From: Mycobacterium saskatchewanense
GTDB taxonomy: Bacteria; Actinomycetota; Actinomycetes; Mycobacteriales; Mycobacteriaceae
Assembly (NCBI RefSeq): GCF_010729105.1
Contig: NZ_AP022573.1
Coordinates: 310,001 to 374,000 of the forward strand
Direction of reading: 5' to 3'
DNA: 64,000 nt
The notes under the pieces are model-generated. The model was not told the origin of the DNA. It saw nothing but the letters and a program-made list of their open reading frames with translations, and made no database searches. The position numbers and the translations under genes are program-made. Positions 1 to 64,000 of this stretch are shown piece by piece (the first letter of the stretch is position 1; every line of letters begins with the position of its first letter).

Positions 1-424
1 CGCCACCATGCTGTGGCACGGCTCGCTCGACCCCCGGCTGCGGGAGCTGGCGATCATGCGGATCGGCTGGCTCACCGGATGCGACTACGAGTGGACGCAG
101 CACTGGCGCGTCGCGTCGCGGTTGGGCGTGACGCCCGACGATCTGCTGGGTGTGCGCGACTGGCCGTCCCATGACGGATTCGGGGCGGCCGAACGGGCGG
201 TGCTGGCGGCCACCGACGACGTGGTACTCGACGGCGTGGTGAGCGAGCGCAGCTGGGCCGCCTGTGAACGTGAATTGCTAGGTGAGAGCACGGTTCTCCT
301 CGAGCTCGTCACCGCCATCGGGGCGTGGCGCATGGTGGCCTCGCTGTTGCGTAGCCTTCGGGTCCCCCTGGAGGAGGGGGTGTCGAGTTGGCCGCCGGAC
401 GGCCGCGCGCCGAACGTGGACTGA
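1..424 (+). CDS. AhpD/carboxymuconolactone decarboxylase-like protein (5' partial)
   Basis: The reading frame is open from base 2 to the TGA at 422-424. The ATG at 8 falls inside the conserved core (LRELAIMRIGWLTGCDYEWTQH), so the true start lies upstream of the window and only the last ~140 residues are present. The core is that of the carboxymuconolactone decarboxylase/AhpD fold. Only one cysteine is visible where AhpD peroxidase partners have CxxC (G-C-D-Y-E-W), while the Glu and His of the family remain, so this is more likely a decarboxylase-like or uncharacterised member than a classical AhpD. The substrate cannot be told. The next gene follows after about 110 bp on the same strand. Confidence 0.75.
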   Translation, partial: ATMLWHGSLDPRLRELAIMRIGWLTGCDYEWTQHWRVASRLGVTPDDLLGVRDWPSHDGFGAAERAVLAATDDVVLDGVVSERSWAACERELLGESTVLLELVTAIGAWRMVASLLRSLRVPLEEGVSSWPPDGRAPNVD

Positions 425-499
425 CGGAGCGTGGATGGGTCGCGAAAGCATCCGCGGCGCGGCCGGGTGCGCCGCGCGTGCCGATGGCGCCCGCAGCGG

Positions 500-517
500 T
501 GATTGACTTATCAATCA
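500..517. promoter_or_regulatory. Palindromic operator, probably for the downstream TetR regulator
   Basis: TGATTGA-CTTA-TCAATCA is a perfect 7-bp inverted repeat with a 4-bp spacer, 21 bp before the preferred ATG of the nitronate monooxygenase gene. Size and symmetry suit a TetR dimer. The only TetR gene nearby is the second gene of the same transcription unit, so autoregulation is inferred. The palindrome contains a TTG (503) that would give a longer protein; that start is unlikely. Confidence 0.65.
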
Positions 518-538
518 GTAACTCCTAGCGTCGTGCGA

Positions 539-1663
539 ATGCGTACCCGAGTCGCCGAAATGCTTGGTGTCGAGTTCCCGATCTGCGCCTTCAGCCACTG
601 CCGCGACGTCGTCGCCGCCGTGACCAACGCGGGCGGCTTCGGAATCCTCGGCGCCGTCGCCCACAGCCCCAAGCGGCTGGAGAGCGAGCTGGCCTGGATC
701 GAGGAGCAGACGGGCGGTAAGCCTTATGGGGTCGACCTGCTGCTGCCACCCAAGTATGTTGGCGCCGAACGGGGCGGGATCGACGGCAAACAGGCGCGCG
801 AGCTGCTGCCCGAGGAGCACCGCGCCTTCGTGGACGACCTGTTGGACCGGTACGGGGTCGCGGCGCCCGCCGACGAACGGCGCGCGTCGTCCGGTGGGCT
901 CAACATCTCACCCAAGGGGTACGAACCGCTGCTCGAGGTGGCCTTCGCGCACGACATCCGGCTGATCGCCAGCGCGCTCGGGCCGCCGCCGGCCGACCTC
1001 GTCGAGCGCGCCCACGACCGTGACGTGCTGGTGGCGGCCCTGGCCGGGACCACGCGTCACGCCCAGCGGCACGCGGCGGCCGGGGTGGACCTGATCGTCG
1101 CGCAGGGGACCGAGGCCGGCGGCCACACCGGCGAGGTGTCGACCATGGTCCTGGTTCCCGAGGTGGTCGATGCCGTCGCGCCCGTTCCGGTGGTTGCCGC
1201 GGGCGGAATCGCCCGCGGCCGCCAGGTCGCCGCGGCCCTGGCGCTGGGGGCGGAGGGCGTGTGGTGCGGGTCGGTCTGGCTGACCACCGAAGAGGCCGAG
1301 ACGACCCCCGTGGTCAAGGAGAAGTTCCTGGCCGCCAGCTCGTCCGACACCGTGCGGTCGCGGTCGATGACGGGGAAGCCCGCGCGGATGTTGCGCACGG
1401 CTTGGACGGAGGAGTGGGAGCGGCCCGATACCCCCGCCCCGTTGGGCATGCCGCTGCAAAGCGCCCTGGTCAACGAGCCCCAGGTGCGCATCAACCAGGC
1501 CGCCGGCCACCCGGAGGCCAAGGCCCGCGACCTGGCCACCTACTTCGTCGGGCAGGTGGTCGGGTCCCTCGACCGCGTCCGGCCCACTCGCGCGGTCGTG
1601 CTCGACATGGTCGAGGAGTTCATCGACACCATCGGGAAGCTCGACAGCCTGGTCGAGAGATGA
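539..1663 (+). CDS. Nitronate monooxygenase / 2-nitropropane dioxygenase family flavoprotein
   Basis: A TIM-barrel FMN enzyme of the nitronate monooxygenase family, which oxidises alkyl nitronates or related substrates. Family signatures seen are an N-terminal V-E-F-P-I-C-A, an A-x-G-G-F-G-I-L-G loop, the glycine-rich A-Q-G-T-E-A-G-G-H-T-G and the phosphate-binding A-A-G-G-I-A. The ATG at 539 (374 aa) is chosen over TTG 503 because the latter lies within the operator palindrome; GTG 533 is also possible. The stop overlaps the start of the TetR gene by 4 bp (ATGA), indicating an operon with its regulator. Substrate unknown. Confidence 0.85.
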   Translation: MRTRVAEMLGVEFPICAFSHCRDVVAAVTNAGGFGILGAVAHSPKRLESELAWIEEQTGGKPYGVDLLLPPKYVGAERGGIDGKQARELLPEEHRAFVDDLLDRYGVAAPADERRASSGGLNISPKGYEPLLEVAFAHDIRLIASALGPPPADLVERAHDRDVLVAALAGTTRHAQRHAAAGVDLIVAQGTEAGGHTGEVSTMVLVPEVVDAVAPVPVVAAGGIARGRQVAAALALGAEGVWCGSVWLTTEEAETTPVVKEKFLAASSSDTVRSRSMTGKPARMLRTAWTEEWERPDTPAPLGMPLQSALVNEPQVRINQAAGHPEAKARDLATYFVGQVVGSLDRVRPTRAVVLDMVEEFIDTIGKLDSLVER

Positions 1664-2304
1664 GCGCCGGCGTCCGGCGGCGCCGCGCGGTGAGCGAGGA
1701 GGACAAGTCGCAGCGGCGCGACCAGATCATGGCGGCGGCCAAAGATGTGTTCGCGCGCAAGGGTTTTCATGACACGACGATCGCCGACATTGCCAAGCAG
1801 GCGGGCCTGGCCTACGGCTCGGTCTACTGGTACTTCGAGTCGAAGGACGAGTTGTTCCACGCGTTGATGGCTGTCGAGGAGACCGCCCTGCGCGACCACA
1901 TCGCCTCGGCGCTGGCCGGACTCGCCGGAACCAACGGGCGCGAGGCCACGCTGCGTGCCCTGCTGGAACGCTCCGTGCTTGCGACACTGGAGTTCTTCGA
2001 GGCCGACAAGGCCACCGCGAAGCTCCTGCTCCGCGACCCCTATGCGCTGGGAGAGCGATTCGAACGGCACCTGGGCGGGATCTACGAGCGGTTCATCGAC
2101 GACCTGGAAACCTTCGTCGTCACCGCCCAGGAGCGCGGCGAGGTGGTGGCCGCGCCGCCCCGGATGGTGGCGTACACGCTGGCCGCGCTCGTCGGGCAGC
2201 TGGCGCACCGGCGGCTGAGCACCGACGACGACGTCACCGCGGCGCAGGTCACCGACTTCGTCGTCGCGCTGGTTCTCGACGGCCTGCGCCCGCGCCGCGA
2301 GTGA
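1660..2304 (+). CDS. TetR/AcrR family transcriptional regulator
   Basis: 214 aa. The N-terminal helix-turn-helix spans about residues 39-62 (T-T-I-A-D-I-A-K-Q-A-G-L then S-V-Y-W-Y-F), followed by an all-helical ligand domain. ATG 1660 overlaps the monooxygenase stop as ATGA; GTG 1690 is an alternative. Translational coupling and the palindrome at 500-517 suggest it represses its own operon, with a substrate or product of the flavoenzyme as likely inducer (inference). Confidence 0.88.
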   Translation: MSAGVRRRRAVSEEDKSQRRDQIMAAAKDVFARKGFHDTTIADIAKQAGLAYGSVYWYFESKDELFHALMAVEETALRDHIASALAGLAGTNGREATLRALLERSVLATLEFFEADKATAKLLLRDPYALGERFERHLGGIYERFIDDLETFVVTAQERGEVVAAPPRMVAYTLAALVGQLAHRRLSTDDDVTAAQVTDFVVALVLDGLRPRRE

Positions 2305-2336
2305 GCTAGGCACGTGACCGGTGGGACGACCAGAGC

Positions 2337-2400
2337 CCGCGAGACATAATCCTCTGCGAGCCCGACTGGCATGTCGTCGCGAAGGTTTATGTGGTCGTGG
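2337..2400 (+). repeat. 63-bp palindromic repeat family, copy 1
   Basis: 64-bp element with left end CCGCGAGACATAA and right end TTATGTGGTCGTGG, which are imperfect inverted repeats. The centre TGGCATGTCGTCGC starts 30 bp from the left end, as in all other copies. It lies 33 bp after the TetR stop. The right arm has one extra G relative to the other copies. Confidence 0.8.
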
Positions 2401-2456
2401 CCGAGGGCCGGACGCTTGAACCCAGCCCGTCGGCGATGGACCTCGCTCGTCGCACG

Positions 2457-2519
2457 CCGCGAGACATAATCCGCTGAGGCGTTCTTCGGCGTGTCTTCGC
2501 AGCCAGTTATGTGTCGCGG
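2457..2519 (+). repeat. 63-bp palindromic repeat family, copy 2
   Basis: The cleanest copy. The arms CCGCGAGACATAA and TTATGTGTCGCGG pair with one mismatch, and the centre CGGCGTGTC begins at offset 30. It sits 56 bp downstream of copy 1 in the same orientation, within the non-coding stretch before the M-box. No reading frame is apparent in 2305-2610. Confidence 0.85.
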
Positions 2520-2611
2520 GCGGGGATCGCGCGCCGAGGGCCCGCACCTGGCCGCCCCCTGTGTGCATGCTTACAGCCAGGTAAAGATCGTGGAACACGC
2601 CCGGCAGGAGT

Positions 2612-2640
2612 TTGACCTCACCAGACCCGTCGTGCATTAT
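2612..2640 (+). promoter_or_regulatory. Predicted promoter of the M-box transcript
   Basis: TTGACC (2612-2617) and CATTAT (2635-2640) are 17 bp apart and resemble SigA-type -35 and -10 boxes. Transcription would start near 2647, just ahead of the riboswitch. Confidence 0.5.
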
Positions 2641-2651
2641 CGGTCGGGTAT

Positions 2652-2815
2652 GCACCTCGTTAGGTGAGGCGTCTACACGAATACAGGCCACTGACCCCGA
2701 ACGTCGAAAGACGCCCCGGGTCAGGACAGCTCCTCCCGGCTTAAGGGTTGAGCCCAGGTGGCTTCCGGATTACCGGACACGTCGTGTAGTGCCAAAGCTC
2801 TGACGAGAGGGGTGC
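2652..2815 (+). promoter_or_regulatory. M-box (ykoK) magnesium riboswitch
   Basis: Conserved M-box segments occur in the right order: TTAGGTGAGGC at 2660, ACAGGCCACTG, the CGTCGAAAGACG hairpin, CGGCTTAAGGGTTGAGCC, CCGGATTACCGGA, and GTAGTGCCAAAGCTC up to about 2800. A closing helix can form between 2652-2658 and about 2807-2815. M-box RNAs bind Mg2+ and switch off downstream genes when Mg2+ is ample. In M. tuberculosis one is known upstream of Rv1535, the homologue of the gene at 3094. A hairpin pairing GACGA (2802) with TCGTC (2829), followed by a T-rich run, could be the expression platform; this last point is inference. Confidence 0.9.
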
Positions 2816-2907
2816 GGACCTCCGGCAGTCGTCGGGTTTCGTTCTCCTGCGTATACACCGTGTGCGGACAACCGCATGCGCCGTGACCGTGAGGAGGTGA
2901 GGGACAT

Positions 2908-2988
2908 ATGAGTTCCAGCGATAGTCCGGACCGAAGTCCGAGCTGCGTCTCGTCCCGATCCGGTCTCCGGTACGACGATCTGCTCTGA
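2908..2988 (+). CDS. 26-codon upstream ORF between M-box and the Rv1535-type gene
   Basis: ATG 2908 lies 6-7 nt after a very strong Shine-Dalgarno stretch (GAGGAGGTGAGGG) and runs 26 codons to TGA 2986-2988. The peptide (MSSSDSPDRSPSCVSSRSG...) is Ser/Arg-rich with no transmembrane segment and resembles no family I know. It sits after the M-box and 105 bp before the next gene, so its translation could couple riboswitch state to Rho-dependent termination or to folding of the leader; this role is inferred. It is too short for most gene finders. Confidence 0.5.
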   Translation: MSSSDSPDRSPSCVSSRSGLRYDDLL

Positions 2989-3093
2989 GTCGTCGATCCG
3001 CTTGCGAGCCAAGCGGTCCGGGGTCGGAACCGCCAAGGGACGGGACGCGTCAGTCCTGTTAGTCCCCAACGGAAATCCGTCTAGGAGGTCATC

Positions 3094-3324
3094 ATGACCG
3101 CAGTTCTGTACGACGAAGTGGTAACCGTAGCGCCCGCCCCCGTGCTGACGGTGGTGCGCGACACCGACACGATCCCCGCCCAGGCGCCCAAGAAGGCGAC
3201 CCGCCGGGTCGACAAGGCTCCCGGCGACCCGCTGGTGGAGGGCGCGACCCGCCTGCTGAGCATCCCGCTGCGCCACCTGTACGCGGCCCTGTGGCGGGTT
3301 GGTGTGCTCGAAGTCCAGGCCTGA
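3094..3324 (+). CDS. Small conserved mycobacterial protein under M-box control (Rv1535-type)
   Basis: 76 aa with an excellent ribosome site (TAGGAGG 5 nt before ATG). The conserved second half (KAPGDPLVE, then RLLSIPLRHLYAALWR) forms an amphipathic helix without a clear membrane span. Position between an M-box and ileS, as well as its size, match Rv1535 of M. tuberculosis, a protein of unknown function. Control by the Mg2+ riboswitch points to a role under Mg2+ starvation (inference). A hairpin follows directly. Confidence 0.85.
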   Translation: MTAVLYDEVVTVAPAPVLTVVRDTDTIPAQAPKKATRRVDKAPGDPLVEGATRLLSIPLRHLYAALWRVGVLEVQA

Positions 3325-3334
3325 GGAGGCGTCG

Positions 3335-3373
3335 ATGAGCAGTGGGCAATCGAGGCTCCAAGGGGCCACCTGA
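3335..3373 (+). CDS. 12-codon mini-ORF ending inside the terminator stem
   Basis: AGGAGG (3324-3329) overlaps the previous stop codon and stands 5 nt before ATG 3335. The frame MSSGQSRLQGAT ends at TGA 3371-3373, which lies inside the 5' arm of the hairpin at 3358-3407. The strong ribosome site on so short a frame suggests translation serves to place a ribosome on the hairpin rather than to make a product. Function is inferred only from this arrangement. Confidence 0.4.
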   Translation: MSSGQSRLQGAT

Positions 3374-3407
3374 CCGCAGGGCCGCCTGAGGTCAGGCGGC
3401 CCCTTGG
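3358..3407 (+). terminator. Terminator/attenuator with two exclusive hairpins
   Basis: The outer arms CCAAGGGGCCaCCTGAC (3358-3374) and GTCAGGcGGCCCCTTGG (3391-3407) pair with one mismatch. Within the same bases GGGCCGCCTG (3379-3388) pairs with CAGGCGGCCC (3393-3402). The two structures exclude each other. No U-tract follows, as is common in mycobacteria. It separates the M-box transcript from the ileS leader. Confidence 0.7.
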
Positions 3408-3439
3408 AGCGAGCGTTCACCGATTTGCGGCGTTCACTA

Positions 3440-3645
3440 GAATCGGTCCAGCGGCGTCGATCCGGCCATCACCGGGGAGCCTTCGGAAGAACGGCCGGCA
3501 CGGCTCAGTAGAACCGGACGGGTGGGCCCGTCACAGCCCGAATCGAGCGGCCCCGCGCAAGCGGGGCAAGCGGGGTGGTACCGCGGCGCTCGCGCACATC
3601 GCGCGTCGTCGTCCCCGGCCAACGGCATTGGGGCGCAAAGGACGC
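3440..3645 (+). promoter_or_regulatory. ileS T-box riboswitch (translational)
   Basis: The hallmark T-box GGGGTGGTACCGCGG is at 3572-3586 with TGGTACC at 3576-3582. Stem I is the short actinobacterial type: CCGGCC (3462-3467) pairs with GGCCGG (3493-3498) and the isoleucine specifier codon ATC lies at 3468-3470. Further hairpins are GACGGG/CCCGTC (3517-3532) and CCCCGC-GCAA-GCGGGG (3551-3566). CGTCC (3610-3614) can pair with GGACG (3640-3644), which overlaps the ileS ribosome site. Uncharged tRNA-Ile should therefore free the ribosome site, as known for actinobacterial ileS T-boxes. Confidence 0.92.
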
Positions 3646-3652
3646 AATCGTG

Positions 3653-6600
3653 GTGACCGACAACGTTGACCTCGGGGACTCCGTCAGGGTCTATCCCAAA
3701 CTGGCCGGCGGGGCGCCGGACTTCCCGGCGCTCGAGCTCGAGGTGCTCGACTACTGGGCGTCCGACGACACCTTCCGGGCCAGCATCGCCCGCCGCGACG
3801 GCGCGCCGGAGTACGTGTTCTACGATGGGCCGCCGTTCGCCAACGGGTTGCCGCACTACGGGCACCTGCTCACGGGTTACGTGAAGGACATCGTCCCGCG
3901 CTACCGCACCATGCGCGGCTACAAGGTCGATCGCCGCTTCGGCTGGGACACCCACGGCCTGCCCGCCGAACTCGAGGTCGAGCGCCAACTCGGCATCACC
4001 GACAAGTCGCAGATCGACGACATGGGGATTGCCGCATTCAACGACGCCTGCCGGGCCTCGGTGTTGCGCTATACCGACGAATGGCAGGCGTACGTGACGC
4101 GTCAGGCGCGGTGGGTCGACTTCGACAACGACTACAAGACCCTCGACCTGCCCTACATGGAGTCGGTGATCTGGGCGTTCAAGCAGCTGTGGGACCAGGG
4201 CCTGGCCTACGAGGGTTACCGCGTGCTGCCCTACTGCTGGCGCGACGAGACCCCGCTGTCCAATCACGAACTGCGCATGGACGACGACGTCTACCAGAGC
4301 CGCCAGGACCCTGCAATCACGGTGGGCTTCAAGGTGATTGGCGGCGAGCTGGACGGGGCTCACCTACTGGTGTGGACCACCACCCCATGGACGCTGCCGT
4401 CGAACCTGGCGGTCGCAGTCAACCCCGAAGTCACCTACGTCGAGATCAGGGCCGGCGACCGTCGCTTCGTGCTGGCGCAGCCGCGCCTGGCCGCCTATGC
4501 GCGCGAATTCGGCGATGAGCCCGAGGTTTTGGGCAGCTACCGGGGCGCGGAACTGCTGGGCACGCGGTACCTGCCGCCGTTTCCGTATTTCGCGGACACC
4601 GCCAACGCTTTCCAGGTCCTGCCCGGCGACTTCGTGACCACCGAGGACGGCACCGGCATCGTGCACATGGCGCCCGCGTACGGCGAGGACGACATGGCCA
4701 CCACCGACAAGGCCGGCATCGCGCCGGTCACGCCGGTGGATGCGCGGGGCCGCTTCGACGCGGAAGTCCCGGATTACCAGGGGCAGCACGTCTTCGCGGC
4801 CAACGCTCAGATCATCCGTGACCTGAAAGACGGCAGCGGCCCGGCCGCCGCCAACGGCGCGGTCCTGGTGCGCCACGAGACCTACGAGCACCCCTATCCG
4901 CACTGCTGGCGCTGCCGCAACCCGCTGATCTACCGGGCGGTGTCGTCGTGGTTCGTTGCCGTCACGGAATTCCGCGACCGCATGGTCGAACTCAACCAAC
5001 AGATCACCTGGCATCCCGACCACGTCAAGGACGGCCAGTTCGGCAAGTGGCTGCAGGGCGCCCGCGACTGGTCGATCTCGCGAAACCGCTACTGGGGCAC
5101 CCCCATTCCGGTGTGGAAGTCCGACGACCCGGCCTACCCGCGCATCGACGTGTACGGCAGCCTGGCCGAACTCGAGCGCGACTTCGGTGTGCGCCCGACC
5201 AATCTGCACCGGCCCTACATCGACGAGCTCACCCGCCCGAACCCGGACGACCCGACCGGACGCAGCAGGATGCGGCGCATCCCCGACGTGCTCGACGTCT
5301 GGTTCGACTCTGGTTCGATGCCGTACGCCCAGGTGCACTTTCCGTTCGAGAACGAAAAGTGGTTCGACACCCACTATCCGGGGGACTTCATCGTCGAGTA
5401 CATCGGCCAGACCCGAGGCTGGTTCTACACCCTGCACGTGCTGGCTACCGCGCTGTTCGACCGTCCGGCGTTCAAAACCTGTGTGGCACATGGCATCGTG
5501 CTGGGCTCCGACGGGCAGAAGATGAGTAAGTCGTTGCGCAACTACCCCGACGTCAGCGAGGTGTTCGACCGCGACGGCTCCGACGCCATGCGCTGGTTCC
5601 TGATGGCCTCGCCGATCCTGCGCGGCGGCAACCTCATCGTCACCGAGCAAGGGATCCGCGAGGGCGTGCGGCAGGTGCAGCTGCCGCTGTGGAACGCGTA
5701 CAGCTTCCTGGCCCTCTACGCGCCCAAGGCCGGCGCCTGGCGCACCGATTCGACGCACGTGCTGGACCGCTACATCCTGGCCAAGCTGGCCGACCTGCGG
5801 GACGACCTGACCGCCGAGATGGAGGCCTGCGACATCTCCCGGGCCTGCGAACACCTGCGCCTGTTCACCGAGGCGCTGACCAATTGGTATGTCCGCCGGT
5901 CGCGTTCGCGCTTCTGGGAGGAAGACGCCGGGGCCATCGACACGCTGCACACCGTGTTGGAGGTGACGGCGCGGCTGGCCGCCCCGCTGCTGCCGTCGGT
6001 CACCGAGATCGTCTGGCGTGGCCTGACCGGCGGGCGCTCGGTCCACCTCACCGACTGGCCGGGGGAAGGCGTCGTGCCCGCCGATGCCGAGCTGGTCGCC
6101 GCGATGGATCAGGTCCGCGAGGTGTGCTCCGCCGCATCGTCGCTGCGCAAGGCCAAGAAGCTGCGCGTCCGCCTGCCGCTGCCGAAACTGACTGTGGCGG
6201 TTGATGATCCGCAGCGGTTGGAGCCGTTCGTGGATTTGATCGCCGACGAGCTGAACGTCAAGTCCGTCGAGCTGACCGATGCCATCGACACCTACGGCCG
6301 TTTCGAGCTGACCGTCAACGCCCGCGTGGCCGGGCCGCGCCTGGGCAAGGACGTGCAGGCCGCGATCAAGGCGGTCAAGGCCGGCGAGGGCGTCGTCAAC
6401 GCCGACGGCACCCTGACCGCGGGCCCGGCGGTGCTGCGGCCCGAGGAGTACAGCTCACGCCTGGTGGCCGCCGACCCCGAGTACACCGCGGCGCTGGCCG
6501 ACGGGGCGGGCCTGGTCGTGCTCGACGGCACCGTCACCCCCGAGCTGGAGGCCGAGGGCTGGGCCAAGGACCGCATCCGCGAGCTGCAGGAGCTGCGCAA

Positions 6601-6790
6601 GTCGACCGGGCTGGACGTGTCCGACCGGATCTCCGTGGTGATGTCGGTGCCCGCCGGGCGCCTGGGCTGGGCGCAGACCCACCGCGACCTGATCGCGGGG
6701 GAGATCCTCGCCACCGGTTTCGTGTTCGGAGAGCCGGCGGACGGGGCCGAGATCGGCGACGGCGTGCGGGTGAGTATCGCCAAGGCGTGA
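3653..6790 (+). CDS. ileS: Isoleucyl-tRNA synthetase
   Basis: Charges tRNA-Ile with isoleucine in the cytoplasm. The 1045-aa product has the HIGH-type motif HYGH at residues 68-71, the CP1 editing domain in the middle ([13 protein letters not shown] around residue 330), KMSKS at 623-627 and a tRNA anticodon-binding C-terminus. Length and sequence match the large eukaryote-like synthetase usual in mycobacteria. GTG 3653 is chosen because it gives the family N-terminus (TDN...[19 protein letters not shown]) and stands about 10 nt after AAAGGA; the longer open frame runs back into the T-box and is not coding. Expression is set by that T-box. Confidence 0.97.
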
Positions 6791-6797
6791 CGGGTGG

Positions 6798-7625
6798 TCA
6801 GCCGCCGTTTCGGGTCGCGGCGGCGGCCAGCGTGACGTAGTGCATGGTGAAGCCGCCGCCGATCGAGTCGAGCGCGGCTCCCACGGCCCCCAGCACGGTC
6901 GCGACCTTGTCCGGGGCGAGCTGGGTGAGCGTGCCCATGGTCGGCAGGTGGTCCAGCCACTCGTCGCGGCTGTAATGCCGCTCCCATTCGAACCGCCACT
7001 GCTCGGGTTCGCCGAACGCGCCGGTCGCCCGGACGCCCTCGACGGCGCGCAGGAGATTGCCCTCCTGCAGGTCGAAGGCCGGGTTACCCACCTGGCTGCC
7101 GTCGGTCGGCCGGTTCTGCAGGGGCGCGTCGGGCGCCACCCGGTGCAGGGCCTCGTCGAAGGCGTCGGCGACCTCGCGCGGCGGATCGAAGACATGCCAG
7201 TACACCGCCAGCAGGCCGCGCGGCCGCAGCACCTGCGCGGCCTTTTCGGCGCCCCGCACCGGGTCGACCCAGTGCCAGGCCTGCCCGGCGACGACGGCGT
7301 CGAAAGAACGGCCCGCTGCGTCCCACTCCTCGAACTTGCCGATCTCCACCTCGATCCCGGTGCTCCGGGCGAAGTCCCCCATCCGCGCGTCCACGTCGAC
7401 GCCCAGCACCCTGCGACCGGCGGCGCGGTACTGCCTCGCCCCGATGCCCGTGCCGCAGCCGACGTCGAGGAACTCGACCCCGGGGCTGGCGGCGACGACG
7501 CGCTGGATCAGCTCGTCGGGGTAGCGCGGGCGCGCCCGGTCATACCGCGCGGCGTCCACCCCGAAGGACTCCGCCACGTCCCGGAGCCGGTGCAGCTCCA
7601 GCGAAGAAGAGGGTTCAGTCGTCAT
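6798..7625 (-). CDS. Class I SAM-dependent methyltransferase
   Basis: 275 aa. Motif I ([16 protein letters not shown]) and an acidic D-V-D in motif II mark a Rossmann methyltransferase; the A-W-H-W-V-D stretch after motif IV is common in the UbiE/trans-aconitate-like group. ATG 7625 is preferred over GTG 7634 because GGAG lies 8 nt before it. The stop is 7 bp from that of ileS, so the two genes converge. The acceptor substrate is unknown. Confidence 0.85.
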
Positions 7626-7785
7626 TGCTTGCACTCCGTCCTACGGCCTGGTCCGGCCAAGATGCGCCGGACGCACCCTCCACATTACGAAATGCGTTTT
7701 CCAGCAAACGATTTCCGCGGATGGCCCGGCGGGCGGGACGCGGCACGCCACGGTTGGCGGTGGGCCGCGCCTAGCATTCCCCAGT

Positions 7786-9186
7786 GTGGAGTCCCGCTGG
7801 GTGCTGCACCTGGACATGGATGCGTTCTTCGCGTCCGTCGAGCAACTGACCCGACCGACCCTGCGGGGGCGGCCGGTGCTGGTCGGCGGGCTGGGCGGAC
7901 GCGGCGTCGTGGCCGGCGCCAGCTACGAGGCGCGCGTGTACGGGGCGCGGTCGGCCATGCCGATGCACCAGGCCCGCCGGCTGATCGGCGTGAGCGCCGT
8001 GGTGTTGCCGCCGCGCGGTGTGGTCTACGGGCTGGCCAGCCGGCGGGTCTTCGAGACGGTGCGCGGCATGGTTCCCGTCGTCGAGCAGCTGTCGTTCGAC
8101 GAGGGCTTCGCCGAACCGCCGCAGCTCGCCGGGGCATCGGCCGAGGACGTCGAGGCGTTCTGCGAAAAGTTGCGGGGCCGGGTTCGCGAGGAGACGGGCC
8201 TGACCGCATCCGTCGGCGCGGGCTCGGGCAAGCAGATCGCCAAGATCGCGTCGGGACTGGCAAAGCCCGACGGCATCCGCGTGGTCCGGCGTGCCGAGGA
8301 ACGGCTGCTGCTGGGCGGGCTGCCCGTCCGGCGCCTGTGGGGGATCGGCCCGGTCGCCGAGGAGAAGTTGCACCGGCTCGGCATCGAAACGATCGGGCAG
8401 TTGGCGGCCCTGACCGACGCCGAGGCGGCCAATATCCTGGGCGCGACGATCGGTCCGGCGCTGCACCGCCTGGCCCGCGGCATCGACGACCGGCCCGTCG
8501 CCGAGCGGGCCGAGGCCAAGCAGATCAGCTCCGAGTCCACCTTCGCGGCCGACCTCACCAGCCTGGAGCAGCTGCACGAGGCGATCGGTCCCATCGCCGA
8601 ACACGCGCACCAACGCCTGCTGCGCGACGGGCGCGGCGCGCGGACCGTCACGGTGAAACTGAAGAAGTCCGACATGAGCACGCTGACCCGTTCGGCGACG
8701 CTGCCGTATGCGACGACCGAACCTGGCGCGCTCGCCGCCGTCGCCCGCCGCCTGCTGCTCGACCCGCGCGATATCGGGCCGATTCGCCTCCTCGGCGTGG
8801 GATTTTCGGGGCTGAGCGACGTGCGGCAGGAGTCGCTGTTCCCGGATCTGGATCTCGCGGGCGACCCGTCGGAGGGGCCAGCCGTCGAGACCGCGACCGA
8901 GGCGATGTTCGCCCCGGCGCCCCCCGATGCGGGGTGGCGGGTGGGTGACGACGTCACGCACCGCGAATTCGGCCACGGCTGGGTGCAGGGCGCGGGCCAC
9001 GGCGTGGTCACCGTGCGCTTCGAGACCCGCGGTTCCGGCCCGGGACAGGCCCGGACGTTCCCCGCCGGCACCGGCGAACTCGTCAGGGCCAACCCCGTCG
9101 ACTCCCTGGACTGGCCGGATTACGTGGGCGCCCTGCAGGCGAACCCCGAATCAACCCCACCGGGCGATGACGTCGGTGACCGGTAG
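7786..9186 (+). CDS. dinX: Y-family DNA polymerase IV (DinX)
   Basis: Error-prone translesion DNA polymerase. The palm signature [13 protein letters not shown] is at residues 8-20 and the catalytic LSFDEGF near residue 102. The little-finger domain ends with a beta-clamp motif QESLF (348-352), followed by a C-terminal extension (about 385-466) typical of mycobacterial DinX. At 466 aa it matches Rv1537. GTG 7786 stands 8 nt after TAGCAT (7772-7777), suggesting a leaderless transcript. No LexA box was seen. The 3' end overlaps ansA by 36 bp, tail to tail. Confidence 0.93.
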
Positions 9187-10089
9187 CTTCGCGGCCAACG
9201 CGGCGATCAGCAGCACCCGGGCCTGCGGGGGCCGCAGTCGCGGCACCATCAGCGCGCCGGCCGTAGCCATGGCGTGTCCGGGGCCGTAGCTGGCGCCGAC
9301 CCGCCCGCCCGGGACCCGCGTGGACACCGCGACAATCACCCCGTCGGCGCACTGCCGGCGCACCGCGTCGACCACGGCGGGCCCCGCGTTGCCCGAACCC
9401 AGCGCTTCCAACACCACGGCCCGGGCGCCGGCGGCCACACACGCCTCCAGCGCCACCCCGTCACTGCCCAGGTAGGCCGCGACGATGTCGACCCGCGGCG
9501 CCGTGGCGGCGCCGAGCTCTCCCACGAGCGGTCGCGTCTTCGCGCCGGTCAGCGACGCGACGCCGTCGACCGTGCCGAGCAGGGCGCCGGTGAAGCCGCT
9601 GAGGTCCTGCGTCGCGACCTTGGACATGCCCAGCGGCTGCAGCACCCGACCGGCGAAACAGACCAGCACGCCGAGGTCACGGGCGGCCGGGCTGGCCGCG
9701 AGCGCCAGCGCGTCGCGCAGGTTGGCCGGGCCGTCGGCGTCGGGAGCGTCTGCGCTGCGCATGGCGCCGGTCAGGACCACCGGCGCCGACCCGGCATACG
9801 TGAGGTCGAGCCACAGCGCGGTCTCCTCGAGGGTGTCGGTGCCGTGGGTGACGACGACGCCGTCGGCACCCCCGTCGACGGCGGATCGGACCGCGGCCCC
9901 GATCCGGTCCCAGTCGGCGAGCGTCAGCTCCGAGCTGTCGACGGCCAACAAGTCGACGACGTCGACGTCGTGCGCCGCATCGACGGCCGCCGTCAGGTCC
10001 GCCCCGCTGCGAGTCGGCCTGCGCACGCCGTCGGTACCGGTGCTCGTCGATATCGTGCCCCCGGTGGCGATGACGGTCAGGCGGGCCAT
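9151..10089 (-). CDS. ansA: L-asparaginase (type I/II family)
   Basis: Hydrolyses asparagine to aspartate and ammonia. The nucleophile-threonine loop ATGGTIST (about residues 8-15) and the second catalytic motif [11 protein letters not shown] are intact. The 312-aa product begins [11 protein letters not shown] at ATG 10089; an in-frame ATG at 10101 adds four residues. No signal peptide is evident. It runs divergently from lspA across about 70 bp and overlaps the end of dinX. Order matches Rv1538c. Confidence 0.93.
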
Positions 10090-10160
10090 AGTAGAGATCA
10101 TCGCGCACGCCGCTGGCGAACATCGGCTGGCCCGCGGCCGGATTAGGGGATGATGAGAGG

Positions 10161-10748
10161 GTGCCTGAGGAACGATCGACCGAGCCGGTGACCTCGAAGG
10201 CTGGGAAGGAGTCGGAGGCTCCGGCGCCGCGGCCGCCGAGGCGGCTGCGGCTGCTGCTGTCGGTAGCGGCCGTCGTGCTGACTTTGGACGTCATCACCAA
10301 GGTGCTGGCGGTCAGGCTGCTGCCGCCCGGCCAGCCCGTGTCGATCATCGGTGACACCGTCACCTGGACGCTGGTGCGCAATTCCGGGGCCGCCTTCTCG
10401 ATGGCGACCGGCTATACCTGGCTGCTGACGCTGATCGCGACCGGCGTGGTGGCCGGCATCTTCTGGATGGGCCGGCGGTTGGTCTCGCCTTGGTGGGCGG
10501 TGGGCCTGGGGATGATCCTCGGGGGCGCCACGGGCAACCTGGTCGACCGGTTCTTCCGCGCCCCCGGCCCGCTCCGCGGCCACGTCGTGGACTTCCTGTC
10601 GGTCGGCTGGTGGCCGGTGTTCAACGTCGCGGACCCGGCGGTCGTCGGCGGCGCGATCCTGCTGGTGGTGCTGTCGGTCTTCGGCTACGACTTCGACGCG
10701 GTGGGTAGGCGCAGGGTCGTCGACGCAGACAAGGCCGACCAACGTTGA
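10161..10748 (+). CDS. lspA: Lipoprotein signal peptidase
   Basis: Membrane aspartyl peptidase that removes signal peptides from diacylated prolipoproteins (several lipoproteins occur in this window). Four transmembrane segments are visible, with the catalytic aspartates D129 (GNLVDRF) and D158 ([11 protein letters not shown]) and the N-S-G-A-A-F-S motif. The 195-aa product has a polar Pro-rich N-terminal tail usual in mycobacteria. Start GTG 10161 follows GAGAGG. The stop overlaps the next gene's TTG start by 4 bp. Confidence 0.95.
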
Positions 10749-11671
10749 CCGACCGATCGATGCCCGTTCCGGAAGGGTTGACGGGCATGCGCGTCGACGC
10801 GGGACTGGCGCGCCTGCTGGGGGTGTCCCGCAGCGCCGCCGCGGCCATCGCCGAAGACGGTGGCGTGGAGCTCGATGGTGTGCAGGCCGGCAAGTCCGAT
10901 CGCCTCACCGGCGGGGCATGGCTGCAGGTCCGGCTGCCGGAGGCGCCGGCCCCGCCGCAGAACACGCCCGTCGACATCGAGGGCATGACGATCCTCTATT
11001 CCGACGACGACATCGTCGTGGTCGACAAGCCTGCCGCGGTGGCCGCGCACGCCTCGGTCGGCTGGACCGGGCCGACCGTCCTCGGCGGCCTGGCCGCCGC
11101 CGGCTACCGGATCACCACCTCGGGCGTGCCCGAGCGGCAGGGCATCGTGCACCGGCTCGACGTCGGCACCTCCGGTGTCATGGTGGTGGCGCTGTCCGAG
11201 CGGGCGTACACGGTGCTCAAGCGGGCATTCAAGCAGCGCACCGTCGAGAAGCGCTACCACGCGCTGGTGCAGGGGCACCCCGACCCGTCCAGCGGGACCA
11301 TCGACGCGCCGATCGGCCGCCACCGCGGCGGGGAGTGGAAGTTCGCCGTGACCACCGACGGCCGCCACAGCCTCACCCACTACGACACCCTCGAGGCGTT
11401 CGTCGCCGCCAGCCTGCTGGACGTGCACCTCGAGACCGGCCGCACGCACCAGATCCGGGTGCACTTCTCGGCGCTGCATCATCCGTGCTGCGGTGACCTG
11501 GTCTACGGAGCCGATCCCAAACTGGCGAAACGGCTTGGGCTGGAACGCCAATGGCTGCACGCGCGATCGCTGGCGTTCGCCCATCCGGCCGACGGCAGGC
11601 GGGTGGAGTTCGTCAGCCCCTACCCGGCCGACCTGCAGCACGCGCTGGACGTCCTGCGCTACGAGGCGTGA
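10745..11671 (+). CDS. RluD-type RNA pseudouridine synthase
   Basis: 308 aa with an N-terminal S4 RNA-binding domain (about residues 14-65) and a pseudouridine synthase domain holding the catalytic aspartate D139 in [12 protein letters not shown], plus the late H-Q-I-R-V-H motif. It corresponds to Rv1540. It presumably modifies uridines of 23S rRNA; the exact site cannot be told. The start is TTG 10745 within the lspA stop (TTGA), so translation is coupled to lspA. Confidence 0.92.
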
Positions 11672-12430
11672 TCACCCGGGCTTGCAGGCCTCGACGAGGA
11701 CTCGGGTGGAGTGGGCGACGAACGGGCCGCCCGCCTCGATGCGCTGGTGGAGTTCAAGCAACCGGTCGCGGTAGCGCCGCACCGTGAAGTCGGGAACCGT
11801 CCAGACCACCTTGCGCAGGAAGTAGATGACGGCGCCGACGTCGAAGAACGTGGCCCGCATCCGCTCCATGCGGAGGTCGACGACCCGGAACCCGGCGGCC
11901 TCCGCCCGCGCGCGCTGGGTGTCGGGATGTAACTCGGCCCATTTCTCCGGCTGCGGCCCGATGAAGTATTCGACCAGCTCGGCCATCGTCGCCGGCCCGA
12001 TCTGTTGGGCGAGGTAGCGGCCGCCCGGCCGCAGCACCCGGGCGATTTCGGCCCACCGCACGTCGATCGGGTGCCGGCTGGTCACCAGGTCGAACGCCTC
12101 GTCGGCGAACGGCAACCCGGGTTCGTCGCCCGTGGCGACCACCACCACGCCGCGGGGATGCAGGAGCTTGGTGGCCAACGCCGCGTTGGGCGGCCACGAC
12201 TCGATTGCGGCCATCGTGGGCGGGAATCGCGCGGCGCCGGCGAGCACCTCGCCGCCGCCGGTGTCGATGTCGAGCGCCGCGGAGACGGCGGCCAGCCGCT
12301 CGCTCATCAGCCGCTGGTAGCCCCACGACGGGCGCTCCTCGGTTGCCCGGCCGTCCAGCCAGGAGAAATCCCAGCCGTCGACGGGCGCCTCCTCGGCCTC
12401 CGCAACCAGGTCGTCGAAGGTGCGACTCAT
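11672..12430 (-). CDS. SAM-dependent methyltransferase (Methyltransf_11 type)
   Basis: 252 aa. The usual glycine-rich motif I is weakly conserved (V-V-V-A-T-G-D-E-P), but the post-I segment LPFADEAFDLVTSRHPIDVRW and the promoter-proximal R-V-L-R-P-G-G-R-Y motif are typical of ubiE/Methyltransf_11 proteins. ATG 12430 overlaps the stop of lprI by 4 bp, so it is the second gene of an lprI operon. It ends at the base after the pseudouridine synthase stop. Substrate unknown. Confidence 0.8.
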   Translation of the reverse strand: MSRTFDDLVAEAEEAPVDGWDFSWLDGRATEERPSWGYQRLMSERLAAVSAALDIDTGGGEVLAGAARFPPTMAAIESWPPNAALATKLLHPRGVVVVATGDEPGLPFADEAFDLVTSRHPIDVRWAEIARVLRPGGRYLAQQIGPATMAELVEYFIGPQPEKWAELHPDTQRARAEAAGFRVVDLRMERMRATFFDVGAVIYFLRKVVWTVPDFTVRRYRDRLLELHQRIEAGGPFVAHSTRVLVEACKPG

Positions 12431-13068
12431 TGCGTGTGGCAGACGAACTTGGTGCCGCCCAGCTCGACGTTGACGTCGCCCTGGTGCTCCCAGAAGTCGG
12501 CGCCGCGGTTGCCGTAGTGGGCGCCGCTGGCGGCCGGCCTGATGAACAGGATCTCCTGGCTCCCCTTCCAGTTCAGCACCGCCGTCTGCGGGTCGAACTG
12601 GTTGTAGAACTGCGCGGTCAGCGGCCCGGAGCCGGCGGGGCAGTTGTACGTCACCACGGGCGGCGCCGCGGTGGCCGGGTCGGCGATGGCCAACTGCACC
12701 AAGCGCGTCTGGTAGGCCTCCTCGAGGCAGGGCCGCGCGTCGGCGGAACCGCCGCAGCCGTCGCGGGTTGTCGCCCACGCGGCCTGCGCGGCGTTGAGCG
12801 CGGCCGCGTCGGCGCCGGGACGCGCCAGCGCCTGCTGGTAGGCGGTCTGCACCCGGTGGTCGAGCCCGGTCAGTTGCGGATCGTTGCAGACCACCTGCTG
12901 GGCGGGGTTCGCGGGCTTGGCGCAGTCGAAGGTGCCGGCGGCGGCCACCGGTGTGCTGGTGGCCGGTGTGCTGGTGGCCTGGGTGCCGGAATTGGATGGC
13001 GGAGGAGGGGTTTTCGAGCCGCAGGCGCACAGCAGCAACCCCGCGACGAACGCGACGACCAGTCTCAT
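12427..13068 (-). CDS. lprI: Lysozyme-inhibitor lipoprotein LprI
   Basis: 213-aa lipoprotein. The signal peptide ends in lipobox L-C-A-C with the lipidated Cys at about residue 16, followed by a Pro/Thr-rich linker. The first domain (about 46-130, with conserved cysteines and a Q-Q-A-L-A / A-Q-A-A-W-A-T-T-R-D repeat-like helix) is the LprI/DUF1311 domain. The second (about 140-213, ending F-V-C) is an MliC-like c-type lysozyme inhibitor domain. This two-domain build matches Rv1541c, known to inhibit lysozyme. It lies next to glbN, as in M. tuberculosis. Confidence 0.9.
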   Translation of the reverse strand: MRLVVAFVAGLLLCACGSKTPPPPSNSGTQATSTPATSTPVAAAGTFDCAKPANPAQQVVCNDPQLTGLDHRVQTAYQQALARPGADAAALNAAQAAWATTRDGCGGSADARPCLEEAYQTRLVQLAIADPATAAPPVVTYNCPAGSGPLTAQFYNQFDPQTAVLNWKGSQEILFIRPAASGAHYGNRGADFWEHQGDVNVELGGTKFVCHTQ

Positions 13069-13312
13069 ACGAGCTGACTACCGGCTGCACGGCGCATCGC
13101 GTGCGCGACACGCCAGAGGTGTGGGCACTTCTTGTCGGCGAAATTGCCGCTGCGGTGGTGGCGGGCGCTTGATGGCAGCCCTGGTCGCCACGGCGGCGAA
13201 AGGGCCGGCGTGGTGGTCGGCCGGGTCTCTCGGCGAGGTGGCCGCCATGGTCGTGGTTGGGGGCCGGAGCGCAGCCCTCGTGGCGATCTCGGCGAAAGGC
13301 TGGCGGAGGCGC

Positions 13313-13717
13313 TCAGACCTTCGCGGCGTCGCTGGTGGCGATCTCCGGTGCCAGCGGTGCTATCGCGCCGAGGATCTCGGTCACGGTTGCGGACGGCACC
13401 CCGGCCGCGCTCAACGCGTCGGCCAGGTGCCCGGCCACCAGATTGAAGTGCAGCATGGTGATTCCGCGACCCTGATGAACCTGCTTCATCGGCGCGCCGG
13501 TGTAGGGCTCGGGGCCGCCGAGGGCCGCGGCGAAGAACTCGACCTGCTTGCCTTTGAGGCGGTTCATGTTGGTCCCGGTGAAGAAGCCGGACAGCTGTTC
13601 GTCGGCGAGCACGCGGGCATAGAAGTCCTCGACCACCACCTCGAGGGCCTCGTGCCCGCCGATGCGGTCGTAGATGGTCGCTGGCTCGGGTTTGCGGAAG
13701 TGCGCCAGAATTTTCAT
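13313..13717 (-). CDS. glbN: Truncated haemoglobin N
   Basis: 134-aa group I truncated haemoglobin. Key haem-pocket residues fall at the same numbers as in M. tuberculosis trHbN: Tyr33 (B10), Leu54 (E7), Gln58 (E11) and proximal His81 (F8). The short polar pre-A segment is present. The protein converts nitric oxide to nitrate using bound O2, protecting respiration. Its own promoter must lie in 13718-13760, separate from lprI (gap about 245 bp). Confidence 0.95.
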
Positions 13718-13900
13718 AACAGCGATTGGAACATCTCGGCGTTGCCCGCCAGTAAGTCCGCGATCACCCGCCGATTACCCTGTGTAACAACGGCATTGCT
13801 CGCAAGTGGCCGCCCCGGCCGTCCTGCTGTGAGACCATCGTCGGCGTTTACATGACGGCAATCTGCATCCGGCAGGGGGGCGATGTCCTAGGTTGGCCTT

Positions 13901-14002
13901 ATGACAGACGTCACATCACCCACACTGCCCCACTGGGTGGCCCCGGCCGAAGGCCGGGCTGCTCGCGGTCGGGGGGCCGGCCTCAGGAGCGAAAACCGAT
14001 GA
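13901..14002 (+). CDS. 33-codon leaderless leader ORF coupled to the next gene
   Basis: ATG 13901 stands 6 nt after TAGGTT (13889-13894), the spacing of a mycobacterial leaderless start. The frame (MTDVTSPTLPHWVAPAEGRA...) ends in TGA 14000-14002, overlapping the ATG of the next gene as ATGA. Within it lies a CCCGGCC-GAA-GGCCGGG hairpin (about 13943-13959). The arrangement suggests a leader peptide whose translation opens the downstream start; no homologue is known to me. Confidence 0.45.
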   Translation: MTDVTSPTLPHWVAPAEGRAARGRGAGLRSENR

Positions 14003-15051
14003 ACCTCGGCGACTTGACGAATCTGGTGGAAAAGCCGATCGCGGCGGTGTCCAGTGCGTTGGTGGAAAAGCCGCTCGCGGCGGTGTCGAACATCATCAAC
14101 ACGCCCAACTCCGCCGGCCGGTATCGGCCTTTCTACCTGAGGAACCTGCTGGACGCGGTGCAGGGCCGCACGCTCGAGGACGCGGTGCAGGGCAGGACGG
14201 CCCTCATCACCGGGGGCTCGTCCGGAATCGGGGAGGCCGCCGCGAAGAAGATCGCGGAGGCGGGGGGACAGGTGGTGCTCGTCGCCCGGACCCTGGAAAA
14301 CCTGGAGAAGGTCGCCGACGAGATCCGGGGCAGCGGCGGGACCGCCCACGTGTACCCGTGCGACCTGGCCGACACCGACGCGATCGCCGAGATGGCGGAC
14401 CGGGTCCTTGCCGACCTCGGGGGAGTCGACATCCTGGTCAACAACGCGGGACGGTCCATCAGACGCTCGTTGGCGCTGTCCTACGACAGGATTCACGACT
14501 ACCAGCGGACCATGCAGCTGAACTACCTCGGCGCCGTGCAGCTCATCCTCAAGTTCATCCCCGGGATGCGGGAGCGCGGCTACGGGCAGATCGTCAACGT
14601 CTCCTCGGTCGGAGTGCAGACCCGCGCGCCCCGCTTCGGCGCCTACATCGCCAGCAAGGCGGCACTGGACAGCCTCTGTGACGCGCTGCAGGCCGAAACC
14701 GTCAATGACAACGTCAAATTCACCACCGTGCACATGGCGTTGGTGCGCACCCCGATGATCAGCCCGACCACGTTGTACGACAAGTTCCCGGCGCTGACGC
14801 CCGACCAGGCGGCCGGGGTGATCGCCGACGCGATCGTGCACCGACCCCGACGGGCCAGCTCGCCGTTCGGGCAGTTCGCCGCCGTGGCCGACGCCGTGAA
14901 CCCCGCGGTGATGGATCGGGTGCGCAACCGCGCCTTCGCGATGTTCGAGGACTCGGATGCCGCCAAGGGCGGCGAAACGTCTTCCGAGGCCAAGGAATTC
15001 GACAAAAGGAGTGAAGCATTCGTGCGCGCGACCCGCGGAATACATTGGTGA
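13999..15051 (+). CDS. Short-chain dehydrogenase, fatty acyl-CoA reductase type (Rv1543-like)
   Basis: 350 aa. After an about 60-residue N-terminal extension comes the NAD(P) motif TGGSSGIG (near residue 72), the N-N-A-G motif, the catalytic Ser in N-V-S-S-V-G and Y-I-A-S-K. Order and length match Rv1543, described as a possible fatty acyl-CoA reductase, so a role in lipid metabolism is likely. ATG 13999 follows CAGGAG by about 10 nt; a longer frame upstream lacks support. A related SDR gene follows 22 bp later. Confidence 0.85.
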   Translation: MNLGDLTNLVEKPIAAVSSALVEKPLAAVSNIINTPNSAGRYRPFYLRNLLDAVQGRTLEDAVQGRTALITGGSSGIGEAAAKKIAEAGGQVVLVARTLENLEKVADEIRGSGGTAHVYPCDLADTDAIAEMADRVLADLGGVDILVNNAGRSIRRSLALSYDRIHDYQRTMQLNYLGAVQLILKFIPGMRERGYGQIVNVSSVGVQTRAPRFGAYIASKAALDSLCDALQAETVNDNVKFTTVHMALVRTPMISPTTLYDKFPALTPDQAAGVIADAIVHRPRRASSPFGQFAAVADAVNPAVMDRVRNRAFAMFEDSDAAKGGETSSEAKEFDKRSEAFVRATRGIHW

Positions 15052-15073
15052 TACGGGACAGATTGGCGACACC

Positions 15074-15877
15074 ATGAGCCTTCCTAGACCCGACACTCAC
15101 ACCACCGTCGTCATCACCGGCGCCTCCTCGGGCATCGGTGCCGAACTGGCCCGCGGCCTGGCTCGCCGCGGCTTCCCGCTGCTGCTGGTGGCGCGCCGCC
15201 GGGACCGCCTCGACGAGCTCGCGAACGAAGTCGGCCAGGAGAACTCGGTCGCGGTCGAGGTGCTGCCGCTGGACCTCAGCGACGGTGAAGGCCGCGCGAA
15301 GCTGGGGGACCGGCTGCGCACCGAGCCGATCGCCGGACTGTGCAACAGCGCCGGCTTCGGCACCAGCGGACTGTTCTACACGCTGCCGGTCGAGCGGGAG
15401 AGCGAGCAGGTCACCCTCAACGCGCTCGCGTTGATGGAACTCACCCACGCGGCGCTGCCCGGCATGGTCGAGCGTGGCGCGGGCGCGGTGCTGAACATCG
15501 CGTCGATCGCGGGCTTCCAACCGCTTCCCTACATGGCGGTGTATTCGGCGAGTAAGGCCTTCGTGCAGACGTTTTCGGAGGCGGTGCACGAGGAGTTGCA
15601 CGGAACCGGGGTGTCGGTGACCGCGCTGTGCCCGGGCCCCGTGCCCACCGAGTGGGCCGAGATCGCCAACGCCGAGCGATTCAGCATCCCCGCCGCCCAG
15701 GTGTCGCCCTGCGACGTCGCCGAGGCGGCGATCGGGGGAATGCTCGCCGGCAGGCGCAGCGTGGTGCCGGGCATGGTGCCGAAGGTGGCCAGCGCCGGCG
15801 GCAGGTACGCCCCCCGGAGCCTGCTCCTCCCCGCGCTGCGGATCGGGCAGCGACTTCGCGGCGGGCCCGACCGCTGA
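15074..15877 (+). CDS. Short-chain dehydrogenase/ketoacyl reductase (Rv1544-like)
   Basis: 267 aa, the length of Rv1544. It has the cofactor motif TGASSGIG at residues 14-21, a basic residue pattern after beta-2 (ARRRDRLDEL) favouring NADPH, and catalytic Y-S-A-S-K. It probably reduces a ketone or ketoacyl substrate and likely acts with the preceding SDR, with which it is co-transcribed. Alternative upstream starts in this frame overlap the previous gene and lack a ribosome site. Confidence 0.85.
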   Translation: MSLPRPDTHTTVVITGASSGIGAELARGLARRGFPLLLVARRRDRLDELANEVGQENSVAVEVLPLDLSDGEGRAKLGDRLRTEPIAGLCNSAGFGTSGLFYTLPVERESEQVTLNALALMELTHAALPGMVERGAGAVLNIASIAGFQPLPYMAVYSASKAFVQTFSEAVHEELHGTGVSVTALCPGPVPTEWAEIANAERFSIPAAQVSPCDVAEAAIGGMLAGRRSVVPGMVPKVASAGGRYAPRSLLLPALRIGQRLRGGPDR

Positions 15878-15938
15878 TGGCGGTCGTGGCGGCGGCCTCC
15901 GGCGGAGACGCGGCGGTCCCGAAGCCCGACCAGGGGCG

Positions 15939-16001
15939 CCGCGACACAGCACTGGTTGCGACGACACGCCGGAAATCGTCGCGGTGGTTTATGTCTCGCG
16001 G
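15939..16001 (-). repeat. 63-bp palindromic repeat family, copy 3 (inverted)
   Basis: On the minus strand the arms are CCGCGAGACATAA and TGCTGTGTCGCGG, and the centre CGGCGTGTCGTCGCAACCAG begins at offset 30, matching copy 2 closely. It lies 27 bp upstream of the SRPBCC gene, so it forms part of that gene's promoter region or 5' leader. Confidence 0.82.
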
Positions 16002-16028
16002 ACGCAGCGCGGGGATTCGGGGTGAACG

Positions 16029-16460
16029 ATGGCCGCTGTAGATCTGACCGCCGATGTGCCCATGAGCCCGCAGGACATGTGGGACCGCGTGTCCGACCTG
16101 TCGGACCTGGGCGACTGGCTGGTCATGCACGAGGGGTGGCGCAGCGAGCTGCCCGACGAGCTCGCGGTCGGCACCCAGGTCGTCGGAGTCGCGCGCGCCA
16201 AGGGTTTTCGCAACCGGGTCACGTGGACGGTGACCGAGTGGGACCCGCCGCACCAGGTCGCGCTCTCGGGCTCCGGCAAGGGCGGGGCTAAGTACGCCGT
16301 GAGCCTCACCGTGCGCGCCACCGACGACGGGTCCACCCTGGGCGTGCGCCTGGAGCTGGGCGGACGCCCGTTGTTCGGGCCGGTCGGTTCGGCGGCGGCC
16401 CGGGCCGTCAAAGGGGACGTGCAGAAGTCGCTGCGGCAATTCGTCCAGCTGTACGGCTGA
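16029..16460 (+). CDS. SRPBCC-fold (polyketide cyclase/START-like) protein (Rv1546-like)
   Basis: 143 aa, same length as Rv1546. The pattern (N-terminal strand [17 protein letters not shown] helix, G-V-R-L-E-L strand and long C-terminal helix) is that of the SRPBCC fold, which binds small hydrophobic ligands. The ligand is unknown. It sits just upstream of the convergent mmpL gene. Confidence 0.85.
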
Positions 16461-16465
16461 CGGGT

Positions 16466-19366
16466 TCAGCTCGGCTTGGCGGGCATCACCGCCGTGTCGC
16501 CGTCCTCCCACAGCAGCAGCTGGCGCACCGCGGCGCGGGTCCCGTAGGGCCGCAGCATCGAGCTCGCCGGACGCGGGCGCACCCGTTGCGGCCACCAGAA
16601 CCAGCGCCCGAGAAGCGTTGCGACCGAAGGCGTCATGAACGAGCGCACGATCAGCGTGTCGAACAGCAAGCCGAGCCCGATGGTGGTCCCGATCTGACCG
16701 AGGACCTGGAAACCGCTGAACACGAACGCGCACATGGTGACCGCGAAGACCAGGCCGGCGGAGGTGACCACCGATCCCGACCCGGCCATCGCCCGGACGA
16801 TGCCGGTCTTGAGCCCGGCGTGGATCTCCTCCTTGAAACGGGAGATCAGCAGCAGGTTGTAGTCGGAGCCCACCGCCAGCAGCAGGATGACGGCCAGCGC
16901 CAACACCACCCAGTACAGCTGGATGCCGAAGATGTACTGCCAGACCAACACCGACAAGCCGAACGAGGCGCCCAGCGAAAGCGCCACCGTGCCGACGATG
17001 ACCAGCGCGGCGATCAGGCTCCTCGTGATGATCATCATGATCAGCAGGATGAGGGCGAGGGCGGCGAGCGCGACGATCATCAGATCGTATTTGGCGCCGT
17101 CCTGGATGTCCTTGTACGTCGCCGCGGTGCCGCCGATGTAGATCTGGGCGTCGGCCATCGGCGTGCCCTTCAGCGCCTCGTGCGCGGCCCGGGCGATCGG
17201 GTCGATGTGCGAAATACCTTGCGGGGTAGCGGGATCGCCCTCATGGGTGACGATCAGGCGGGCCGCCCTGCCGTCGGGCGAGAGGAATAGCTTCAGCCCG
17301 CGCTTGAAGTCGGGGTTGTTGAACACCTCGGGGGGCAGGTAGAAGCTGTCGTCGTTCTTCGCGGCGTCGAACGCGCGACCCAGCGCGGTCGCGTTGTCGA
17401 TCGCGTCCTGCGTCTGGGCGTTGATGCCGGCCTGGGTGGCGTGGCTCGCCAGCGCCAGCTCGCGATTGGTCTCCTGGCTGTCGATCTGGGGCGGGATGAG
17501 CGCCACCAGTTTCGGCTGCAGCGCGTCGAGCTTGTCCAGGGTGGCCGTGAGGTTCTCGAATTTCTCGGTCAGCTGGTCGACGCCGTCGAGCGCGTCCAGG
17601 ACCGACCGGATCGCCCAGCAGGCCGGAATGTCGTAGCAGTGCCTCTCCCAGTAGAAGTAGCTGCGGATCGGCCGGAAGAAGTCGTCGAAGTTCGCGATCT
17701 TGTCGCGCAGGTCCTGAATCGTGGCGACCGTGTCGTGAAAGCTCTCGGTTTCGCTGTGGGTGGCGGCGGCGAGCTGTTGCTGCAGCGCGTACTGCTGTTT
17801 CAGGATGTTGATCGTCTTGGAGAGTTCGCCGGCCTGCTTGAGCAGGTCGTCCGCGCGATCCCGTTGATAGGTCAGGTTTTCCTGCTGGGCGGCGCTCTGA
17901 TTGCTCACGACGAACGCGAGCGAGCTGTGGTCGAGGGGAGTGCCCAGCGGCCGGGTGATGGCCTGCACCTGGGCGATGCCGGGCACGTGGAAGACCGCCT
18001 TGGCCACCCGGTCCAGGATGAGCATGTCGGCCGGGTTGCGCATGTCATGATCCGACTCGACCATCAGGAGTTCGGGCTCGAGGCGGGCCCGGGAGAAGTG
18101 CCGTTCGGCCGCGGTGTAGCCGATGTTGGCGGGCGCGTCGGCGGGCATGTAGGGGCGGGTGTCGTAGCTCGTCTTGTACCCGGGTAACGCGATCAGGCCG
18201 ACGAGCGCCAGCGCGCAGGCCGCGGTCAGGACCGGGGCGGGCCAGCGGACGATGGCCGTGCCGATCCGCCGCCATCCGCGGGTGCGCATCGCGCGTTTCG
18301 GGTCGAAGATGCCGACCAGCGCGCCCAGGGTGAGCATGGCCGGGCCCAGGGTGAGCGAGGCGATCAGCGCGACGACGATGCCGATGGCGGCGGGGACGCC
18401 GAGGCTCTGGAAATACGGCAACCGGGTGAAGCTCAGACACGCCACCGCGCCGGCAACGGTGAGGCCGGACCCCAACACGATGTGCGCCGTGCCGTGGAAC
18501 ATGGTGTAGAAAGCGCGTCCTCGGTCCTCGCCGGCGCCGCGCGCCTCCTGGTAGCGGCCGACCACGAAGATCGCGTAATCGGTTCCGGCGGCGATCACCA
18601 GCAGCGTGAGCAGGTTCGTCGCGTAGGTCGAGAGCCCGATGATGCCGGCATTGCCGAGGAACGCGACGATTCCTCGGGCGGCCGACATCTCGATGAGCAC
18701 CGTGATGAGCACCAGCAGCGTCGTGAGTACGGACCGGTAGACGAAGAACAGCATCACCGCGATGACGCCGATAGTGATCGCGGTGACCTTTGCGGTGCCC
18801 TTGCTGCCGACGTCGAACTGGTCGGAGATGAGCGGCGCCGCGCCGGTGACGTAGGCCTTGACGCCCGGCGGCGGCGGCGTGCGGTCGACGATGTCGCGGA
18901 CCGCGCCGACGGATTCGTTGGCCAACGCCGAGCCCTGATTGCCGGCGAGGAAGACCTGGACGTACGCCGCCTTGCCGTCGGTGCTCTGCGAACCGGCCGC
19001 CGTCAGGGTGTCCCCCCAGAAGTCCTGGACGTGTTCGACGTGCTTCTTGTCCTCCTCGAGCTTGTGGATCATCGTGTCGTAGAACCGGTGGGCATCCGCG
19101 CCGAGCGGCTTGTCGCCCTCGAGGACGATCATCGCGGAGCTGTCGGTGTCGAACTCCTTGAACGCCTGGCCGATCCGCTTGATCGCCTTGAGCGACGGCG
19201 CGTCGGGCGAGTTCAGCGCGACGTTGTGGGTCTTGCCGACGTCCTCGAGCTGCGGTACCGCGATGTTCGTCAGGGCGGCCAGCGCCACCCAGAACAGCAG
19301 GATCGGCAGCGCGAGCCGCCGGATGGTGTGGGGCACGCGGGGCCGCGGTTGGTCTTCGTCGTTCAT
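16466..19366 (-). CDS. MmpL family RND transporter
   Basis: 966-aa inner-membrane transporter of the RND/MmpL type, with about 12 transmembrane helices in two halves, each followed or preceded by a large periplasmic porter domain. The proton-relay Asp-Tyr pairs are seen in both halves ([16 protein letters not shown] and [15 protein letters not shown]). MmpL proteins export lipids or siderophores. ATG 19366 overlaps the mmpS stop by 4 bp; much longer open frame upstream belongs to mmpS. The mmpS-mmpL-TetR grouping resembles drug- or siderophore-linked MmpL4/5 loci, but the cargo is not known. Confidence 0.93.
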
Positions 19367-19809
19367 CCCGACTTGTCCAGGCAGAAGGTGTAGGCGTCGG
19401 CTTCGTTGACGGTGCGCTCGTCCTTGACCTCGCCATTGACGGTGATGCGGCACCCGAGGGTGTCGCCGTTGCCCTGGGCCACGACGTTGCCCAGAACGGC
19501 GGGCTCCGTCGTGGTGATCGTGAACGACCAGGGCAGCGGGGCGTTCTTGACCTCCTGTGGCTGGGCGTTCACATCGAGGTAGTTGATGGTCGCCACGGCC
19601 CCGGGCGCGCCGAAGACCTCGAGGACCACCTGTTTGGGGTTGAAGGGCACGATCTCGTTGGCGAGCCCGCTGTTGGCCGAGGTGTTGTCGTTCGTGCCGA
19701 AGATCCCGTGCAGCCGAAAAATCGCGAACCCGGTCAGGCTGACGACCAGCATGGCGACGAGCACCATCCACCCTCGTTTCACGAAGCGCCCAACCGGAAT
19801 CCGTTTCAC
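19363..19809 (-). CDS. MmpS family transport accessory protein
   Basis: 148 aa. One N-terminal transmembrane helix ([19 protein letters not shown]) is followed by a beta-rich periplasmic domain with the family's V-V-L-E-V-F-G and W-S-F-T-I-T patterns and two cysteines. MmpS proteins assist the cognate MmpL. Start GTG 19809 gives the usual basic leader [12 protein letters not shown] and has AAAGG 7 nt upstream. Its 5' region contains a 19-bp palindrome and a minisatellite. Confidence 0.9.
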
Positions 19810-19866
19810 CCGTTGGCCTTTCGATGCTCGGGCGACGCGGCAACTCTCGCCGTCGTTGGATACACG

Positions 19867-19885
19867 GTACGGTACTGAACCGTAC
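19867..19885. promoter_or_regulatory. Palindromic operator upstream of mmpS
   Basis: GTACGGT-ACTGA-ACCGTAC is a perfect 7-bp inverted repeat with a 5-bp spacer, 58 bp before the mmpS start. A further half-site ACCGTAC lies at about 19901. The TetR gene at 20084-20680 is the obvious candidate to bind here (inference). Confidence 0.7.
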
Positions 19886-19920
19886 TCCACAAGAGACGTG
19901 ACCGTACACTCGTTGCGATG

Positions 19921-20019
<99 letters not shown>

Positions 20020-20032
20020 TGCGTCCAACGTG

Positions 20033-20073
20033 GAGTTGTTGTGCCGGAATCGCGGGTTCGGCCGCAACAACTC
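20033..20073 (-). terminator. Hairpin terminator of the TetR gene
   Basis: GAGTTGTTG (20033-20041) pairs perfectly with CAACAACTC (20065-20073), with an inner CCG/CGG pairing. It lies 10 bp after the TetR stop in the direction of transcription. There is no T-run, as usual for mycobacteria. Confidence 0.6.
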
Positions 20074-20083
20074 GACACTGGGC

Positions 20084-20680
20084 CTACCCGACGGGCCGGA
20101 TCAGGCCGGGGAGGATGAAGTCGTCGACGAGGGCCTGCACGGTGCGCCGGGTGGGCGGCCGGCCGGGGATGATGCAGCGGAAGATCAGATAGCCGGGCAG
20201 CAGGTCCCAGAGCTCGTCGGTGATGACGGCCTCGGCGATCTCGCCGCGCTCGACGGCTTGGCGCAGCACATGGTCGAGCAGGGCCTTGCGCTGAACCAGG
20301 AACTCGCGCTGCATGGCCTCATTGAGGGCGGGGTGGCGCGACACCTCGACGAGCACCGCACGGATGGTGCTGGCGTGCTGGCGGCCCTGCTCGGCGCAGG
20401 TCTCGCCGATCTGCAGCAGGTCACCCCGCAGGGTGCCGGTCTGGGGGGCGACCGCGACCTGGCGGATGCCCTCGGTGAAGGCGGCCAGCACCAGCTCGGC
20501 CTTCGACGGCCAGCGCCGGTACACCGTGGCCTTGCTCGCGTGGGCGGCGCCGGCAACCGCGTCCACCGTCAACCGCTCGTAGCCGTGCTCCTGCAGCAGT
20601 CGCAGCGTCGCCGCAAGCAGCTCCGACTCCCGCGGCGACCACGGGGACGACTCCGCGGCACGGTCGGCGGTCTGCGTCAT
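20084..20680 (-). CDS. TetR family regulator of the mmpS-mmpL locus
   Basis: 198 aa from ATG 20680 (MTQTADRA...); the frame stays open to 20767 but those extra codons overlap the dnaE1 promoter. The helix-turn-helix is T-V-D-A-V-A-G-A-A-H-A-S-K-A-T-V-Y-R-R-W-P-S-K near residues 40-62, followed by a TetR_C-type domain. It is upstream of and collinear with mmpS-mmpL but separated by a terminator, so it probably acts on the palindrome at 19867. Confidence 0.88.
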   Translation of the reverse strand: MTQTADRAAESSPWSPRESELLAATLRLLQEHGYERLTVDAVAGAAHASKATVYRRWPSKAELVLAAFTEGIRQVAVAPQTGTLRGDLLQIGETCAEQGRQHASTIRAVLVEVSRHPALNEAMQREFLVQRKALLDHVLRQAVERGEIAEAVITDELWDLLPGYLIFRCIIPGRPPTRRTVQALVDDFILPGLIRPVG

Positions 20681-20734
20681 GACGCCCACAATAGATCCGG
20701 CACGTCGGCGGGCCGAGTTTTCAGACACACTTGG

Positions 20735-20755
20735 CGACACGCCCGAAACGTGTCG
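20735..20755. promoter_or_regulatory. Inverted repeat in the TetR-dnaE1 divergent promoter region
   Basis: CGACACG-CCCGAAA-CGTGTCG, a perfect 7-bp inverted repeat with a 7-bp spacer, 27 bp before the dnaE1 ATG and 55 bp before the TetR ATG. It could be an operator for either gene. The binding protein is unknown and the sequence differs from the palindrome at 19867. Confidence 0.4.
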
Positions 20756-20781
20756 GAGGTCGGTCATAGACTGACGTCCCT

Positions 20782-23700
20782 ATGAGTCAGTCGTCCTTCG
20801 TGCACCTGCATAACCACACCGAGTACTCGATGCTGGACGGTGCCGCGAAGATCACGCCGATGCTCGCCGAGGTGGAGCGACTGGGGATGCCCGCGGTCGG
20901 GATGACCGACCACGGAAACATGTTCGGGGCCAGCGAGTTCTACAACGCGGCGAGCAAGGCCGGGATCAAGCCGATCATCGGGGTCGAGGCGTACATCGCT
21001 CCCGCTTCCCGCTTCGATACCCGGCGCATCCTGTGGGGTGACCCCGGCCAGAAGTCTGACGACGTCTCGGGCAGCGGCTCCTACACGCACCTGACGATGG
21101 TGGCGGAGAACGCCACCGGACTGCGCAACCTGTTCAAGCTGTCGTCGCTGGCCTCCTTCGAGGGGCAGCTGGGCAAGTGGTCGCGGATGGACGCCGAGCT
21201 CATCGCCGAACACGCCGAAGGCATCATCGCCACCACCGGCTGCCCCTCGGGTGAGGTGCAGACCCGTCTCCGCCTGGGGCACGACCGCGAGGCGCTGGAG
21301 TCGGCCGCCAAGTGGCGCGAGATCTTCGGCGCCGACAACTACTTCTTGGAGCTGATGGACCACGGGCTGTCCATCGAGCAGCGGGTCCGCCAAGGCCTGC
21401 TCGAGATCGGCCGCAAGCTCGGCATCCCGCCGCTGGCGACCAATGACTGCCATTACGTCACCCGCGACGCCGCGCACAACCACGAGGCGCTGCTGTGTGT
21501 GCAGACCGGCAAGACGCTGTCGGATCCCAACCGGTTCAAGTTCGACGGTGACGGCTACTACCTGAAGTCCGCCGCCGACATGCGCGCGATCTGGGACGAC
21601 GCGGTGCCCGGCGCCTGTGACTCGACGTTGCTCATCGCCGAGCGGGTGCAGCCGTACGACGAGGTGTGGGCCCCGCGGGACCGCATGCCCGTCTTCCCGG
21701 TGCCCGAGGGGCACGACCAGGCGAGCTGGCTGCACCACGAGGTGATGGCCGGGCTGCGGCGGCGCTTCCCGTCCGGTGTCGGCCAGGACTACATCGACCG
21801 GGCCGAGTACGAGATCAAGGTCATTTGCGACAAGGGCTTTCCCGCGTACTTCCTGATCGTCGCCGACCTGATCAACTACGCGCGATCCGTCGACATCCGC
21901 GTGGGTCCGGGGCGCGGCTCGGCGGCGGGCTCGCTGGTGGCCTACGCGCTGGGCATCACCAACATCGACCCGATCCCGCACGGGCTGCTGTTCGAGCGCT
22001 TCCTCAATCCCGAACGGCCGTCGGCCCCCGACATCGATATCGACTTCGACGATCGCCGTCGCGGCGAGATGGTGCGCTACGCCGCCGACAAGTGGGGTCA
22101 GGACCGGGTTGCCCAGGTCATCACCTTCGGCACGATCAAAACCAAGGCGGCGCTGAAGGATTCGGCCCGCATCCACTACGGCCAGCCCGGCTTCGCCATC
22201 GCCGACCGGATCACCAAGGCGCTGCCGCCGCCGATCATGGCCAAGGACATCCCGCTCTCGGGTATCACCGATCCGGGCCACGAACGCTACAAGGAGGCCG
22301 CCGAGGTCCGGGGCCTCATCGAGACCGACCCCGACGTCCGCACCATCTACCAGACGGCGCGCGGCCTGGAGGGCCTGATCCGTAACGCGGGCGTGCACGC
22401 CTGCGCGGTGATCATGAGTAGCGAGCCGCTCACCGAGGCCATCCCGCTGTGGAAGCGTCCGCAGGACGGCGCGATCATCACCGGCTGGGACTATCCGTCG
22501 TGCGAGGCCATCGGCCTGCTGAAGATGGACTTCCTGGGCCTGCGCAACCTGACGATCATCGGCGACGCGCTGGAGAACATCAAAGCCAACCGGGGCATCG
22601 ACCTCGACCTCGAGTCGGTGCCGCTGGACGACAAGCCCACCTACGAGCTGCTCGGTCGGGGCGACACCCTGGGCGTGTTCCAGCTCGACGGCGGCCCGAT
22701 GCGCGACCTGCTGCGCCGCATGCAGCCCACCGAGTTCAACGACATCGTCGCCGTGCTGGCGCTCTACCGTCCCGGCCCGATGGGCATGAACGCCCACAAC
22801 GACTACGCCGACCGCAAGAACAACCGGCAGGCGATCAAGCCGATCCACCCGGAGCTCGAGGAGCCGCTGCGCGAGATCTTGTCCGAGACCTACGGCCTGA
22901 TCGTCTACCAAGAGCAGATCATGTTCATCGCCCAGAAGGTCGCCTCCTACACGATGGGCAAGGCCGACGCGCTACGCAAGGCCATGGGCAAGAAGAAGCT
23001 CGAGGTGCTCGAGGCCGAGTACAAGGGCTTCTACGAGGGCATGACCGCCAACGGATTCTCCGAAAAAGCGGTGAAGGCCTTGTGGGACACCATCCTTCCC
23101 TTTGCCGGTTATGCGTTCAACAAGTCGCACGCCGCCGGCTACGGCCTGGTGTCCTATTGGACCGCGTACCTGAAGGCGAACTACCCGGCCGAATACATGG
23201 CGGGTCTGTTGACCTCGGTGGGCGACGACAAGGACAAGGCCGCGGTGTACCTGGCCGACTGCCGCAAGCTCGGCATCACCGTGCTGCCGCCCGACGTCAA
23301 CGAGTCGCTGGTGAACTTCGCGTCGGTCGGCAAGGACATCCGGTTCGGGCTGGGCGCGGTGCGCAACGTCGGAGCCAACGTCGTCGGGTCGTTGATCAAG
23401 ACCCGCAACGAGAAGGGGAAATTCACCGACTTCTCGGACTACCTGAACAAGATCGACATCTCGGCCTGCAATAAGAAGGTCACCGAGTCGCTGATCAAGG
23501 CGGGCGCGTTCGACTCGCTGAACCATGCCCGCAAGGGCCTGTTCCTGGTGCACACCGACGCCGTCGACTCGGTGCTCGGCACCAAGAAGGCCGAGGCGAT
23601 GGGGCAATTCGACCTGTTCGGCGGGGATGACGGCTGCACCGAGGCGGTGTTCACCATCAAGGTCCCCGACGACGAGTGGGAGGACAAGCACAAGCTGGCC

Positions 23701-24315
23701 CTGGAGCGGGAGATGCTGGGCCTGTACGTGTCCGGGCATCCGCTGAACAAGGTGGCGCACCTGTTGGCCGCCCAGGTCGACACCCAGATCCCGGCCATCC
23801 TCGACGGCGATGTGCCCAACGAGACACAGGTGCGGGTCGGCGGCATCCTGGCGTCGGTGAACCGGCGGGTGAACAAAAACGGGATGCCTTGGGCGTCGGC
23901 CCAATTGGAGGATCTCACCGGCGGCATCGAGGTGCTCTTCTTCCCGCAGGCGTACTCCGCCTTCGGGGCAGACATCGCCGACGACGCCGTCGTGCTGGTC
24001 AGCGCCAAGGTGGCGATCCGCGACGACCGGATCGCGCTGATCGCCAACGAGCTTGTGGTGCCGGACTTCTCGTCCGCCCAGGCTGATCGCCCGATCGCGG
24101 TCAGCCTGCCCACCCGGCAGTGCACCATCGACAAGGTGACCGCGCTCAAACAGGTCCTGGCCCGCCATCCGGGCACGTCGCAGGTGCACCTGCGGCTGAT
24201 CAGTGGCGAGCGCATCACCACGCTGGAGCTGGACGCGTCGCTGCGGGTGACCCCGTCACCGGCGCTGATGGGCGATCTCAAGGCATTGCTCGGCCCGGGC
24301 TGCCTGGGCGGCTAG
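20782..24315 (+). CDS. dnaE1: DNA polymerase III alpha subunit, replicative (DnaE1)
   Basis: 1177-aa chromosomal replicase. The N-terminal PHP domain ([14 protein letters not shown]) carries the metal ligands of the proofreading exonuclease found in mycobacterial DnaE1. The palm has [14 protein letters not shown] and the catalytic acidic motif with D417 and D419. The clamp-binding motif QFDLF is at 942-946, then an OB-fold and tail. No intein interrupts it. ATG 20782 stands 9 nt after TAGACT (20767-20772), so the mRNA is nearly leaderless. Confidence 0.97.
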
Positions 24316-24371
24316 CGCCGCCCCTCACGGCCTGCTGGGCCTCCTGCCGCCTTTTGCGGCTTCGCCACCGT

Positions 24372-24429
24372 CGCGAGCGTGCGCGAAAGTACGCGGCAAC
24401 CGGCGTGTGTGCCGACACGCACGCTCGCG
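24372..24429 (+). repeat. 58-bp palindromic repeat, related in design to the 63-bp family
   Basis: The arms CGCGAGCGTGCG and CGCACGCTCGCG are perfect 12-bp inverted repeats. The centre CGGCGTGT begins at offset 29, almost where it lies in the 63-bp copies. It is 56 bp after the dnaE1 stop and could also act as its terminator. The rest of 24316-24603 shows nothing else I recognise. Confidence 0.75.
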
Positions 24430-24603
24430 GGGCTATGAAGCCCCGCCGTCGAAAACTGTAGGGAAATCCCTAATTGATTGGTGAGGGTGCCGGGCGTTGG
24501 CTGAAAGCACCGCACGGGCGGCAATTGCCGTCGACAAACAGTCATTCGACGACGAAGAGACATACGGCACGGCTGCATGCAGTCGCGTCTCGAAAGGAAC
24601 GCC

Positions 24604-25053
24604 ATGTCAACGAATCCGCCTGCGGGTCAGCTCGTGCGTGCAGGCTCGAGCCCGTGGCGCGCAGTGGCCGCGGTCCCGCCGCCGAGCGTCGCGATCGGTC
24701 TGTTCGCGGCCGTTGCCATCGCCGTGAGCGGAGCGCCGCCGGCTATGCTGCCCCCCGCCCAGGCGAGTCCGGGGCAACACACCGTCGTGTATCGGATCCT
24801 CGGCGGCGGCGACGTGTTTTCCGTCATTCCCGACCCCGGTACGCCGGTGTACCCGGCGAGCACCACGACCTGGGTTTCGGTGCCGTGGTCGCAGACCGTC
24901 CAGGTGAGCGGGAGTCCTTACCTGGCGTTGAACTACACCGACAAAAACGGCGGTCCCCACGACTGCGCCATTGAGGTGGACGGCCACCCCGTCCCGCTCA
25001 CCGAACACACGACCGGCAGGTGCGCTTACCAGATCCCCGGCCCCGCGCAGTAG
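24604..25053 (+). CDS. Exported protein with MmpS-like domain
   Basis: 149 aa. An N-terminal hydrophobic segment (about residues 26-48) serves as signal or anchor. The remaining beta-rich domain (H-T-V-V-Y-R-I-L-G-G-G ... V-P-W-S-Q-T-V-Q-V-S-G ... C-A-I-E-V-D-G) follows the pattern of MmpS periplasmic domains with two cysteines, although no mmpL gene is adjacent. ATG 24604 follows AAAGGAACGCC. It is the first of three exported-protein genes after dnaE1. Confidence 0.75.
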   Translation: MSTNPPAGQLVRAGSSPWRAVAAVPPPSVAIGLFAAVAIAVSGAPPAMLPPAQASPGQHTVVYRILGGGDVFSVIPDPGTPVYPASTTTWVSVPWSQTVQVSGSPYLALNYTDKNGGPHDCAIEVDGHPVPLTEHTTGRCAYQIPGPAQ

Positions 25054-25111
25054 GCCCGCGAGCGGTCGGAACGTCGGCGGGCACAGCGATGACTGACGAA
25101 GGAGAGCAGCG

Positions 25112-25573
25112 ATGAAGCATGGGATCGTCGTCGGCGTGGCCGGCGTGGCACTCCTCGTCGCGGGGTGCGCCGGCTGCTCCAGCAATAAGTCGAACACGGG
25201 AGCGTCGAACACGCCGGCGCCGGCCCCACCGCAGGTGATCGTGGACGGCAAGAACCTGAACGTCAGCGGTCCGGTCACCTGTACCCCGGCCGGCAACAAC
25301 GTCACCATCGGCATCGGCGACCCCGCCAACGGCGTCGGTGCGGTGGTCAGCAAGGACAACCCGCCAATCGTTCACGCGGTCGGGTTGGGCAATGTTGATG
25401 GCATCACGCTCGGTTACGCGGACGCCGCACCAGGCCAGGCCGGAAACGCCGGAGCCGCGGCCAGCGGCAACTCTTTGCAGATCAGGGGCACCGCGGTCGG
25501 TCCCGACATGAGCAATCCGCAGGAGCCGAAGCAGGTAACCAAGTCTTTCGAGTTGGACGTTACCTGCCCTTAA
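25112..25573 (+). CDS. LpqH-family (19-kDa antigen-like) lipoprotein
   Basis: 153-aa lipoprotein with signal peptide and lipobox L-V-A-G-C (Cys19). The mature part has the LpqH pattern: V-T-C ... N-V-T-I-G-I-G, N-P-P-I-V-H-A-V-G-L-G-N-V-D-G and a terminal V-T-C-P, so two cysteines likely form a disulphide. LpqH proteins are surface TLR2 ligands. Ribosome site GAAGGAGAG precedes ATG. It lies 58 bp after the MmpS-like gene. Confidence 0.88.
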   Translation: MKHGIVVGVAGVALLVAGCAGCSSNKSNTGASNTPAPAPPQVIVDGKNLNVSGPVTCTPAGNNVTIGIGDPANGVGAVVSKDNPPIVHAVGLGNVDGITLGYADAAPGQAGNAGAAASGNSLQIRGTAVGPDMSNPQEPKQVTKSFELDVTCP

Positions 25574-25627
25574 AAAGACGAGCGCCGGTCGATCGTCGGG
25601 GCCGAGGCCCGAGAAGGGACGCAACGA

Positions 25628-26789
25628 ATGTCAATCAAACATCTCGCCGCGGCGGCGGCAGTTGCGACGGGCCTGGGCATGTCCGCAACGGTCTTCAGCG
25701 GGGGTTTGGCCAGCTCGGACCCCTGCCCGAACTGGGACAAGGCCTGCAACGGCGGCGGCACGACCACCAATCCCGGCCCCGGTTACGGGGGCACCGGGAC
25801 CCTGCCTCCCCCGGGATCGACTGTTCCCAAGCCCAGCACCCCGCCGCCGACGACAAGCGTCCCGCCCAAGCAGACGACCTCGGCGCCGCGGAGCACCCCG
25901 CCACCGACGACCTCGCAGTGGAGCGGTCCGACGCCGACGACGACGATGCCGCGGAGCACGCCGGGGCCGACGACCTCGCAGTGGAGTGGTCCGACGCCGA
26001 CAACCTCGTTCCCGGTGGAGTGCCCCAGCTGGTACAAGACGTGCACTCCCGCTCCCAACCCCGGCCCCGGTTACGGCGGTTCGCAGCCGCCGCCGAGTGG
26101 GCAGTGGGGTGGCGGTTCGCAGCCGCCGCCGAGTGGGCAGTGGGGTGGGGGTTCGCAGCCGCCGCCGAGTGGGCAGTGGGGTGGGGTTCGCAGCCGCCGC
26201 CGAGTGGGCAGTGGGGTGGGGTTCGCAGCCGCCGCCGAGTGGGCAGTGGGGTGGGGGTTCGCAGCCGCCGCCGAGTGGGCAGTGGGGTGGGGGTTCGCAG
26301 CCGCCGCCGAGTGGGCAGTGGGGTGGTGCGCCTCAGCCGACGCCGGGCCAGGGCGGCGCCTACCCGTCCCCGGTTCTGCACGCGCCGGAGCGGCAGCCCG
26401 AACACCCGCCGTACTATCCGCCGCGCGGCCCGATCCTGCGTGGCACTCCCCAGTACGGCGGCCCCGTCGACCTGCAGAACGGGTACTACCTCCCGGGCCA
26501 GGGTGCACCGCCCCCGCCCCGGCCAAGCGGCTATGGCTGGAACGACGGCCCGCCTCCCGGCTCGCCCCCGCCGAACTGGGAGGGCCCACCGCCTACCGGC
26601 GGCTGGAACGGGCCGCCCCCTCCCGGTGGTTGGAACCGCCCCTGGACCGGACCGCCGGTCGACGCGAGCTACGGCCAGCGCTATTTCGCACCGTTCACCT
26701 ACAACACCTACACCGCCCTGCCGGTTTTCAACTGGCAGTACGGCGGTTGGGGTTATTGGTTCGAGGGGCTTTGGATCCCGCTGTACTGA
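25628..26789 (+). CDS. Proline-rich exported protein, frame broken inside its 36-bp repeats
   Basis: Signal peptide at residues 1-29 (MSIKHLAAAAAVATGLGMSA ... G-L-A-S-S-D), then Pro/Thr-rich sequence and tandem GSQPPPSGQWGG repeats. The frame of ATG 25628 is correct to the third repeat. Two repeats lack one G each (26180-26186 and 26215-26221), so the sensible C-terminus (Q-Y-G-G-P-V-D-L-Q-N-G-Y-Y ... W-F-E-G-L-W-I-P-L-Y, stop 26787-26789) is in another frame. As it stands, ATG 25628 would read a low-quality tail to 26806. Assembly or homopolymer error, phase variation and true decay are all possible. The 3' end overlaps the convergent gene by 37 bp. Confidence 0.7.
26078..26327 (+). repeat. 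Tandem 36-bp repeat, seven units (two of 35 bp)
   Basis: Units start at 26078, 26114, 26150, 26185, 26220, 26256 and 26292; each encodes GSQPPPSGQWGG. Units three and four are 35 bp because the junction has four instead of five G before TTCG. Units are otherwise nearly identical, so the array is young or homogenised. Confidence 0.95.
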
Positions 26790-27736
26790 GGGGCCTCGGG
26801 CCCTAACCCGTCAGCGACCGCCCGGTGGTCGTGGGTCGGGATGATCGCCACCCGGTGCCGCGCCAGGTGCAGTCGATGCAGCGTCCTGAAGGCTTCGTCG
26901 CGATCCTCGTCCACCAAAGCGCCCGGGTAGCTTGATTTTTGGCGTACCTTCTCGACCTGAAGCGTGTGCCACGCGGCGTCACCGGCGATCAGCGTCCACC
27001 CCCGGCCGGCGTGGACGAGCACCCCGACGCTGCCCGGGGTATGCCCGGCCAGGTCAACCAGGATCACCGAGCCGTCACCGAACAGGTCACGGCTCCGGGC
27101 GAAGGTCGACACCGGCGGGCCGTCCAGGTCGTATTCGACGACGGGCCGGCCGCGCAGCGAAGCGCGGACGCCGCCCACGGGGGCTACGGCCCCCGCACTG
27201 ATCCACTCCCGTTCCGGCCGGTGCAGGTGCGCCGGAAGGCCCGGCAGGTCCAGCAGGCCCGACACGTGATCCCAGTGCGCGTGGGTCGGCACCGCGAAGT
27301 CAAGCCGGGGCGTTGTGGGCAGCCGGTTCAACGCCGTGATCGTCGGCACCGTGGCGGCGGGCGGGAGGACCGCGACGCGTAGCACCGCGGGCAGCTGGGC
27401 GATCACTCGTTGCCCGACATCGGTGCACACGGCGGGATCGACGATGAACGTGGCTTCAGGATGCCTGACGACGAATGACGTCAGCGAGTTCTCCACGCGC
27501 GCAGGCCTGAACACGCCCTCGACGATCGCGGCCGTCGGCACCGGGCGCGGCAGCTGGGGCAGCGCGGTCACCGTGACGGTGCGGCGGGGTTGCGGCAATC
27601 CGGCGTCGACGATGCTGCGGATGAACCGCTGGTCGAGCCGCCTCGGCCGCACCATGCCCCGCAGGAGTCCCACTGCGGCGGCGCAGCATTGCAGGGCGGA
27701 GGGGGAGCGGACCGGGTCCTTGGCCGGCCGTGCCAT
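26753..27736 (-). CDS. Metallo-beta-lactamase fold hydrolase
   Basis: 327 aa. The metal site is intact: THAHWDH in the central region, then G-H-T-P-G-S and a later A-G-D-A-A-W and P-T-H-D-H. These are the marks of the MBL superfamily, which covers lactonases, glyoxalases and other hydrolases; the substrate is not evident. ATG 27736 is chosen because the downstream frame starts with conserved sequence and the upstream extension overlaps the next gene. It abuts the flavoprotein gene (1-bp overlap), implying an operon. Confidence 0.82.
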   Translation of the reverse strand: MARPAKDPVRSPSALQCCAAAVGLLRGMVRPRRLDQRFIRSIVDAGLPQPRRTVTVTALPQLPRPVPTAAIVEGVFRPARVENSLTSFVVRHPEATFIVDPAVCTDVGQRVIAQLPAVLRVAVLPPAATVPTITALNRLPTTPRLDFAVPTHAHWDHVSGLLDLPGLPAHLHRPEREWISAGAVAPVGGVRASLRGRPVVEYDLDGPPVSTFARSRDLFGDGSVILVDLAGHTPGSVGVLVHAGRGWTLIAGDAAWHTLQVEKVRQKSSYPGALVDEDRDEAFRTLHRLHLARHRVAIIPTHDHRAVADGLGPEAPQYSGIQSPSNQ

Positions 27737-28179
27737 CAGAGCTTCACCCGGACGATGACGCTGTCGGGCCATACCCCGCGCTGACGCACGCGTCGGAGCT
27801 TTTCGCGGACGCACAGGTCTTGGTGCACGTTGGGTACGCCCGGCACCTTCACCAGTGGCACGATGTTCCACTGCCAGCCGTAGCGCTCGCGGAGCAGGCG
27901 GTTGGCCCGCTCGGCCTCGGCGCCGGACAGGACCGTCGCGTGGCCGGCCACGGTGGTCGCGCCGGGAAAGACGCGACCCCGGTAGTCGCAGGCGGTGAGT
28001 TCGACTCTTCGGGTGGCGTTGAGCCGCTTGGTCTTCGGGCCGACCTTGGTCCGGAACAGCAACGCATCGCCGTCCAGCCCGAACCAGACCGGCGTGTCGA
28101 CGGGTGTGCCGTCTCGGCGGAAAGTCCGGAGCAGGGAGTAGCGGCCGCGGCCCAGCTCGGCCAGTGCTTTTTCGTCCAT
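27736..28179 (-). CDS. PPOX-class flavin/F420-dependent protein
   Basis: 147-aa split beta-barrel protein of the pyridoxamine phosphate oxidase-like class. R-Y-S-L-L-R-T-F-R-R-D-G-T-P-V-D-T-P-V-W and K-T-K-R-L-N-A-T-R-R-V-E-L-T are typical of the F420-dependent PPOX group (TIGR03666 type). ATG 28179 is preferred over TTG 28191: it has no ribosome site but stands 6 nt after a possible -10 in a MerR-type promoter, consistent with a leaderless transcript. It is the first gene of the operon with the MBL hydrolase, divergent from merR. Confidence 0.82.
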   Translation of the reverse strand: MDEKALAELGRGRYSLLRTFRRDGTPVDTPVWFGLDGDALLFRTKVGPKTKRLNATRRVELTACDYRGRVFPGATTVAGHATVLSGAEAERANRLLRERYGWQWNIVPLVKVPGVPNVHQDLCVREKLRRVRQRGVWPDSVIVRVKL

Positions 28180-28194
28180 GGGTACAGTCAAAGG

Positions 28195-28212
28195 CTTCGA
28201 GTTAACTCGAAG
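28195..28212. promoter_or_regulatory. Perfect 18-bp palindrome, MerR-type operator
   Basis: CTTCGAGTTAACTCGAAG is fully self-complementary and resembles the SoxR/MerR dyad. On the minus strand TTGACT (28216-28211) and TTGACT (28191-28186) flank it with a 19-bp spacer, the length seen in promoters that MerR proteins activate by DNA distortion. It lies between the flavoprotein gene and merR. Confidence 0.8.
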
Positions 28213-28239
28213 TCAAGCTCGAACGAGGAGAGGCCCACG

Positions 28240-28623
28240 GTGCTGACGATCGGGGCGGTGGCGCGCGCGTCCGGCGTCGCACCCACCACACTGCGCTACT
28301 ACGAGCAGATCGGGCTGGTGCCGGCCCCCTCCCGGCAGGGCGGGCAGCGCCGCTACGACGATTCGGTGCTCGCCCGGCTCGAGGTGATCGGGCTGTGCAA
28401 GTCGGCAGGATTCACGTTGGACGAGGTCCAGCTGCTGTTCGCCGACGACGCGCCGGGGCGGCCCGTCAGCCGCAAGCTGGCCGAGGACAAGCTCGCCGAG
28501 ATCGATGCCCGAATGGAGTCGCTGGCCCGAGCCCGGGCCGTCATCGAATGGGGAATGCGCTGCACCTGTCCGTCAATCGACGCATGCACCTGTGGCATTC
28601 ACACCGGGGTGCCGGCCACCTAG
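28240..28623 (+). CDS. MerR family regulator with C-terminal cysteine cluster
   Basis: 127 aa. The N-terminal winged helix (T-I-G-A-V-A-R-A-S-G-V, T-T-L-R-Y-Y-E-Q-I-G-L-V, G-Q-R-R-Y) is typical MerR, followed by the dimerisation helix and a tail R-C-T-C-P-S-I-D-A-C-T-C-G-I-H with Cys at about 108, 110, 116 and 118. Such a cluster may bind a metal or an Fe-S centre, as in SoxR, though the spacing differs. GTG 28240 follows GAGGAGAGG. It likely controls itself and the divergent flavoprotein-MBL operon through the palindrome at 28195. Confidence 0.88.
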   Translation: MLTIGAVARASGVAPTTLRYYEQIGLVPAPSRQGGQRRYDDSVLARLEVIGLCKSAGFTLDEVQLLFADDAPGRPVSRKLAEDKLAEIDARMESLARARAVIEWGMRCTCPSIDACTCGIHTGVPAT

Positions 28624-28698
28624 GGAGAATGTGTTCCCCGCCACTCGTCGCGGACGTACGCTCACTCCGTTGTACGGCGAACGCGAAGGAGAGCATAG

Positions 28699-30525
28699 AT
28701 GACCACAACCGAGCGTCCGGCCACGATGTGTGAGGCTTTTCAGCGGACCGCGTCGATCGATCCCGACGCCGTGGCGCTGCGGACGCCGGGCGCCACCCAG
28801 ACGTTGACGTGGCGGGAGTATGCGGCGCAGGTCCGCAAGGTCGCCGCCGGCCTCGCGGGCCTGGGAGTTCGGCGGGGCGACACCGTGTCGCTGATGATGG
28901 CCAACCGGATCGAGTTCTACCCATTGGAAGTCGGGGCCCAACACGTTGGGGCCACATCGTTTTCGGTCTACAACACGCTGCCCGCCGAGCAGCTGACCTA
29001 CCTGTTCGACAATGCCGGGACCAAGGTGGTGATCTGCGAGGAACAATACGTCGAGCGCATCCGCGCCAGCGGCGCAGCCATCGAGCACATCGTCTGCATC
29101 GACGGATCGCCGGACGGCACCCTGTCGGTCGACGAGCTCTACGCCGCCGCACCCGCCGACTTTGACTTCGAGTCCGCTTGGCGCGCGGTGCAATCCGACG
29201 ACATCGTCACCCTCATCTACACGTCCGGGACGACCGGAAACCCCAAGGGCGTGGAGATGACCCACGCGAACCTGCTGTTCGAGGGCTACGCGCTGGAGTC
29301 GGTGCTCGGCATCGAGTTCGGCGACCGCGTCACATCGTTCCTGCCGTCCGCGCACATTGCCGACCGCATGACCGGCCTGTACTCGCAGGAGCTGTTCGGC
29401 ACGCAGGTCACCGTCGTGTCCGACGGTCGCGCGATCGTCGCCGCGCTGCCCGACGTGCGGCCCACCATTTGGGGGGCCGTGCCGCGGGTGTGGGAAAAGC
29501 TCAAAGCCGGAATCGAATTCATGGCCGGTCACGAGCCCGACGACGTGAAGCGGCAGGCGTTGCAGTGGGCGCTCGGGGTTGCCGCGAAGCGGGCCGGGGC
29601 GCTGCTCTCCGGCGAACCGATGCCCGACGAGGTCGCGGCGGAATGGGCCCGGGCCGACGAATTGGTGTTGTCCAGGCTGCGGGAGCGGCTCGGCTTCGCC
29701 GAACTCCGGTGGGCCATGTCGGGTGCGGCCCCGATCCCCAGGGAGACGCTGGCCTTCTTCGCGGGAATCGGCATCCCCATCGCCGAGGTCTGGGGGATGT
29801 CGGAGCTGAGCTGCGTCGCCACCGTGAGCCACCCCCGCGACGCCCGGCTGGGCACCGTCGGCAAGCTGCTTCCGGGGCTGGAGGGCAGGATCGCCGAGGA
29901 CGGCGAGTTCCTGGTCCGCGGCCCGCTGGTGATGAAGGGCTACCGCAAGGACCCCGCCAAGACCGCGGAGGCGATCGACGCCGACGGGTGGCTGCACACC
30001 GGCGACATCTTCGAGGTCGACCCGGAGGGCTACCTGCGGGTGGTCGACCGCAAGAAGGAGCTGATCATCAATGCCGCCGGAAAGAACATGTCGCCGGCCA
30101 ACATCGAGAACACCATCGTGGCCGCGTGCCCGATGGTCGGCGTCATGATCACCATCGGCGACGGGCGGCCCTACAACACCGCGCTCATGGTCTTCGACGC
30201 CGACTCCGTCGGGCCCTATGCCGCCCAGCACGGCCTGCCCGACGCGTCGCCCGCGGCGCTGGCCTCCCACCCCGAGGTGATTGCCAAGATCGCCGCGGGG
30301 GTCGCCGAGGGCAACGCCAAACTCTCGCGGGTCGAACAGATCAAGCGGTTCCGCGTCTTGTCGACGTTGTGGGAGCCCGGCGGTGACGAGATCACGCTGA
30401 CGATGAAACTCAAGCGCAAGCCGATCCACGCCAAATACGCGCCAGAGATCGAGGAATTGTATTCGGCCGACCCGCATCCGCACGTACACGAACCGTCCGA
30501 CGCCGCGACGGTGCAACCGGCATGA
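28699..30525 (+). CDS. fadD11: Long-chain fatty acid-CoA ligase (FadD11)
   Basis: 608-aa acyl-CoA synthetase that adenylates fatty acids and transfers them to CoA. The AMP-binding loop L-I-Y-T-S-G-T-T-G-N-P-K-G-V is near residue 175 and the hinge/ligase motif G-D-I-F-E-V-D-P-E-G-Y-L-R-V-V-D-R-K-K-E near 440. ATG 28699 follows GAAGGAGAG. Its stop overlaps plsB1 (ATGA), so acyl-CoA supply and acylation of glycerol phosphate are co-expressed, as in Rv1550-Rv1551. Confidence 0.93.
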   Translation: MTTTERPATMCEAFQRTASIDPDAVALRTPGATQTLTWREYAAQVRKVAAGLAGLGVRRGDTVSLMMANRIEFYPLEVGAQHVGATSFSVYNTLPAEQLTYLFDNAGTKVVICEEQYVERIRASGAAIEHIVCIDGSPDGTLSVDELYAAAPADFDFESAWRAVQSDDIVTLIYTSGTTGNPKGVEMTHANLLFEGYALESVLGIEFGDRVTSFLPSAHIADRMTGLYSQELFGTQVTVVSDGRAIVAALPDVRPTIWGAVPRVWEKLKAGIEFMAGHEPDDVKRQALQWALGVAAKRAGALLSGEPMPDEVAAEWARADELVLSRLRERLGFAELRWAMSGAAPIPRETLAFFAGIGIPIAEVWGMSELSCVATVSHPRDARLGTVGKLLPGLEGRIAEDGEFLVRGPLVMKGYRKDPAKTAEAIDADGWLHTGDIFEVDPEGYLRVVDRKKELIINAAGKNMSPANIENTIVAACPMVGVMITIGDGRPYNTALMVFDADSVGPYAAQHGLPDASPAALASHPEVIAKIAAGVAEGNAKLSRVEQIKRFRVLSTLWEPGGDEITLTMKLKRKPIHAKYAPEIEELYSADPHPHVHEPSDAATVQPA

Positions 30526-32414
30526 GCGGCGGAGCGGCGGCCACCGCCCGCGAGATGGGGCGCGTCGGCGTACGAAAGGTGCTGCAGCGCACCGGGATCA
30601 TCGGTGAGTCGGTCGCACCGTTGTCGACGGACCCGCCCGAGGTCGTCGAATTGCTGACCACGCCGTGGTACGTGGAGCGGTTGCGCAAGCTGGCTGACGA
30701 CCTCGGGCGGGACCTGGACGGCGTCCGGGCCGAGGCGGCCGGGTACCTGCGGGAGATGGCGACGTCGCTGGACGAGCGGGCGGTGGAGGCCTGGCGCGGT
30801 TTCAGTCGCTGGCTGATGCGGGCCTACGACGTGCTGGTCGACGAGGACCAGATCGCGCAGCTCCGCAGGTTGGACCGCAAAGCCACGCTGGCCTTTGCGT
30901 TTTCGCACCGGTCGTACCTGGACGGCATGCTGCTGCCCGAGGTGATCGCGGCCAACCGGCTCTCGCCGGCGCTGACGTTCGGCGGCGCGAACCTGAACTT
31001 CTTCCCCATGGGGCTGTGGGCCAAGCGCACCGGCGCGATCTTCATCCGGCGGCAGACCAAAGACATTCCCGTCTACCGGTTTGCGCTGCGCGCCTACGCC
31101 GCGCAGCTGGTGCTGAATCATGCCAACCTGACCTGGTCGATCGAGGGTGGCAGAACCCGGACCGGGAAGCTGCGGCCGCCGGTGTTCGGAATCCTGCGCT
31201 ACATCACCGACGCCGTCGACGAAATCGACGGGCCCGAAGTGTATCTGGTGCCGACGTCCATCGTGTACGACCAGCTGCACGAGGTCGAGGCCATGACCAA
31301 CGAGGCCTACGGCGCCGCCAAGCGCCCCGAGGACTTCCGCTTCCTGATCCGGCTCGCGCGCCAGCAGGGCGAGCGACTGGGGCGGGCGTACCTGGACTTC
31401 GGCGAACCGCTGCCGCTGCGCAAGCGGCTGGAGGAGCTGCGAGCCGAGGAGTCCGGGACGGGCACCGAGATCGAGCGCATCGCCCTGGACGTGGAGCACC
31501 GGATCAACCGCGCCACGCCGGTCACCCCCACCGCGGTGGTCAGCCTGGCGCTGCTGGGGGCGGACCGGTCGCTGTCCATCACCGAGGTGCTGGCCACCGT
31601 GCGGCCGCTGGCGAGCTACATCGCCGCGCGCAACTGGGCGGTGGCCGGGGCGGCGGACCTGACGAATCGCTCGACGATCCGCTGGACGCTGCACCAGCTG
31701 GTCGCCTCGGGCGTGGTGAGCGTGTATGACGCCGGCACCGAGGCGGTCTGGGGTATCTGCCCGGATCAGCACCTGGTTGCGGCGTTCTACCGCAACACCG
31801 CCATCCACATCCTGGTCGATCGCGCCATCGCCGAGACGGCGCTGCTTGCGGCCGCCGAATCCTCAACGGATGGCTCGGTGTTGCCGGTCGCCGTGCGCGA
31901 CGAGGCGCTGGCTCTGCGGGAACTGCTGAAGTTCGAGTTCCTGTTCTCGGCCCGGGCGCAGTTCGAGAAGGACCTGGCCGACGAGGTGCGACTGATCGGG
32001 CCCGCGGACCCCCTGGTCGACACCAGCAGCGCCGCGAGCGCGTCCTCCGTGCGCCGGCTGCTGGAGGAGGCGGACCTGCTGCTCGCCCACCTGGTCTTGC
32101 GGCCGTTCCTGGACGCCTACCACATCGTCGCCGACCGGCTGGCCGCCTATGAGGACGAGTCGTTCGACGAGGACGGCTTTCTGGCCGAATGCCTGCAAGT
32201 CGGCAAGCAGTGGGAACTGCAGCACCGGATCGCCAACGCCGAGTCGAGGTCGATGGAACTGTTCAAGACCGCGCTGCGCCTGGCGCGGCACCGCGAACTG
32301 GTCGACGGCTTCGGCGATGCCGGCATGGCGACGAGGCGGCGTGAGTTCGCCGACGAGATCGCCACGGCGATCCGGCGGGTCAACACCATTGCCGAGCTTG
32401 CGCGCACGTGCTGA
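30522..32414 (+). CDS. plsB1: Glycerol-3-phosphate acyltransferase (PlsB1)
   Basis: 630 aa. The acyltransferase block I motif H-R-S-Y-L-D (His129, Asp134) and blocks G-A-I-F-I-R-R and E-G-G-R-T-R-T-G-K are intact, followed by the long C-terminal region of the PlsB type. It would acylate glycerol-3-phosphate at position 1 at the membrane, starting phospholipid and triacylglycerol synthesis. Start codon overlaps the fadD11 stop. In M. tuberculosis frdABCD follows; here synteny breaks after this gene. Confidence 0.93.
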   Translation: MSGGAAATAREMGRVGVRKVLQRTGIIGESVAPLSTDPPEVVELLTTPWYVERLRKLADDLGRDLDGVRAEAAGYLREMATSLDERAVEAWRGFSRWLMRAYDVLVDEDQIAQLRRLDRKATLAFAFSHRSYLDGMLLPEVIAANRLSPALTFGGANLNFFPMGLWAKRTGAIFIRRQTKDIPVYRFALRAYAAQLVLNHANLTWSIEGGRTRTGKLRPPVFGILRYITDAVDEIDGPEVYLVPTSIVYDQLHEVEAMTNEAYGAAKRPEDFRFLIRLARQQGERLGRAYLDFGEPLPLRKRLEELRAEESGTGTEIERIALDVEHRINRATPVTPTAVVSLALLGADRSLSITEVLATVRPLASYIAARNWAVAGAADLTNRSTIRWTLHQLVASGVVSVYDAGTEAVWGICPDQHLVAAFYRNTAIHILVDRAIAETALLAAAESSTDGSVLPVAVRDEALALRELLKFEFLFSARAQFEKDLADEVRLIGPADPLVDTSSAASASSVRRLLEEADLLLAHLVLRPFLDAYHIVADRLAAYEDESFDEDGFLAECLQVGKQWELQHRIANAESRSMELFKTALRLARHRELVDGFGDAGMATRRREFADEIATAIRRVNTIAELARTC

Positions 32415-32428
32415 TTGCTACAGCAATC
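32413..32428. repeat. 16-bp inverted repeat at the plsB1 stop
   Basis: GATTGCT-AC-AGCAATC overlaps the plsB1 stop codon. The 2-bp centre is too small for an RNA loop without opening a pair, so it may be an operator or a recombination point at the synteny break rather than a terminator. Confidence 0.5.
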
Positions 32429-32930
32429 TGCGCCGATGTATGCGTCATCGGTCCGCCAACAGGCGTGAACCAGCGAGGCCGGGGCACACGGCCCGTTCGC
32501 TGACAGGATCGTCCCCACATCCTGCGGATGGAAGAACAATGTCTCGCGAATCGGTCCTACCGACCACTCGACGACGTCCCCGCCTTTGGGCGAGCCCCGC
32601 GATGAAACACGGCCGCAACTGATCCGGTAAGGGTGGGTCAGAGACCGTAGGGGACCCGATTCTCGGGGGACCAGTAGCAGGGGCGGGAACCACCGCCCCA
32701 TCACCTGCCTCCCCTCCGGATTGCACGCCCCCACACCGAGACAGTTCCCGACAGCGGCAGGCATCCACCTCTGCGCCGCGTAGCGCGACTTGTTCACCCG
32801 CCGGACGAACCAATGCCGGACGTAGGTCGTGTCATGTTCGTCACCCGTTGCGTTTTGCGCGGTGTGCGGATTGCGATCGGAAGTCGGTCGGCCATCGGGA
32901 CAGGCCACTTGAAACGAGGAGAATTTCCGG
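32429..32930. other. About 500 bp without a recognisable gene
   Basis: Open frames across this stretch give no recognisable protein and lack ribosome sites. GC-rich segments (32640-32720) can form hairpins but match no riboswitch I know. The last 20 bp carry the ribosome site (ACGAGGAG) of the AraC gene. It stands where M. tuberculosis has the frd genes and may be a decayed remnant or a long regulatory leader. Confidence 0.5.
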
Positions 32931-33962
32931 ATGAGCCGAGAAGACCGCGTTCGAAAAGGTCATGAACTTGCGACCCGACGCCTGGAAGTCGATGTCGCCG
33001 ATGGTCCCCCAACTGCCGCCGCAGGGCAGTTCGAAGCCTTTGACCGGTTCATCTCCGAGCGACTGGTCCCAATGCGGTTGTCAACCGACGACACCGAGGG
33101 CTTCCGGGCCCGGGCACGCTCGGTGAGTCTGGGGGATGTCCGGCTATCCGATTTGTGGGCCCGTGGTCCCTTCGTCGCTCGCCGTACCGTGCAGCTCATC
33201 ACGGCCGGCTGCCCGGAGTACCTCAAGGTCGGCCTGCAACTCTCCGGGGTCGCCGGGATATCCCAGGGCAGTCGAGAGGCCGAGTTGAGGCCCGGAGACA
33301 TCGTCTTGTACGACACCAGCCGTCCGTACCAGATCAGCACGGCCGCGTCGTTCCGCATGCAGACGGTGATGTTGTCCCGCGGGGCGCTGCGGCTGTCCCC
33401 AGCGCAATTGGAGCAGTTGCCGCTGCGGCCGATTAGTTGCCGGCAGGGTCTGGGATTGCTGGTGTCGCAATATCTCCGCGGCCTTAATCGGCAACTCGAC
33501 GCCGGGTTGCATCCGGCGTCTTGTCATCTCGCCGATGCGTTGGTGGACTTGCTGGCGGCGCTGTTCGTCGAGGAGCTGGCGTCGGCATCCAGGGCCCCGA
33601 CGGAATCCGACAACGGCAGAGCGGGCCTGCTGAACCGAGTCCGCGCTCATATCGAGAGCCGGCTCGCCGACCCACACCTCAACGTCGCGAGCATCGCCCG
33701 GTCGCACTACATTTCGGTCCGTTACTTGCAGAAACTTTTCGAAGAGCAGGGCGACACGGTGACCGGGTGGATTCGGGCTCAACGCCTCGAGCACTGTCGC
33801 AGGGACCTCGCCAACCCCGATCTTGCAGCACACTCGATCGGGTCGATCGCCGCCAACTGGGGTCTCGTCGACCAGCCGCACTTTTCCCGGCTCTTCAAGT
33901 CGGCATACGGGATGTGTCCGCGCGACTACCGGGGCCGGGAGATCGGTGTATTCGCCGCTTGA
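32931..33962 (+). CDS. AraC family regulator with AraC_binding_2-type sensor domain
   Basis: 343 aa. Residues about 40-225 form a cupin-like sensor (G-D-V-R-L-S-D-L-W, L-R-P-G-D-I-V-L-Y-D-T-S-R-P-Y) as in NocR/FeaR-type regulators. Residues about 235-335 hold the two helix-turn-helices, ending H-F-S-R-L-F-K-S-A-Y-G-M-C-P-R-D-Y-R. ATG 32931 has ACGAGGAG 10 nt upstream. Its target is unknown; the convergent or nearby oxidoreductase genes are candidates. Confidence 0.88.
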   Translation: MSREDRVRKGHELATRRLEVDVADGPPTAAAGQFEAFDRFISERLVPMRLSTDDTEGFRARARSVSLGDVRLSDLWARGPFVARRTVQLITAGCPEYLKVGLQLSGVAGISQGSREAELRPGDIVLYDTSRPYQISTAASFRMQTVMLSRGALRLSPAQLEQLPLRPISCRQGLGLLVSQYLRGLNRQLDAGLHPASCHLADALVDLLAALFVEELASASRAPTESDNGRAGLLNRVRAHIESRLADPHLNVASIARSHYISVRYLQKLFEEQGDTVTGWIRAQRLEHCRRDLANPDLAAHSIGSIAANWGLVDQPHFSRLFKSAYGMCPRDYRGREIGVFAA

Positions 33963-34026
33963 GGGGGCGTGCCGTCGACTGCCAGGGGCCCGCAACGCGG
34001 CAGGGATGACTTTCAACCGTCGCACC

Positions 34027-34851
34027 TCACTGCGGGTCAATCCTGGGTGGGCATCGCTGGATGCGGGCCACCACGCGGCCGCGGCGCAGCACATCGAAGA
34101 TTTCCCCCGCCTCGACTCGGTCCAGGTAAGCGCTTGTGGTCGCACGCAGTTGGCCGATGCCGATCCGTGCGGGGGCAGGGTCGGCGCTCGATGGCATACC
34201 CTGCAGACTGATCAGTAGGTGGTCCACAACGGCCAGCGCCTCGGTCCGCGCCAAGGCCGTGTCCCGTGCTCGTGCGATCTCAAAGGTCAAGGCGGTCATT
34301 GCGCCCCGAATGGCGACCGCGCCCATAGCCGCCGTGTAACCACCGTGTCGCGGGGGGAGCAGCATATCGGTGAGCGCGCTGATCGGGGGCGCGTAGTACT
34401 TGTCGTCGAGCTCTCGCCAGCCGTCCCACCCCAGGACGGCCGGACCCTGTTCCAGCACGACGCTGTGATACGTGGCCTGGCCGCAACCGTCGAGGAATGT
34501 GGCGATGCCGGCACGTGCTTGCCCCAACGGATCGTGCTGCAGATTGATCGCTTCGGACATCCGCGTGCACAGGTCGCGTTGCAGGTGTTCGACAACCGCC
34601 ACGAATAAGCCGAATTTGCTGCCGAAGTGGTGCTGTAGAGCGCCGCGGGTGGCGCGCGCCCGCTTGCAGATCTGCAAGTCGGTGGCGTCGGAATACCCGA
34701 TTGTGGCGAAGATTTCACGGCCCGCCGCCAGGACGCTGTCCCTGGCGGCGTCGGCGGTGCGAGTGCCCGGCGGGGTCGATGCGGCCGTCGGTTCTTCCGG
34801 CCAATCAGGGTTGCGCTCGTCTGCCGGCGTGCTGTCTCCCCGGTCAACCAC
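34027..34851 (-). CDS. TetR regulator with C-terminal Phd/YefM antitoxin-like domain
   Basis: 274 aa from GTG 34851. Residues about 35-90 form a TetR helix-turn-helix (D-A-T-D-L-Q-I-C-K-R-A-R-A-T-R-G-A-L-Q-H-H-F-G-S-K) and about 90-220 a ligand domain. Residues 230-268 read I-G-I-G-Q-L-R-A-T-T-S-A-Y-L-D-R-V-E-A-G-E then R-R-G-R-V-V-A-R-I, the signature of the Phd/YefM antitoxin DNA-binding domain. I know of no standard family with this fusion. The GTG start overlaps the stop of the nitroreductase stub by 8 bp. No toxin gene is next to it. Confidence 0.78.
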   Translation of the reverse strand: MVDRGDSTPADERNPDWPEEPTAASTPPGTRTADAARDSVLAAGREIFATIGYSDATDLQICKRARATRGALQHHFGSKFGLFVAVVEHLQRDLCTRMSEAINLQHDPLGQARAGIATFLDGCGQATYHSVVLEQGPAVLGWDGWRELDDKYYAPPISALTDMLLPPRHGGYTAAMGAVAIRGAMTALTFEIARARDTALARTEALAVVDHLLISLQGMPSSADPAPARIGIGQLRATTSAYLDRVEAGEIFDVLRRGRVVARIQRCPPRIDPQ

Positions 34852-34978
34852 TGCGGGGCACCGGTCTGCCGAGAACGAGACGCTTGCGCACGCTGCGGGT
34901 TGTGGTCAAGTGTGCGGAGGCGGAAAGGCTCAGCGGAACCACGTTGTGGTCGCGGCGGATGTCGGCAATCTCAGTCAT
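34844..34978 (-). pseudogene. Nitroreductase N-terminal fragment (44 codons)
   Basis: ATG 34978, with GGAG 8-10 nt upstream, opens a frame reading MTEIADIRRDHNVVPLSLSA..., then T-T-R-S-V-R-K-R-L-V-L-G-R-P-V-P-R-S-G and stop. This matches the opening of FMN nitroreductase-family proteins (T-T-R-S-V-R-K-R-L-D-F-x-R-P-V-P), which run to about 200 residues. Here everything after the first 44 is gone and the TetR start follows at once, so it is read as a deletion remnant that may still be translated and coupled to the TetR gene. Confidence 0.65.
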
Positions 34979-35030
34979 CTGGGTTACTCCGTTGATTGGC
35001 ATCCCACACGTCCGCACGTGCGAAACGTGC

Positions 35031-35864
35031 TCACTTGACGAGGAGCCCGGCGTCGAGCGGCAACGTGATGCCGGTGATGTAGCGTCCGGATTCACCGCAC
35101 AGGTAGACCATCGCCTCGGTGACGTCCTCGGGTTCGATCAACGGCACCGGGAGCAGGTTGACGAAAGCGGTCGCGAATGCTTGATGGTCGGCGGAGTAAC
35201 GCCCGAACGCCTCGTTCTGGATCATTGGGGTCGCGACACCGGTCGGGTGCACCGAATTGACCCGAATCTTCTTCTCGGCGAGGGAAGTCGCGTAGTACCT
35301 CATCAGTCCCACCACCCCGTGCTTGGCGGCGGTATACCCGGCCAGCCCATGTTCGCGGCTGTCGAAGCTGAGGCCGATCGATTTCAGACCGGCCGCGGAA
35401 CTGGTGATGACGATCGCACCGCCTTCATCCCGCCCCAGCATCGCGGGCAAGGCCGCCTCGATCGTGAAGTAGACGCCGTTGAGCATGACGTCGATCGCGT
35501 CCCGGTACGCGGACATGGTCGGCTGTGGGAGACCGGCGCCCGGCGCTATGCCGGCATTGGCCAGCACGAAGTCCAGGCGACCGAGTTCGGCGACCCCGTC
35601 GGCGACGACGGATTGCAGCCGCGAGAAGTCCCGGACGTCGGCTTGTTCGGCGACGATGCGGCGCCCGGTCTTCTCAACGAGGTTGACCGTCTCGTCGAGG
35701 TCTTCGCGCCGGGCCATCGGGTATGCCACGCTGTCGATCTGCTCGCAGATGTCGACCGCGATGATGTCGGCGCCCTCCTCGGCGAACCGCACCGCGTGGG
35801 TGCGCCCCTGCCCCCGGGCGGCCCCGGTGATGAATGCAACCTTGCCGCTGAACTTTCCCGTCAT
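35031..35864 (-). CDS. Mycofactocin-coupled SDR family oxidoreductase
   Basis: 277 aa. The cofactor loop T-G-A-A-R-G-Q-G-R-T-H-A-V, the A-V-D-I-C segment and catalytic Y-T-A-A-K fit the mycofactocin-coupled SDR subgroup (TIGR03971 type), whose NAD(H) is bound permanently and recycled by the peptide-derived cofactor mycofactocin rather than by free NAD exchange. Insert segments (D-I-C-E-Q-I-D-S-V-A-Y) typical of the subgroup are present. ATG 35864 gives MTGKFSGKVAFITG. The alcohol substrate is unknown. The mycofactocin synthesis genes are not in the window. Confidence 0.86.
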   Translation of the reverse strand: MTGKFSGKVAFITGAARGQGRTHAVRFAEEGADIIAVDICEQIDSVAYPMARREDLDETVNLVEKTGRRIVAEQADVRDFSRLQSVVADGVAELGRLDFVLANAGIAPGAGLPQPTMSAYRDAIDVMLNGVYFTIEAALPAMLGRDEGGAIVITSSAAGLKSIGLSFDSREHGLAGYTAAKHGVVGLMRYYATSLAEKKIRVNSVHPTGVATPMIQNEAFGRYSADHQAFATAFVNLLPVPLIEPEDVTEAMVYLCGESGRYITGITLPLDAGLLVK

Positions 35865-35998
35865 GATCCCCCGCCCATCCGCCTTGCCGCATGTGTTCGT
35901 CGGTCGTCGATTCGACTCCACTGTGACGGCCACCGAGTGCGCTCACTTGCTTGCAGGCGCAGGACAGTTGTTCCGGTGCGCCCAGTAGCGGCGGCTCG

Positions 35999-37429
35999 TC
36001 AGGGGCTGACTGTGCTGGCGACCCGAACGGGGGCGTCGGCCGACGCGCCGGTCCACGCGATGTACCCGTCGGGGCGCACCAGGACCGCGGGGCCGTCGTC
36101 GGTCCGCTCCGCCTGGGCGATGCCGGGGGCCTCGATCGGCGCGGTGCCCCGTTCGCGCACCAGCAGGTAGCCTCCGGCGCGTTGCAGCGCGGTGACGCAC
36201 CCCTGGGCCAGCGGTATCTGGGTCGCCCGGGTGCCGACCGGCCCGCGCCGGCCGTAGCGCAGGGCCGAGCCCGAAAAACTGCCCGCCACCAGGTCGCGCA
36301 CCGCTGGTATCCGAAGCAGGTTGGGCGCCAACAGGTTTCGCAGCAGCCGCGCCGGCCGCGGATGCAGGGTGACCGCGCGGGCAATCAGCCCGGACTGCAG
36401 GAGCACCCGTTTGCCGATCGGGTGACGCTCGGCGTGGTAGGTGTCCAGCAGGCTGTCGTCGGCACCGGCGAGCGCCGCGTCGATCTTCCAGGCCAGGTTG
36501 GCGGCGTCCTGGATTCCGGTGTTCATGCCCTGGCCGCCCATGGGGGAGTGCACGTGTGCGGCGTCGCCGGCGAGGAAAACCCGGCCGTGCCGGTACTGGC
36601 GGACCTGCCTTTCGTCGCAATGGAACCGGGACTTCCAGCTGATCTCGGTCACGCCGAAGTCCACGCGCATGGCGCGCGCCAGGACGGCGATCACCTCATG
36701 GTCGTCGACGGGCTCGCTGTCGGGCACCTGGTGGTTGCGATCCCACACCATGGCGCGATACCAGGAGCCGTCCGCGTCGCGGCGCCCGTAGGGCGCGAGG
36801 AAGCCCAGCGCGTCGCGGGTCGAGCCCATGCGCAGCCCCTCGCCCGAGGGCTCGCGGGCCAGCTTCACGTCAGCCAGCACGAGGGACGTGAGCAGCGTCT
36901 TGCCGGGGAAGTCGGCGCCCACCAATTCTCGGACGGTGCTGTGGGCCCCGTCGGCGCCGATCACGTAGCGCGCCCGCCAGACCTGCCGGTGCGCCGGATT
37001 GCCGTCGTCCTTGGGTCGGGCGGTCAGGGTCACGCCATCGGCGTCCTGGTCGAGTGCGACCACCTCGACGCCGCGGCGGATGTCGGCGCCCTGCGTGGTC
37101 GCGTAGCGACCAAGCGCGGCATCGACATTGGCCTGCGGCGTGACCAATACGAACCGGTAGGGGGAGTCCAGGTGCGTCAGGTCGAGGCGGGCACCGGCGA
37201 ACAGCCGCACCCCCGGCGCGTGGTGCCCGAGCGCCAGCAGGTCGTCGGCCAGGCCGCGGGCATCGAGGACCTCGAGCGTGCGGGCCATGGTGGCGAACGC
37301 GCGGCTCGACGGGTTTTCCGACGGCCAGCGTTCCAAGACGGCCACCGATCGGCCGGCGCGGGCGAGGTCGCCGGCGGCCGTCAGCCCCGTCGGGCCCGCA
37401 CCCACCACGAGAACGTCGACGTCGTTCAT
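35999..37429 (-). CDS. FAD-dependent aromatic-type monooxygenase (class A)
   Basis: 476 aa of the PHBH fold. Seen are the FAD-binding G-A-G-P-T-G at the N-terminus, the D-G motif (G-A-D-G-A-H-S-T-V-R) and the second FAD motif G-R-V-F-L-A-G-D-A-A-H with G-G-Q-G-M-N-T-G-I-Q-D. Such enzymes hydroxylate phenols, polyketides or antibiotics such as rifampicin or tetracycline. ATG 37429 overlaps the stop of the small gene upstream by 4 bp, so the two form an operon under the TetR at 37931. Confidence 0.88.
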   Translation of the reverse strand: MNDVDVLVVGAGPTGLTAAGDLARAGRSVAVLERWPSENPSSRAFATMARTLEVLDARGLADDLLALGHHAPGVRLFAGARLDLTHLDSPYRFVLVTPQANVDAALGRYATTQGADIRRGVEVVALDQDADGVTLTARPKDDGNPAHRQVWRARYVIGADGAHSTVRELVGADFPGKTLLTSLVLADVKLAREPSGEGLRMGSTRDALGFLAPYGRRDADGSWYRAMVWDRNHQVPDSEPVDDHEVIAVLARAMRVDFGVTEISWKSRFHCDERQVRQYRHGRVFLAGDAAHVHSPMGGQGMNTGIQDAANLAWKIDAALAGADDSLLDTYHAERHPIGKRVLLQSGLIARAVTLHPRPARLLRNLLAPNLLRIPAVRDLVAGSFSGSALRYGRRGPVGTRATQIPLAQGCVTALQRAGGYLLVRERGTAPIEAPGIAQAERTDDGPAVLVRPDGYIAWTGASADAPVRVASTVSP

Positions 37430-37833
37430 CGCGTCGCCCCTTCCGGTTCGGGGTACCACCGGCGGACGTCGCCCGGCGTGGACTCCGCCGCGCGGTTGAA
37501 GACGAAGCGGCAGTCGGGCTGCGTCGCATGCGCGGCGTTGACGATCGCCTCGAACAGCAGCGTGTTCCTCGCGACCAGCCTGATCCCGGCGCCGATCAGC
37601 ACCGCGTCGTAGCGCTTGGCCTCCAGCCACCGGCGGGCCTTGTCGGCACCCGCCGCGCCGAAGTCGACCAGGCAGTTGTCGACCTGATATCCGGCGGCCC
37701 GGAGCGCCTCGACGTTGTCGCGGTTGGCGGCCCGCAGCGTGTCCTCGGACAACCCGGGGAACTGGGCGAAATCGGGGCCGGAGTAGTCGATCACGGCGGG
37801 GTCGAGCCCGATCTGTATGACGGTCACTGGCAT
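37426..37833 (-). CDS. Conserved hypothetical protein partnered with the monooxygenase
   Basis: 135 aa. I do not assign a family. An alternating beta-alpha pattern (V-T-V-I-Q-I-G-L-D-P, Y-D-A-V-L-I-G-A-G-I-R) suggests a small Rossmann-like fold. No signal peptide or membrane segment. ATG 37833 has GGAGGAG 12 nt upstream. It is the first gene of the operon with the flavin monooxygenase and is read divergently from a TetR gene, with two operator copies between. Confidence 0.75.
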   Translation of the reverse strand: MPVTVIQIGLDPAVIDYSGPDFAQFPGLSEDTLRAANRDNVEALRAAGYQVDNCLVDFGAAGADKARRWLEAKRYDAVLIGAGIRLVARNTLLFEAIVNAAHATQPDCRFVFNRAAESTPGDVRRWYPEPEGATR

Positions 37834-37856
37834 GCCCGAGATCTCCTCCGCTTGAG

Positions 37857-37872
37857 TTCAACAGTTGTTGAA
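37857..37872. promoter_or_regulatory. TetR operator copy 1
   Basis: TTCAACA-GT-TGTTGAA, a 7-bp inverted repeat, 24 bp upstream of the hypothetical/monooxygenase operon. It has the same core as the copy at 37902, 45 bp away centre to centre. Confidence 0.8.
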
Positions 37873-37894
37873 GTCAACGGTAGGCATTCGGTGG

Positions 37895-37923
37895 TTGGCG
37901 TGTCAACAGTTGTTGAATACACT
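37895..37923 (+). promoter_or_regulatory. tetR promoter with operator copy 2 in the spacer
   Basis: TTGGCG (37895-37900) and TACACT (37918-37923) are 17 bp apart, and the spacer is the second operator GTCAACAGTTGTTGAA (37902-37917). Binding would block RNA polymerase directly. The ATG at 37931 follows the -10 by 7 nt, so the TetR mRNA is probably leaderless. Confidence 0.75.
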
Positions 37924-37930
37924 CTCCGGC

Positions 37931-38488
37931 ATGCCCGCGAAGCCGCGCGACGGAAAGGTCACCCGCGAGACGATCCTGGGCGCCGCGCGTGCCCAGTTTT
38001 CGGCGCATGGCTTCGAGCGCAGCACCATCCGCTCTATCGCGGCCGCGGCGGGCGTCGACCCCGCGCTCGTCATGCATTACTTCGGCAGCAAGGCCGACCT
38101 GTTCGCGGCGGTGTCGCGGCTGGAGATCGACTTTCCCGATCTGTCCGGCGTCGCCCCCGATCGACTCGCGGACGTGCTGGTGCCGCTGTTCATCGAGGTG
38201 TGGAACCCCGGGGGCTCGTTCCTGCCGCTGTTGCGGGCGGCCGCGACCAACCGGGCGGCCGCCGACGCGCTGCTGCGGGTCTTCGTCGAGCAGGTCGCTC
38301 CGGCGCTGGCGGCCATCGCCCCCGACCGCGCGGCCGAGCGCGCCGCGCTGGTGGGCTCGCAGGTCATCGGAATCGCGATGGCGCGCAATGTGGTGGGCGT
38401 GCCGTCGCTGACCGGCATGGCCGACGCGACGCTCACCGAGTGGCTGCGGCCGGTGCTGGCGCGCTACCTGACGGGTCCGGCGCCGTAG
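37931..38488 (+). CDS. TetR family regulator of the flavin monooxygenase operon
   Basis: 185 aa. The helix-turn-helix S-T-I-R-S-I-A-A-A-A-G-V-D-P-A-L-V-M-H-Y-F-G-S-K lies near residues 34-58, with a TetR_C (PsrA/CprB-like) ligand domain after it. It is divergent from the monooxygenase operon with twin palindromes between them, so repression of both promoters is the simple model. The inducer is likely a substrate of the monooxygenase (inference). Confidence 0.9.
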   Translation: MPAKPRDGKVTRETILGAARAQFSAHGFERSTIRSIAAAAGVDPALVMHYFGSKADLFAAVSRLEIDFPDLSGVAPDRLADVLVPLFIEVWNPGGSFLPLLRAAATNRAAADALLRVFVEQVAPALAAIAPDRAAERAALVGSQVIGIAMARNVVGVPSLTGMADATLTEWLRPVLARYLTGPAP

Positions 38489-38526
38489 CGGGGTGGAACA
38501 CCGCCGCCCGGCCTAGAGTCATGGAC

Positions 38527-38964
38527 ATGCCACTTTCAGGGGAATACGAACCGTCACCGTGGGATTGGGCTCGCGAATAGGCCGACAAGTACGCCGAGTC
38601 CGGGGGAACCGAGGCCGCGGACATGAAGGGCAAGCCCATCATCCTGCTGACCACCGTCGGGGCGAAGACCGGCAAGCTGCGCAAGACGCCGCTGATGCGC
38701 GTTGAGCACGACGGACGGTACGCCGTCGTGGCCTCGCTTGGTGGGGCGCCCAAGCACCCCGTCTGGTACTTCAACATCAAGAAGAACCCGCGGGTCGAGC
38801 TGCAGGACGGCGCGGTCACCCGGGACTACGACGCCCGCGAGGTGTTCGGCGAAGAGAAGGCGGTCTGGTGGGAGCGCGCCGTCGAGGCCTGGCCGGACTA
38901 CGCCGAGTACCAGAAGAAGACCGACCGCCAGATCCCGGTGTTCGTCCTGACGGCGGTCGACTGA
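38527..38964 (+). pseudogene. Ddn-like F420-dependent reductase (Rv1558-type), amber codon at position 18
   Basis: The frame from ATG 38527 reads MPLSGEYEPSPWDWARE, meets TAG at 38578-38580 and then continues [11 protein letters not shown] and the whole deazaflavin-dependent nitroreductase (DUF385) domain to 38964. Relatives have Gln at the stop position, so a single CAG-to-TAG change explains it. A frame from ATG 38623 (113 aa, [20 protein letters not shown]...) keeps the core ([17 protein letters not shown]) but loses the N-terminal helix. Such enzymes use F420H2 to reduce quinones. It may be inactive, re-initiated or a sequencing error. Confidence 0.75.
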
Positions 38965-38998
38965 CTTCCGGAGCCGGTCGGCATGGCACCATTGATCG

Positions 38999-40288
38999 GT
39001 GTCCGCCGAACTGAGCCACCACCCGAGCTCGCCGATCCCTGCGCCGCTGACCGCGGCGGACATCGACGGCGCGGCGAAGCGGATCGCCTCGGTGGTGTCG
39101 CCGACCCCGCTGCAGTTCAGCGATCGGCTCTCGGCGATCACTGGCGCGCAGGTATACCTCAAGCGCGAGGACCTGCAGATCGTGCGCTCCTACAAGCTGC
39201 GCGGCGCTTACAACCTGCTGGTGCAGCTGTCCGACGAGGAGCTGGCCTCCGGCGTGGTGTGCTCGTCGGCGGGCAACCACGCGCAGGGGTTCGCGTACGC
39301 GTGCCGGACGCTGGGTGTGCACGGGCGCGTCTACGTCCCGGCCAAGACGCCCAAGCAGAAGCGTGACCGGATCCGCTACCACGGGGGCGACTTCATCGAG
39401 CTGATCGTGGGCGGGGCGACCTACGACCTCGCCGCCGAGGCGGCGCTGGCCGACGTCGCGCGCACCGGCGCCACCCTGGTGCCGCCGTACGACGACCCGC
39501 GCACCATGGCCGGCCAGGGCACGATCGCGGTCGAACTGCTCGCCCAACTCGACGCGGAGCCCGACCTCGTGGTGGTTCCCGTGGGCGGCGGCGGCTGCAT
39601 CGCGGGCATCACCACGTATCTCGCCGAGCGGACCGCCAACACGGCGGTCCTGGGCGTCGAGCCGGCCGGCGCCGCGGCGATGATGGCCGCGCTGGCGGCC
39701 GGGGAGCCGGTGACGCTGGACCACGTCGACCAATTCGTCGATGGCGCCGCCGTCCGCCAGGCCGGGGCGCTCACCTACGCCGCCCTGGCCGCGGCCGGCG
39801 ACATGGTCTCGATCACCACCGTCGACGAGGGCGCGGTGTGCACCGCGATGCTCGACCTGTACCAGAACGAGGGGATCATCGCCGAGCCGGCGGGTGCGCT
39901 GTCGGTGGCGGGTCTGCTGGAAGCCGACATCGAGCCGGGCGCAAGCGTGGTGTGCCTGATCTCGGGCGGCAACAACGACGTCTCGCGCTACGGCGAGGTG
40001 CTGGAGCGCTCGCTGGTCCACCTGGGGCTCAAGCACTACTTCCTCGTCGACTTCCCCCAGGAGCCGGGCGCGTTGCGCCGGTTCCTCGACGAGGTGCTCG
40101 GGCCCAACGACGACATCACCCTGTTCGAGTACGTCAAGCGCAACAACCGCGAGACCGGCGAGGCTCTGGTCGGCATCCAGCTGGGATCGTCGGCCGATTT
40201 CGACGGCCTGCTCACCCGGATGCGGGCCACCGACCTGCACATCGAGGCGCTGGAGCCGGGATCGGCGGCCTACCGCTACCTGCTGTAG
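38999..40288 (+). CDS. ilvA: Threonine dehydratase, biosynthetic
   Basis: 429 aa. Deaminates threonine to 2-oxobutanoate, the first step to isoleucine. The PLP lysine is K66 in S-Y-K-L-R-G-A-Y-N; S-S-A-G-N-H-A-Q-G and the glycine-rich V-P-V-G-G-G-G-C bind the PLP phosphate. The C-terminus (about 335-429) is the short ACT-like regulatory domain found in this group. Start GTG 38999 (S-A-E-L-S-H-H). Corresponds to Rv1559. Confidence 0.95.
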   Translation: MSAELSHHPSSPIPAPLTAADIDGAAKRIASVVSPTPLQFSDRLSAITGAQVYLKREDLQIVRSYKLRGAYNLLVQLSDEELASGVVCSSAGNHAQGFAYACRTLGVHGRVYVPAKTPKQKRDRIRYHGGDFIELIVGGATYDLAAEAALADVARTGATLVPPYDDPRTMAGQGTIAVELLAQLDAEPDLVVVPVGGGGCIAGITTYLAERTANTAVLGVEPAGAAAMMAALAAGEPVTLDHVDQFVDGAAVRQAGALTYAALAAAGDMVSITTVDEGAVCTAMLDLYQNEGIIAEPAGALSVAGLLEADIEPGASVVCLISGGNNDVSRYGEVLERSLVHLGLKHYFLVDFPQEPGALRRFLDEVLGPNDDITLFEYVKRNNRETGEALVGIQLGSSADFDGLLTRMRATDLHIEALEPGSAAYRYLL

Positions 40289-40306
40289 GCCGCGTGCGGC
40301 GTCGAC

Positions 40307-40355
40307 CGTCGACTTGTGGCGGTACTCGCGGGTAAACCGCGCAAACAAGTCGACG
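40307..40355. repeat. 49-bp palindromic element between convergent genes
   Basis: CGTCGACTTGT (40307-40317) and ACAAGTCGACG (40345-40355) are perfect 11-bp inverted repeats; inside, GCGGT (40319) pairs with ACCGC (40336). It fills the gap between ilvA and a convergent gene and is probably a bidirectional terminator, or a member of a dispersed palindrome family. Confidence 0.7.
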
Positions 40356-40363
40356 TTCGGCGG

Positions 40364-41011
40364 CTAGCGCAGGTAGGACGGCAGGGGCGTCGCGGGATCC
40401 AGATCGGTTGCGGCGACGGGCGTGCCGGCGGTCAGGCGCAGGGGCACCACGCCCGCCCAGTGGGGCAGCGCGCGATCCTCCGGATCGTCGACGGGAGCAC
40501 CGGCGCGCACCTTGGCCGAGACTTCGAGCAGGTCGAGCGCCAGCACGCCCGTGGCCGCGAGCTCGCGCGCGTCGGGTCTCCGGCAGTCCGCGGCGCGACC
40601 GGGCGCGACGTGGTCGAGCAGGCGATCGAGGGCCCGTCGCTTCTCGGCCTCCCCATCGACCACCCGGGCGGTGCCGTGCACCACCGCGGAGCGGAAGTTC
40701 ACGGAATGGTGCATCGCGGCGCGGGCGAACACCAGCCCGTCGACGAGCGTGGCGGTGACGCATACGGTCAGGCCGCCCGCCGGCTTGGCCGCCAACATCG
40801 GGCCGCCGCCGGAGGATCCGTGCAGGTAGAGGATCTCGCCGAGGCGGGCGTGCGTCATCGGCAAGACGACCGGGCGATCGCCGCTGAGGTACCCCAGGTG
40901 GCAGATCAGCGCCTCGTCGAGGATGGCGTGCACGGTTGCGCGGTCGTAGTGCGCGCGCTCGCGGTGGCGGGTGGGGGTGGTGCGGGGTGTCGGTCGGTAG
41001 CCGGTGTCCAC
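40364..41011 (-). CDS. Pyridoxamine 5'-phosphate oxidase-like FMN-binding protein
   Basis: 215 aa of the split-barrel FMN family (Pyridox_ox_2/NimA-like). D-R-P-V-V-L-P-M-T-H-A-R-L and I-L-Y-L-H-G-S-S-G-G-G flank the flavin site; N-F-R-S-A-V-V-H-G-T-A-R-V-V is typical. The start is GTG 41011 after GAGGG. It diverges from a MocR regulator, a pairing often seen with vitamin B6-related genes, but enzyme activity on B6 vitamers is not shown. Confidence 0.85.
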   Translation of the reverse strand: MDTGYRPTPRTTPTRHRERAHYDRATVHAILDEALICHLGYLSGDRPVVLPMTHARLGEILYLHGSSGGGPMLAAKPAGGLTVCVTATLVDGLVFARAAMHHSVNFRSAVVHGTARVVDGEAEKRRALDRLLDHVAPGRAADCRRPDARELAATGVLALDLLEVSAKVRAGAPVDDPEDRALPHWAGVVPLRLTAGTPVAATDLDPATPLPSYLR

Positions 41012-41032
41012 TCGATTGCCCTCATTTTTGTT

Positions 41033-41066
41033 CTAGTACATAATTATTTCCGTGCCAGTACAATAT
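41033..41066. promoter_or_regulatory. Direct repeats in an AT-rich MocR divergent promoter
   Basis: CTAGTACATAAT (41033) and CCAGTACAATAT (41055) are direct repeats with AGTACA 22 bp apart. MocR regulators such as GabR and PdxR bind direct repeats. TAATTA (41041-41046) is 5 nt before GTG 41052, so the regulator's transcript may be leaderless; the second repeat then lies in its own first codons. Confidence 0.6.
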
Positions 41067-42365
41067 CGTATCGCGGGGGCGGGTGCCGACTCGATTGCCG
41101 CCGACGTCGAACGTGCGGTCTCGGCGGGAGACCTCGAGCCCGGGGAGGCGCTGCCGCCAGTCCGCGAGCTGGCCGGCCGGCTCGGCGTGAACGCGAACAC
41201 GGTGGCCGCCGCCTACCGGCTGCTGCGCGATCGCGGGGTCGTGGAAACCGCTGGCCGGCGCGGCACCCGGGTGCGGCACCGACCGGCCAGCACGCCGCGC
41301 TCCCTGCTGGGGCTCGACGTCCCCACGGGCGTCCGCGACCTGTCGACGGGCAACCCCGACCCGGCGCTGTTGCCCATCGGCTCCGTCGAGGTCCCACGGG
41401 GCCGGCCGCTGCTCTACGGCGGGCCGGCCATGTCGCCCGAACTGGTCGACTTCAGCCGTCGCGCGCTGGCCGCGGACGGCGTGCCGGCCGACCACCTCGC
41501 CGTGACCAGCGGGGCATTGGACGGCATCGAGCGCGCCCTCGCCGCCGAGCTGCGACCCGGCGACCGCATCGCGGTCGAGGACCCGGGTTGGGCCAACCTG
41601 TTGGATTTGGTTGCGGCACTGGGTCTTTCCGTCGAGCCGGTGCGGGTCGACGACGACGGGCCGTTGCCCGGTGACGTGGGGCGCGCGCTCAGCCGCGGCG
41701 CAAGGGCGCTCGTCGTCACCGGTCGGGCGCAAAACCCAACGGGTGCAGCGCTATCCGCGGCACGCGCGGACGAACTGCGCGGCTTGGTCGCCGGTCATGA
41801 CGTATTAATGGTCGAGGACGATCACTGCGCGGGCATCTCCGGCGCCCCGCTGCACACCCTGGCCGGATCGACCGACCGTTGGGTGTTCGTGCGATCGGCG
41901 TCCAAGGCCTACGGGCCGGACCTGCGGGTGGCCGTCCTCGCCGGGGACCGCCGCACCGTCGAACGCGTGCACGGACGCCTGCGGCTCGGCCCGGGATGGG
42001 TGAGCCACCTGCTGCAAGACCTGGCGGTGCGGTTGTGGAGCGACGCCTCGGCGACACGCCTGGTGCACGACGCCGAGGCGCGCTACCGCACGCGGCGTAC
42101 CGGGCTGTGCGACGCGCTCGCCGCGCGCGGCGTCGACGCCCACGGCCGCTCCGGGCTCAACGTGTGGGTCCCGGTGCCCGACGAGACCGTCGCGATCACC
42201 CGGCTGATCGCCGCCGGGTGGGCCGCCGCGCCCGGGACGCGCTTCCGGATCGGAACGCCGCCCGGAATCCGCGTCACGGTAGCCGACCTGAGCGCCGACG
42301 AGATCAACCCGCTCGCCGACGCGATCGCCGCGGCGGTGCTCGCTACCGGGCGTCGGAGCGTGTGA
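41052..42365 (+). CDS. MocR family regulator (GntR helix-turn-helix plus aminotransferase domain)
   Basis: 437 aa. Residues 1-75 hold a GntR winged helix (L-P-P-V-R-E-L-A-G-R-L-G-V-N-A-N-T-V-A-A-A-Y-R), and about 90-435 a fold-type I aminotransferase-like domain with the PLP-lysine region V-R-S-A-S-K-A-Y-G-P-D-L-R. Such proteins sense PLP or amino compounds. Likely controls the divergent FMN protein gene through the direct repeats. The 3' end overlaps the convergent glycosylase gene by 23 bp. Confidence 0.9.
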   Translation: MPVQYRIAGAGADSIAADVERAVSAGDLEPGEALPPVRELAGRLGVNANTVAAAYRLLRDRGVVETAGRRGTRVRHRPASTPRSLLGLDVPTGVRDLSTGNPDPALLPIGSVEVPRGRPLLYGGPAMSPELVDFSRRALAADGVPADHLAVTSGALDGIERALAAELRPGDRIAVEDPGWANLLDLVAALGLSVEPVRVDDDGPLPGDVGRALSRGARALVVTGRAQNPTGAALSAARADELRGLVAGHDVLMVEDDHCAGISGAPLHTLAGSTDRWVFVRSASKAYGPDLRVAVLAGDRRTVERVHGRLRLGPGWVSHLLQDLAVRLWSDASATRLVHDAEARYRTRRTGLCDALAARGVDAHGRSGLNVWVPVPDETVAITRLIAAGWAAAPGTRFRIGTPPGIRVTVADLSADEINPLADAIAAAVLATGRRSV

Positions 42366-42933
42366 GGATGCCGGCGGCCCGGGCGACCTCGCCGTAGGCG
42401 CTCGCGAGGCTCGCGAGCGACGCGTGGGCGTTGCGGCCACTGGGATTCGGGACCACCCACAGTTCGGTGGCGGGGAACGGCGACACCTGCCTGCCCGGCT
42501 TCGCCAGCCGATCGCCGAAGGCTTCCCGGTAGGCGGTGATGCCGAGGACCGCGACGACGGCGGGGGAGTACTTCGCGACGGTCCGCTCCAGCTTCCGCCG
42601 GCCAGCCAGCAGTTCGGCGGGTGTGAGTTCGTCCGCGCCCGCGGTCGCCCTGCCGACCAGGTTCGTGATGCCGATTCCGCTTCGCAACAAGTACTTTCGG
42701 TCGGCCGGGGTAAACCCTGACGAGGCGTCGATCAGGTGATCGGTGATGCCGGCTTGATGCAGCGCGGGCCAGAACCGATTGCCGCGCGGCGCGAAATGCG
42801 CCTGCACCGCGGCGGTTCTCAGGCCCGGGTTGATCCCGACGAACAGCAACTTGACGTGGTCGGAGATGAGGTCGGGCAGGGTGCTGCCGCGGAACCGCTT
42901 CAGTTCGTCGCGGGTGAATCGGACCTCGGCCAT
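42343..42933 (-). CDS. G/U mismatch-specific DNA glycosylase (Mug/TDG family)
   Basis: 196 aa. The uracil-DNA glycosylase superfamily motif 1 is L-F-V-G-I-N-P-G, with the Asn that identifies the Mug/TDG branch, and motif 2 is V-V-P-N-P-S-G-R-N-A-H. The protein would excise uracil or thymine opposite guanine in base-excision repair. ATG 42933; no signal sequence. Confidence 0.88.
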   Translation of the reverse strand: MAEVRFTRDELKRFRGSTLPDLISDHVKLLFVGINPGLRTAAVQAHFAPRGNRFWPALHQAGITDHLIDASSGFTPADRKYLLRSGIGITNLVGRATAGADELTPAELLAGRRKLERTVAKYSPAVVAVLGITAYREAFGDRLAKPGRQVSPFPATELWVVPNPSGRNAHASLASLASAYGEVARAAGILTRSDAR

Positions 42934-43026
42934 AGCGGACGCCGATGATACCCGTCGCCGGCGGTCGTGCGGTGACGGCCCATCGTGCGGGGCTGAACCG
43001 AACAGTCGGGACGGGGGATTCCCGCA

Positions 43027-43089
43027 CGACGAGATATAAACGGCTGCTGCCCTTTTCGGCGTGTCGCGTGCGTGGTTTATGTGTCGTGG
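43027..43089 (+). repeat. 63-bp palindromic repeat family, copy 4
   Basis: The left arm CGACGAGATATAA and right arm TTATGTGTCGTGG are diverged inverted repeats, with the centre CGGCGTGTCG at offset 30. It lies between the glycosylase gene start and the 3' end of the small membrane gene at 43139. Confidence 0.75.
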
Positions 43090-43138
43090 GGTGGGCGGCC
43101 GGGCGCCAGGTGCGCGGCCCGCGTCGGGCCAGCGAGCG

Positions 43139-43294
43139 TCAGAAATAGTGCCGGCGGCCGCCGACGGCGCGTCCGGTGCTGCCGAGGACCGCGAGGACGG
43201 CGCCGATGACGAGCAGGATGATCCCGAGGGTCCACAGGATCGAGATCTTGAGCACGAATCCCGCTATGAGCAGAATGATTCCGAGAATGATCAT
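43139..43294 (-). CDS. 51-residue two-helix membrane protein (DUF6131-like)
   Basis: ATG 43294, preceded by GGGAAAGG, opens MIILGIILLIAGFVLKIS, then I-L-W-T-L-G-I-I-L-L-V-I-G-A-V-L-A-V-L-G and a basic tail G-R-A-V-G-G-R-R-H-Y-F. Two hydrophobic helices with a short turn and a positive C-terminus match small mycobacterial/actinobacterial membrane proteins of unknown function. It diverges from the response regulator gene. Confidence 0.8.
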   Translation of the reverse strand: MIILGIILLIAGFVLKISILWTLGIILLVIGAVLAVLGSTGRAVGGRRHYF

Positions 43295-43319
43295 GACAAG
43301 CCTTTCCCCTTGTTCGAGT

Positions 43320-43336
43320 GACTGACGCTCTCAGTC
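43320..43336. promoter_or_regulatory. Inverted repeat between the 51-aa gene and the response regulator
   Basis: GACTGA-CGCTC-TCAGTC, a perfect 6-bp inverted repeat with a 5-bp spacer in the divergent promoter region, 25 bp before the small gene's start and 52 bp before the regulator's start. It is a candidate operator. Confidence 0.35.
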
Positions 43337-43388
43337 GACCACCCCAAAGGGGGGAGCAATACACCCCTAAGTAGGTAATGTTCCAGGC

Positions 43389-44048
43389 ATGTCGCCCTCG
43401 CCGATCACGGTCGCTCTCGTCGACGACTACGACGTCGTCGTCAAGGGTGTGGCCAACATGCTCGATCCCTACCGCGACCGCGTCGTGATCGCCGAGCTCG
43501 ACTCCACCATGCCGGTCGAGGACACCGTCGACATCGTGCTATACGACTCGTTCGCCCAACCCGAGTCCGACCACGAGGAGATCGCCGTCCTCGTGGCCAA
43601 TCCCCGGGCGCACCGAGTCGTGGTGTACACCTGGAATTTTCACCCCGACCTCGTCGACAGCGCGCGGCGGCAGGGCGCACACGGCTACCTGTCCAAGACC
43701 CTGCCGGCCCGAGAACTCGTCGCCGCGCTGGAGGCCGTGCACTCCGGCGAGCAGGTGATCAGCGAGGTGTCATCGCGCGCCCGCAGCGCGCCCGGGCTGG
43801 ACTGGCCGGGTCGCGGCGAGGGGCTCAGCGACCGCGAGGCGGAGCTCCTGGCCCTCATCACCCAGGGCAAGAGCAACGCCGACATTGCGCGGCTGACCTA
43901 CCTGAGCCCGAACACCGTGAAGTCATACATCCGCACGGTGTACCGCAAGCTCGGTGTCGAAAGCCGAACCCAGGCCGTGCTCTGGGGCGTCAGCCACGGG
44001 TTCACCCCTGACCATCACCGCATCGAGCACTGGCGCGGCGGGCCTTAG
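43389..44048 (+). CDS. Orphan NarL/LuxR-type response regulator
   Basis: 219 aa. Receiver domain about 1-120 with acidic pocket D12/D13, likely phosphoacceptor D53 (L-Y-D-S) and K in Y-L-S-K-T-L-P. LuxR helix-turn-helix about 145-205 ([31 protein letters not shown]). No histidine kinase gene is adjacent. TAATGT (43376-43381) lies 7 nt before ATG, so the transcript is probably leaderless. The stop overlaps the convergent methyltransferase stop. Confidence 0.9.
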
Positions 44049-44959
44049 CCCGGCCGTTGCTCGAGGGTGGCGGTGAGGTAGCCGGAGGCGCCACCGAACA
44101 AGGCCAACTCGTCGGCAGGCAGCTCGAATCCGTTGGCGCCGTAGGCCCGCTCGGTCGTCTGGATGTCCGTCCGCCACCCGTGCGCGGCGAGGTACTCGGC
44201 CGCCGTGTTGCGCTCGCCGGTGTAGAACAGCTCGGCCAGGTTGATGTTGGAGCCGATGCGCCGCGACCGCTCGGTCAGCCGCTCCGCCCAGTCCGCGGGG
44301 ATGTTGCGCATGTCCATGTGTTCGGTCGCGATGCGGCTCCCCGGCGCCGACAGGGCGGCGATGTTGTCGAACAGGCGATCCTGCGCCTCGGGTGGCAGGT
44401 AGACCAGCAGCCCCTCGGCGCTCCACGCGGTCGGCTGTCCGGTGTCGAATCCGGCCTGCCGCAACGCCGACGGCCAGTCGTCGCGCAGGTCGATGGCGAC
44501 GGTGCGGCGCTCGGCGCTGGGCTCGGCGCCGAGACCGGCCAGGGTCCGCGTCTTGAATTCGATCACGTCGGGCTGGTCGATCTCGTAGACCACGGTGCCC
44601 GCCGGCCACGCCAGCCGGTAGGCGCGCGTGTCCAGGCCCGAGGCCAGGATCACGGCCTGCCGGATGCCCGCGCCCGTCGCCTGCAGGAAGAAGTCGTCGA
44701 AAAACCGGGTGCGCACGGTGATCTGCTCGTTCATCGCCCTGCGATTCAGCAGGGGATCGTCCTCGCGGGGCCCGAGCTCACCGTCGATCAGCTTGACGAA
44801 GGTGTCCATGCCCACCGCACGTACCAGTGGGTCGGCCCACGGGTCGTCGAGCAGCGGATCCGGCCCCTGCGACGCCATCGCCCGCGACGCGGCGACGGCC
44901 GTCGCGGTGGCGCCCACGCTGGACGCCAGATCCCAGGTGTCGTTCTCGGTGCGGGCCAT
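44045..44959 (-). CDS. SAM-dependent methyltransferase, mycobacterial TIGR00027/LCM-like family
   Basis: 304 aa. [18 protein letters not shown] near the N-terminus, [15 protein letters not shown] and Y-E-I-D-Q-P-D-V are the signatures of the leucine carboxyl methyltransferase-like family that is expanded in mycobacteria. The substrate is unknown. ATG 44959 follows GGAAAGGGG. The upstream 50 bp (44985-45015) are AT-rich and likely hold the promoter. Confidence 0.9.
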
Positions 44960-45050
44960 CCACGAACCCCTTTCCGCGCGAGTGCGCGTTAGTTAGCTCA
45001 TTTAAGTGACTTCCCCACTGTACCCCCGTTCGCGCGGGGCCGCGTGGAGC

Positions 45051-46787
45051 TCAGCCGGCCGCGCGCAGCACCGCGAACGAATGCCCGTCGAGCAGCGTGC
45101 TGTCGCCGTCGACGCCGGGCCGGCCCCAGGCCAGCACCGTCTCGCCCGTCACCGGAACCTTCACCGGCTCGGCGCCGAGGTTGCATGCGATACGCAACCG
45201 CCCGTGGGAGACGACGATCCAGCGCTGATCCTCGTCGAAGTCGACCGCGAGGTGGTCCAGCCACGGGTCGGCCATGTCGGGATCGTCGTATCGCAGCGCG
45301 ATGAGCTCGCGGTACACGCGCAGCAGCCGGGCGTGGTCGCCCGAGTCGATCTCGTCCCACTTGAGCTTGGACCGCCGGAACGTCTCGGGGTCCTGGGGGT
45401 CGGGGATGTCGTCGGCGTCCCAGCCGTGCCCGGCGAATTCCGCCTTGCGCCCCTCCGCGGTCGCCTTCGCCAATTCCGGCTCGGGGTGCGAGCTGAAGAA
45501 CTGGAACGGGGTGGACGCACCGTATTCTTCACCCATGAAAAGCATTGCGGTATAAGGTGTTCCGAGCGCAAGGGCGGCCTTGACCGCACACTGTCCGGCC
45601 GTCAGGTTCTGCGACGGGCGGTCGCCGAGGGCCCGGTTGCCGACCTGGTCGTGGGTGCAAGTGTAGGCGACCAGCCGGGTCCCTGGAATGCCCGTGCCCT
45701 CGGTGGTGTCCAGTGGGCGCCCGTGGCGGCGGCGCCGGAACGACGAGTACGTGGCCGCGTGGAAGAAGCCGCGCCGCAATGTATGCGCGAGCGTCGCCAG
45801 CGAACCGAAGTCGGCGTAGTAACCCTGCCGCTCGCCGGACACCGCGGTGTGGATGGCGTGATGGATGTCGTCGGCCCACTGCGCCGTCACCCCGTACCCG
45901 CCTCGGTCGCGGGGGGTGATGAGCCGCGGATCGTTGAGGTCGCTCTCGGCAACCAGCGACAGCGGACGGCCCAAATCCCTTGACAGCCAGTCGGTTTCGG
46001 CCGCCATCTCCTCGAGAATGTGGATGGCGGTGGTGTCCACCAACGCGTGCACCGCGTCGAGGCGCAGGCCGTCGGCGTGGAAATCGCGCATCCAGCGCAG
46101 CGCGCACCCGATGATGTAACGCCGCACCTCGTCCGAGTCGGCGTCGGCGATGTTGATCCCCTCGCCCCACGGATTGCTCGCCGAGGACAGGTAGGGCCCG
46201 AACTTCGGCAGGTAGTTGCCGGACGGGCCGAGGTGGTTGAACACCGCGTCGATCAGCACACCGAGGCCCCGCGCGTGGCAGGCGTCGACGAACCGGACGA
46301 GGCCGTCCGGGCCGCCGTAGGGTTCGTGGACGCTGTACCACAGCACGCCGTCGTATCCCCAGCCGTGCGTGCCGGCGAACGAGTTGACGGGCATCACCTC
46401 GACGAAGTCGACGCCGAGATCGACCAGGTAATCCAGCTTCTCGATCGCCGAATCGAACGTGCCAGCCGCGGTGAAGGTGCCGACGTGCAGCTCGTAGATC
46501 ACCGCGCCGCCGACCGGCCGGCCGGCCCAGTCGCCATCGGTCCATGCCGCCGGCGCTGGATCCCACAACTGCGAGCGCTCGTGCACGCCCTCGGGCTGCC
46601 GCGGTGACCGCGGATCGGGGAGCACCGTCGGGTCGTCATCGAGCAGGAAGCCGTAGCGGGCGTCCGGCGCCGCGTCGACGTTGGCATGCCACCAGCCGTC
46701 GTCGGAGCGGGTCATCGGGTGCACGTGGCCGTCGACGTCGAGGCGCACCCGCTCGGGTTTAGGGGCCCAGACCCGGAATTCAGTCAT
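45051..46787 (-). CDS. treZ: Malto-oligosyltrehalose trehalohydrolase
   Basis: 578-aa GH13 enzyme that releases trehalose from maltooligosyl-trehalose made by TreY. An N-terminal beta domain (F-R-V-W-A-P-K-P-E-R-V-R-L) precedes the barrel, which shows V-E-V-M-P-V-N-S-F, the nucleophile region D-G-L-R-L-D-A-V-H, the acid E in L-V-A-E-S-D and the T-C-T-H-D-Q-V-G-N motif. Its start overlaps the treY stop by 8 bp. Last gene of the treX-treY-treZ operon (Rv1562c type). Confidence 0.95.
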   Translation of the reverse strand: MTEFRVWAPKPERVRLDVDGHVHPMTRSDDGWWHANVDAAPDARYGFLLDDDPTVLPDPRSPRQPEGVHERSQLWDPAPAAWTDGDWAGRPVGGAVIYELHVGTFTAAGTFDSAIEKLDYLVDLGVDFVEVMPVNSFAGTHGWGYDGVLWYSVHEPYGGPDGLVRFVDACHARGLGVLIDAVFNHLGPSGNYLPKFGPYLSSASNPWGEGINIADADSDEVRRYIIGCALRWMRDFHADGLRLDAVHALVDTTAIHILEEMAAETDWLSRDLGRPLSLVAESDLNDPRLITPRDRGGYGVTAQWADDIHHAIHTAVSGERQGYYADFGSLATLAHTLRRGFFHAATYSSFRRRRHGRPLDTTEGTGIPGTRLVAYTCTHDQVGNRALGDRPSQNLTAGQCAVKAALALGTPYTAMLFMGEEYGASTPFQFFSSHPEPELAKATAEGRKAEFAGHGWDADDIPDPQDPETFRRSKLKWDEIDSGDHARLLRVYRELIALRYDDPDMADPWLDHLAVDFDEDQRWIVVSHGRLRIACNLGAEPVKVPVTGETVLAWGRPGVDGDSTLLDGHSFAVLRAAG

Positions 46788-49104
46788 GGCTGCGCTCCAG
46801 CAAGACGACCGGCAGCTCGCCGAACAATTGCGCGGCCGCCGTCGGGCCGCTCGCCATCGCGCCGGTCAGAGCGTCGGTCCAGCGCCCCTCGGGAACGGGG
46901 ATGACGGTGTTGCCCCAGCCCCGCTCCTTGAGGCGCACCGTCCAGCGGGTCACCGCCACCAGGATGTCGCCACCCCGCAGGAACGCCACCACGTGATCGG
47001 CGGCCTCGCCGCTGGCCAGGACAGGCGTGTAGTCGCCACGCAGGAAGCTGTCCGGACGGGACCGCCGCAGCTTCAGCGCCGTCGTGACGACCCGGATCTT
47101 GGGGTGTTCCAACGCGTTCAGCGCCGCGCGCCGGGCGGTGTAGTCGACCGGCCGGCGGTTGTCCGGGTCGACCAGGCTGTCGTCCCACAGCTCGGTGCCC
47201 TGGTAGACGTCCGGAATCCCCGGCACGGTCAGCGCGAGCAGCTTCTGGCCCAGCGCGTCGCTGGCCGCGTGCGGATTGAGCTGCACGACAAGCTCGGTCA
47301 GCTGTCCGGCGACCGGTCCGTCGAGCACGGTGTCCAGCCAACGGTGCACCGCGCCCTCGAAATCCGCGTCCGGCTCGTTCCACGTGGTGTGCCAGGCCGC
47401 TTCCCGGATCGCTTTCTCGGTGTAGGCGTGCAACCGGTCGCGCAGCGCCTCGGTAACCGCGGGGTTTTCCAGGCCGCTGACCGGCCACACGCCGAAGATG
47501 TTCTGCCACAGGAATTGTCCGGTCGCCGGGTCGGGGGAGGGCGCCCGGACCTCCCAGCGGGCGAGGAACTCCGTCCAGAGCGACGGGACCTGCGACAGCA
47601 CGCCGATGCGGGCCCGGACGTCCTCGCCGCGCTTCGTGTCGTGGGTGGTCAGCGTCGTCATGGTCTGCGGCCACGTCCGGGCGCGGATGGCGGCGCTGTC
47701 ATGGAACTCCGCCGCGCCGACGCCGAAGCGGTGCGGTTCGCCGCCCACCTCGTTGAGCGACACGAGCCGGGCGTCGCGATAGAAGTAGCAGTCCTCAACA
47801 GACTTGGCCGTCACCGCCCCGCACAGCTGCTGTAACCGGGTGACCGGCTCGCCCCCGCGGGCGAGGGCGGCGGCGACGACCTGCAGGGCGGGGTCCAATT
47901 CCGGTGCGGCCGCCTGCGTTTCGGCGAGTGCGGTGGGCATGATCGCGGCCAGCCCCGGGTAGTCGCAGCGGTAGACGCCGATGTGGGTGAGCAGGGCGGC
48001 CACCGCCTGGGGGATGCCCGGATGGTCGCTGCCGGCCGCCGCGACGATGCTGCGCCGCAGCCTGCGCAGTTCGCTCGCCAACGTGTCCGTCGCCGAGCGG
48101 ACCTTGAGGTCGGCCAGCATCTGGGGCATCGCGCCGTAATCGACCCCGGCCGACTCGACGAGCGCGGTGAGCGCGGGGGCACCGGCGGGATCGACGAAGA
48201 CGCCGCCGACTTCGCGCAGCACGTCGTAGCCGGTGGTGCCGTCGACGGGCAGTGTGGGCTCCAGCGCCTCGTCGACGGCCAGGATCTTCTCGATCACGAT
48301 CCAGCCGTCGGGACCGACCACCTCGCGCAGCCACGCCAGATACCCGCAGGGATCGGACAAACCGTCCGGGTGGTCGATGCGCACGCCGTCGACCAGTCCC
48401 TCGGCGAACCACCGCGCGACCTCGGCGTGCGTCGCGTCGAACACCGCGCGATCTTCCTGGCGCAGCCCGGCCAGCGACGTGATCGAGAAGAAGCGGCGGT
48501 AGCCGCATACGCCGTTGCGCCAGCCCACCAGCCGGTAATGCTGGAGATCGTGGACTCGAGCGCCGTCCGCCGAGTGGGCGCCGTCCGCGGTGCCCGGCGC
48601 GATGGGAAACGCCAGGTCGCCCAGCCGAAGCAGATCACCGTCGACCTTCAGGTCGGCGACGTCCCCGTCGGAGCCCAGCACCGGCACCACGATCCGGCCG
48701 TCCTCGTCGAGGTCCCAGTCGATGTCGAAATACGTTGCGTAGGAGGAGGAGCGGCCGTGCCGCAGCACGTCCCACCACCATGCGTTCTCCCGGGGCTGGT
48801 CGATTCCCACGTGGTTGGGCACGATGTCCACGATCAGGCCGATGCCGCGCTCGCGGGCCGCCGCCGACAGCCGCGCCAACCCGTCGGCACCGCCCAATTC
48901 GGGCGACACCGTTGTCGGATCGGTGACGTCGTAGCCGTGATTGGAACCGGTCGTCGCGGTCATGATCGGCGACAGGTAGACGTGCGAGATCCCGAGGTCG
49001 TCCAGGTAGTCCAGCACGTTCAGAGCGTCGTCGAACGTGAACGCGAATCCGCTCGATTCACCACGCAGCTGCAACCGGTAGGTGGACAGAATTGGCAATG
49101 CCAT
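46780..49104 (-). CDS. treY: Malto-oligosyltrehalose synthase
   Basis: 774-aa GH13 enzyme that converts the terminal alpha-1,4 bond of maltodextrins into the alpha-1,1 bond of trehalose. Begins L-S-T-Y-R-L-Q-L-R; has G-V-R-I-D-H-P-D-G-L (nucleophile Asp), V-I-E-K-I-L (acid Glu) and T-T-H-D-T-K-R. Lies 3 bp after treX. With TreX and TreZ it turns glycogen into trehalose, needed for mycolate carriers and stress protection. Confidence 0.95.
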   Translation of the reverse strand: MALPILSTYRLQLRGESSGFAFTFDDALNVLDYLDDLGISHVYLSPIMTATTGSNHGYDVTDPTTVSPELGGADGLARLSAAARERGIGLIVDIVPNHVGIDQPRENAWWWDVLRHGRSSSYATYFDIDWDLDEDGRIVVPVLGSDGDVADLKVDGDLLRLGDLAFPIAPGTADGAHSADGARVHDLQHYRLVGWRNGVCGYRRFFSITSLAGLRQEDRAVFDATHAEVARWFAEGLVDGVRIDHPDGLSDPCGYLAWLREVVGPDGWIVIEKILAVDEALEPTLPVDGTTGYDVLREVGGVFVDPAGAPALTALVESAGVDYGAMPQMLADLKVRSATDTLASELRRLRRSIVAAAGSDHPGIPQAVAALLTHIGVYRCDYPGLAAIMPTALAETQAAAPELDPALQVVAAALARGGEPVTRLQQLCGAVTAKSVEDCYFYRDARLVSLNEVGGEPHRFGVGAAEFHDSAAIRARTWPQTMTTLTTHDTKRGEDVRARIGVLSQVPSLWTEFLARWEVRAPSPDPATGQFLWQNIFGVWPVSGLENPAVTEALRDRLHAYTEKAIREAAWHTTWNEPDADFEGAVHRWLDTVLDGPVAGQLTELVVQLNPHAASDALGQKLLALTVPGIPDVYQGTELWDDSLVDPDNRRPVDYTARRAALNALEHPKIRVVTTALKLRRSRPDSFLRGDYTPVLASGEAADHVVAFLRGGDILVAVTRWTVRLKERGWGNTVIPVPEGRWTDALTGAMASGPTAAAQLFGELPVVLLERSHD

Positions 49105-49107
49105 GCG

Positions 49108-51300
49108 TCACTGCGTCTTACGAAGCACGAGCAGCGAATGGGACGGCAACGAAATCGTTTCCTCGGCCTTCACCACCCGATCGGCACGGCCGACCGGATC
49201 GTTCGTGTCGAGCTCCACGGTCCACTCGTACGCATAGTCGGCGTGCGGCATAATAAACTCCACTGGTTCCTCATGGGCGTTGAAGCACAACAGAAATGAA
49301 TCATCGGCCACCCGCTCGCCGCGGGCGTTCGGTGCGGTAATGGCCTCGCCGTTGAGAAACACCGCCACACACTTGTGGAAACCCGTTCCCCAGTCGTCGT
49401 GGGTCATTTCCTGGGCGCCGGGGGTCAGCCAGGCGATGTCGCGAACCTCGTCGCCGGTTCGGAGCGGTTCGCCCTCGAAGAACCTGCGCCGGCGAAACAC
49501 CGGATGGCCCTTGCGCAGCGCGGTCGCCCTGCGGGCGAAGGCCAGCAGGTCTGCGTTCTTGTCGACCAACGACCAGTCCATCCAGGACAATTCGGAGTCC
49601 TGGCAGTAGACGTTGTTGTTGCCGTTCTGGGTGCGCCCGAACTCGTCGCCGTGGGCGATCATCGGCGTGCCCTGGCTGACCATCAGGGTGGCCCAGAAGT
49701 TGCGCATCTGGCGGCCGCGCAGCGCGAGGATGTCGGGGTCGTCGGTGGGCCCTTCGACGCCGCAGTTCCACGACCGGTTGTGGCTCTCGCCGTCACGGTT
49801 GTCCTCGCCGTTGGCCATATTGTGTTTCTCGTTGTAGGTGACCAGGTCGTTGAGGGTGAACCCGTCGTGCGCGGTCACGAAATTGATGCTGGCGCTCGGC
49901 CGTCGGCCAGTCGCCTCATACAGGTCCGACGACCCGGTCAGCCGGGAAGCGAACTCGCCCAGGGTTGCGGGTTCGCCCCGCCAGTAGTCGCGCACAGTAT
50001 CGCGATACTTCCCGTTCCACTCGGTCCACAAACCCGGGAAATTTCCGACCTGGTAGCCGCCCTCGCCGACGTCCCACGGCTCGGCGATCAATTTGACCTG
50101 ACTGATGATCGGATCCTGCTGGACCAGATCGAAAAACGCGCTCAGCCGGTCGACGTCGTGCAGCTCGCGGGCCAGGGTGGCGGCCAGGTCGAAGCGGAAG
50201 CCGTCGACGTGCATCTCGAGGACCCAGTAGCGCAGCGAGTCCATGATGAGCTGCAAAACGTGCGGGTGACGGGCGTTGAGGCTGTTGCCCGTGCCCGTGT
50301 AGTCCTTGTACAGCCGCAGGTCCGTGTCGACCAGCCGGTAGTACGCGGCATTGTCGATCCCGCGAAAGTTGATGGTGGGGCCGAGGTGGTTGCCCTCGGC
50401 GGTGTGGTTGTAGACGACGTCCAGGATCACCTCGATGCCGGCCTCGTGCAGGGTGCGCACCATCGACTTGAATTCGGCGACGCTGGCCGTGCGGTTCGCC
50501 GCGTACTGGTTGTGCGGGGCGAAGAAGCCAAAGGTGTTGTATCCCCAGTAGTTTCGCAGGCCCAGATCCAGCAGCCGGGAGTCGTGCATGAACTGGTGCA
50601 CGGGCATCAGCTCCAGGGCCGTGACGTTGAGCGCCTTGAGGTGGTCGATGACCACCGGATGGGCCAGCCCGGCGTAGGTGCCGCGGAGTTCCTCGGGGAT
50701 GCCCGGATGGGTCTGCGTCATCCCCTTGACGTGTGCTTCGTAGATGACCGTTTCGTGGTACGGGGTGAGCGGCGACCGGTCGGAGCCCCAGTCGAAGAAC
50801 GGGTTGCTGACCACGCTGGTCATGGTGTGGCCGAGCGAGTCGATCATGGGGGGAGTGCCGGGGTCGACCCCGGAGGAATTGTCGCCCTGGACAGCCTTCA
50901 GGTCGTAGGAATACAGCGCCTGGCCGAATCGAAAGTCGCCGTGGAACGCCTTGCCGTAGGGATCCAGGAGCAGCTTGCTCGGGTCGCAGCGGTGCCCGGC
51001 CTCCGGTCCCCACGGTCCGTGCACCCGATAGCCGTAGCGCTGACCCGGGATGATGTTCGGCAGATAGGCATGCCAGACGTAGCCGTCGACCTCTTCCAGG
51101 GGGATCCGCGTCTCGGCGCCCTTGTCGTCGATCAGGCACAGCTCGACCCTCTGGGCGATCTCGGAGAACAGCGAAAAGTTGGTTCCGGCGCCGTCATAGG
51201 AAGCGCCGAGCGGGTAGGGGTTTCCCGGCCAGACGGTGGCCAGCCTGGGTCGGTGGTTACCAGCAGCGCCTGTTTCTGAAGCGGGATTCTTGGTCGGCAT
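49108..51300 (-). CDS. treX: Glycogen debranching enzyme TreX/GlgX
   Basis: 730-aa GH13 isoamylase-type enzyme with an N-terminal CBM48-like domain (Y-P-L-G-A-S-Y-D-G-A-G-T-N-F). The barrel shows D-V-V-Y-N-H-T-A-E-G, the nucleophile region V-D-G-F-R-F-D-L-A, the acid in L-I-A-E-P-W-D-V-G and F-V-T-A-H-D-G. It cuts alpha-1,6 branches to feed TreY. ATG 51300 is the operon's first start; upstream is a 39-bp gap to the acyltransferase gene. Corresponds to Rv1564c. Confidence 0.94.
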   Translation of the reverse strand: MPTKNPASETGAAGNHRPRLATVWPGNPYPLGASYDGAGTNFSLFSEIAQRVELCLIDDKGAETRIPLEEVDGYVWHAYLPNIIPGQRYGYRVHGPWGPEAGHRCDPSKLLLDPYGKAFHGDFRFGQALYSYDLKAVQGDNSSGVDPGTPPMIDSLGHTMTSVVSNPFFDWGSDRSPLTPYHETVIYEAHVKGMTQTHPGIPEELRGTYAGLAHPVVIDHLKALNVTALELMPVHQFMHDSRLLDLGLRNYWGYNTFGFFAPHNQYAANRTASVAEFKSMVRTLHEAGIEVILDVVYNHTAEGNHLGPTINFRGIDNAAYYRLVDTDLRLYKDYTGTGNSLNARHPHVLQLIMDSLRYWVLEMHVDGFRFDLAATLARELHDVDRLSAFFDLVQQDPIISQVKLIAEPWDVGEGGYQVGNFPGLWTEWNGKYRDTVRDYWRGEPATLGEFASRLTGSSDLYEATGRRPSASINFVTAHDGFTLNDLVTYNEKHNMANGEDNRDGESHNRSWNCGVEGPTDDPDILALRGRQMRNFWATLMVSQGTPMIAHGDEFGRTQNGNNNVYCQDSELSWMDWSLVDKNADLLAFARRATALRKGHPVFRRRRFFEGEPLRTGDEVRDIAWLTPGAQEMTHDDWGTGFHKCVAVFLNGEAITAPNARGERVADDSFLLCFNAHEEPVEFIMPHADYAYEWTVELDTNDPVGRADRVVKAEETISLPSHSLLVLRKTQ

Positions 51301-51339
51301 CTGTCGACCTTATCCGCGCCCGGGTGGCGGGGAGCGCCC

Positions 51340-53472
51340 TCACCACCAGCCCGTGCTGGCGCCGATTTGCCGGCCCAGCTCGTCCGTCATGGTTCGCACG
51401 TAGGTGGGCGACAGGTGGTGGGCGCCGTGGTAGATCAGCACGTTTCCCTCGACCGCCCGGCACATGTCCGGGCGGCAGATCGCGTCGGACATGTCGAGCG
51501 GCTTGAGCAGCGGGAATTGTGCGACGAAGTCGAGGGTCGGGTTGTGGTCGGCCAGCACCTCGGAGCGCTTGACGCCGCACGACTGGGGGTTTCCGCCCTT
51601 GGCCAGGCAGTCCGCGGGATCGAGCGGTTTGCCGTTCTTGACCAGCCACGGCGTATCACGCATGGCCAGGATCGGAATGTTGTTGTCGGACAACGTCTGC
51701 CAGATGCCGATGTAGGTGGCCGGCATCACGTCGCCCGGCCTGATGTTCCACGGGCGGGTGGAGGTGGTGAACACGTAGTCGGGGCGGTCGGCGACCAGCT
51801 TGTCCATCGTGCGCTGCACCCACTCCCGGCACTGCGGGTACGGCGCGTTGTTGCCCATGATCAGCGGGACCTCTTCGGTGGACAATGGGCAGCCCATCTT
51901 GAGGTAGGTCACCACCTTGAAGTGGTGTACGGCGCCGAGCAGCTCCAGCGCCGGCAGCCAGTGTTCGGCGTGCGACCCGCCGGCCAGGGCGATGGTCCGG
52001 CTCGCGGCCGGGTCCCCGTAGGTGCAGACCACCACGGCGGGGTTGACGAAGTCGCTGATGCACCCGTCGCGCGTCGAGCGCGGCAGGTCCTGCTTGACCT
52101 CCAGCACCGTGGGCCGCATCGGCAGCGCGGGCACCCGCACGTGCTCGGTCAGGGCCCGCGCGCCGGGGTAGTCCTGCGCGTTGAGCACGCTCAGCTCCTT
52201 GCCCGCGGCCCGCAGGACCGTGACGTGCTGGCGCCAGGTGAACGACGTCGCGGTCAGGGTGACGCCCAGCAGCACCACCGCCGATCCGAGCGCCATCGTC
52301 GGTCGGCGCAGGCGCGCCAGCCACGGAATCGTCACGGCCGCCTCGCCGGACTGATAGCGCAGCGGGTCCTCGACGAGCCGGGTGGTCAGGTAGGCCAGCG
52401 CCCCGGACACGAGCAGCACCGCGGCGCCCTCGACGAAGTTGGCGTGCCGGTGCCCCGTGTAGGACAACCAGAAGATGAGCAGCGGCCAGTGCCACAGGTA
52501 CAGGGAGTACGCCATCGCGCCGAGCGCCACCAGCGGCCGGGCGGCCAGCAGCCGGTTGGGCAGCGGCCGGTCCTCGCCGGGGCGCAGGTTCGCCCCGGCG
52601 AGGATCATCAGCATGGTGGCGCCGACCGGGACCAGCGCCCACGGGCCGGGAAACTCCTTGACGCCGTCGATCAGGGCCCCGCACAGCAGGACCGCGCCGA
52701 GGCCCACGGTGGCGGCCAGCGTGCGCAGCCACCCCGGCCAGCACACGTGCGGCACCACCGCGCCGACGAGCGCGCCGAGCAGCAACTCCCAGGCGCGCGC
52801 GAAGCTGTTGTAGTACGCCGTCATCTGGTCATCCTGGTGGGCGAAGATCGCGTAGACGAACGACGCCACCGTCAGGGCGCTCAACAGCACCAGGAACAGC
52901 GTCCGCAGGTGGCCGTGCAGGAACCGCCGGAACATGGTGCACCCGGCGATCAGCAGCAGGAAGCCGATGTAGAACTGGCCCTGGACCGACATGGACCAGA
53001 TGTGCTGCAGCGGGCTGACGGCCTCACCGGCCCGCAGGTAGTCCGATGCGGTGCTGGCCAGCTCCCAGTTCTGGTAGTAGCCGAGGCTGGCCAGGCTTTG
53101 ATCGGCGAACGTCTCCCACCGGGTCTGCGGCTGGATCAGGATCGTCAGGGCCGCGCCGCCTGCGAGCACGACGACCAGGGCGGGAACCAGGCGGCGAACC
53201 AACCGGAGGGCTTCCGCCGGCGGCGACAGCCGGACCGCGGGGTTCAGCGCCGCGCGCAGGATCTTGCCGCCGAAGAAGAAGCCGGACAGGGCCAGGAAGA
53301 CGTCCACGCCGCCGGAGACGCGCCCGAACCAGACGTGGAACATGGCGACCAGGGCGATGGCGACGCCGCGCAAGCCGTCGAGGTCGTGGCGATAGAAGCC
53401 CGCAGACCGCGTTCCCATGTCGACCGGCTGCGCGGTGGCGAGCGGTGGGGCAGGCGGCGACAGGGTAACCAT
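51340..53472 (-). CDS. Membrane acyltransferase with C-terminal SGNH-like domain (Rv1565c-type)
   Basis: 710 aa. About 1-395 is an acyltransferase-3 (OafA/YrhL) domain with about ten transmembrane helices and the motif H-V-W-F-G-R-V-S-G-G-V-D-V-F; about 430-710 is an extracytoplasmic SGNH hydrolase-like domain (A-L-A-G-G-S-H-A-E-H and a late H-H-L-S). Such proteins O-acylate cell-envelope glycans. ATG 53472. It may be read with the trehalose genes (39-bp gap) but follows a strong terminator of ripD. Confidence 0.9.
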   Translation of the reverse strand: MVTLSPPAPPLATAQPVDMGTRSAGFYRHDLDGLRGVAIALVAMFHVWFGRVSGGVDVFLALSGFFFGGKILRAALNPAVRLSPPAEALRLVRRLVPALVVVLAGGAALTILIQPQTRWETFADQSLASLGYYQNWELASTASDYLRAGEAVSPLQHIWSMSVQGQFYIGFLLLIAGCTMFRRFLHGHLRTLFLVLLSALTVASFVYAIFAHQDDQMTAYYNSFARAWELLLGALVGAVVPHVCWPGWLRTLAATVGLGAVLLCGALIDGVKEFPGPWALVPVGATMLMILAGANLRPGEDRPLPNRLLAARPLVALGAMAYSLYLWHWPLLIFWLSYTGHRHANFVEGAAVLLVSGALAYLTTRLVEDPLRYQSGEAAVTIPWLARLRRPTMALGSAVVLLGVTLTATSFTWRQHVTVLRAAGKELSVLNAQDYPGARALTEHVRVPALPMRPTVLEVKQDLPRSTRDGCISDFVNPAVVVCTYGDPAASRTIALAGGSHAEHWLPALELLGAVHHFKVVTYLKMGCPLSTEEVPLIMGNNAPYPQCREWVQRTMDKLVADRPDYVFTTSTRPWNIRPGDVMPATYIGIWQTLSDNNIPILAMRDTPWLVKNGKPLDPADCLAKGGNPQSCGVKRSEVLADHNPTLDFVAQFPLLKPLDMSDAICRPDMCRAVEGNVLIYHGAHHLSPTYVRTMTDELGRQIGASTGWW

Positions 53473-53496
53473 GATCGACCGCTAATTTACCGAAAA

Positions 53497-53547
53497 CCGC
53501 CACTCGCTCCCTGTTGAGCGCGCCGGAGGCGCGGGAGCGGGTGGCGG
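53497..53547 (-). terminator. Strong hairpin after ripD
   Basis: CCGCCACTCGCTCCC (53497-53511) pairs with GGGAGCGGGTGGCGG (53533-53547) with one G-U, and GCGCC/GGCGC pair inside. It lies 20 bp after the ripD stop and ahead of the acyltransferase start. Confidence 0.75.
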
Positions 53548-53566
53548 CTTCGAACGCCGGGGCGGT

Positions 53567-54349
53567 TTACCGCGCCGTGTTGATGGGGGCCTGCTGCACG
53601 GGTGCCTGTTGCGCCGGCACCTGCAACGGCATCTGCTGCAGCGGCGCCTGCTGGACGGGCGCCTGCTGGGCCGGCAGCTGTTGCGTCGGCGCCTGCTGGG
53701 CCGGCAGCTGTTGCGTCGGCGCCTGCTGGACGGGCGCCTGCTGCAGCGGTGCCTGCTGTTGCTGCAGCGGTGCCTGTTGCGTCGGCGCCTGCTGGACGGG
53801 CGCCTGCTGGGCCGGCAGCTGCTGCAGCGGGGCTTGCTGGGCGGGGATCCCCTGCGTGCCGAGGACGCGGACCAGGTACGGCGTCATGCCGGTGCTGCGC
53901 ACGGGCGACACCTGGACGACGTCGCCCACTTCGAGCATCTGGTTGTTGCCGAGGTACATCGCGACGCTCTGCGTCCCTTCGGGACCGTAGAAGATCAGGT
54001 CACCCCGGTGGGCCTGCTGCGGCAGGATCTTCTGTCCGGAGCGATACATCTCGCCGGACGAGCGGGGGAGCCTGATGCCGGCGCCGGCGTAGGCGTACTG
54101 CATGAGCCCGGACGCGTCGAAGCCGACGGTCATGGCGCCGGAGCCCTTGCCGCGCGTGGGTCCGGTGGGACCGCCGCCGGCCCACGCAAACGGCACACCG
54201 CGCTGGGAGAGGCCCCGCATGATGACCACGTCGGTGGCTTGTTGGTAATCCATTGGCCTGGTGCCCGGGTCGGCCGCGGCGATGCCGAGGCCGAGCAACG
54301 GCGCCGCCAGCATCGCCAGGCCTATCGCGAGGGCGTGGATGCGTTTCAT
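53567..54349 (-). CDS. ripD: NlpC/P60-like peptidoglycan-binding protein RipD (catalytically dead)
   Basis: 260-aa exported protein: signal peptide 1-27, degenerate NlpC/P60 domain about 30-165, and Q-Q-A-P-rich tail. The catalytic Cys is Ala79 (V-G-F-D-A-S-G) and the catalytic His is Ser128 (Q-S-V-A-M-Y-L-G), the same losses known in M. tuberculosis RipD (Rv1566c), which binds but does not cut peptidoglycan. Ribosome site GGAAGGA. A possible MtrA box lies upstream. Confidence 0.93.
   Translation of the reverse strand: MKRIHALAIGLAMLAAPLLGLGIAAADPGTRPMDYQQATDVVIMRGLSQRGVPFAWAGGGPTGPTRGKGSGAMTVGFDASGLMQYAYAGAGIRLPRSSGEMYRSGQKILPQQAHRGDLIFYGPEGTQSVAMYLGNNQMLEVGDVVQVSPVRSTGMTPYLVRVLGTQGIPAQQAPLQQLPAQQAPVQQAPTQQAPLQQQQAPLQQAPVQQAPTQQLPAQQAPTQQLPAQQAPVQQAPLQQMPLQVPAQQAPVQQAPINTAR
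53580..53845 (-). repeat. Tandem Q-Q-A-P/Q-Q-L-P coding repeats in ripD
   Basis: From about residue 169 to the end the protein is built of 5-residue units Q-Q-x-P-x (QQAPV, QQAPL, QQAPT, QQLPA), with higher-order 15- to 20-residue blocks repeated at DNA level (CTGCTGGGCCGGCAGCTGTT-type stretches at 53662, 53695 and 53805). Length is likely to vary between strains. Confidence 0.88.
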
Positions 54350-54654
54350 TGTGGGTTCCTTCCTCGGGCCTCGGCGCGGTGACTGCGCGCGTCGGCCGCT
54401 ACTGCGGCGGGCGTCGGACGCCTCCTCGTCGGGGCCCGCCGCTGCTGCATGAGCTTGATATGTATCCGTGGAAAGCGATCCACAGTTTTCACATCAGTCA
54501 CTAGAGACACTTTTACAACAGAAGTTCCCACGGGAAAATGCCTGGTGAGGCGCGCGGGGGATTTTTATCGCAACCGTGACCGGACGGTGACTGGGGCGGC
54601 GAATCGCCTGCGCGCCGTTGTGATTTCGGTCTCAGTCGGTGGCCCCGCCGAGGC
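54350..54654. other. 305-bp gap upstream of ripD with MtrA-like site
   Basis: Non-coding on both strands as far as I can judge; a 61-codon minus-strand frame has no support. The AT-richer part (54450-54580) is the likely ripD promoter. No ydaO-type riboswitch signature was found. Confidence 0.5.
54576..54591 (-). promoter_or_regulatory. MtrA-type direct repeat
   Basis: On the minus strand GTCAC-CGTCCG-GTCAC, two half-sites 11 bp apart, as in the known MtrA motif of cell-wall genes. About 230 bp before ripD. MtrA control of this peptidoglycan protein is inferred. Confidence 0.5.
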
Positions 54655-55116
54655 TCAGATCCAGTACCGCTCGCTGAACGTGGTGAGGATCGAACCGGCC
54701 ACCGAGCTGACCATGATGACGGCGAGGGAAAGCACCGGCCAGAAGGACATGTACCAGCCCTTCAGGAGGGAGACGAACGGGCCGACGACGGCGGCCGCGA
54801 TCGCGGCACCGATGCCGCCCCACACGACGGGATGAATGTAGTAATCCACGCCGTAGGGGACGGGACCGCAGGTTTCCCCTTCGCACACATTGTCGAGGAA
54901 GCCGTAGAGCCGGGTCGGCCAGGTCGTCGCCGTGGCGAGGGTGATCAGCAGGGCCAGCAGCGCGACGGTGCAGATCACGTCCCAGGCCGCCACCCGCAGC
55001 CGCAGCACCCGAGGCTTCACCTCGTCCGACGGCCGCGCGACGAGGGGAGTCTTCGGCACCGGTGGCTCTTCGGTGTCGTCGGGGTAGGGGATTTCGGGCT
55101 GATGCGGCCAGGCCAT
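54655..55116 (-). CDS. Membrane protein (Rv1567c-like)
   Basis: 153 aa from ATG 55116 ([14 protein letters not shown]). Pro-rich cytoplasmic start, then three likely transmembrane helices ([38 protein letters not shown]) with a small loop C-E-G-E-T-C. Position between ripD and bioA matches Rv1567c. Function unknown. It diverges from bioA; GTG 55176 would give a longer form overlapping the bioA promoter. Confidence 0.78.
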
Positions 55117-55163
55117 GGGGTCCCATGCTCCCCGATGGTTGGGATTTGTGCGACCCGGCTGTT

Positions 55164-55178
55164 TACCCTCGATCACTA
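55164..55178 (+). promoter_or_regulatory. bioA promoter, near-leaderless start
   Basis: TACCCT (55164-55169) lies 8 nt before the bioA ATG. An identical TACCCT is found upstream of bioB (62837-62842), suggesting matched promoters for the two biotin units. Confidence 0.5.
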
Positions 55179-56482
55179 TGCCCGCGGCGAAGGCCGGGTT
55201 GACGCCCGAGCAGATCAGCGCGATCGACGCCGCGCACCTGTGGCATCCCTACAGCACCATCGGCGCCGAGTCCATGGCGCCGGTGGTCGCGGTCGCCGCC
55301 CGCGGCGCCCGGCTGACGCTGATCCGGGACGGTGGGCCCGCCGAAGCGCTCGACGCGATGAGCTCGTGGTGGACGGCGATCCACGGGCACGGCCACCCCG
55401 TCCTGGACGCCGCGCTGACCGCTCAGCTCGGGGTGATGAACCACGTCATGTTCGGCGGGCTCACCCACGAGCCCGCGGCCCGGCTGGCGCAGCTGCTGGT
55501 CGAGATCACCCCCGCGGGTCTGGAGACCGTGTTCTTCAGCGACTCCGGGTCGGTGTCCGTGGAGGTCGCGGTCAAGATGGCGCTGCAGTACTGGCGCAGC
55601 CGCGGCCGGCCCGGCAAGAGCCGCCTGATGACGTGGCGCGGCGGCTACCACGGCGACACCTTCACCCCGATGAGCGTCTGCGACCCCGACGGCGGCATGC
55701 ACGCCCTCTGGACGGACGTTCTGGTGCGCCAGGTGTTCGCCCCGCAGGTGCCGCGCGATCACGACCCCGCCTACAGCGCGGCGTTCGAGGCACAGCTGGA
55801 AAGGCACGCCGGGGAACTGGCGGCCGTGATCGTCGAGCCCGTCGTGCAGGGGGCGGGCGGAATGCGCTTCCACGACCCCCGCTACCTTCGCGACCTCCGC
55901 GATATGTGCCGACGGCACGACGTGCTGCTGATCTTCGACGAGATCGCCACCGGGTTCGGCCGCACCGGCGAACTGTTCGCCGCCGACCACGCCGGGGTCA
56001 GCCCGGACATCATGTGCGTCGGCAAAGCACTCACCGGCGGATACGTCACCCTGGCCGCCACCCTGTGCACCACCGAGATCGCGCACACCATCAGCGCCGG
56101 CGAGGCCGGCGCGCTCATGCACGGCCCGACGTTCATGGCCAATCCGCTGGCCTGCGCGGTCTCCGTCGCCAGCGTCGAGGTCCTGCTCGGCCAGGACTGG
56201 CGTTCGCGGGTGGACGAGATCGGCGCCGGCCTGACCGAGGGGCTCGAGCCCGCGCGGGCACTCCCCGGCGTGACCGACGTCCGCGTCTGCGGCGCCATCG
56301 GCGTCATCGAATGCGAGCGCCCCGTCAACCTCGCCGTTGCGACCCCGGCCGCGCTGGACCGCGGTGTCTGGCTGCGCCCGTTCCGCAACCTCGTCTACGC
56401 GATGCCGCCCTACATCTGCTCCGGCGACGAGATCGCGCGGATCACCTCGGCGATGGTCGACGTCGCGTGCCTCGTAGGCTGA
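55178..56482 (+). CDS. bioA: Adenosylmethionine-8-amino-7-oxononanoate aminotransferase
   Basis: 434-aa PLP enzyme converting KAPA to DAPA with SAM as amino donor. PLP lysine K283 in V-G-K-A-L-T-G-G, the same number as in M. tuberculosis Bio[13 protein letters not shown] and F-D-E-I-A-T-G-F-G are also intact. ATG 55178 is preferred to an earlier in-frame start at 55115. bioF follows after 6 bp. Confidence 0.96.
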
Positions 56483-56488
56483 GCGTCG

Positions 56489-57634
56489 ATGAAGCCACCG
56501 CTCGAGGTATCCCCGCTGGCCTGGCTGGAGGCTGTGGAGAGGCAGCGCCGCGAGGCCGGACTGCGCCGGTCGCTCCGGCCGCGTCCCGCCGTCGCCACCG
56601 AGCTGGACCTGGCGTCGAATGACTACCTCGGCCTGTCCCAGCACCCCGACGTCATCGAGGGCGGCGTCGCCGCGTTGCGGGTATGGGGCGCCGGCGCCAC
56701 CGGCTCCCGCCTGGTCACCGGCGACACCGAACTGCACGAGCGGTTCGAGAGCGAGCTCGCCGAGTTCGTGGGCGCCGCTTCGGCTCTGCTGTTCTCCTCG
56801 GGATACACCGCCAACATGGGGGCCGTGGTCGGCCTGTCCGGCCCCGGCTCGCTGCTGGTGTCCGACCAATATGCGCACGCGTCGCTCATCGACGCCTGCC
56901 GGCTGTCGCGGGCCCGGCTGGCCGTCACCCCGCACCGCGACGTCGCGGCGGTGGAAGCCGCCCTGGCCTCCCGCGCGGAGGACCGCGCCCTCGTCATCAC
57001 CGAATCGGTGTTCAGCGCCGACGGCGCGCTCGCGCCCCTGCGGGAGCTGCACGAGGTCTGCCGCCGCCACCGCGCGGTGCTGCTGGTCGACGAGGCGCAC
57101 GGCCTGGGTGTCCGGGGCGGCGGCCGCGGGCTGCTGCACGAGGTCGGCCTGGCCGGTGCGCCGGACGTGGTCATGACGACGACGCTGTCCAAGGCGCTGG
57201 GCAGCCAGGGCGGCGCGGTGCTGGGACCGTCGGCGGTGCGTGCGCACCTGATCGACGCGGCCCGGACGTTCATCTTCGACACCGGCCTGGCCCCGGCGGC
57301 GGTCGGTGCCGCGCGGGCTGCGCTCGGCGTGCTGCTGGCCCAGCCGTGGCGCCCGGACGCGGTGCTGCGCCGCGCCGGCGAGCTGGCCGGGATCTGCGGC
57401 GTGGCCGAGGTGCCGCGGTCGGCGGTGGTGTCGGTGATTCTGGGCGACCCGGAGGTGGCCGTGGCCGCCGCCGCCGCGTGCCTGGACGCCGGCGTGAAGG
57501 TCGGTTGCTTCCGGCCCCCGACCGTGCCGGTCGGGACCTCGCGCCTGCGGCTGACCGCGCGGGCGTCGCTGGACGATGCGGACCTGGAGATCGCGCGCAG
57601 GGTGCTGACCGACGTGCTCGCGACGCGCCGTTGA
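56489..57634 (+). CDS. bioF: 8-amino-7-oxononanoate synthase
   Basis: 381-aa PLP enzyme that condenses pimeloyl-thioester with alanine to KAPA. PLP lysine K235 in [23 protein letters not shown]-x-G-S-R-L-V-T-G and V-D-E-A-H-G-L-G-V are present. Second gene of the bioAFD operon; overlaps bioD by 4 bp (TTGA). Confidence 0.95.
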
Positions 57635-58311
57635 CCGTTCTGGTCATCACCGGCACCGGCACCGGGGTCGGCAAGACCATCGTCACCGCGGCGCTGGCCT
57701 CGTGCGCCCGTCGGGCCGGCGTCGACGTGGCCGTGTGCAAGCCGGTCCAGACCGGCACGGACTCCGGCGACGACGACCTGGCCGAGGTGGGCCGGCTGTC
57801 CGGCGTGACCGAGCTGGCCGGTCTGGCCAGGTACCCCGAGCCCATGGCGCCGGCCGCCGCGGCCGAGCGGGCCGGCCTGCCCCTGCCCACCCGCGACGAG
57901 CTGCTGCGGCTCATCGCCGGGCTGGACCGCCCGGGACGGCTGACCCTGGTCGAGGGCGCTGGCGGCCTGCTGGTCGAGTTGGGAGCCTCTGGCGTCACTT
58001 TGCGCGACCTTGCCGAGGACCTGGGCGCCGTGGCGCTGGTGGTGGCCGGCGCCGGACTGGGCACCCTCAACCACACCGCGTTGACCCTGGAAGCCCTTGC
58101 GGCGCGAGACGTTCCGTGCGCCGGTTTGGTCATCGGGAGCTGGCCCGCGCGGCCCGGGGCGGTGGAGACCTCGAATCGGTCGGCGCTGGAGCGCCTCGCG
58201 GCCGTGCGGGCCGCGCTGCCCGCCGGGGCCGCGGCAATGGACCAAGAGCAATTCGCGACGATGAGCGCGACGGCGTTCGGCCTCGACTGGGTGACCGCGT
58301 TGGTCCGCTGA
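57631..58311 (+). CDS. bioD: Dethiobiotin synthetase
   Basis: 226-aa ATP-dependent enzyme closing the ureido ring of dethiobiotin. P-loop G-T-G-T-G-V-G-K-T at the N-terminus, C-K-P-V-Q-T-G and [12 protein letters not shown] 57631 overlaps the bioF stop; length equals that of the M. tuberculosis enzyme. Confidence 0.95.
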
Positions 58312-58826
58312 TGGTGCACTCGATCGAACTGCTCTTCGACCCCGACACCGAGGCGGCGATCCGCCAGATCTGGGACGGCCTGGCCGCCCTGAGCCAGCTG
58401 GGCCTCTCCGTCCGCACACCACCCGGGCGCCCGCACATGACCCTGGCCGTCGCCGACCACATCGGTGAGGGCGCCGACGCGCTGCTGCGGCCGCTGGCCG
58501 GGCGCCTCCCGCTCCCGTGCACCGTCGGCGCCCCGCTGCTGCTGGGGCGGTCCAGCGCGATCCTGGCGCGGCTGGTCGTCCCGACGCCGGCGCTGCTCGA
58601 TCTGCACGCTCAGGTGCACGGCGCCTGCCGTGGCGAGCTGGAGCCCGAGCCGGCGCCCAACAGCCTGCCCGGCCGGTGGACCCCGCACGTCACCCTGGCC
58701 CGCCGCGTCGAGGGGCCGGCGCTGGGGCGGGCGCTCGCCGTCGGGGGACGCCCGCAGGAGATCGCGGGCTGCTTCGCCGCGCTGCGACGCTGGAACGGCG
58801 ACGAGAAGGTCGAATACCTGATCTAG
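58311..58826 (+). CDS. 2H phosphoesterase-like protein (Rv1571-type)
   Basis: 171 aa with two H-x-T motifs, P-H42-M-T44-L-A and P-H126-V-T128-L-A, the paired catalytic motifs of 2'-5' RNA ligase/LigT-type phosphoesterases. It shares one base with the bioD stop (TGATG), so it belongs to the biotin operon, although no link to biotin chemistry is known. Confidence 0.85.
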   Translation: MVHSIELLFDPDTEAAIRQIWDGLAALSQLGLSVRTPPGRPHMTLAVADHIGEGADALLRPLAGRLPLPCTVGAPLLLGRSSAILARLVVPTPALLDLHAQVHGACRGELEPEPAPNSLPGRWTPHVTLARRVEGPALGRALAVGGRPQEIAGCFAALRRWNGDEKVEYLI

Positions 58827-58849
58827 CCCGAGCGCCCATAGAGCCCGAG

Positions 58850-58867
58850 CGCCCGGCCAGCCGGGCG
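58850..58867. terminator. Hairpin between convergent genes
   Basis: CGCCCGG-CCAG-CCGGGCG, a perfect 7-bp stem, 24 bp after the end of the biotin operon and 38 bp before the end of the convergent membrane-module operon. Related GAGCGCCC stretches repeat around it (58829-58890). Confidence 0.65.
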
Positions 58868-58905
58868 GTAGAGCGCGAACGCCCGGCCGGCGGGGCGCCC
58901 GCGGG

Positions 58906-60261
58906 CTAACCGCCGAAGAGCAGGTACAAGCCGGTGAAGGTGTAGCCGACCATGACCAGCATCATCGTCAGCTGGCCGGTCAGCTGATGGCCGGCCGGCA
59001 GCACGCGCAGCGCCTTGTCGTGCGCGGCGACCACCGCGACGATGTGCCCGACGACGACGCACGTCACCTTGATCGCGGCCAGCACCGGCGGGTGCGTTGA
59101 CAGCACGTAGGCCACCTGCTGGTGCGCAAGCCCGAGCGGGTTCCACCCCCGGCCGAACGGGTCGGCCAGGCTGATGACGGCCTGCTGCCCGCGCTCGACG
59201 AGGTAGGACAGGTAGTGCGCGAAGATGTAGCCCACCACGATCGGGATCAGCGAGTGCGCAAGCTGGCCGGGCAGCGCCCGGCGTTGCTCCTGGTCGACGC
59301 CGCCCGTCGCGCGCGCCGCGAGCGAAAACGTCACCGCCACAACGGAAATGAATACGATCAGCCCGGCGGTCCGCAGGACCGACGACGACACCGTCGGACC
59401 GAGGCGGACGACGCGCGACGTGCTGTCCCCGAACCCCCGCCACGTCGGCGACGACGAGAAACTGTCGAACGCCGTCGACCCGAGCAGCACCGCCAGGATC
59501 GCGACGACGCCCGGTCGCACGGGCAGCGACGGCAGGTGGTCGAGCGGGTTGCCCATCACGATGTTCCCGGTCTCCGGGTTCCGCCGAAACGGTGAGAGCC
59601 GGGACACCGTCATGCTGTACACGCCGAAGGGGTCGGCGCGGGCCAGCCACCGCTGCCCGCACAGCCACGCGCCGCCCAGCATCGCCACGGCATAGAGCAG
59701 CAGCCACCCCTCGACCAGGGGCAGTGACGCCGAGTTCGGGCTCGCCAGCTCCATCCACACGAATGCGAACAGGCCCAGCGCCGCGGGGCGATAGCCCCAG
59801 CCCTCGGGGTAGGCGAGGCGGGGCCGCCCCGGGACGAGGCGCCGGGTCAGCAGGTACACCGTGCGCATCGGGGAGAGCACCCGCCAGACGGGCCCGAGCA
59901 CCAGCGACAGCGCCACCAAACCCACCCAGAGCAGCACGTAGAACACCCCGAGCAGGGCGTTGGTCTGGGATTGCGGGCCCCACACGCCGGCCAGCACGAC
60001 CCAGACCGCGAAGACGAGCGCCGCGCCCGCCGCCGCCCAGCGGGTCGCGCGGGCGTCGACGAAGCGGGTGACCGCGGCCGGCAGGGCCCGGCCGGGCTTG
60101 CGCGGGTCGAATCGTGGCCGCCGCCACGCGAACGCCACCAGCGCGAACGTGAACGTCAGCGCCCACGCCGCGCCGACCATCGCGTACATGTACGGCACCG
60201 GGAGATCACCGGAGCCGCCCAGACCGTGCGCGAGTATCGCTGTCGCGCCGCCGGCGCTCAC
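58906..60261 (-). CDS. Polytopic membrane protein, last gene of the cupredoxin module
   Basis: 451 aa with about ten transmembrane helices. It begins after a short segment with A-H-G-L-G-G-S-G-D-L-P-V-P; relatives in Actinobacteria carry an A-H-G-x-G-G-x-x-D-L-P start and are sometimes labelled fenitrothion hydrolase, a name that need not reflect function. Histidines occur within membrane helices (L-A-H-S-L-I-P-I-V-V-G-Y-I-F-A-H-Y). GTG 60261 overlaps the lipoprotein stop by 4 bp. It has no counterpart I know at this position in M. tuberculosis. Confidence 0.78.
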   Translation of the reverse strand: MSAGGATAILAHGLGGSGDLPVPYMYAMVGAAWALTFTFALVAFAWRRPRFDPRKPGRALPAAVTRFVDARATRWAAAGAALVFAVWVVLAGVWGPQSQTNALLGVFYVLLWVGLVALSLVLGPVWRVLSPMRTVYLLTRRLVPGRPRLAYPEGWGYRPAALGLFAFVWMELASPNSASLPLVEGWLLLYAVAMLGGAWLCGQRWLARADPFGVYSMTVSRLSPFRRNPETGNIVMGNPLDHLPSLPVRPGVVAILAVLLGSTAFDSFSSSPTWRGFGDSTSRVVRLGPTVSSSVLRTAGLIVFISVVAVTFSLAARATGGVDQEQRRALPGQLAHSLIPIVVGYIFAHYLSYLVERGQQAVISLADPFGRGWNPLGLAHQQVAYVLSTHPPVLAAIKVTCVVVGHIVAVVAAHDKALRVLPAGHQLTGQLTMMLVMVGYTFTGLYLLFGG

Positions 60262-60626
60262 GGCTGGACTTGGATGGTCGCGATCGTGCGGTCCAGGTGG
60301 TGCAGCTCGACCTCGACGGTGCCGGGCACATCGACGCTGAACTGGAATTTCTGGTCGCGCGCCGCGGCGACCTCGAACCTGTGATCGGGCACCGAGTGCA
60401 CGTGCAGCTCGTCGGTGGCGTCGCTGGTGACGGTCAGCGTGATGGGCTGGTGCACCTTGGCCTGCAGCGTGGCGTTGGTCGGCGCGACCTGCCCCTTGGC
60501 GATGGTGACGGTCACGTCCAGGTCCGGAGACGGGCGCTGCGACTTGGTCTGCGAGCCGCCGCAGGCGACCAGCCCGCACGCCAGGGCCGCCACCCACGCC
60601 GCGGCCAGGGTGTTACGCATCGCCAT
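60258..60626 (-). CDS. Cupredoxin-like lipoprotein
   Basis: 122 aa. Signal peptide with lipobox L-V-A-C (Cys22), then a beta-sandwich pattern (V-T-V-T-I-A-K-G-Q-V, I-T-L-T-V-T-S-D, E-L-H-V-H-S-V, V-E-V-E-L-H-H) like the EfeO/cupredoxin_1 group. The mature domain lacks the Cys of a type I copper site but has several His and no Met ligand is obvious, so copper binding is uncertain. It lies between two membrane-protein genes with 4-bp overlap and 3-bp gap. Confidence 0.75.
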   Translation of the reverse strand: MAMRNTLAAAWVAALACGLVACGGSQTKSQRPSPDLDVTVTIAKGQVAPTNATLQAKVHQPITLTVTSDATDELHVHSVPDHRFEVAAARDQKFQFSVDVPGTVEVELHHLDRTIATIQVQP

Positions 60627-60629
60627 GGC

Positions 60630-62462
60630 TCACGCCGCCCGCGGCAGCGGCTGCTTCGGCTCAACCGGCTCGGGCTCGACGACCGCCCGGTTGAGCCGGC
60701 CGGCGCCCCAAGTCAGGCCGGCGATCACCATGAGCGTGAAGATCAGCACCAGTATCGAGCCGGCGGTGAACAGCCACAGTGGCGCATTCTGGTCGCGCTC
60801 CCGCTGAAGGATCGTGATCTCCTGCACGAACGGCCGCGTGCTGGACGCCAAGGCGGGCACCTCGGCCGCCGGAATCGCGTCATCGGCCGGCTCGAAGATG
60901 GGCACGGCCGTCATCGTGTAGCCGTCCTGAACCCGCAGCAGGGTTTTCCAGGATCCCCACACCGGGACCGGTTGGGTGGACCGGTAGTGGCCTGGTCCCA
61001 CCTTGTCCAGCCGGTCGATGACCAGGCCGCGGTGATTGTCCATGCGTCCCTGCCAGGAGAGGATCGTCAGCCAGTCCGGCTGATCGCTGACCATGGTCGA
61101 CGGCGTCAGCTGCACGTCGGCGTTGACCATGCGCTGGCCCGGGGGGCTCGGCACTTCGGTCAAGGTGACCGCGGCGGTGTCCTGGCGGGGCACCACGATG
61201 TGTAGCCCGTTGGCCACCGCGCCGCCGATCACCAGCACCGTAAGCACCACCGCGGAGATGCCGACCCGGCGGCCCGGCAGGCGCTGGCCGGTGAGCACCA
61301 TGCCGAACAGAGCGCCGCAGACGCCGGTCATGACCGCGACCGGCACCGACATGGCCAGCGCCTCGCCCCACATCCGCATCCGCCAGGGGTAGTGGTAGAC
61401 GGCGCCGATCCACAGCGACTCGAGCCAGAGCCCGACGGTCCCCACCGCGAGGCCGCTGACGGCACCGAACGCGACGGGCCGCCTGAACAGCGGGGTCAAG
61501 GCGACCAGCTCGACCATCAGGGCGGGGCCCAGATACAGCGGGAACCAGTTGATCGGGGCGCCCAGGATGGGCCCGACGATCAGTGCCACCGCGCCGCGCA
61601 GCGCGATCGCGAACAGGGCCGCGATGATCGCCGCCCCGCGCCCCAGGGTGATGCGAGCTGCGACCGCGGCCAGCGCGGCCGCCGCCGCGATCATCATCGG
61701 CTGCAGCACCAGCCGGAATTGCTCGACGCCGAAGTCGTACTCGATCTGGTAGACCGACAGCCCGATGAACATGCCGCCGAAGGACAGGTATTGCAGGAAG
61801 GTGATGAACGCGCCGTGTGCCGCCTCGATGGGCTGTTCCCGCTCGCCCTCCCGCTCGAGCATCAGCACCGCGAACAGGGAGAATCCGGCACCGCCAATCA
61901 TCATCAAATGCGTTGGGCCCCATAGCGTCACGTCCTGGCCGAAGGTGCGGTGCCAGATGTCATCGAGGGGGAAGCCGAGCAGCGCGTAGAGCCCGCACCC
62001 GGCCATCAGCACGCCGCCGACCGGCGCATGCCAGTCACGTGTGATGCGCACGGCCGCCGGTCCGGGCTTGTCGAACGGCAGGACGATCGCCACCATCCCC
62101 GCCAGGAACACACCGAACAGCCCGATGATGATGAAGTAGTGCGCGGGGTTCGCCAACGGGCCAGGGTCGCGGCCGTTGCCGATGTGCCAGCTGACGTCCC
62201 AGATGAACCCGAACAGCGCGCAGATGATCGACGTCGTGAAGATCAGCACGGGCAGCGCTACCCAGTTGGGGCGGTGGAACTTCTCGCCCGTTCTGTCGGC
62301 GATCCGCGTCAGCCACTCGATGCGGCGGGTGCGATGCGCGTGGCCCACCCACAGCATCAGCAGGGTGACCACGACCGCGGCGATCGACAGCCCGATCACC
62401 TGGTTCAGTCCGGCGCCGCGCGCCGATGGCTCCGCGACAAACGTGAGCTCCGTCGATCCCAT
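60630..62462 (-). CDS. Polytopic membrane protein with duplicated D-x-x-W-H / P-x-H motif
   Basis: 610 aa. About 13 hydrophobic helices in 20-450, an extracytoplasmic region about 455-575 and a final helix. D89-V-S-W92-H93 with N105-P-A-H108 is repeated as D167-D-I-W170-H171 with G182-P-T-H185, each followed by a similar helix (I-I-I-G-L-F-G-V-F-L-A-G-M and M-M-I-G-G-A-G-F-S-L-F-A-V-L-M). Such paired His/Asp at helix ends suggests a metal site formed by an internal duplication. I do not recognise a characterised family. Confidence 0.75.
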   Translation of the reverse strand: MGSTELTFVAEPSARGAGLNQVIGLSIAAVVVTLLMLWVGHAHRTRRIEWLTRIADRTGEKFHRPNWVALPVLIFTTSIICALFGFIWDVSWHIGNGRDPGPLANPAHYFIIIGLFGVFLAGMVAIVLPFDKPGPAAVRITRDWHAPVGGVLMAGCGLYALLGFPLDDIWHRTFGQDVTLWGPTHLMMIGGAGFSLFAVLMLEREGEREQPIEAAHGAFITFLQYLSFGGMFIGLSVYQIEYDFGVEQFRLVLQPMMIAAAAALAAVAARITLGRGAAIIAALFAIALRGAVALIVGPILGAPINWFPLYLGPALMVELVALTPLFRRPVAFGAVSGLAVGTVGLWLESLWIGAVYHYPWRMRMWGEALAMSVPVAVMTGVCGALFGMVLTGQRLPGRRVGISAVVLTVLVIGGAVANGLHIVVPRQDTAAVTLTEVPSPPGQRMVNADVQLTPSTMVSDQPDWLTILSWQGRMDNHRGLVIDRLDKVGPGHYRSTQPVPVWGSWKTLLRVQDGYTMTAVPIFEPADDAIPAAEVPALASSTRPFVQEITILQRERDQNAPLWLFTAGSILVLIFTLMVIAGLTWGAGRLNRAVVEPEPVEPKQPLPRAA

Positions 62463-62549
62463 TTGTTTGGCCCCTCCCAGTCGCGCCGGTTCGATCCGGG
62501 GAGATGTGATCCAGCTTGCAGGAACCGGAATGCCCGGATTGGAGGCCGG

Positions 62550-62795
62550 TCAATCACCCTTTTGTTCGGTCCCACCGGTTCGCTGCCCAGGCTCGCGCGG
62601 TTTGCCACCGGGAGCCCGCGGCGCCGCCTCGGTGGGCTGGTCGACGGCCCGCAACGCCGGCGGAGGCCGGTCACCGCGGCGATCCCGCAGCGCGACATAC
62701 AGGATCACGGCGACGACGATGATCGCCGGCAGGAAGGCGGGGATCGCCAGCAGGATCATGTGGTGCGCCACGAGCGTGACGTGCGGGTCGGTCAT
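62550..62795 (-). CDS. Small single-span membrane protein, first gene of the module
   Basis: 81 aa: one helix ([25 protein letters not shown]) then a basic, Pro-rich cytoplasmic tail. ATG 62795. It diverges from bioB across 131 bp and precedes the 610-residue membrane protein by 87 bp. Function unknown. Confidence 0.7.
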
Positions 62796-62926
62796 CCTGC
62801 TGGCATACCCCCAGGGGCCCCATGTTCAGCGGCCGTTACCCTACTTTGAACCGTTTTATTCACGCTGCCACGACCAGGTGGCGGGTGCGGCCGCGTGCCG
62901 ACGAACAAGATGCAGGGGAGTACCTG

Positions 62927-63961
62927 GTGACTCAAGCGGCAACTCGACCGACAACCGGCGCCGACGGCACGGACATCCTGGCCGAAGCCCGGCAGCAGGT
63001 ACTCGAGCGCGGCGAGGGGCTGAGCCGGGAGCAGGTGCTGCAGGTACTCCGGTTGCCCGACGACCGGCTCGACGAGCTGCTGGCGCTGGCCCACGAGGTG
63101 CGGATGCGCTGGTGCGGGCCCGAGGTGGAGGTCGAGGGCATCATCAGCCTCAAGACCGGGGGCTGCCCCGAGGACTGCCACTTCTGCTCCCAGTCGGGGC
63201 TGTTCGCCTCGCCGGTGCGCAGCGCCCGGTTGGACATCCCCAGCCTGGTGGAGGCCGCCAAGCAGACCGCCAAGTCGGGCGCCACGGAGTTCTGCATCGT
63301 CGCCGCGGTGCGCGGCCCCGACGAGCGGCTGATGGCCCAGGTCGCCGCCGGTATCGAGGCGATCCGCAACGAGGTCGAGATCAACGTGGCCTGCTCGCTG
63401 GGGATGCTCACCGCCGAGCAGGTGGAGCGGCTCGCCGCGATGGGCGTGCACCGCTACAACCACAACCTGGAGACCGCGCGCTCGTTCTTCACCAACGTCG
63501 TCACGACCCACACCTGGGAAGAGCGCTGGGAAACGCTGTCGATGGTGCGCGACGCCGGCATGGAGGTCTGCTGCGGCGGCATCCTCGGCATGGGGGAGAC
63601 GCTGGAGCAGCGCGCCGAATTCGCGGCGGAACTGGCCGAGCTCGGCCCGGACGAGGTGCCGCTCAACTTCCTCAATCCCCGGCCCGGAACGCCGTTCGGC
63701 GACCTCGAGGTCATGCCGGCCACCGAGGCGCTGAAGTCGGTGGCCGCCTTCCGGCTCGCGTTGCCGCGGACCATCCTGCGATTTGCCGGGGGCCGCGAGA
63801 TCACGCTGGGTGACCTCGGCGCGAAGCAGGGCATCCTAGGCGGCATCAACGCCGTGATCGTCGGCAACTACCTGACCACGCTCGGCCGGCCCGCCGAGGC
63901 CGACCTGGGACTGCTCGACGACCTGCAGATGCCGATCAAGGCCCTCAACGCCACCCTGTAA
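62927..63961 (+). CDS. bioB: Biotin synthase
   Basis: 344-aa radical-SAM enzyme inserting sulphur into dethiobiotin. The 4Fe-4S site is C80-x3-C84-x2-C87 in [20 protein letters not shown] and the late A-G-G-R-E follow. GTG 62927 is chosen for the family N-terminus (T-Q-A-A-T-R-P-T) and GGGGAG 9 nt upstream. TACCCT at 62837 would give a 77-nt leader. Confidence 0.95.
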
Positions 63962-63974
63962 GAGACTGGGAACC

Positions 63975-64000
63975 GTGGGTCACGAGTTGGGCGCTGCGGT
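63975..64000 (+). CDS. Start of a gene after bioB, possibly a biotin synthase accessory protein (3' partial)
   Basis: GTG 63975 opens V-G-H-E-L-G-A-A to the window edge, 13 bp after bioB. In mycobacteria a short biotin synthase auxiliary gene follows bioB, so this is a guess from position; only eight codons are seen. Confidence 0.35.

Follow-up and report, generated by a model that had tools for sequence, protein, structure and literature searches.

A dispersed 63-bp palindrome of Mycobacterium saskatchewanense is the probable recognition element of a flanked AbiEi-EDxHD endonuclease

Introduction

The closest described systems are the REP/REPIN sequences and their RAYT genes (TnpA_REP, REPtrons), in which extragenic palindromes flank a chromosomal gene, non-autonomous copies are dispersed, local tandem copies occur and the copies are old and positionally stable. 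The palindromes, the flanked chromosomal gene and the long persistence are set out in the available parts of two papers (PMC8049555, PMC8266576). The enzyme is a Y1 HUH transposase, and the REP itself is defined as a palindrome of 20–40 bp with a GTAG (or CGTC) tag at one end in the accessible part of PMC3733652, where neither "mycobacteri" nor "actinobacteri" occurs in the main text. Bacterial MITEs are likewise short and intergenic, with a fixed length and inverted terminal arms.

AbiEi-family antitoxins, among them Rv2827c and the S. agalactiae AbiEi, bind 23-bp inverted repeats spaced by 3 or 13 bp, according to excerpts of PMC7319586. The EDxHD homing endonuclease I-Bth0305I (PDB 3r3p) dimerises on a DNA target nearly 60 bp in length (PMC3943268), and an excerpt of PMC3710099 names MTES_1575 as a Vsr-type REase. 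Two stem-loop families of M. tuberculosis, Myt-1 (72 nt, 75 members) and Myt-8 (92 nt, 33 members), appear in the consulted part of PMC2267715, and the present repeat could still coincide with such a catalogued family. The rep-PCR primers in the available part of PMC10117815 are by eye unlike the repeat described here. AbiEi and EDxHD domains joined to a cognate dispersed palindrome were not found in the open-access literature searched, and within that text the partnership reported below is apparently undescribed, in line with the original prediction, which knew of no description of the repeat.

Results

The window (the whole 64,000-nucleotide stretch of the M. saskatchewanense chromosome that was analysed) contains four copies of the repeat, with the coordinates and orientations originally predicted. 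Copies 1 (2337–2400), 2 (2457–2519) and 4 (43027–43089) lie on the forward strand and copy 3 (15939–16001) on the reverse strand. Copy 1 is 64 bp long because of one extra G in its right arm, and the other three are 63 bp. Copy 2, situated 120 bp downstream of copy 1 and upstream of an M-box riboswitch, carries the left box CGAGACATAA at 2460–2469 (element positions 4–13), the asymmetric centre box at 2487–2497 (positions 31–41, consensus CGGCGTGTCGT) and the right box at 2505–2516 (positions 49–60, consensus GTTTATGTGTCG). Copy 3 has an unusual GTGCTGTGTCG right arm, and copy 4 belongs to the class with the GTCGCGTGCGTGG right inner arm.

The whole host genome (6,008,916 bases in one contig) was searched with the pattern CGAGACATAA-N{20,45}-TTATGTGTCG, which gave 10 matches, each exactly 57 bp long with 40–65 permitted, while the reversed control pattern gave none. 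A blastn search of the same genome with a consensus-like 63-mer revealed about 35 distinct places, some of them partial. The fixed length in 10 of 10 matches, the empty control and the blastn places put a chance origin out of the question, as had been claimed; the genome holds about 35 copies, with the length constant in all ten pattern matches, rather than fewer than about ten with no length conservation. Besides the pair in the window, local tandem copies were found as three at 129-bp spacing (881397–881713) and as two lying 193 bp apart. The predicted intergenic location was confirmed for all 31 copies covered by the window and the fetched loci (31 of the approximately 35), none of which lies in a predicted gene. 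According to a codon-usage gene predictor, the genes around these 31 copies are arranged ++ in 11 cases, +− in nine, −− in seven and −+ in four, and the 47 predicted gene pairs of the window as 12, 10, 15 and 10, respectively; gene ends are not clearly preferred.

The consensus over 179 distinct 63-mers from the host and related genomes is CCGCGAGACATAAACCACTGCGACGCTTTTCGGCGTGTCGTCGCAGAGGTTTATGTGTCGCGG. Conserved blocks cover positions 4–13, 31–41 and 49–60, except 7, 10, 50 and 54, and positions 24–30 are free, although these conservation figures are inflated because the copies were selected with a matrix built from ten of the host's own copies. The asymmetric centre begins at position 31, that is, 30 bp in, as predicted. 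Its GTGTCG (35–40) is the hexamer also present in the right arm (55–60), lying exactly 20 bp upstream of the latter, and GTCTCG occurs inverted in the left arm, so three related half-sites may exist. The claim of conserved palindromic arms held for the blocks 4–13 and 49–60 and failed for full complementarity, since positions 7 and 57 are mismatched, as G.G or A.G, in 171 of the 179 copies. Strong covariation was detected for the pairs 10–54 and 19–45 and weaker covariation for 11–53 and 17–47; the remaining pairs are mostly too invariant or do not covary.

Two further copies (5952824–5952886 and 5953764–5953826) flank a nuclease gene at 5952928–5953773 of the same contig, outside the window and about 5.6 Mb away, and in this repeat type the flanking pair is inverted. 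The encoded protein consists of an AbiEi-like half and a Vsr-like EDxHD nuclease half. It matches the MTES_1575/DUF559 and AbiEi profiles as well as the AbiEi and EDxHD/Vsr folds, and its nuclease half retains the conserved E, D, H and D in an invariant active site. Its matches are to nuclease and AbiEi families, with none to a DDE transposase, and its Pfam results include no Y1 (HUH) transposase. The neighbours at locus L010 are, by Pfam, a methyltransferase, a SelR/MsrB protein and a chlorite dismutase; the gene order at L040 is identical by reading, and at both loci a DUF1814/AbiEii toxin gene beside the nuclease is absent. Of 148 genomes of the class, 106 contain members of the protein family, five of the 106 belonging to the genus of the window, and some members are named "endonuclease domain-containing" or DUF559 in databases. 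One relative (G097) has a second close homologue (C2, 70%).

In a weight-matrix scan, all 16 loci with close homologues (L069–L084, at least 69% identity) carried a pair of copies, the first preceding the gene and the second located at the stop codon or immediately beyond it. Such a pair was also present at all seven named loci L135–L141 (L136 being G062 again), and the 69% homologue at L145 had only weak matrix matches. The arm sequences vary by lineage (ATAA/TTAT, TTAA/TTAA, CTGACGC and others). More distant paralogues gave no matrix match for the window repeat, and many of them bear palindromes of their own. Palindromes with at least 14 of 18 arm pairs were found upstream of 67 and downstream of 53 of 112 nuclease genes (matches covering fewer than 230 residues, duplicates and genes with less than 330 bp of flank were omitted), compared with eight and three of 112 inside genes and one of 224 shuffles. 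In a stricter control, with 15 or more of 18 pairs required at 74 of the loci L135–L214, 57 of 148 nuclease flanks were positive as against 2 of 376 flanks belonging to the other genes there. The two flanks of one gene were more similar to each other than to the flanks of non-close nucleases in 28 of 45 cases and not in the other 17, and the flanking pairs were direct in 21 of 28 scored. Palindrome similarity declines as the nuclease proteins diverge and palindrome type tracks nuclease type, with the pairing p-values being nominal because the loci are related. Many paralogues have a palindrome upstream only.

A paralogue in the host itself (243344–244168) has its own flanking palindrome pair, and this palindrome recurs at 11 other places, seven of them full length; the genome holds at least two nuclease–palindrome pairs. 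In G198, from a different family of the class, the nuclease palindrome occurs at 11 places, two of which flank the gene, and at none in G228 of the same genus. Outside the genus, 22 loci were scored (three of 25 were dropped for short flanks): at 16 or more of 18 arm pairs palindromes were present upstream at five, downstream at five and in the inside-gene control at none, while at 14 of 18 the counts were 10, nine and five, so the lower threshold tells little there.

The occupation of orthologous gaps was compared among relatives. At the methyltransferase/msrB locus (23 of 30 loci parsed, neighbours confirmed by Pfam), seven genomes have a forward, five a reversed and one a truncated unit, two have solo copies, three decayed half copies, three palindromes of other families and two no palindrome. 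The locus hosts both ATAA and TTAA units, and the solo copies (G031, G061) may represent either unoccupied sites or the outcome of recombination. The stretch holding copies 1 and 2 (10 of 30 loci parsed) is missing in 9 of 9 parsed relatives, with gaps of 80–176 bp as against 325; it is not a precise empty site, because more than 63 bp is missing. For the gap of copy 3, 21 of 30 loci were parsed: an equally oriented copy with the same unusual right arm is present in G097 and a diverged one in G046, and the matrix detected none in the 18 remaining relatives. Many intergenic gaps of the parsed genomes contain other palindrome families. The proposed comparison of orthologous gaps revealed both presence and absence. 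Target-site duplications showed no excess: among 172 copies, those of at least 5 bp numbered six against 9.7 expected, and of at least 6 bp none against 2.9.

The fetched copies were chosen from among the matches listed in covariance-model searches, whose counts include some palindromes on both strands; the distinct places number 19 in G062 and 22 in its sister species G100. Of 16 G062 places taken from the 19, 15 have a counterpart in G100 within the same flanking DNA; the copies are old and, over the short term, stable. For 13 of these 15 pairs, identity is 90.2% within the element, 77.8% over the adjacent 80 bp and 94.2% in the farther flank, and the copies are therefore more constrained than their immediate surroundings. 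Single changes in the 13 pairs break a base pair in 26 cases, make one in 12 and keep one in eight, and two double changes keep theirs; base pairing is not strictly maintained between the sister species. Copies also persist where only remnants of the nuclease locus are left (G036, G080, G134 and G031), and in G001 most dispersed copies belong to an arm type other than that flanking its nuclease, in a search that is itself biased; both observations are weak points of the mechanism proposed below.

Discussion

Considering these results, we concluded that the 63-bp repeat is probably the cognate recognition element of the chromosomal endonuclease that it flanks, in a system whose architecture and population behaviour resemble those of REP/RAYT, with an unrelated enzyme. 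The partnership of nuclease and palindrome is real and general. The flanking pair, its recurrence at close homologues, the co-divergence of nucleases and palindromes, the dispersed solo copies and the varied states of the locus all support the conclusion. Recognition of the repeat by the nuclease is likely: since AbiEi proteins bind inverted repeats and I-Bth0305I occupies a target of nearly 60 bp as a dimer, a protein combining AbiEi and EDxHD halves would be expected to dimerise on a palindrome of about 60 bp.

Like REP/RAYT, the system combines copies flanking a gene (16 of 16 loci L069–L084) with extragenic dispersal (31 of 31 own copies). It departs from REP/RAYT in both defining features: the enzyme is an AbiEi-EDxHD nuclease, and the palindrome is 63 bp long, with no GTAG in the consensus of the 179 copies and CGTC inside the centre only, not at an end. 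At least two nuclease–palindrome pairs in one genome are a further difference. Unlike I-Bth0305I, the nuclease lies outside any intron or phage, and two whole copies of the putative target flank its gene. In contrast to the AbiEi antitoxins, the AbiEi part is joined to a nuclease half, the loci read (L010, L040) lack an adjoining AbiEii toxin gene, and the palindrome recurs at the stop codon as well as at dispersed places.

Of the natures first proposed for the repeat, namely a MITE-like element, a protein-binding site or an RNA hairpin, the protein-bound site is the most likely. Such a site could also be an operator, the AbiEi half acting at the upstream copy to repress its own promoter, and the remaining copies across the genome being a host regulon or chromosome-organising sites with no mobility. 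AbiEi proteins do autoregulate through inverted repeats, as the consulted part of PMC7319586 states, the copies are positionally stable and better conserved than the adjacent DNA, and at many paralogues the upstream palindrome stands alone. However, autorepression needs no downstream copy at the stop codon, an operator calls for no nuclease half whose active site is invariant, and promoters hold no excess of copies (4 of 31 copies in divergent gaps versus 10 of the 47 window gene pairs), which makes this explanation unlikely. It is still less likely that the palindromes are independent elements at which nuclease genes merely insert, or with which they share intergenic refuges. Other palindrome families do occur in many intergenic gaps, but such palindromes are almost absent beside the other genes of the nuclease loci (2 of 376 flanks), and palindrome type follows the nuclease and not the locus, the methyltransferase/msrB locus having units of two types.

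RNA hairpins or terminators at gene ends would agree with the palindromic form, a few covarying pairs and a slight excess of convergent gaps (9 of 31 copies versus 10 of 47 gene pairs). We regard them as very improbable, because changes between sister species do not maintain the pairing, orthologous copies lack a compensatory pattern and gene ends are not clearly preferred; the stem mismatch and the asymmetric centre are conserved, the consensus has no U tract, and Rfam had no match over the window copies at gathering thresholds. A classical MITE of a DDE transposon, suggested by fixed length, terminal inverted repeats and dispersal, is largely refuted by the absent excess of target-site duplications and by a flanked gene that encodes a nuclease of a different fold, no DDE parent having been found.

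If the repeat is the recognition element of the nuclease, the AbiEi half may contact the two arms as a dimer and the nuclease half may nick or cut at the asymmetric centre. Repair of the cut or strand exchange would then have spread copies or shifted the gene between copies, and the nuclease might owe its maintenance to the host or to a drive of its own. More tentatively, and with considerable doubt, actinomycetes may carry a class of selfish or domesticated systems, each made up of an AbiEi-EDxHD nuclease and its own palindrome of about 60 bp. Solo copies would be unoccupied targets, and occupation would insert the nuclease gene into the palindrome and duplicate it, so that the flanking pair would act as a very long target duplication; several mutually orthogonal pairs would coexist in one genome and diverge together.

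If correct, the partnership would reveal what the members of a large protein family do, including those with the database names mentioned above, and would account for some of the mycobacterial intergenic palindromes. It would also imply that the kind of gene-and-palindrome population seen in REP/RAYT has two or more origins, involving unrelated enzymes. Should each nuclease prove to recognise the palindrome that belongs to it, these proteins would form a readable set of protein–DNA specificity pairs and, if the wider class of systems exists, a natural library of matched nuclease and target specificities.

At the methyltransferase/msrB locus, the nuclease unit, in which a gene for an AbiEi-like protein with an EDxHD nuclease (5952928–5953773 bp of contig C1 in the host genome, G000) lies between two palindrome copies, was found to be reversed as a whole relative to the host in five relatives (G001, G046, G048, G076, and G118). 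The TTAA-type copies flanking the reversed unit are direct repeats in these genomes, not inverted ones. The reversed orientation may have arisen either by inversion or by independent insertion.

An intergenic palindrome family distinct from the 63-bp repeat, with arms resembling GCCCGCCTCACAGCGAC / GTCGCTATGAGGCGGGC, was also observed in relatives. It occurs at loci L223 (G036) and L226 (G080), and G017 (L323) and G131 (L327) carry it in their methyltransferase/msrB gaps. In the gap corresponding to window copy 3 (15,939–16,001), this palindrome is present in G036 and G080 and absent from G001. In G058 (L227), the position taken by copy 3 in the host is occupied by GCTCACACGCAAAGCCCT-like units arranged in a short tandem array.

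Immediately 3′ of copies 1 and 2 of the 63-bp repeat (2,337–2,400 and 2,457–2,519 of the window) lies an M-box (magnesium) riboswitch (RF00380; 2,649–2,818, 154.8 bits). Elsewhere in the host genome, at C1 881397–881713 (L021), a 129-bp unit carrying one 63-bp repeat occurs three times in tandem, which is a local amplification.
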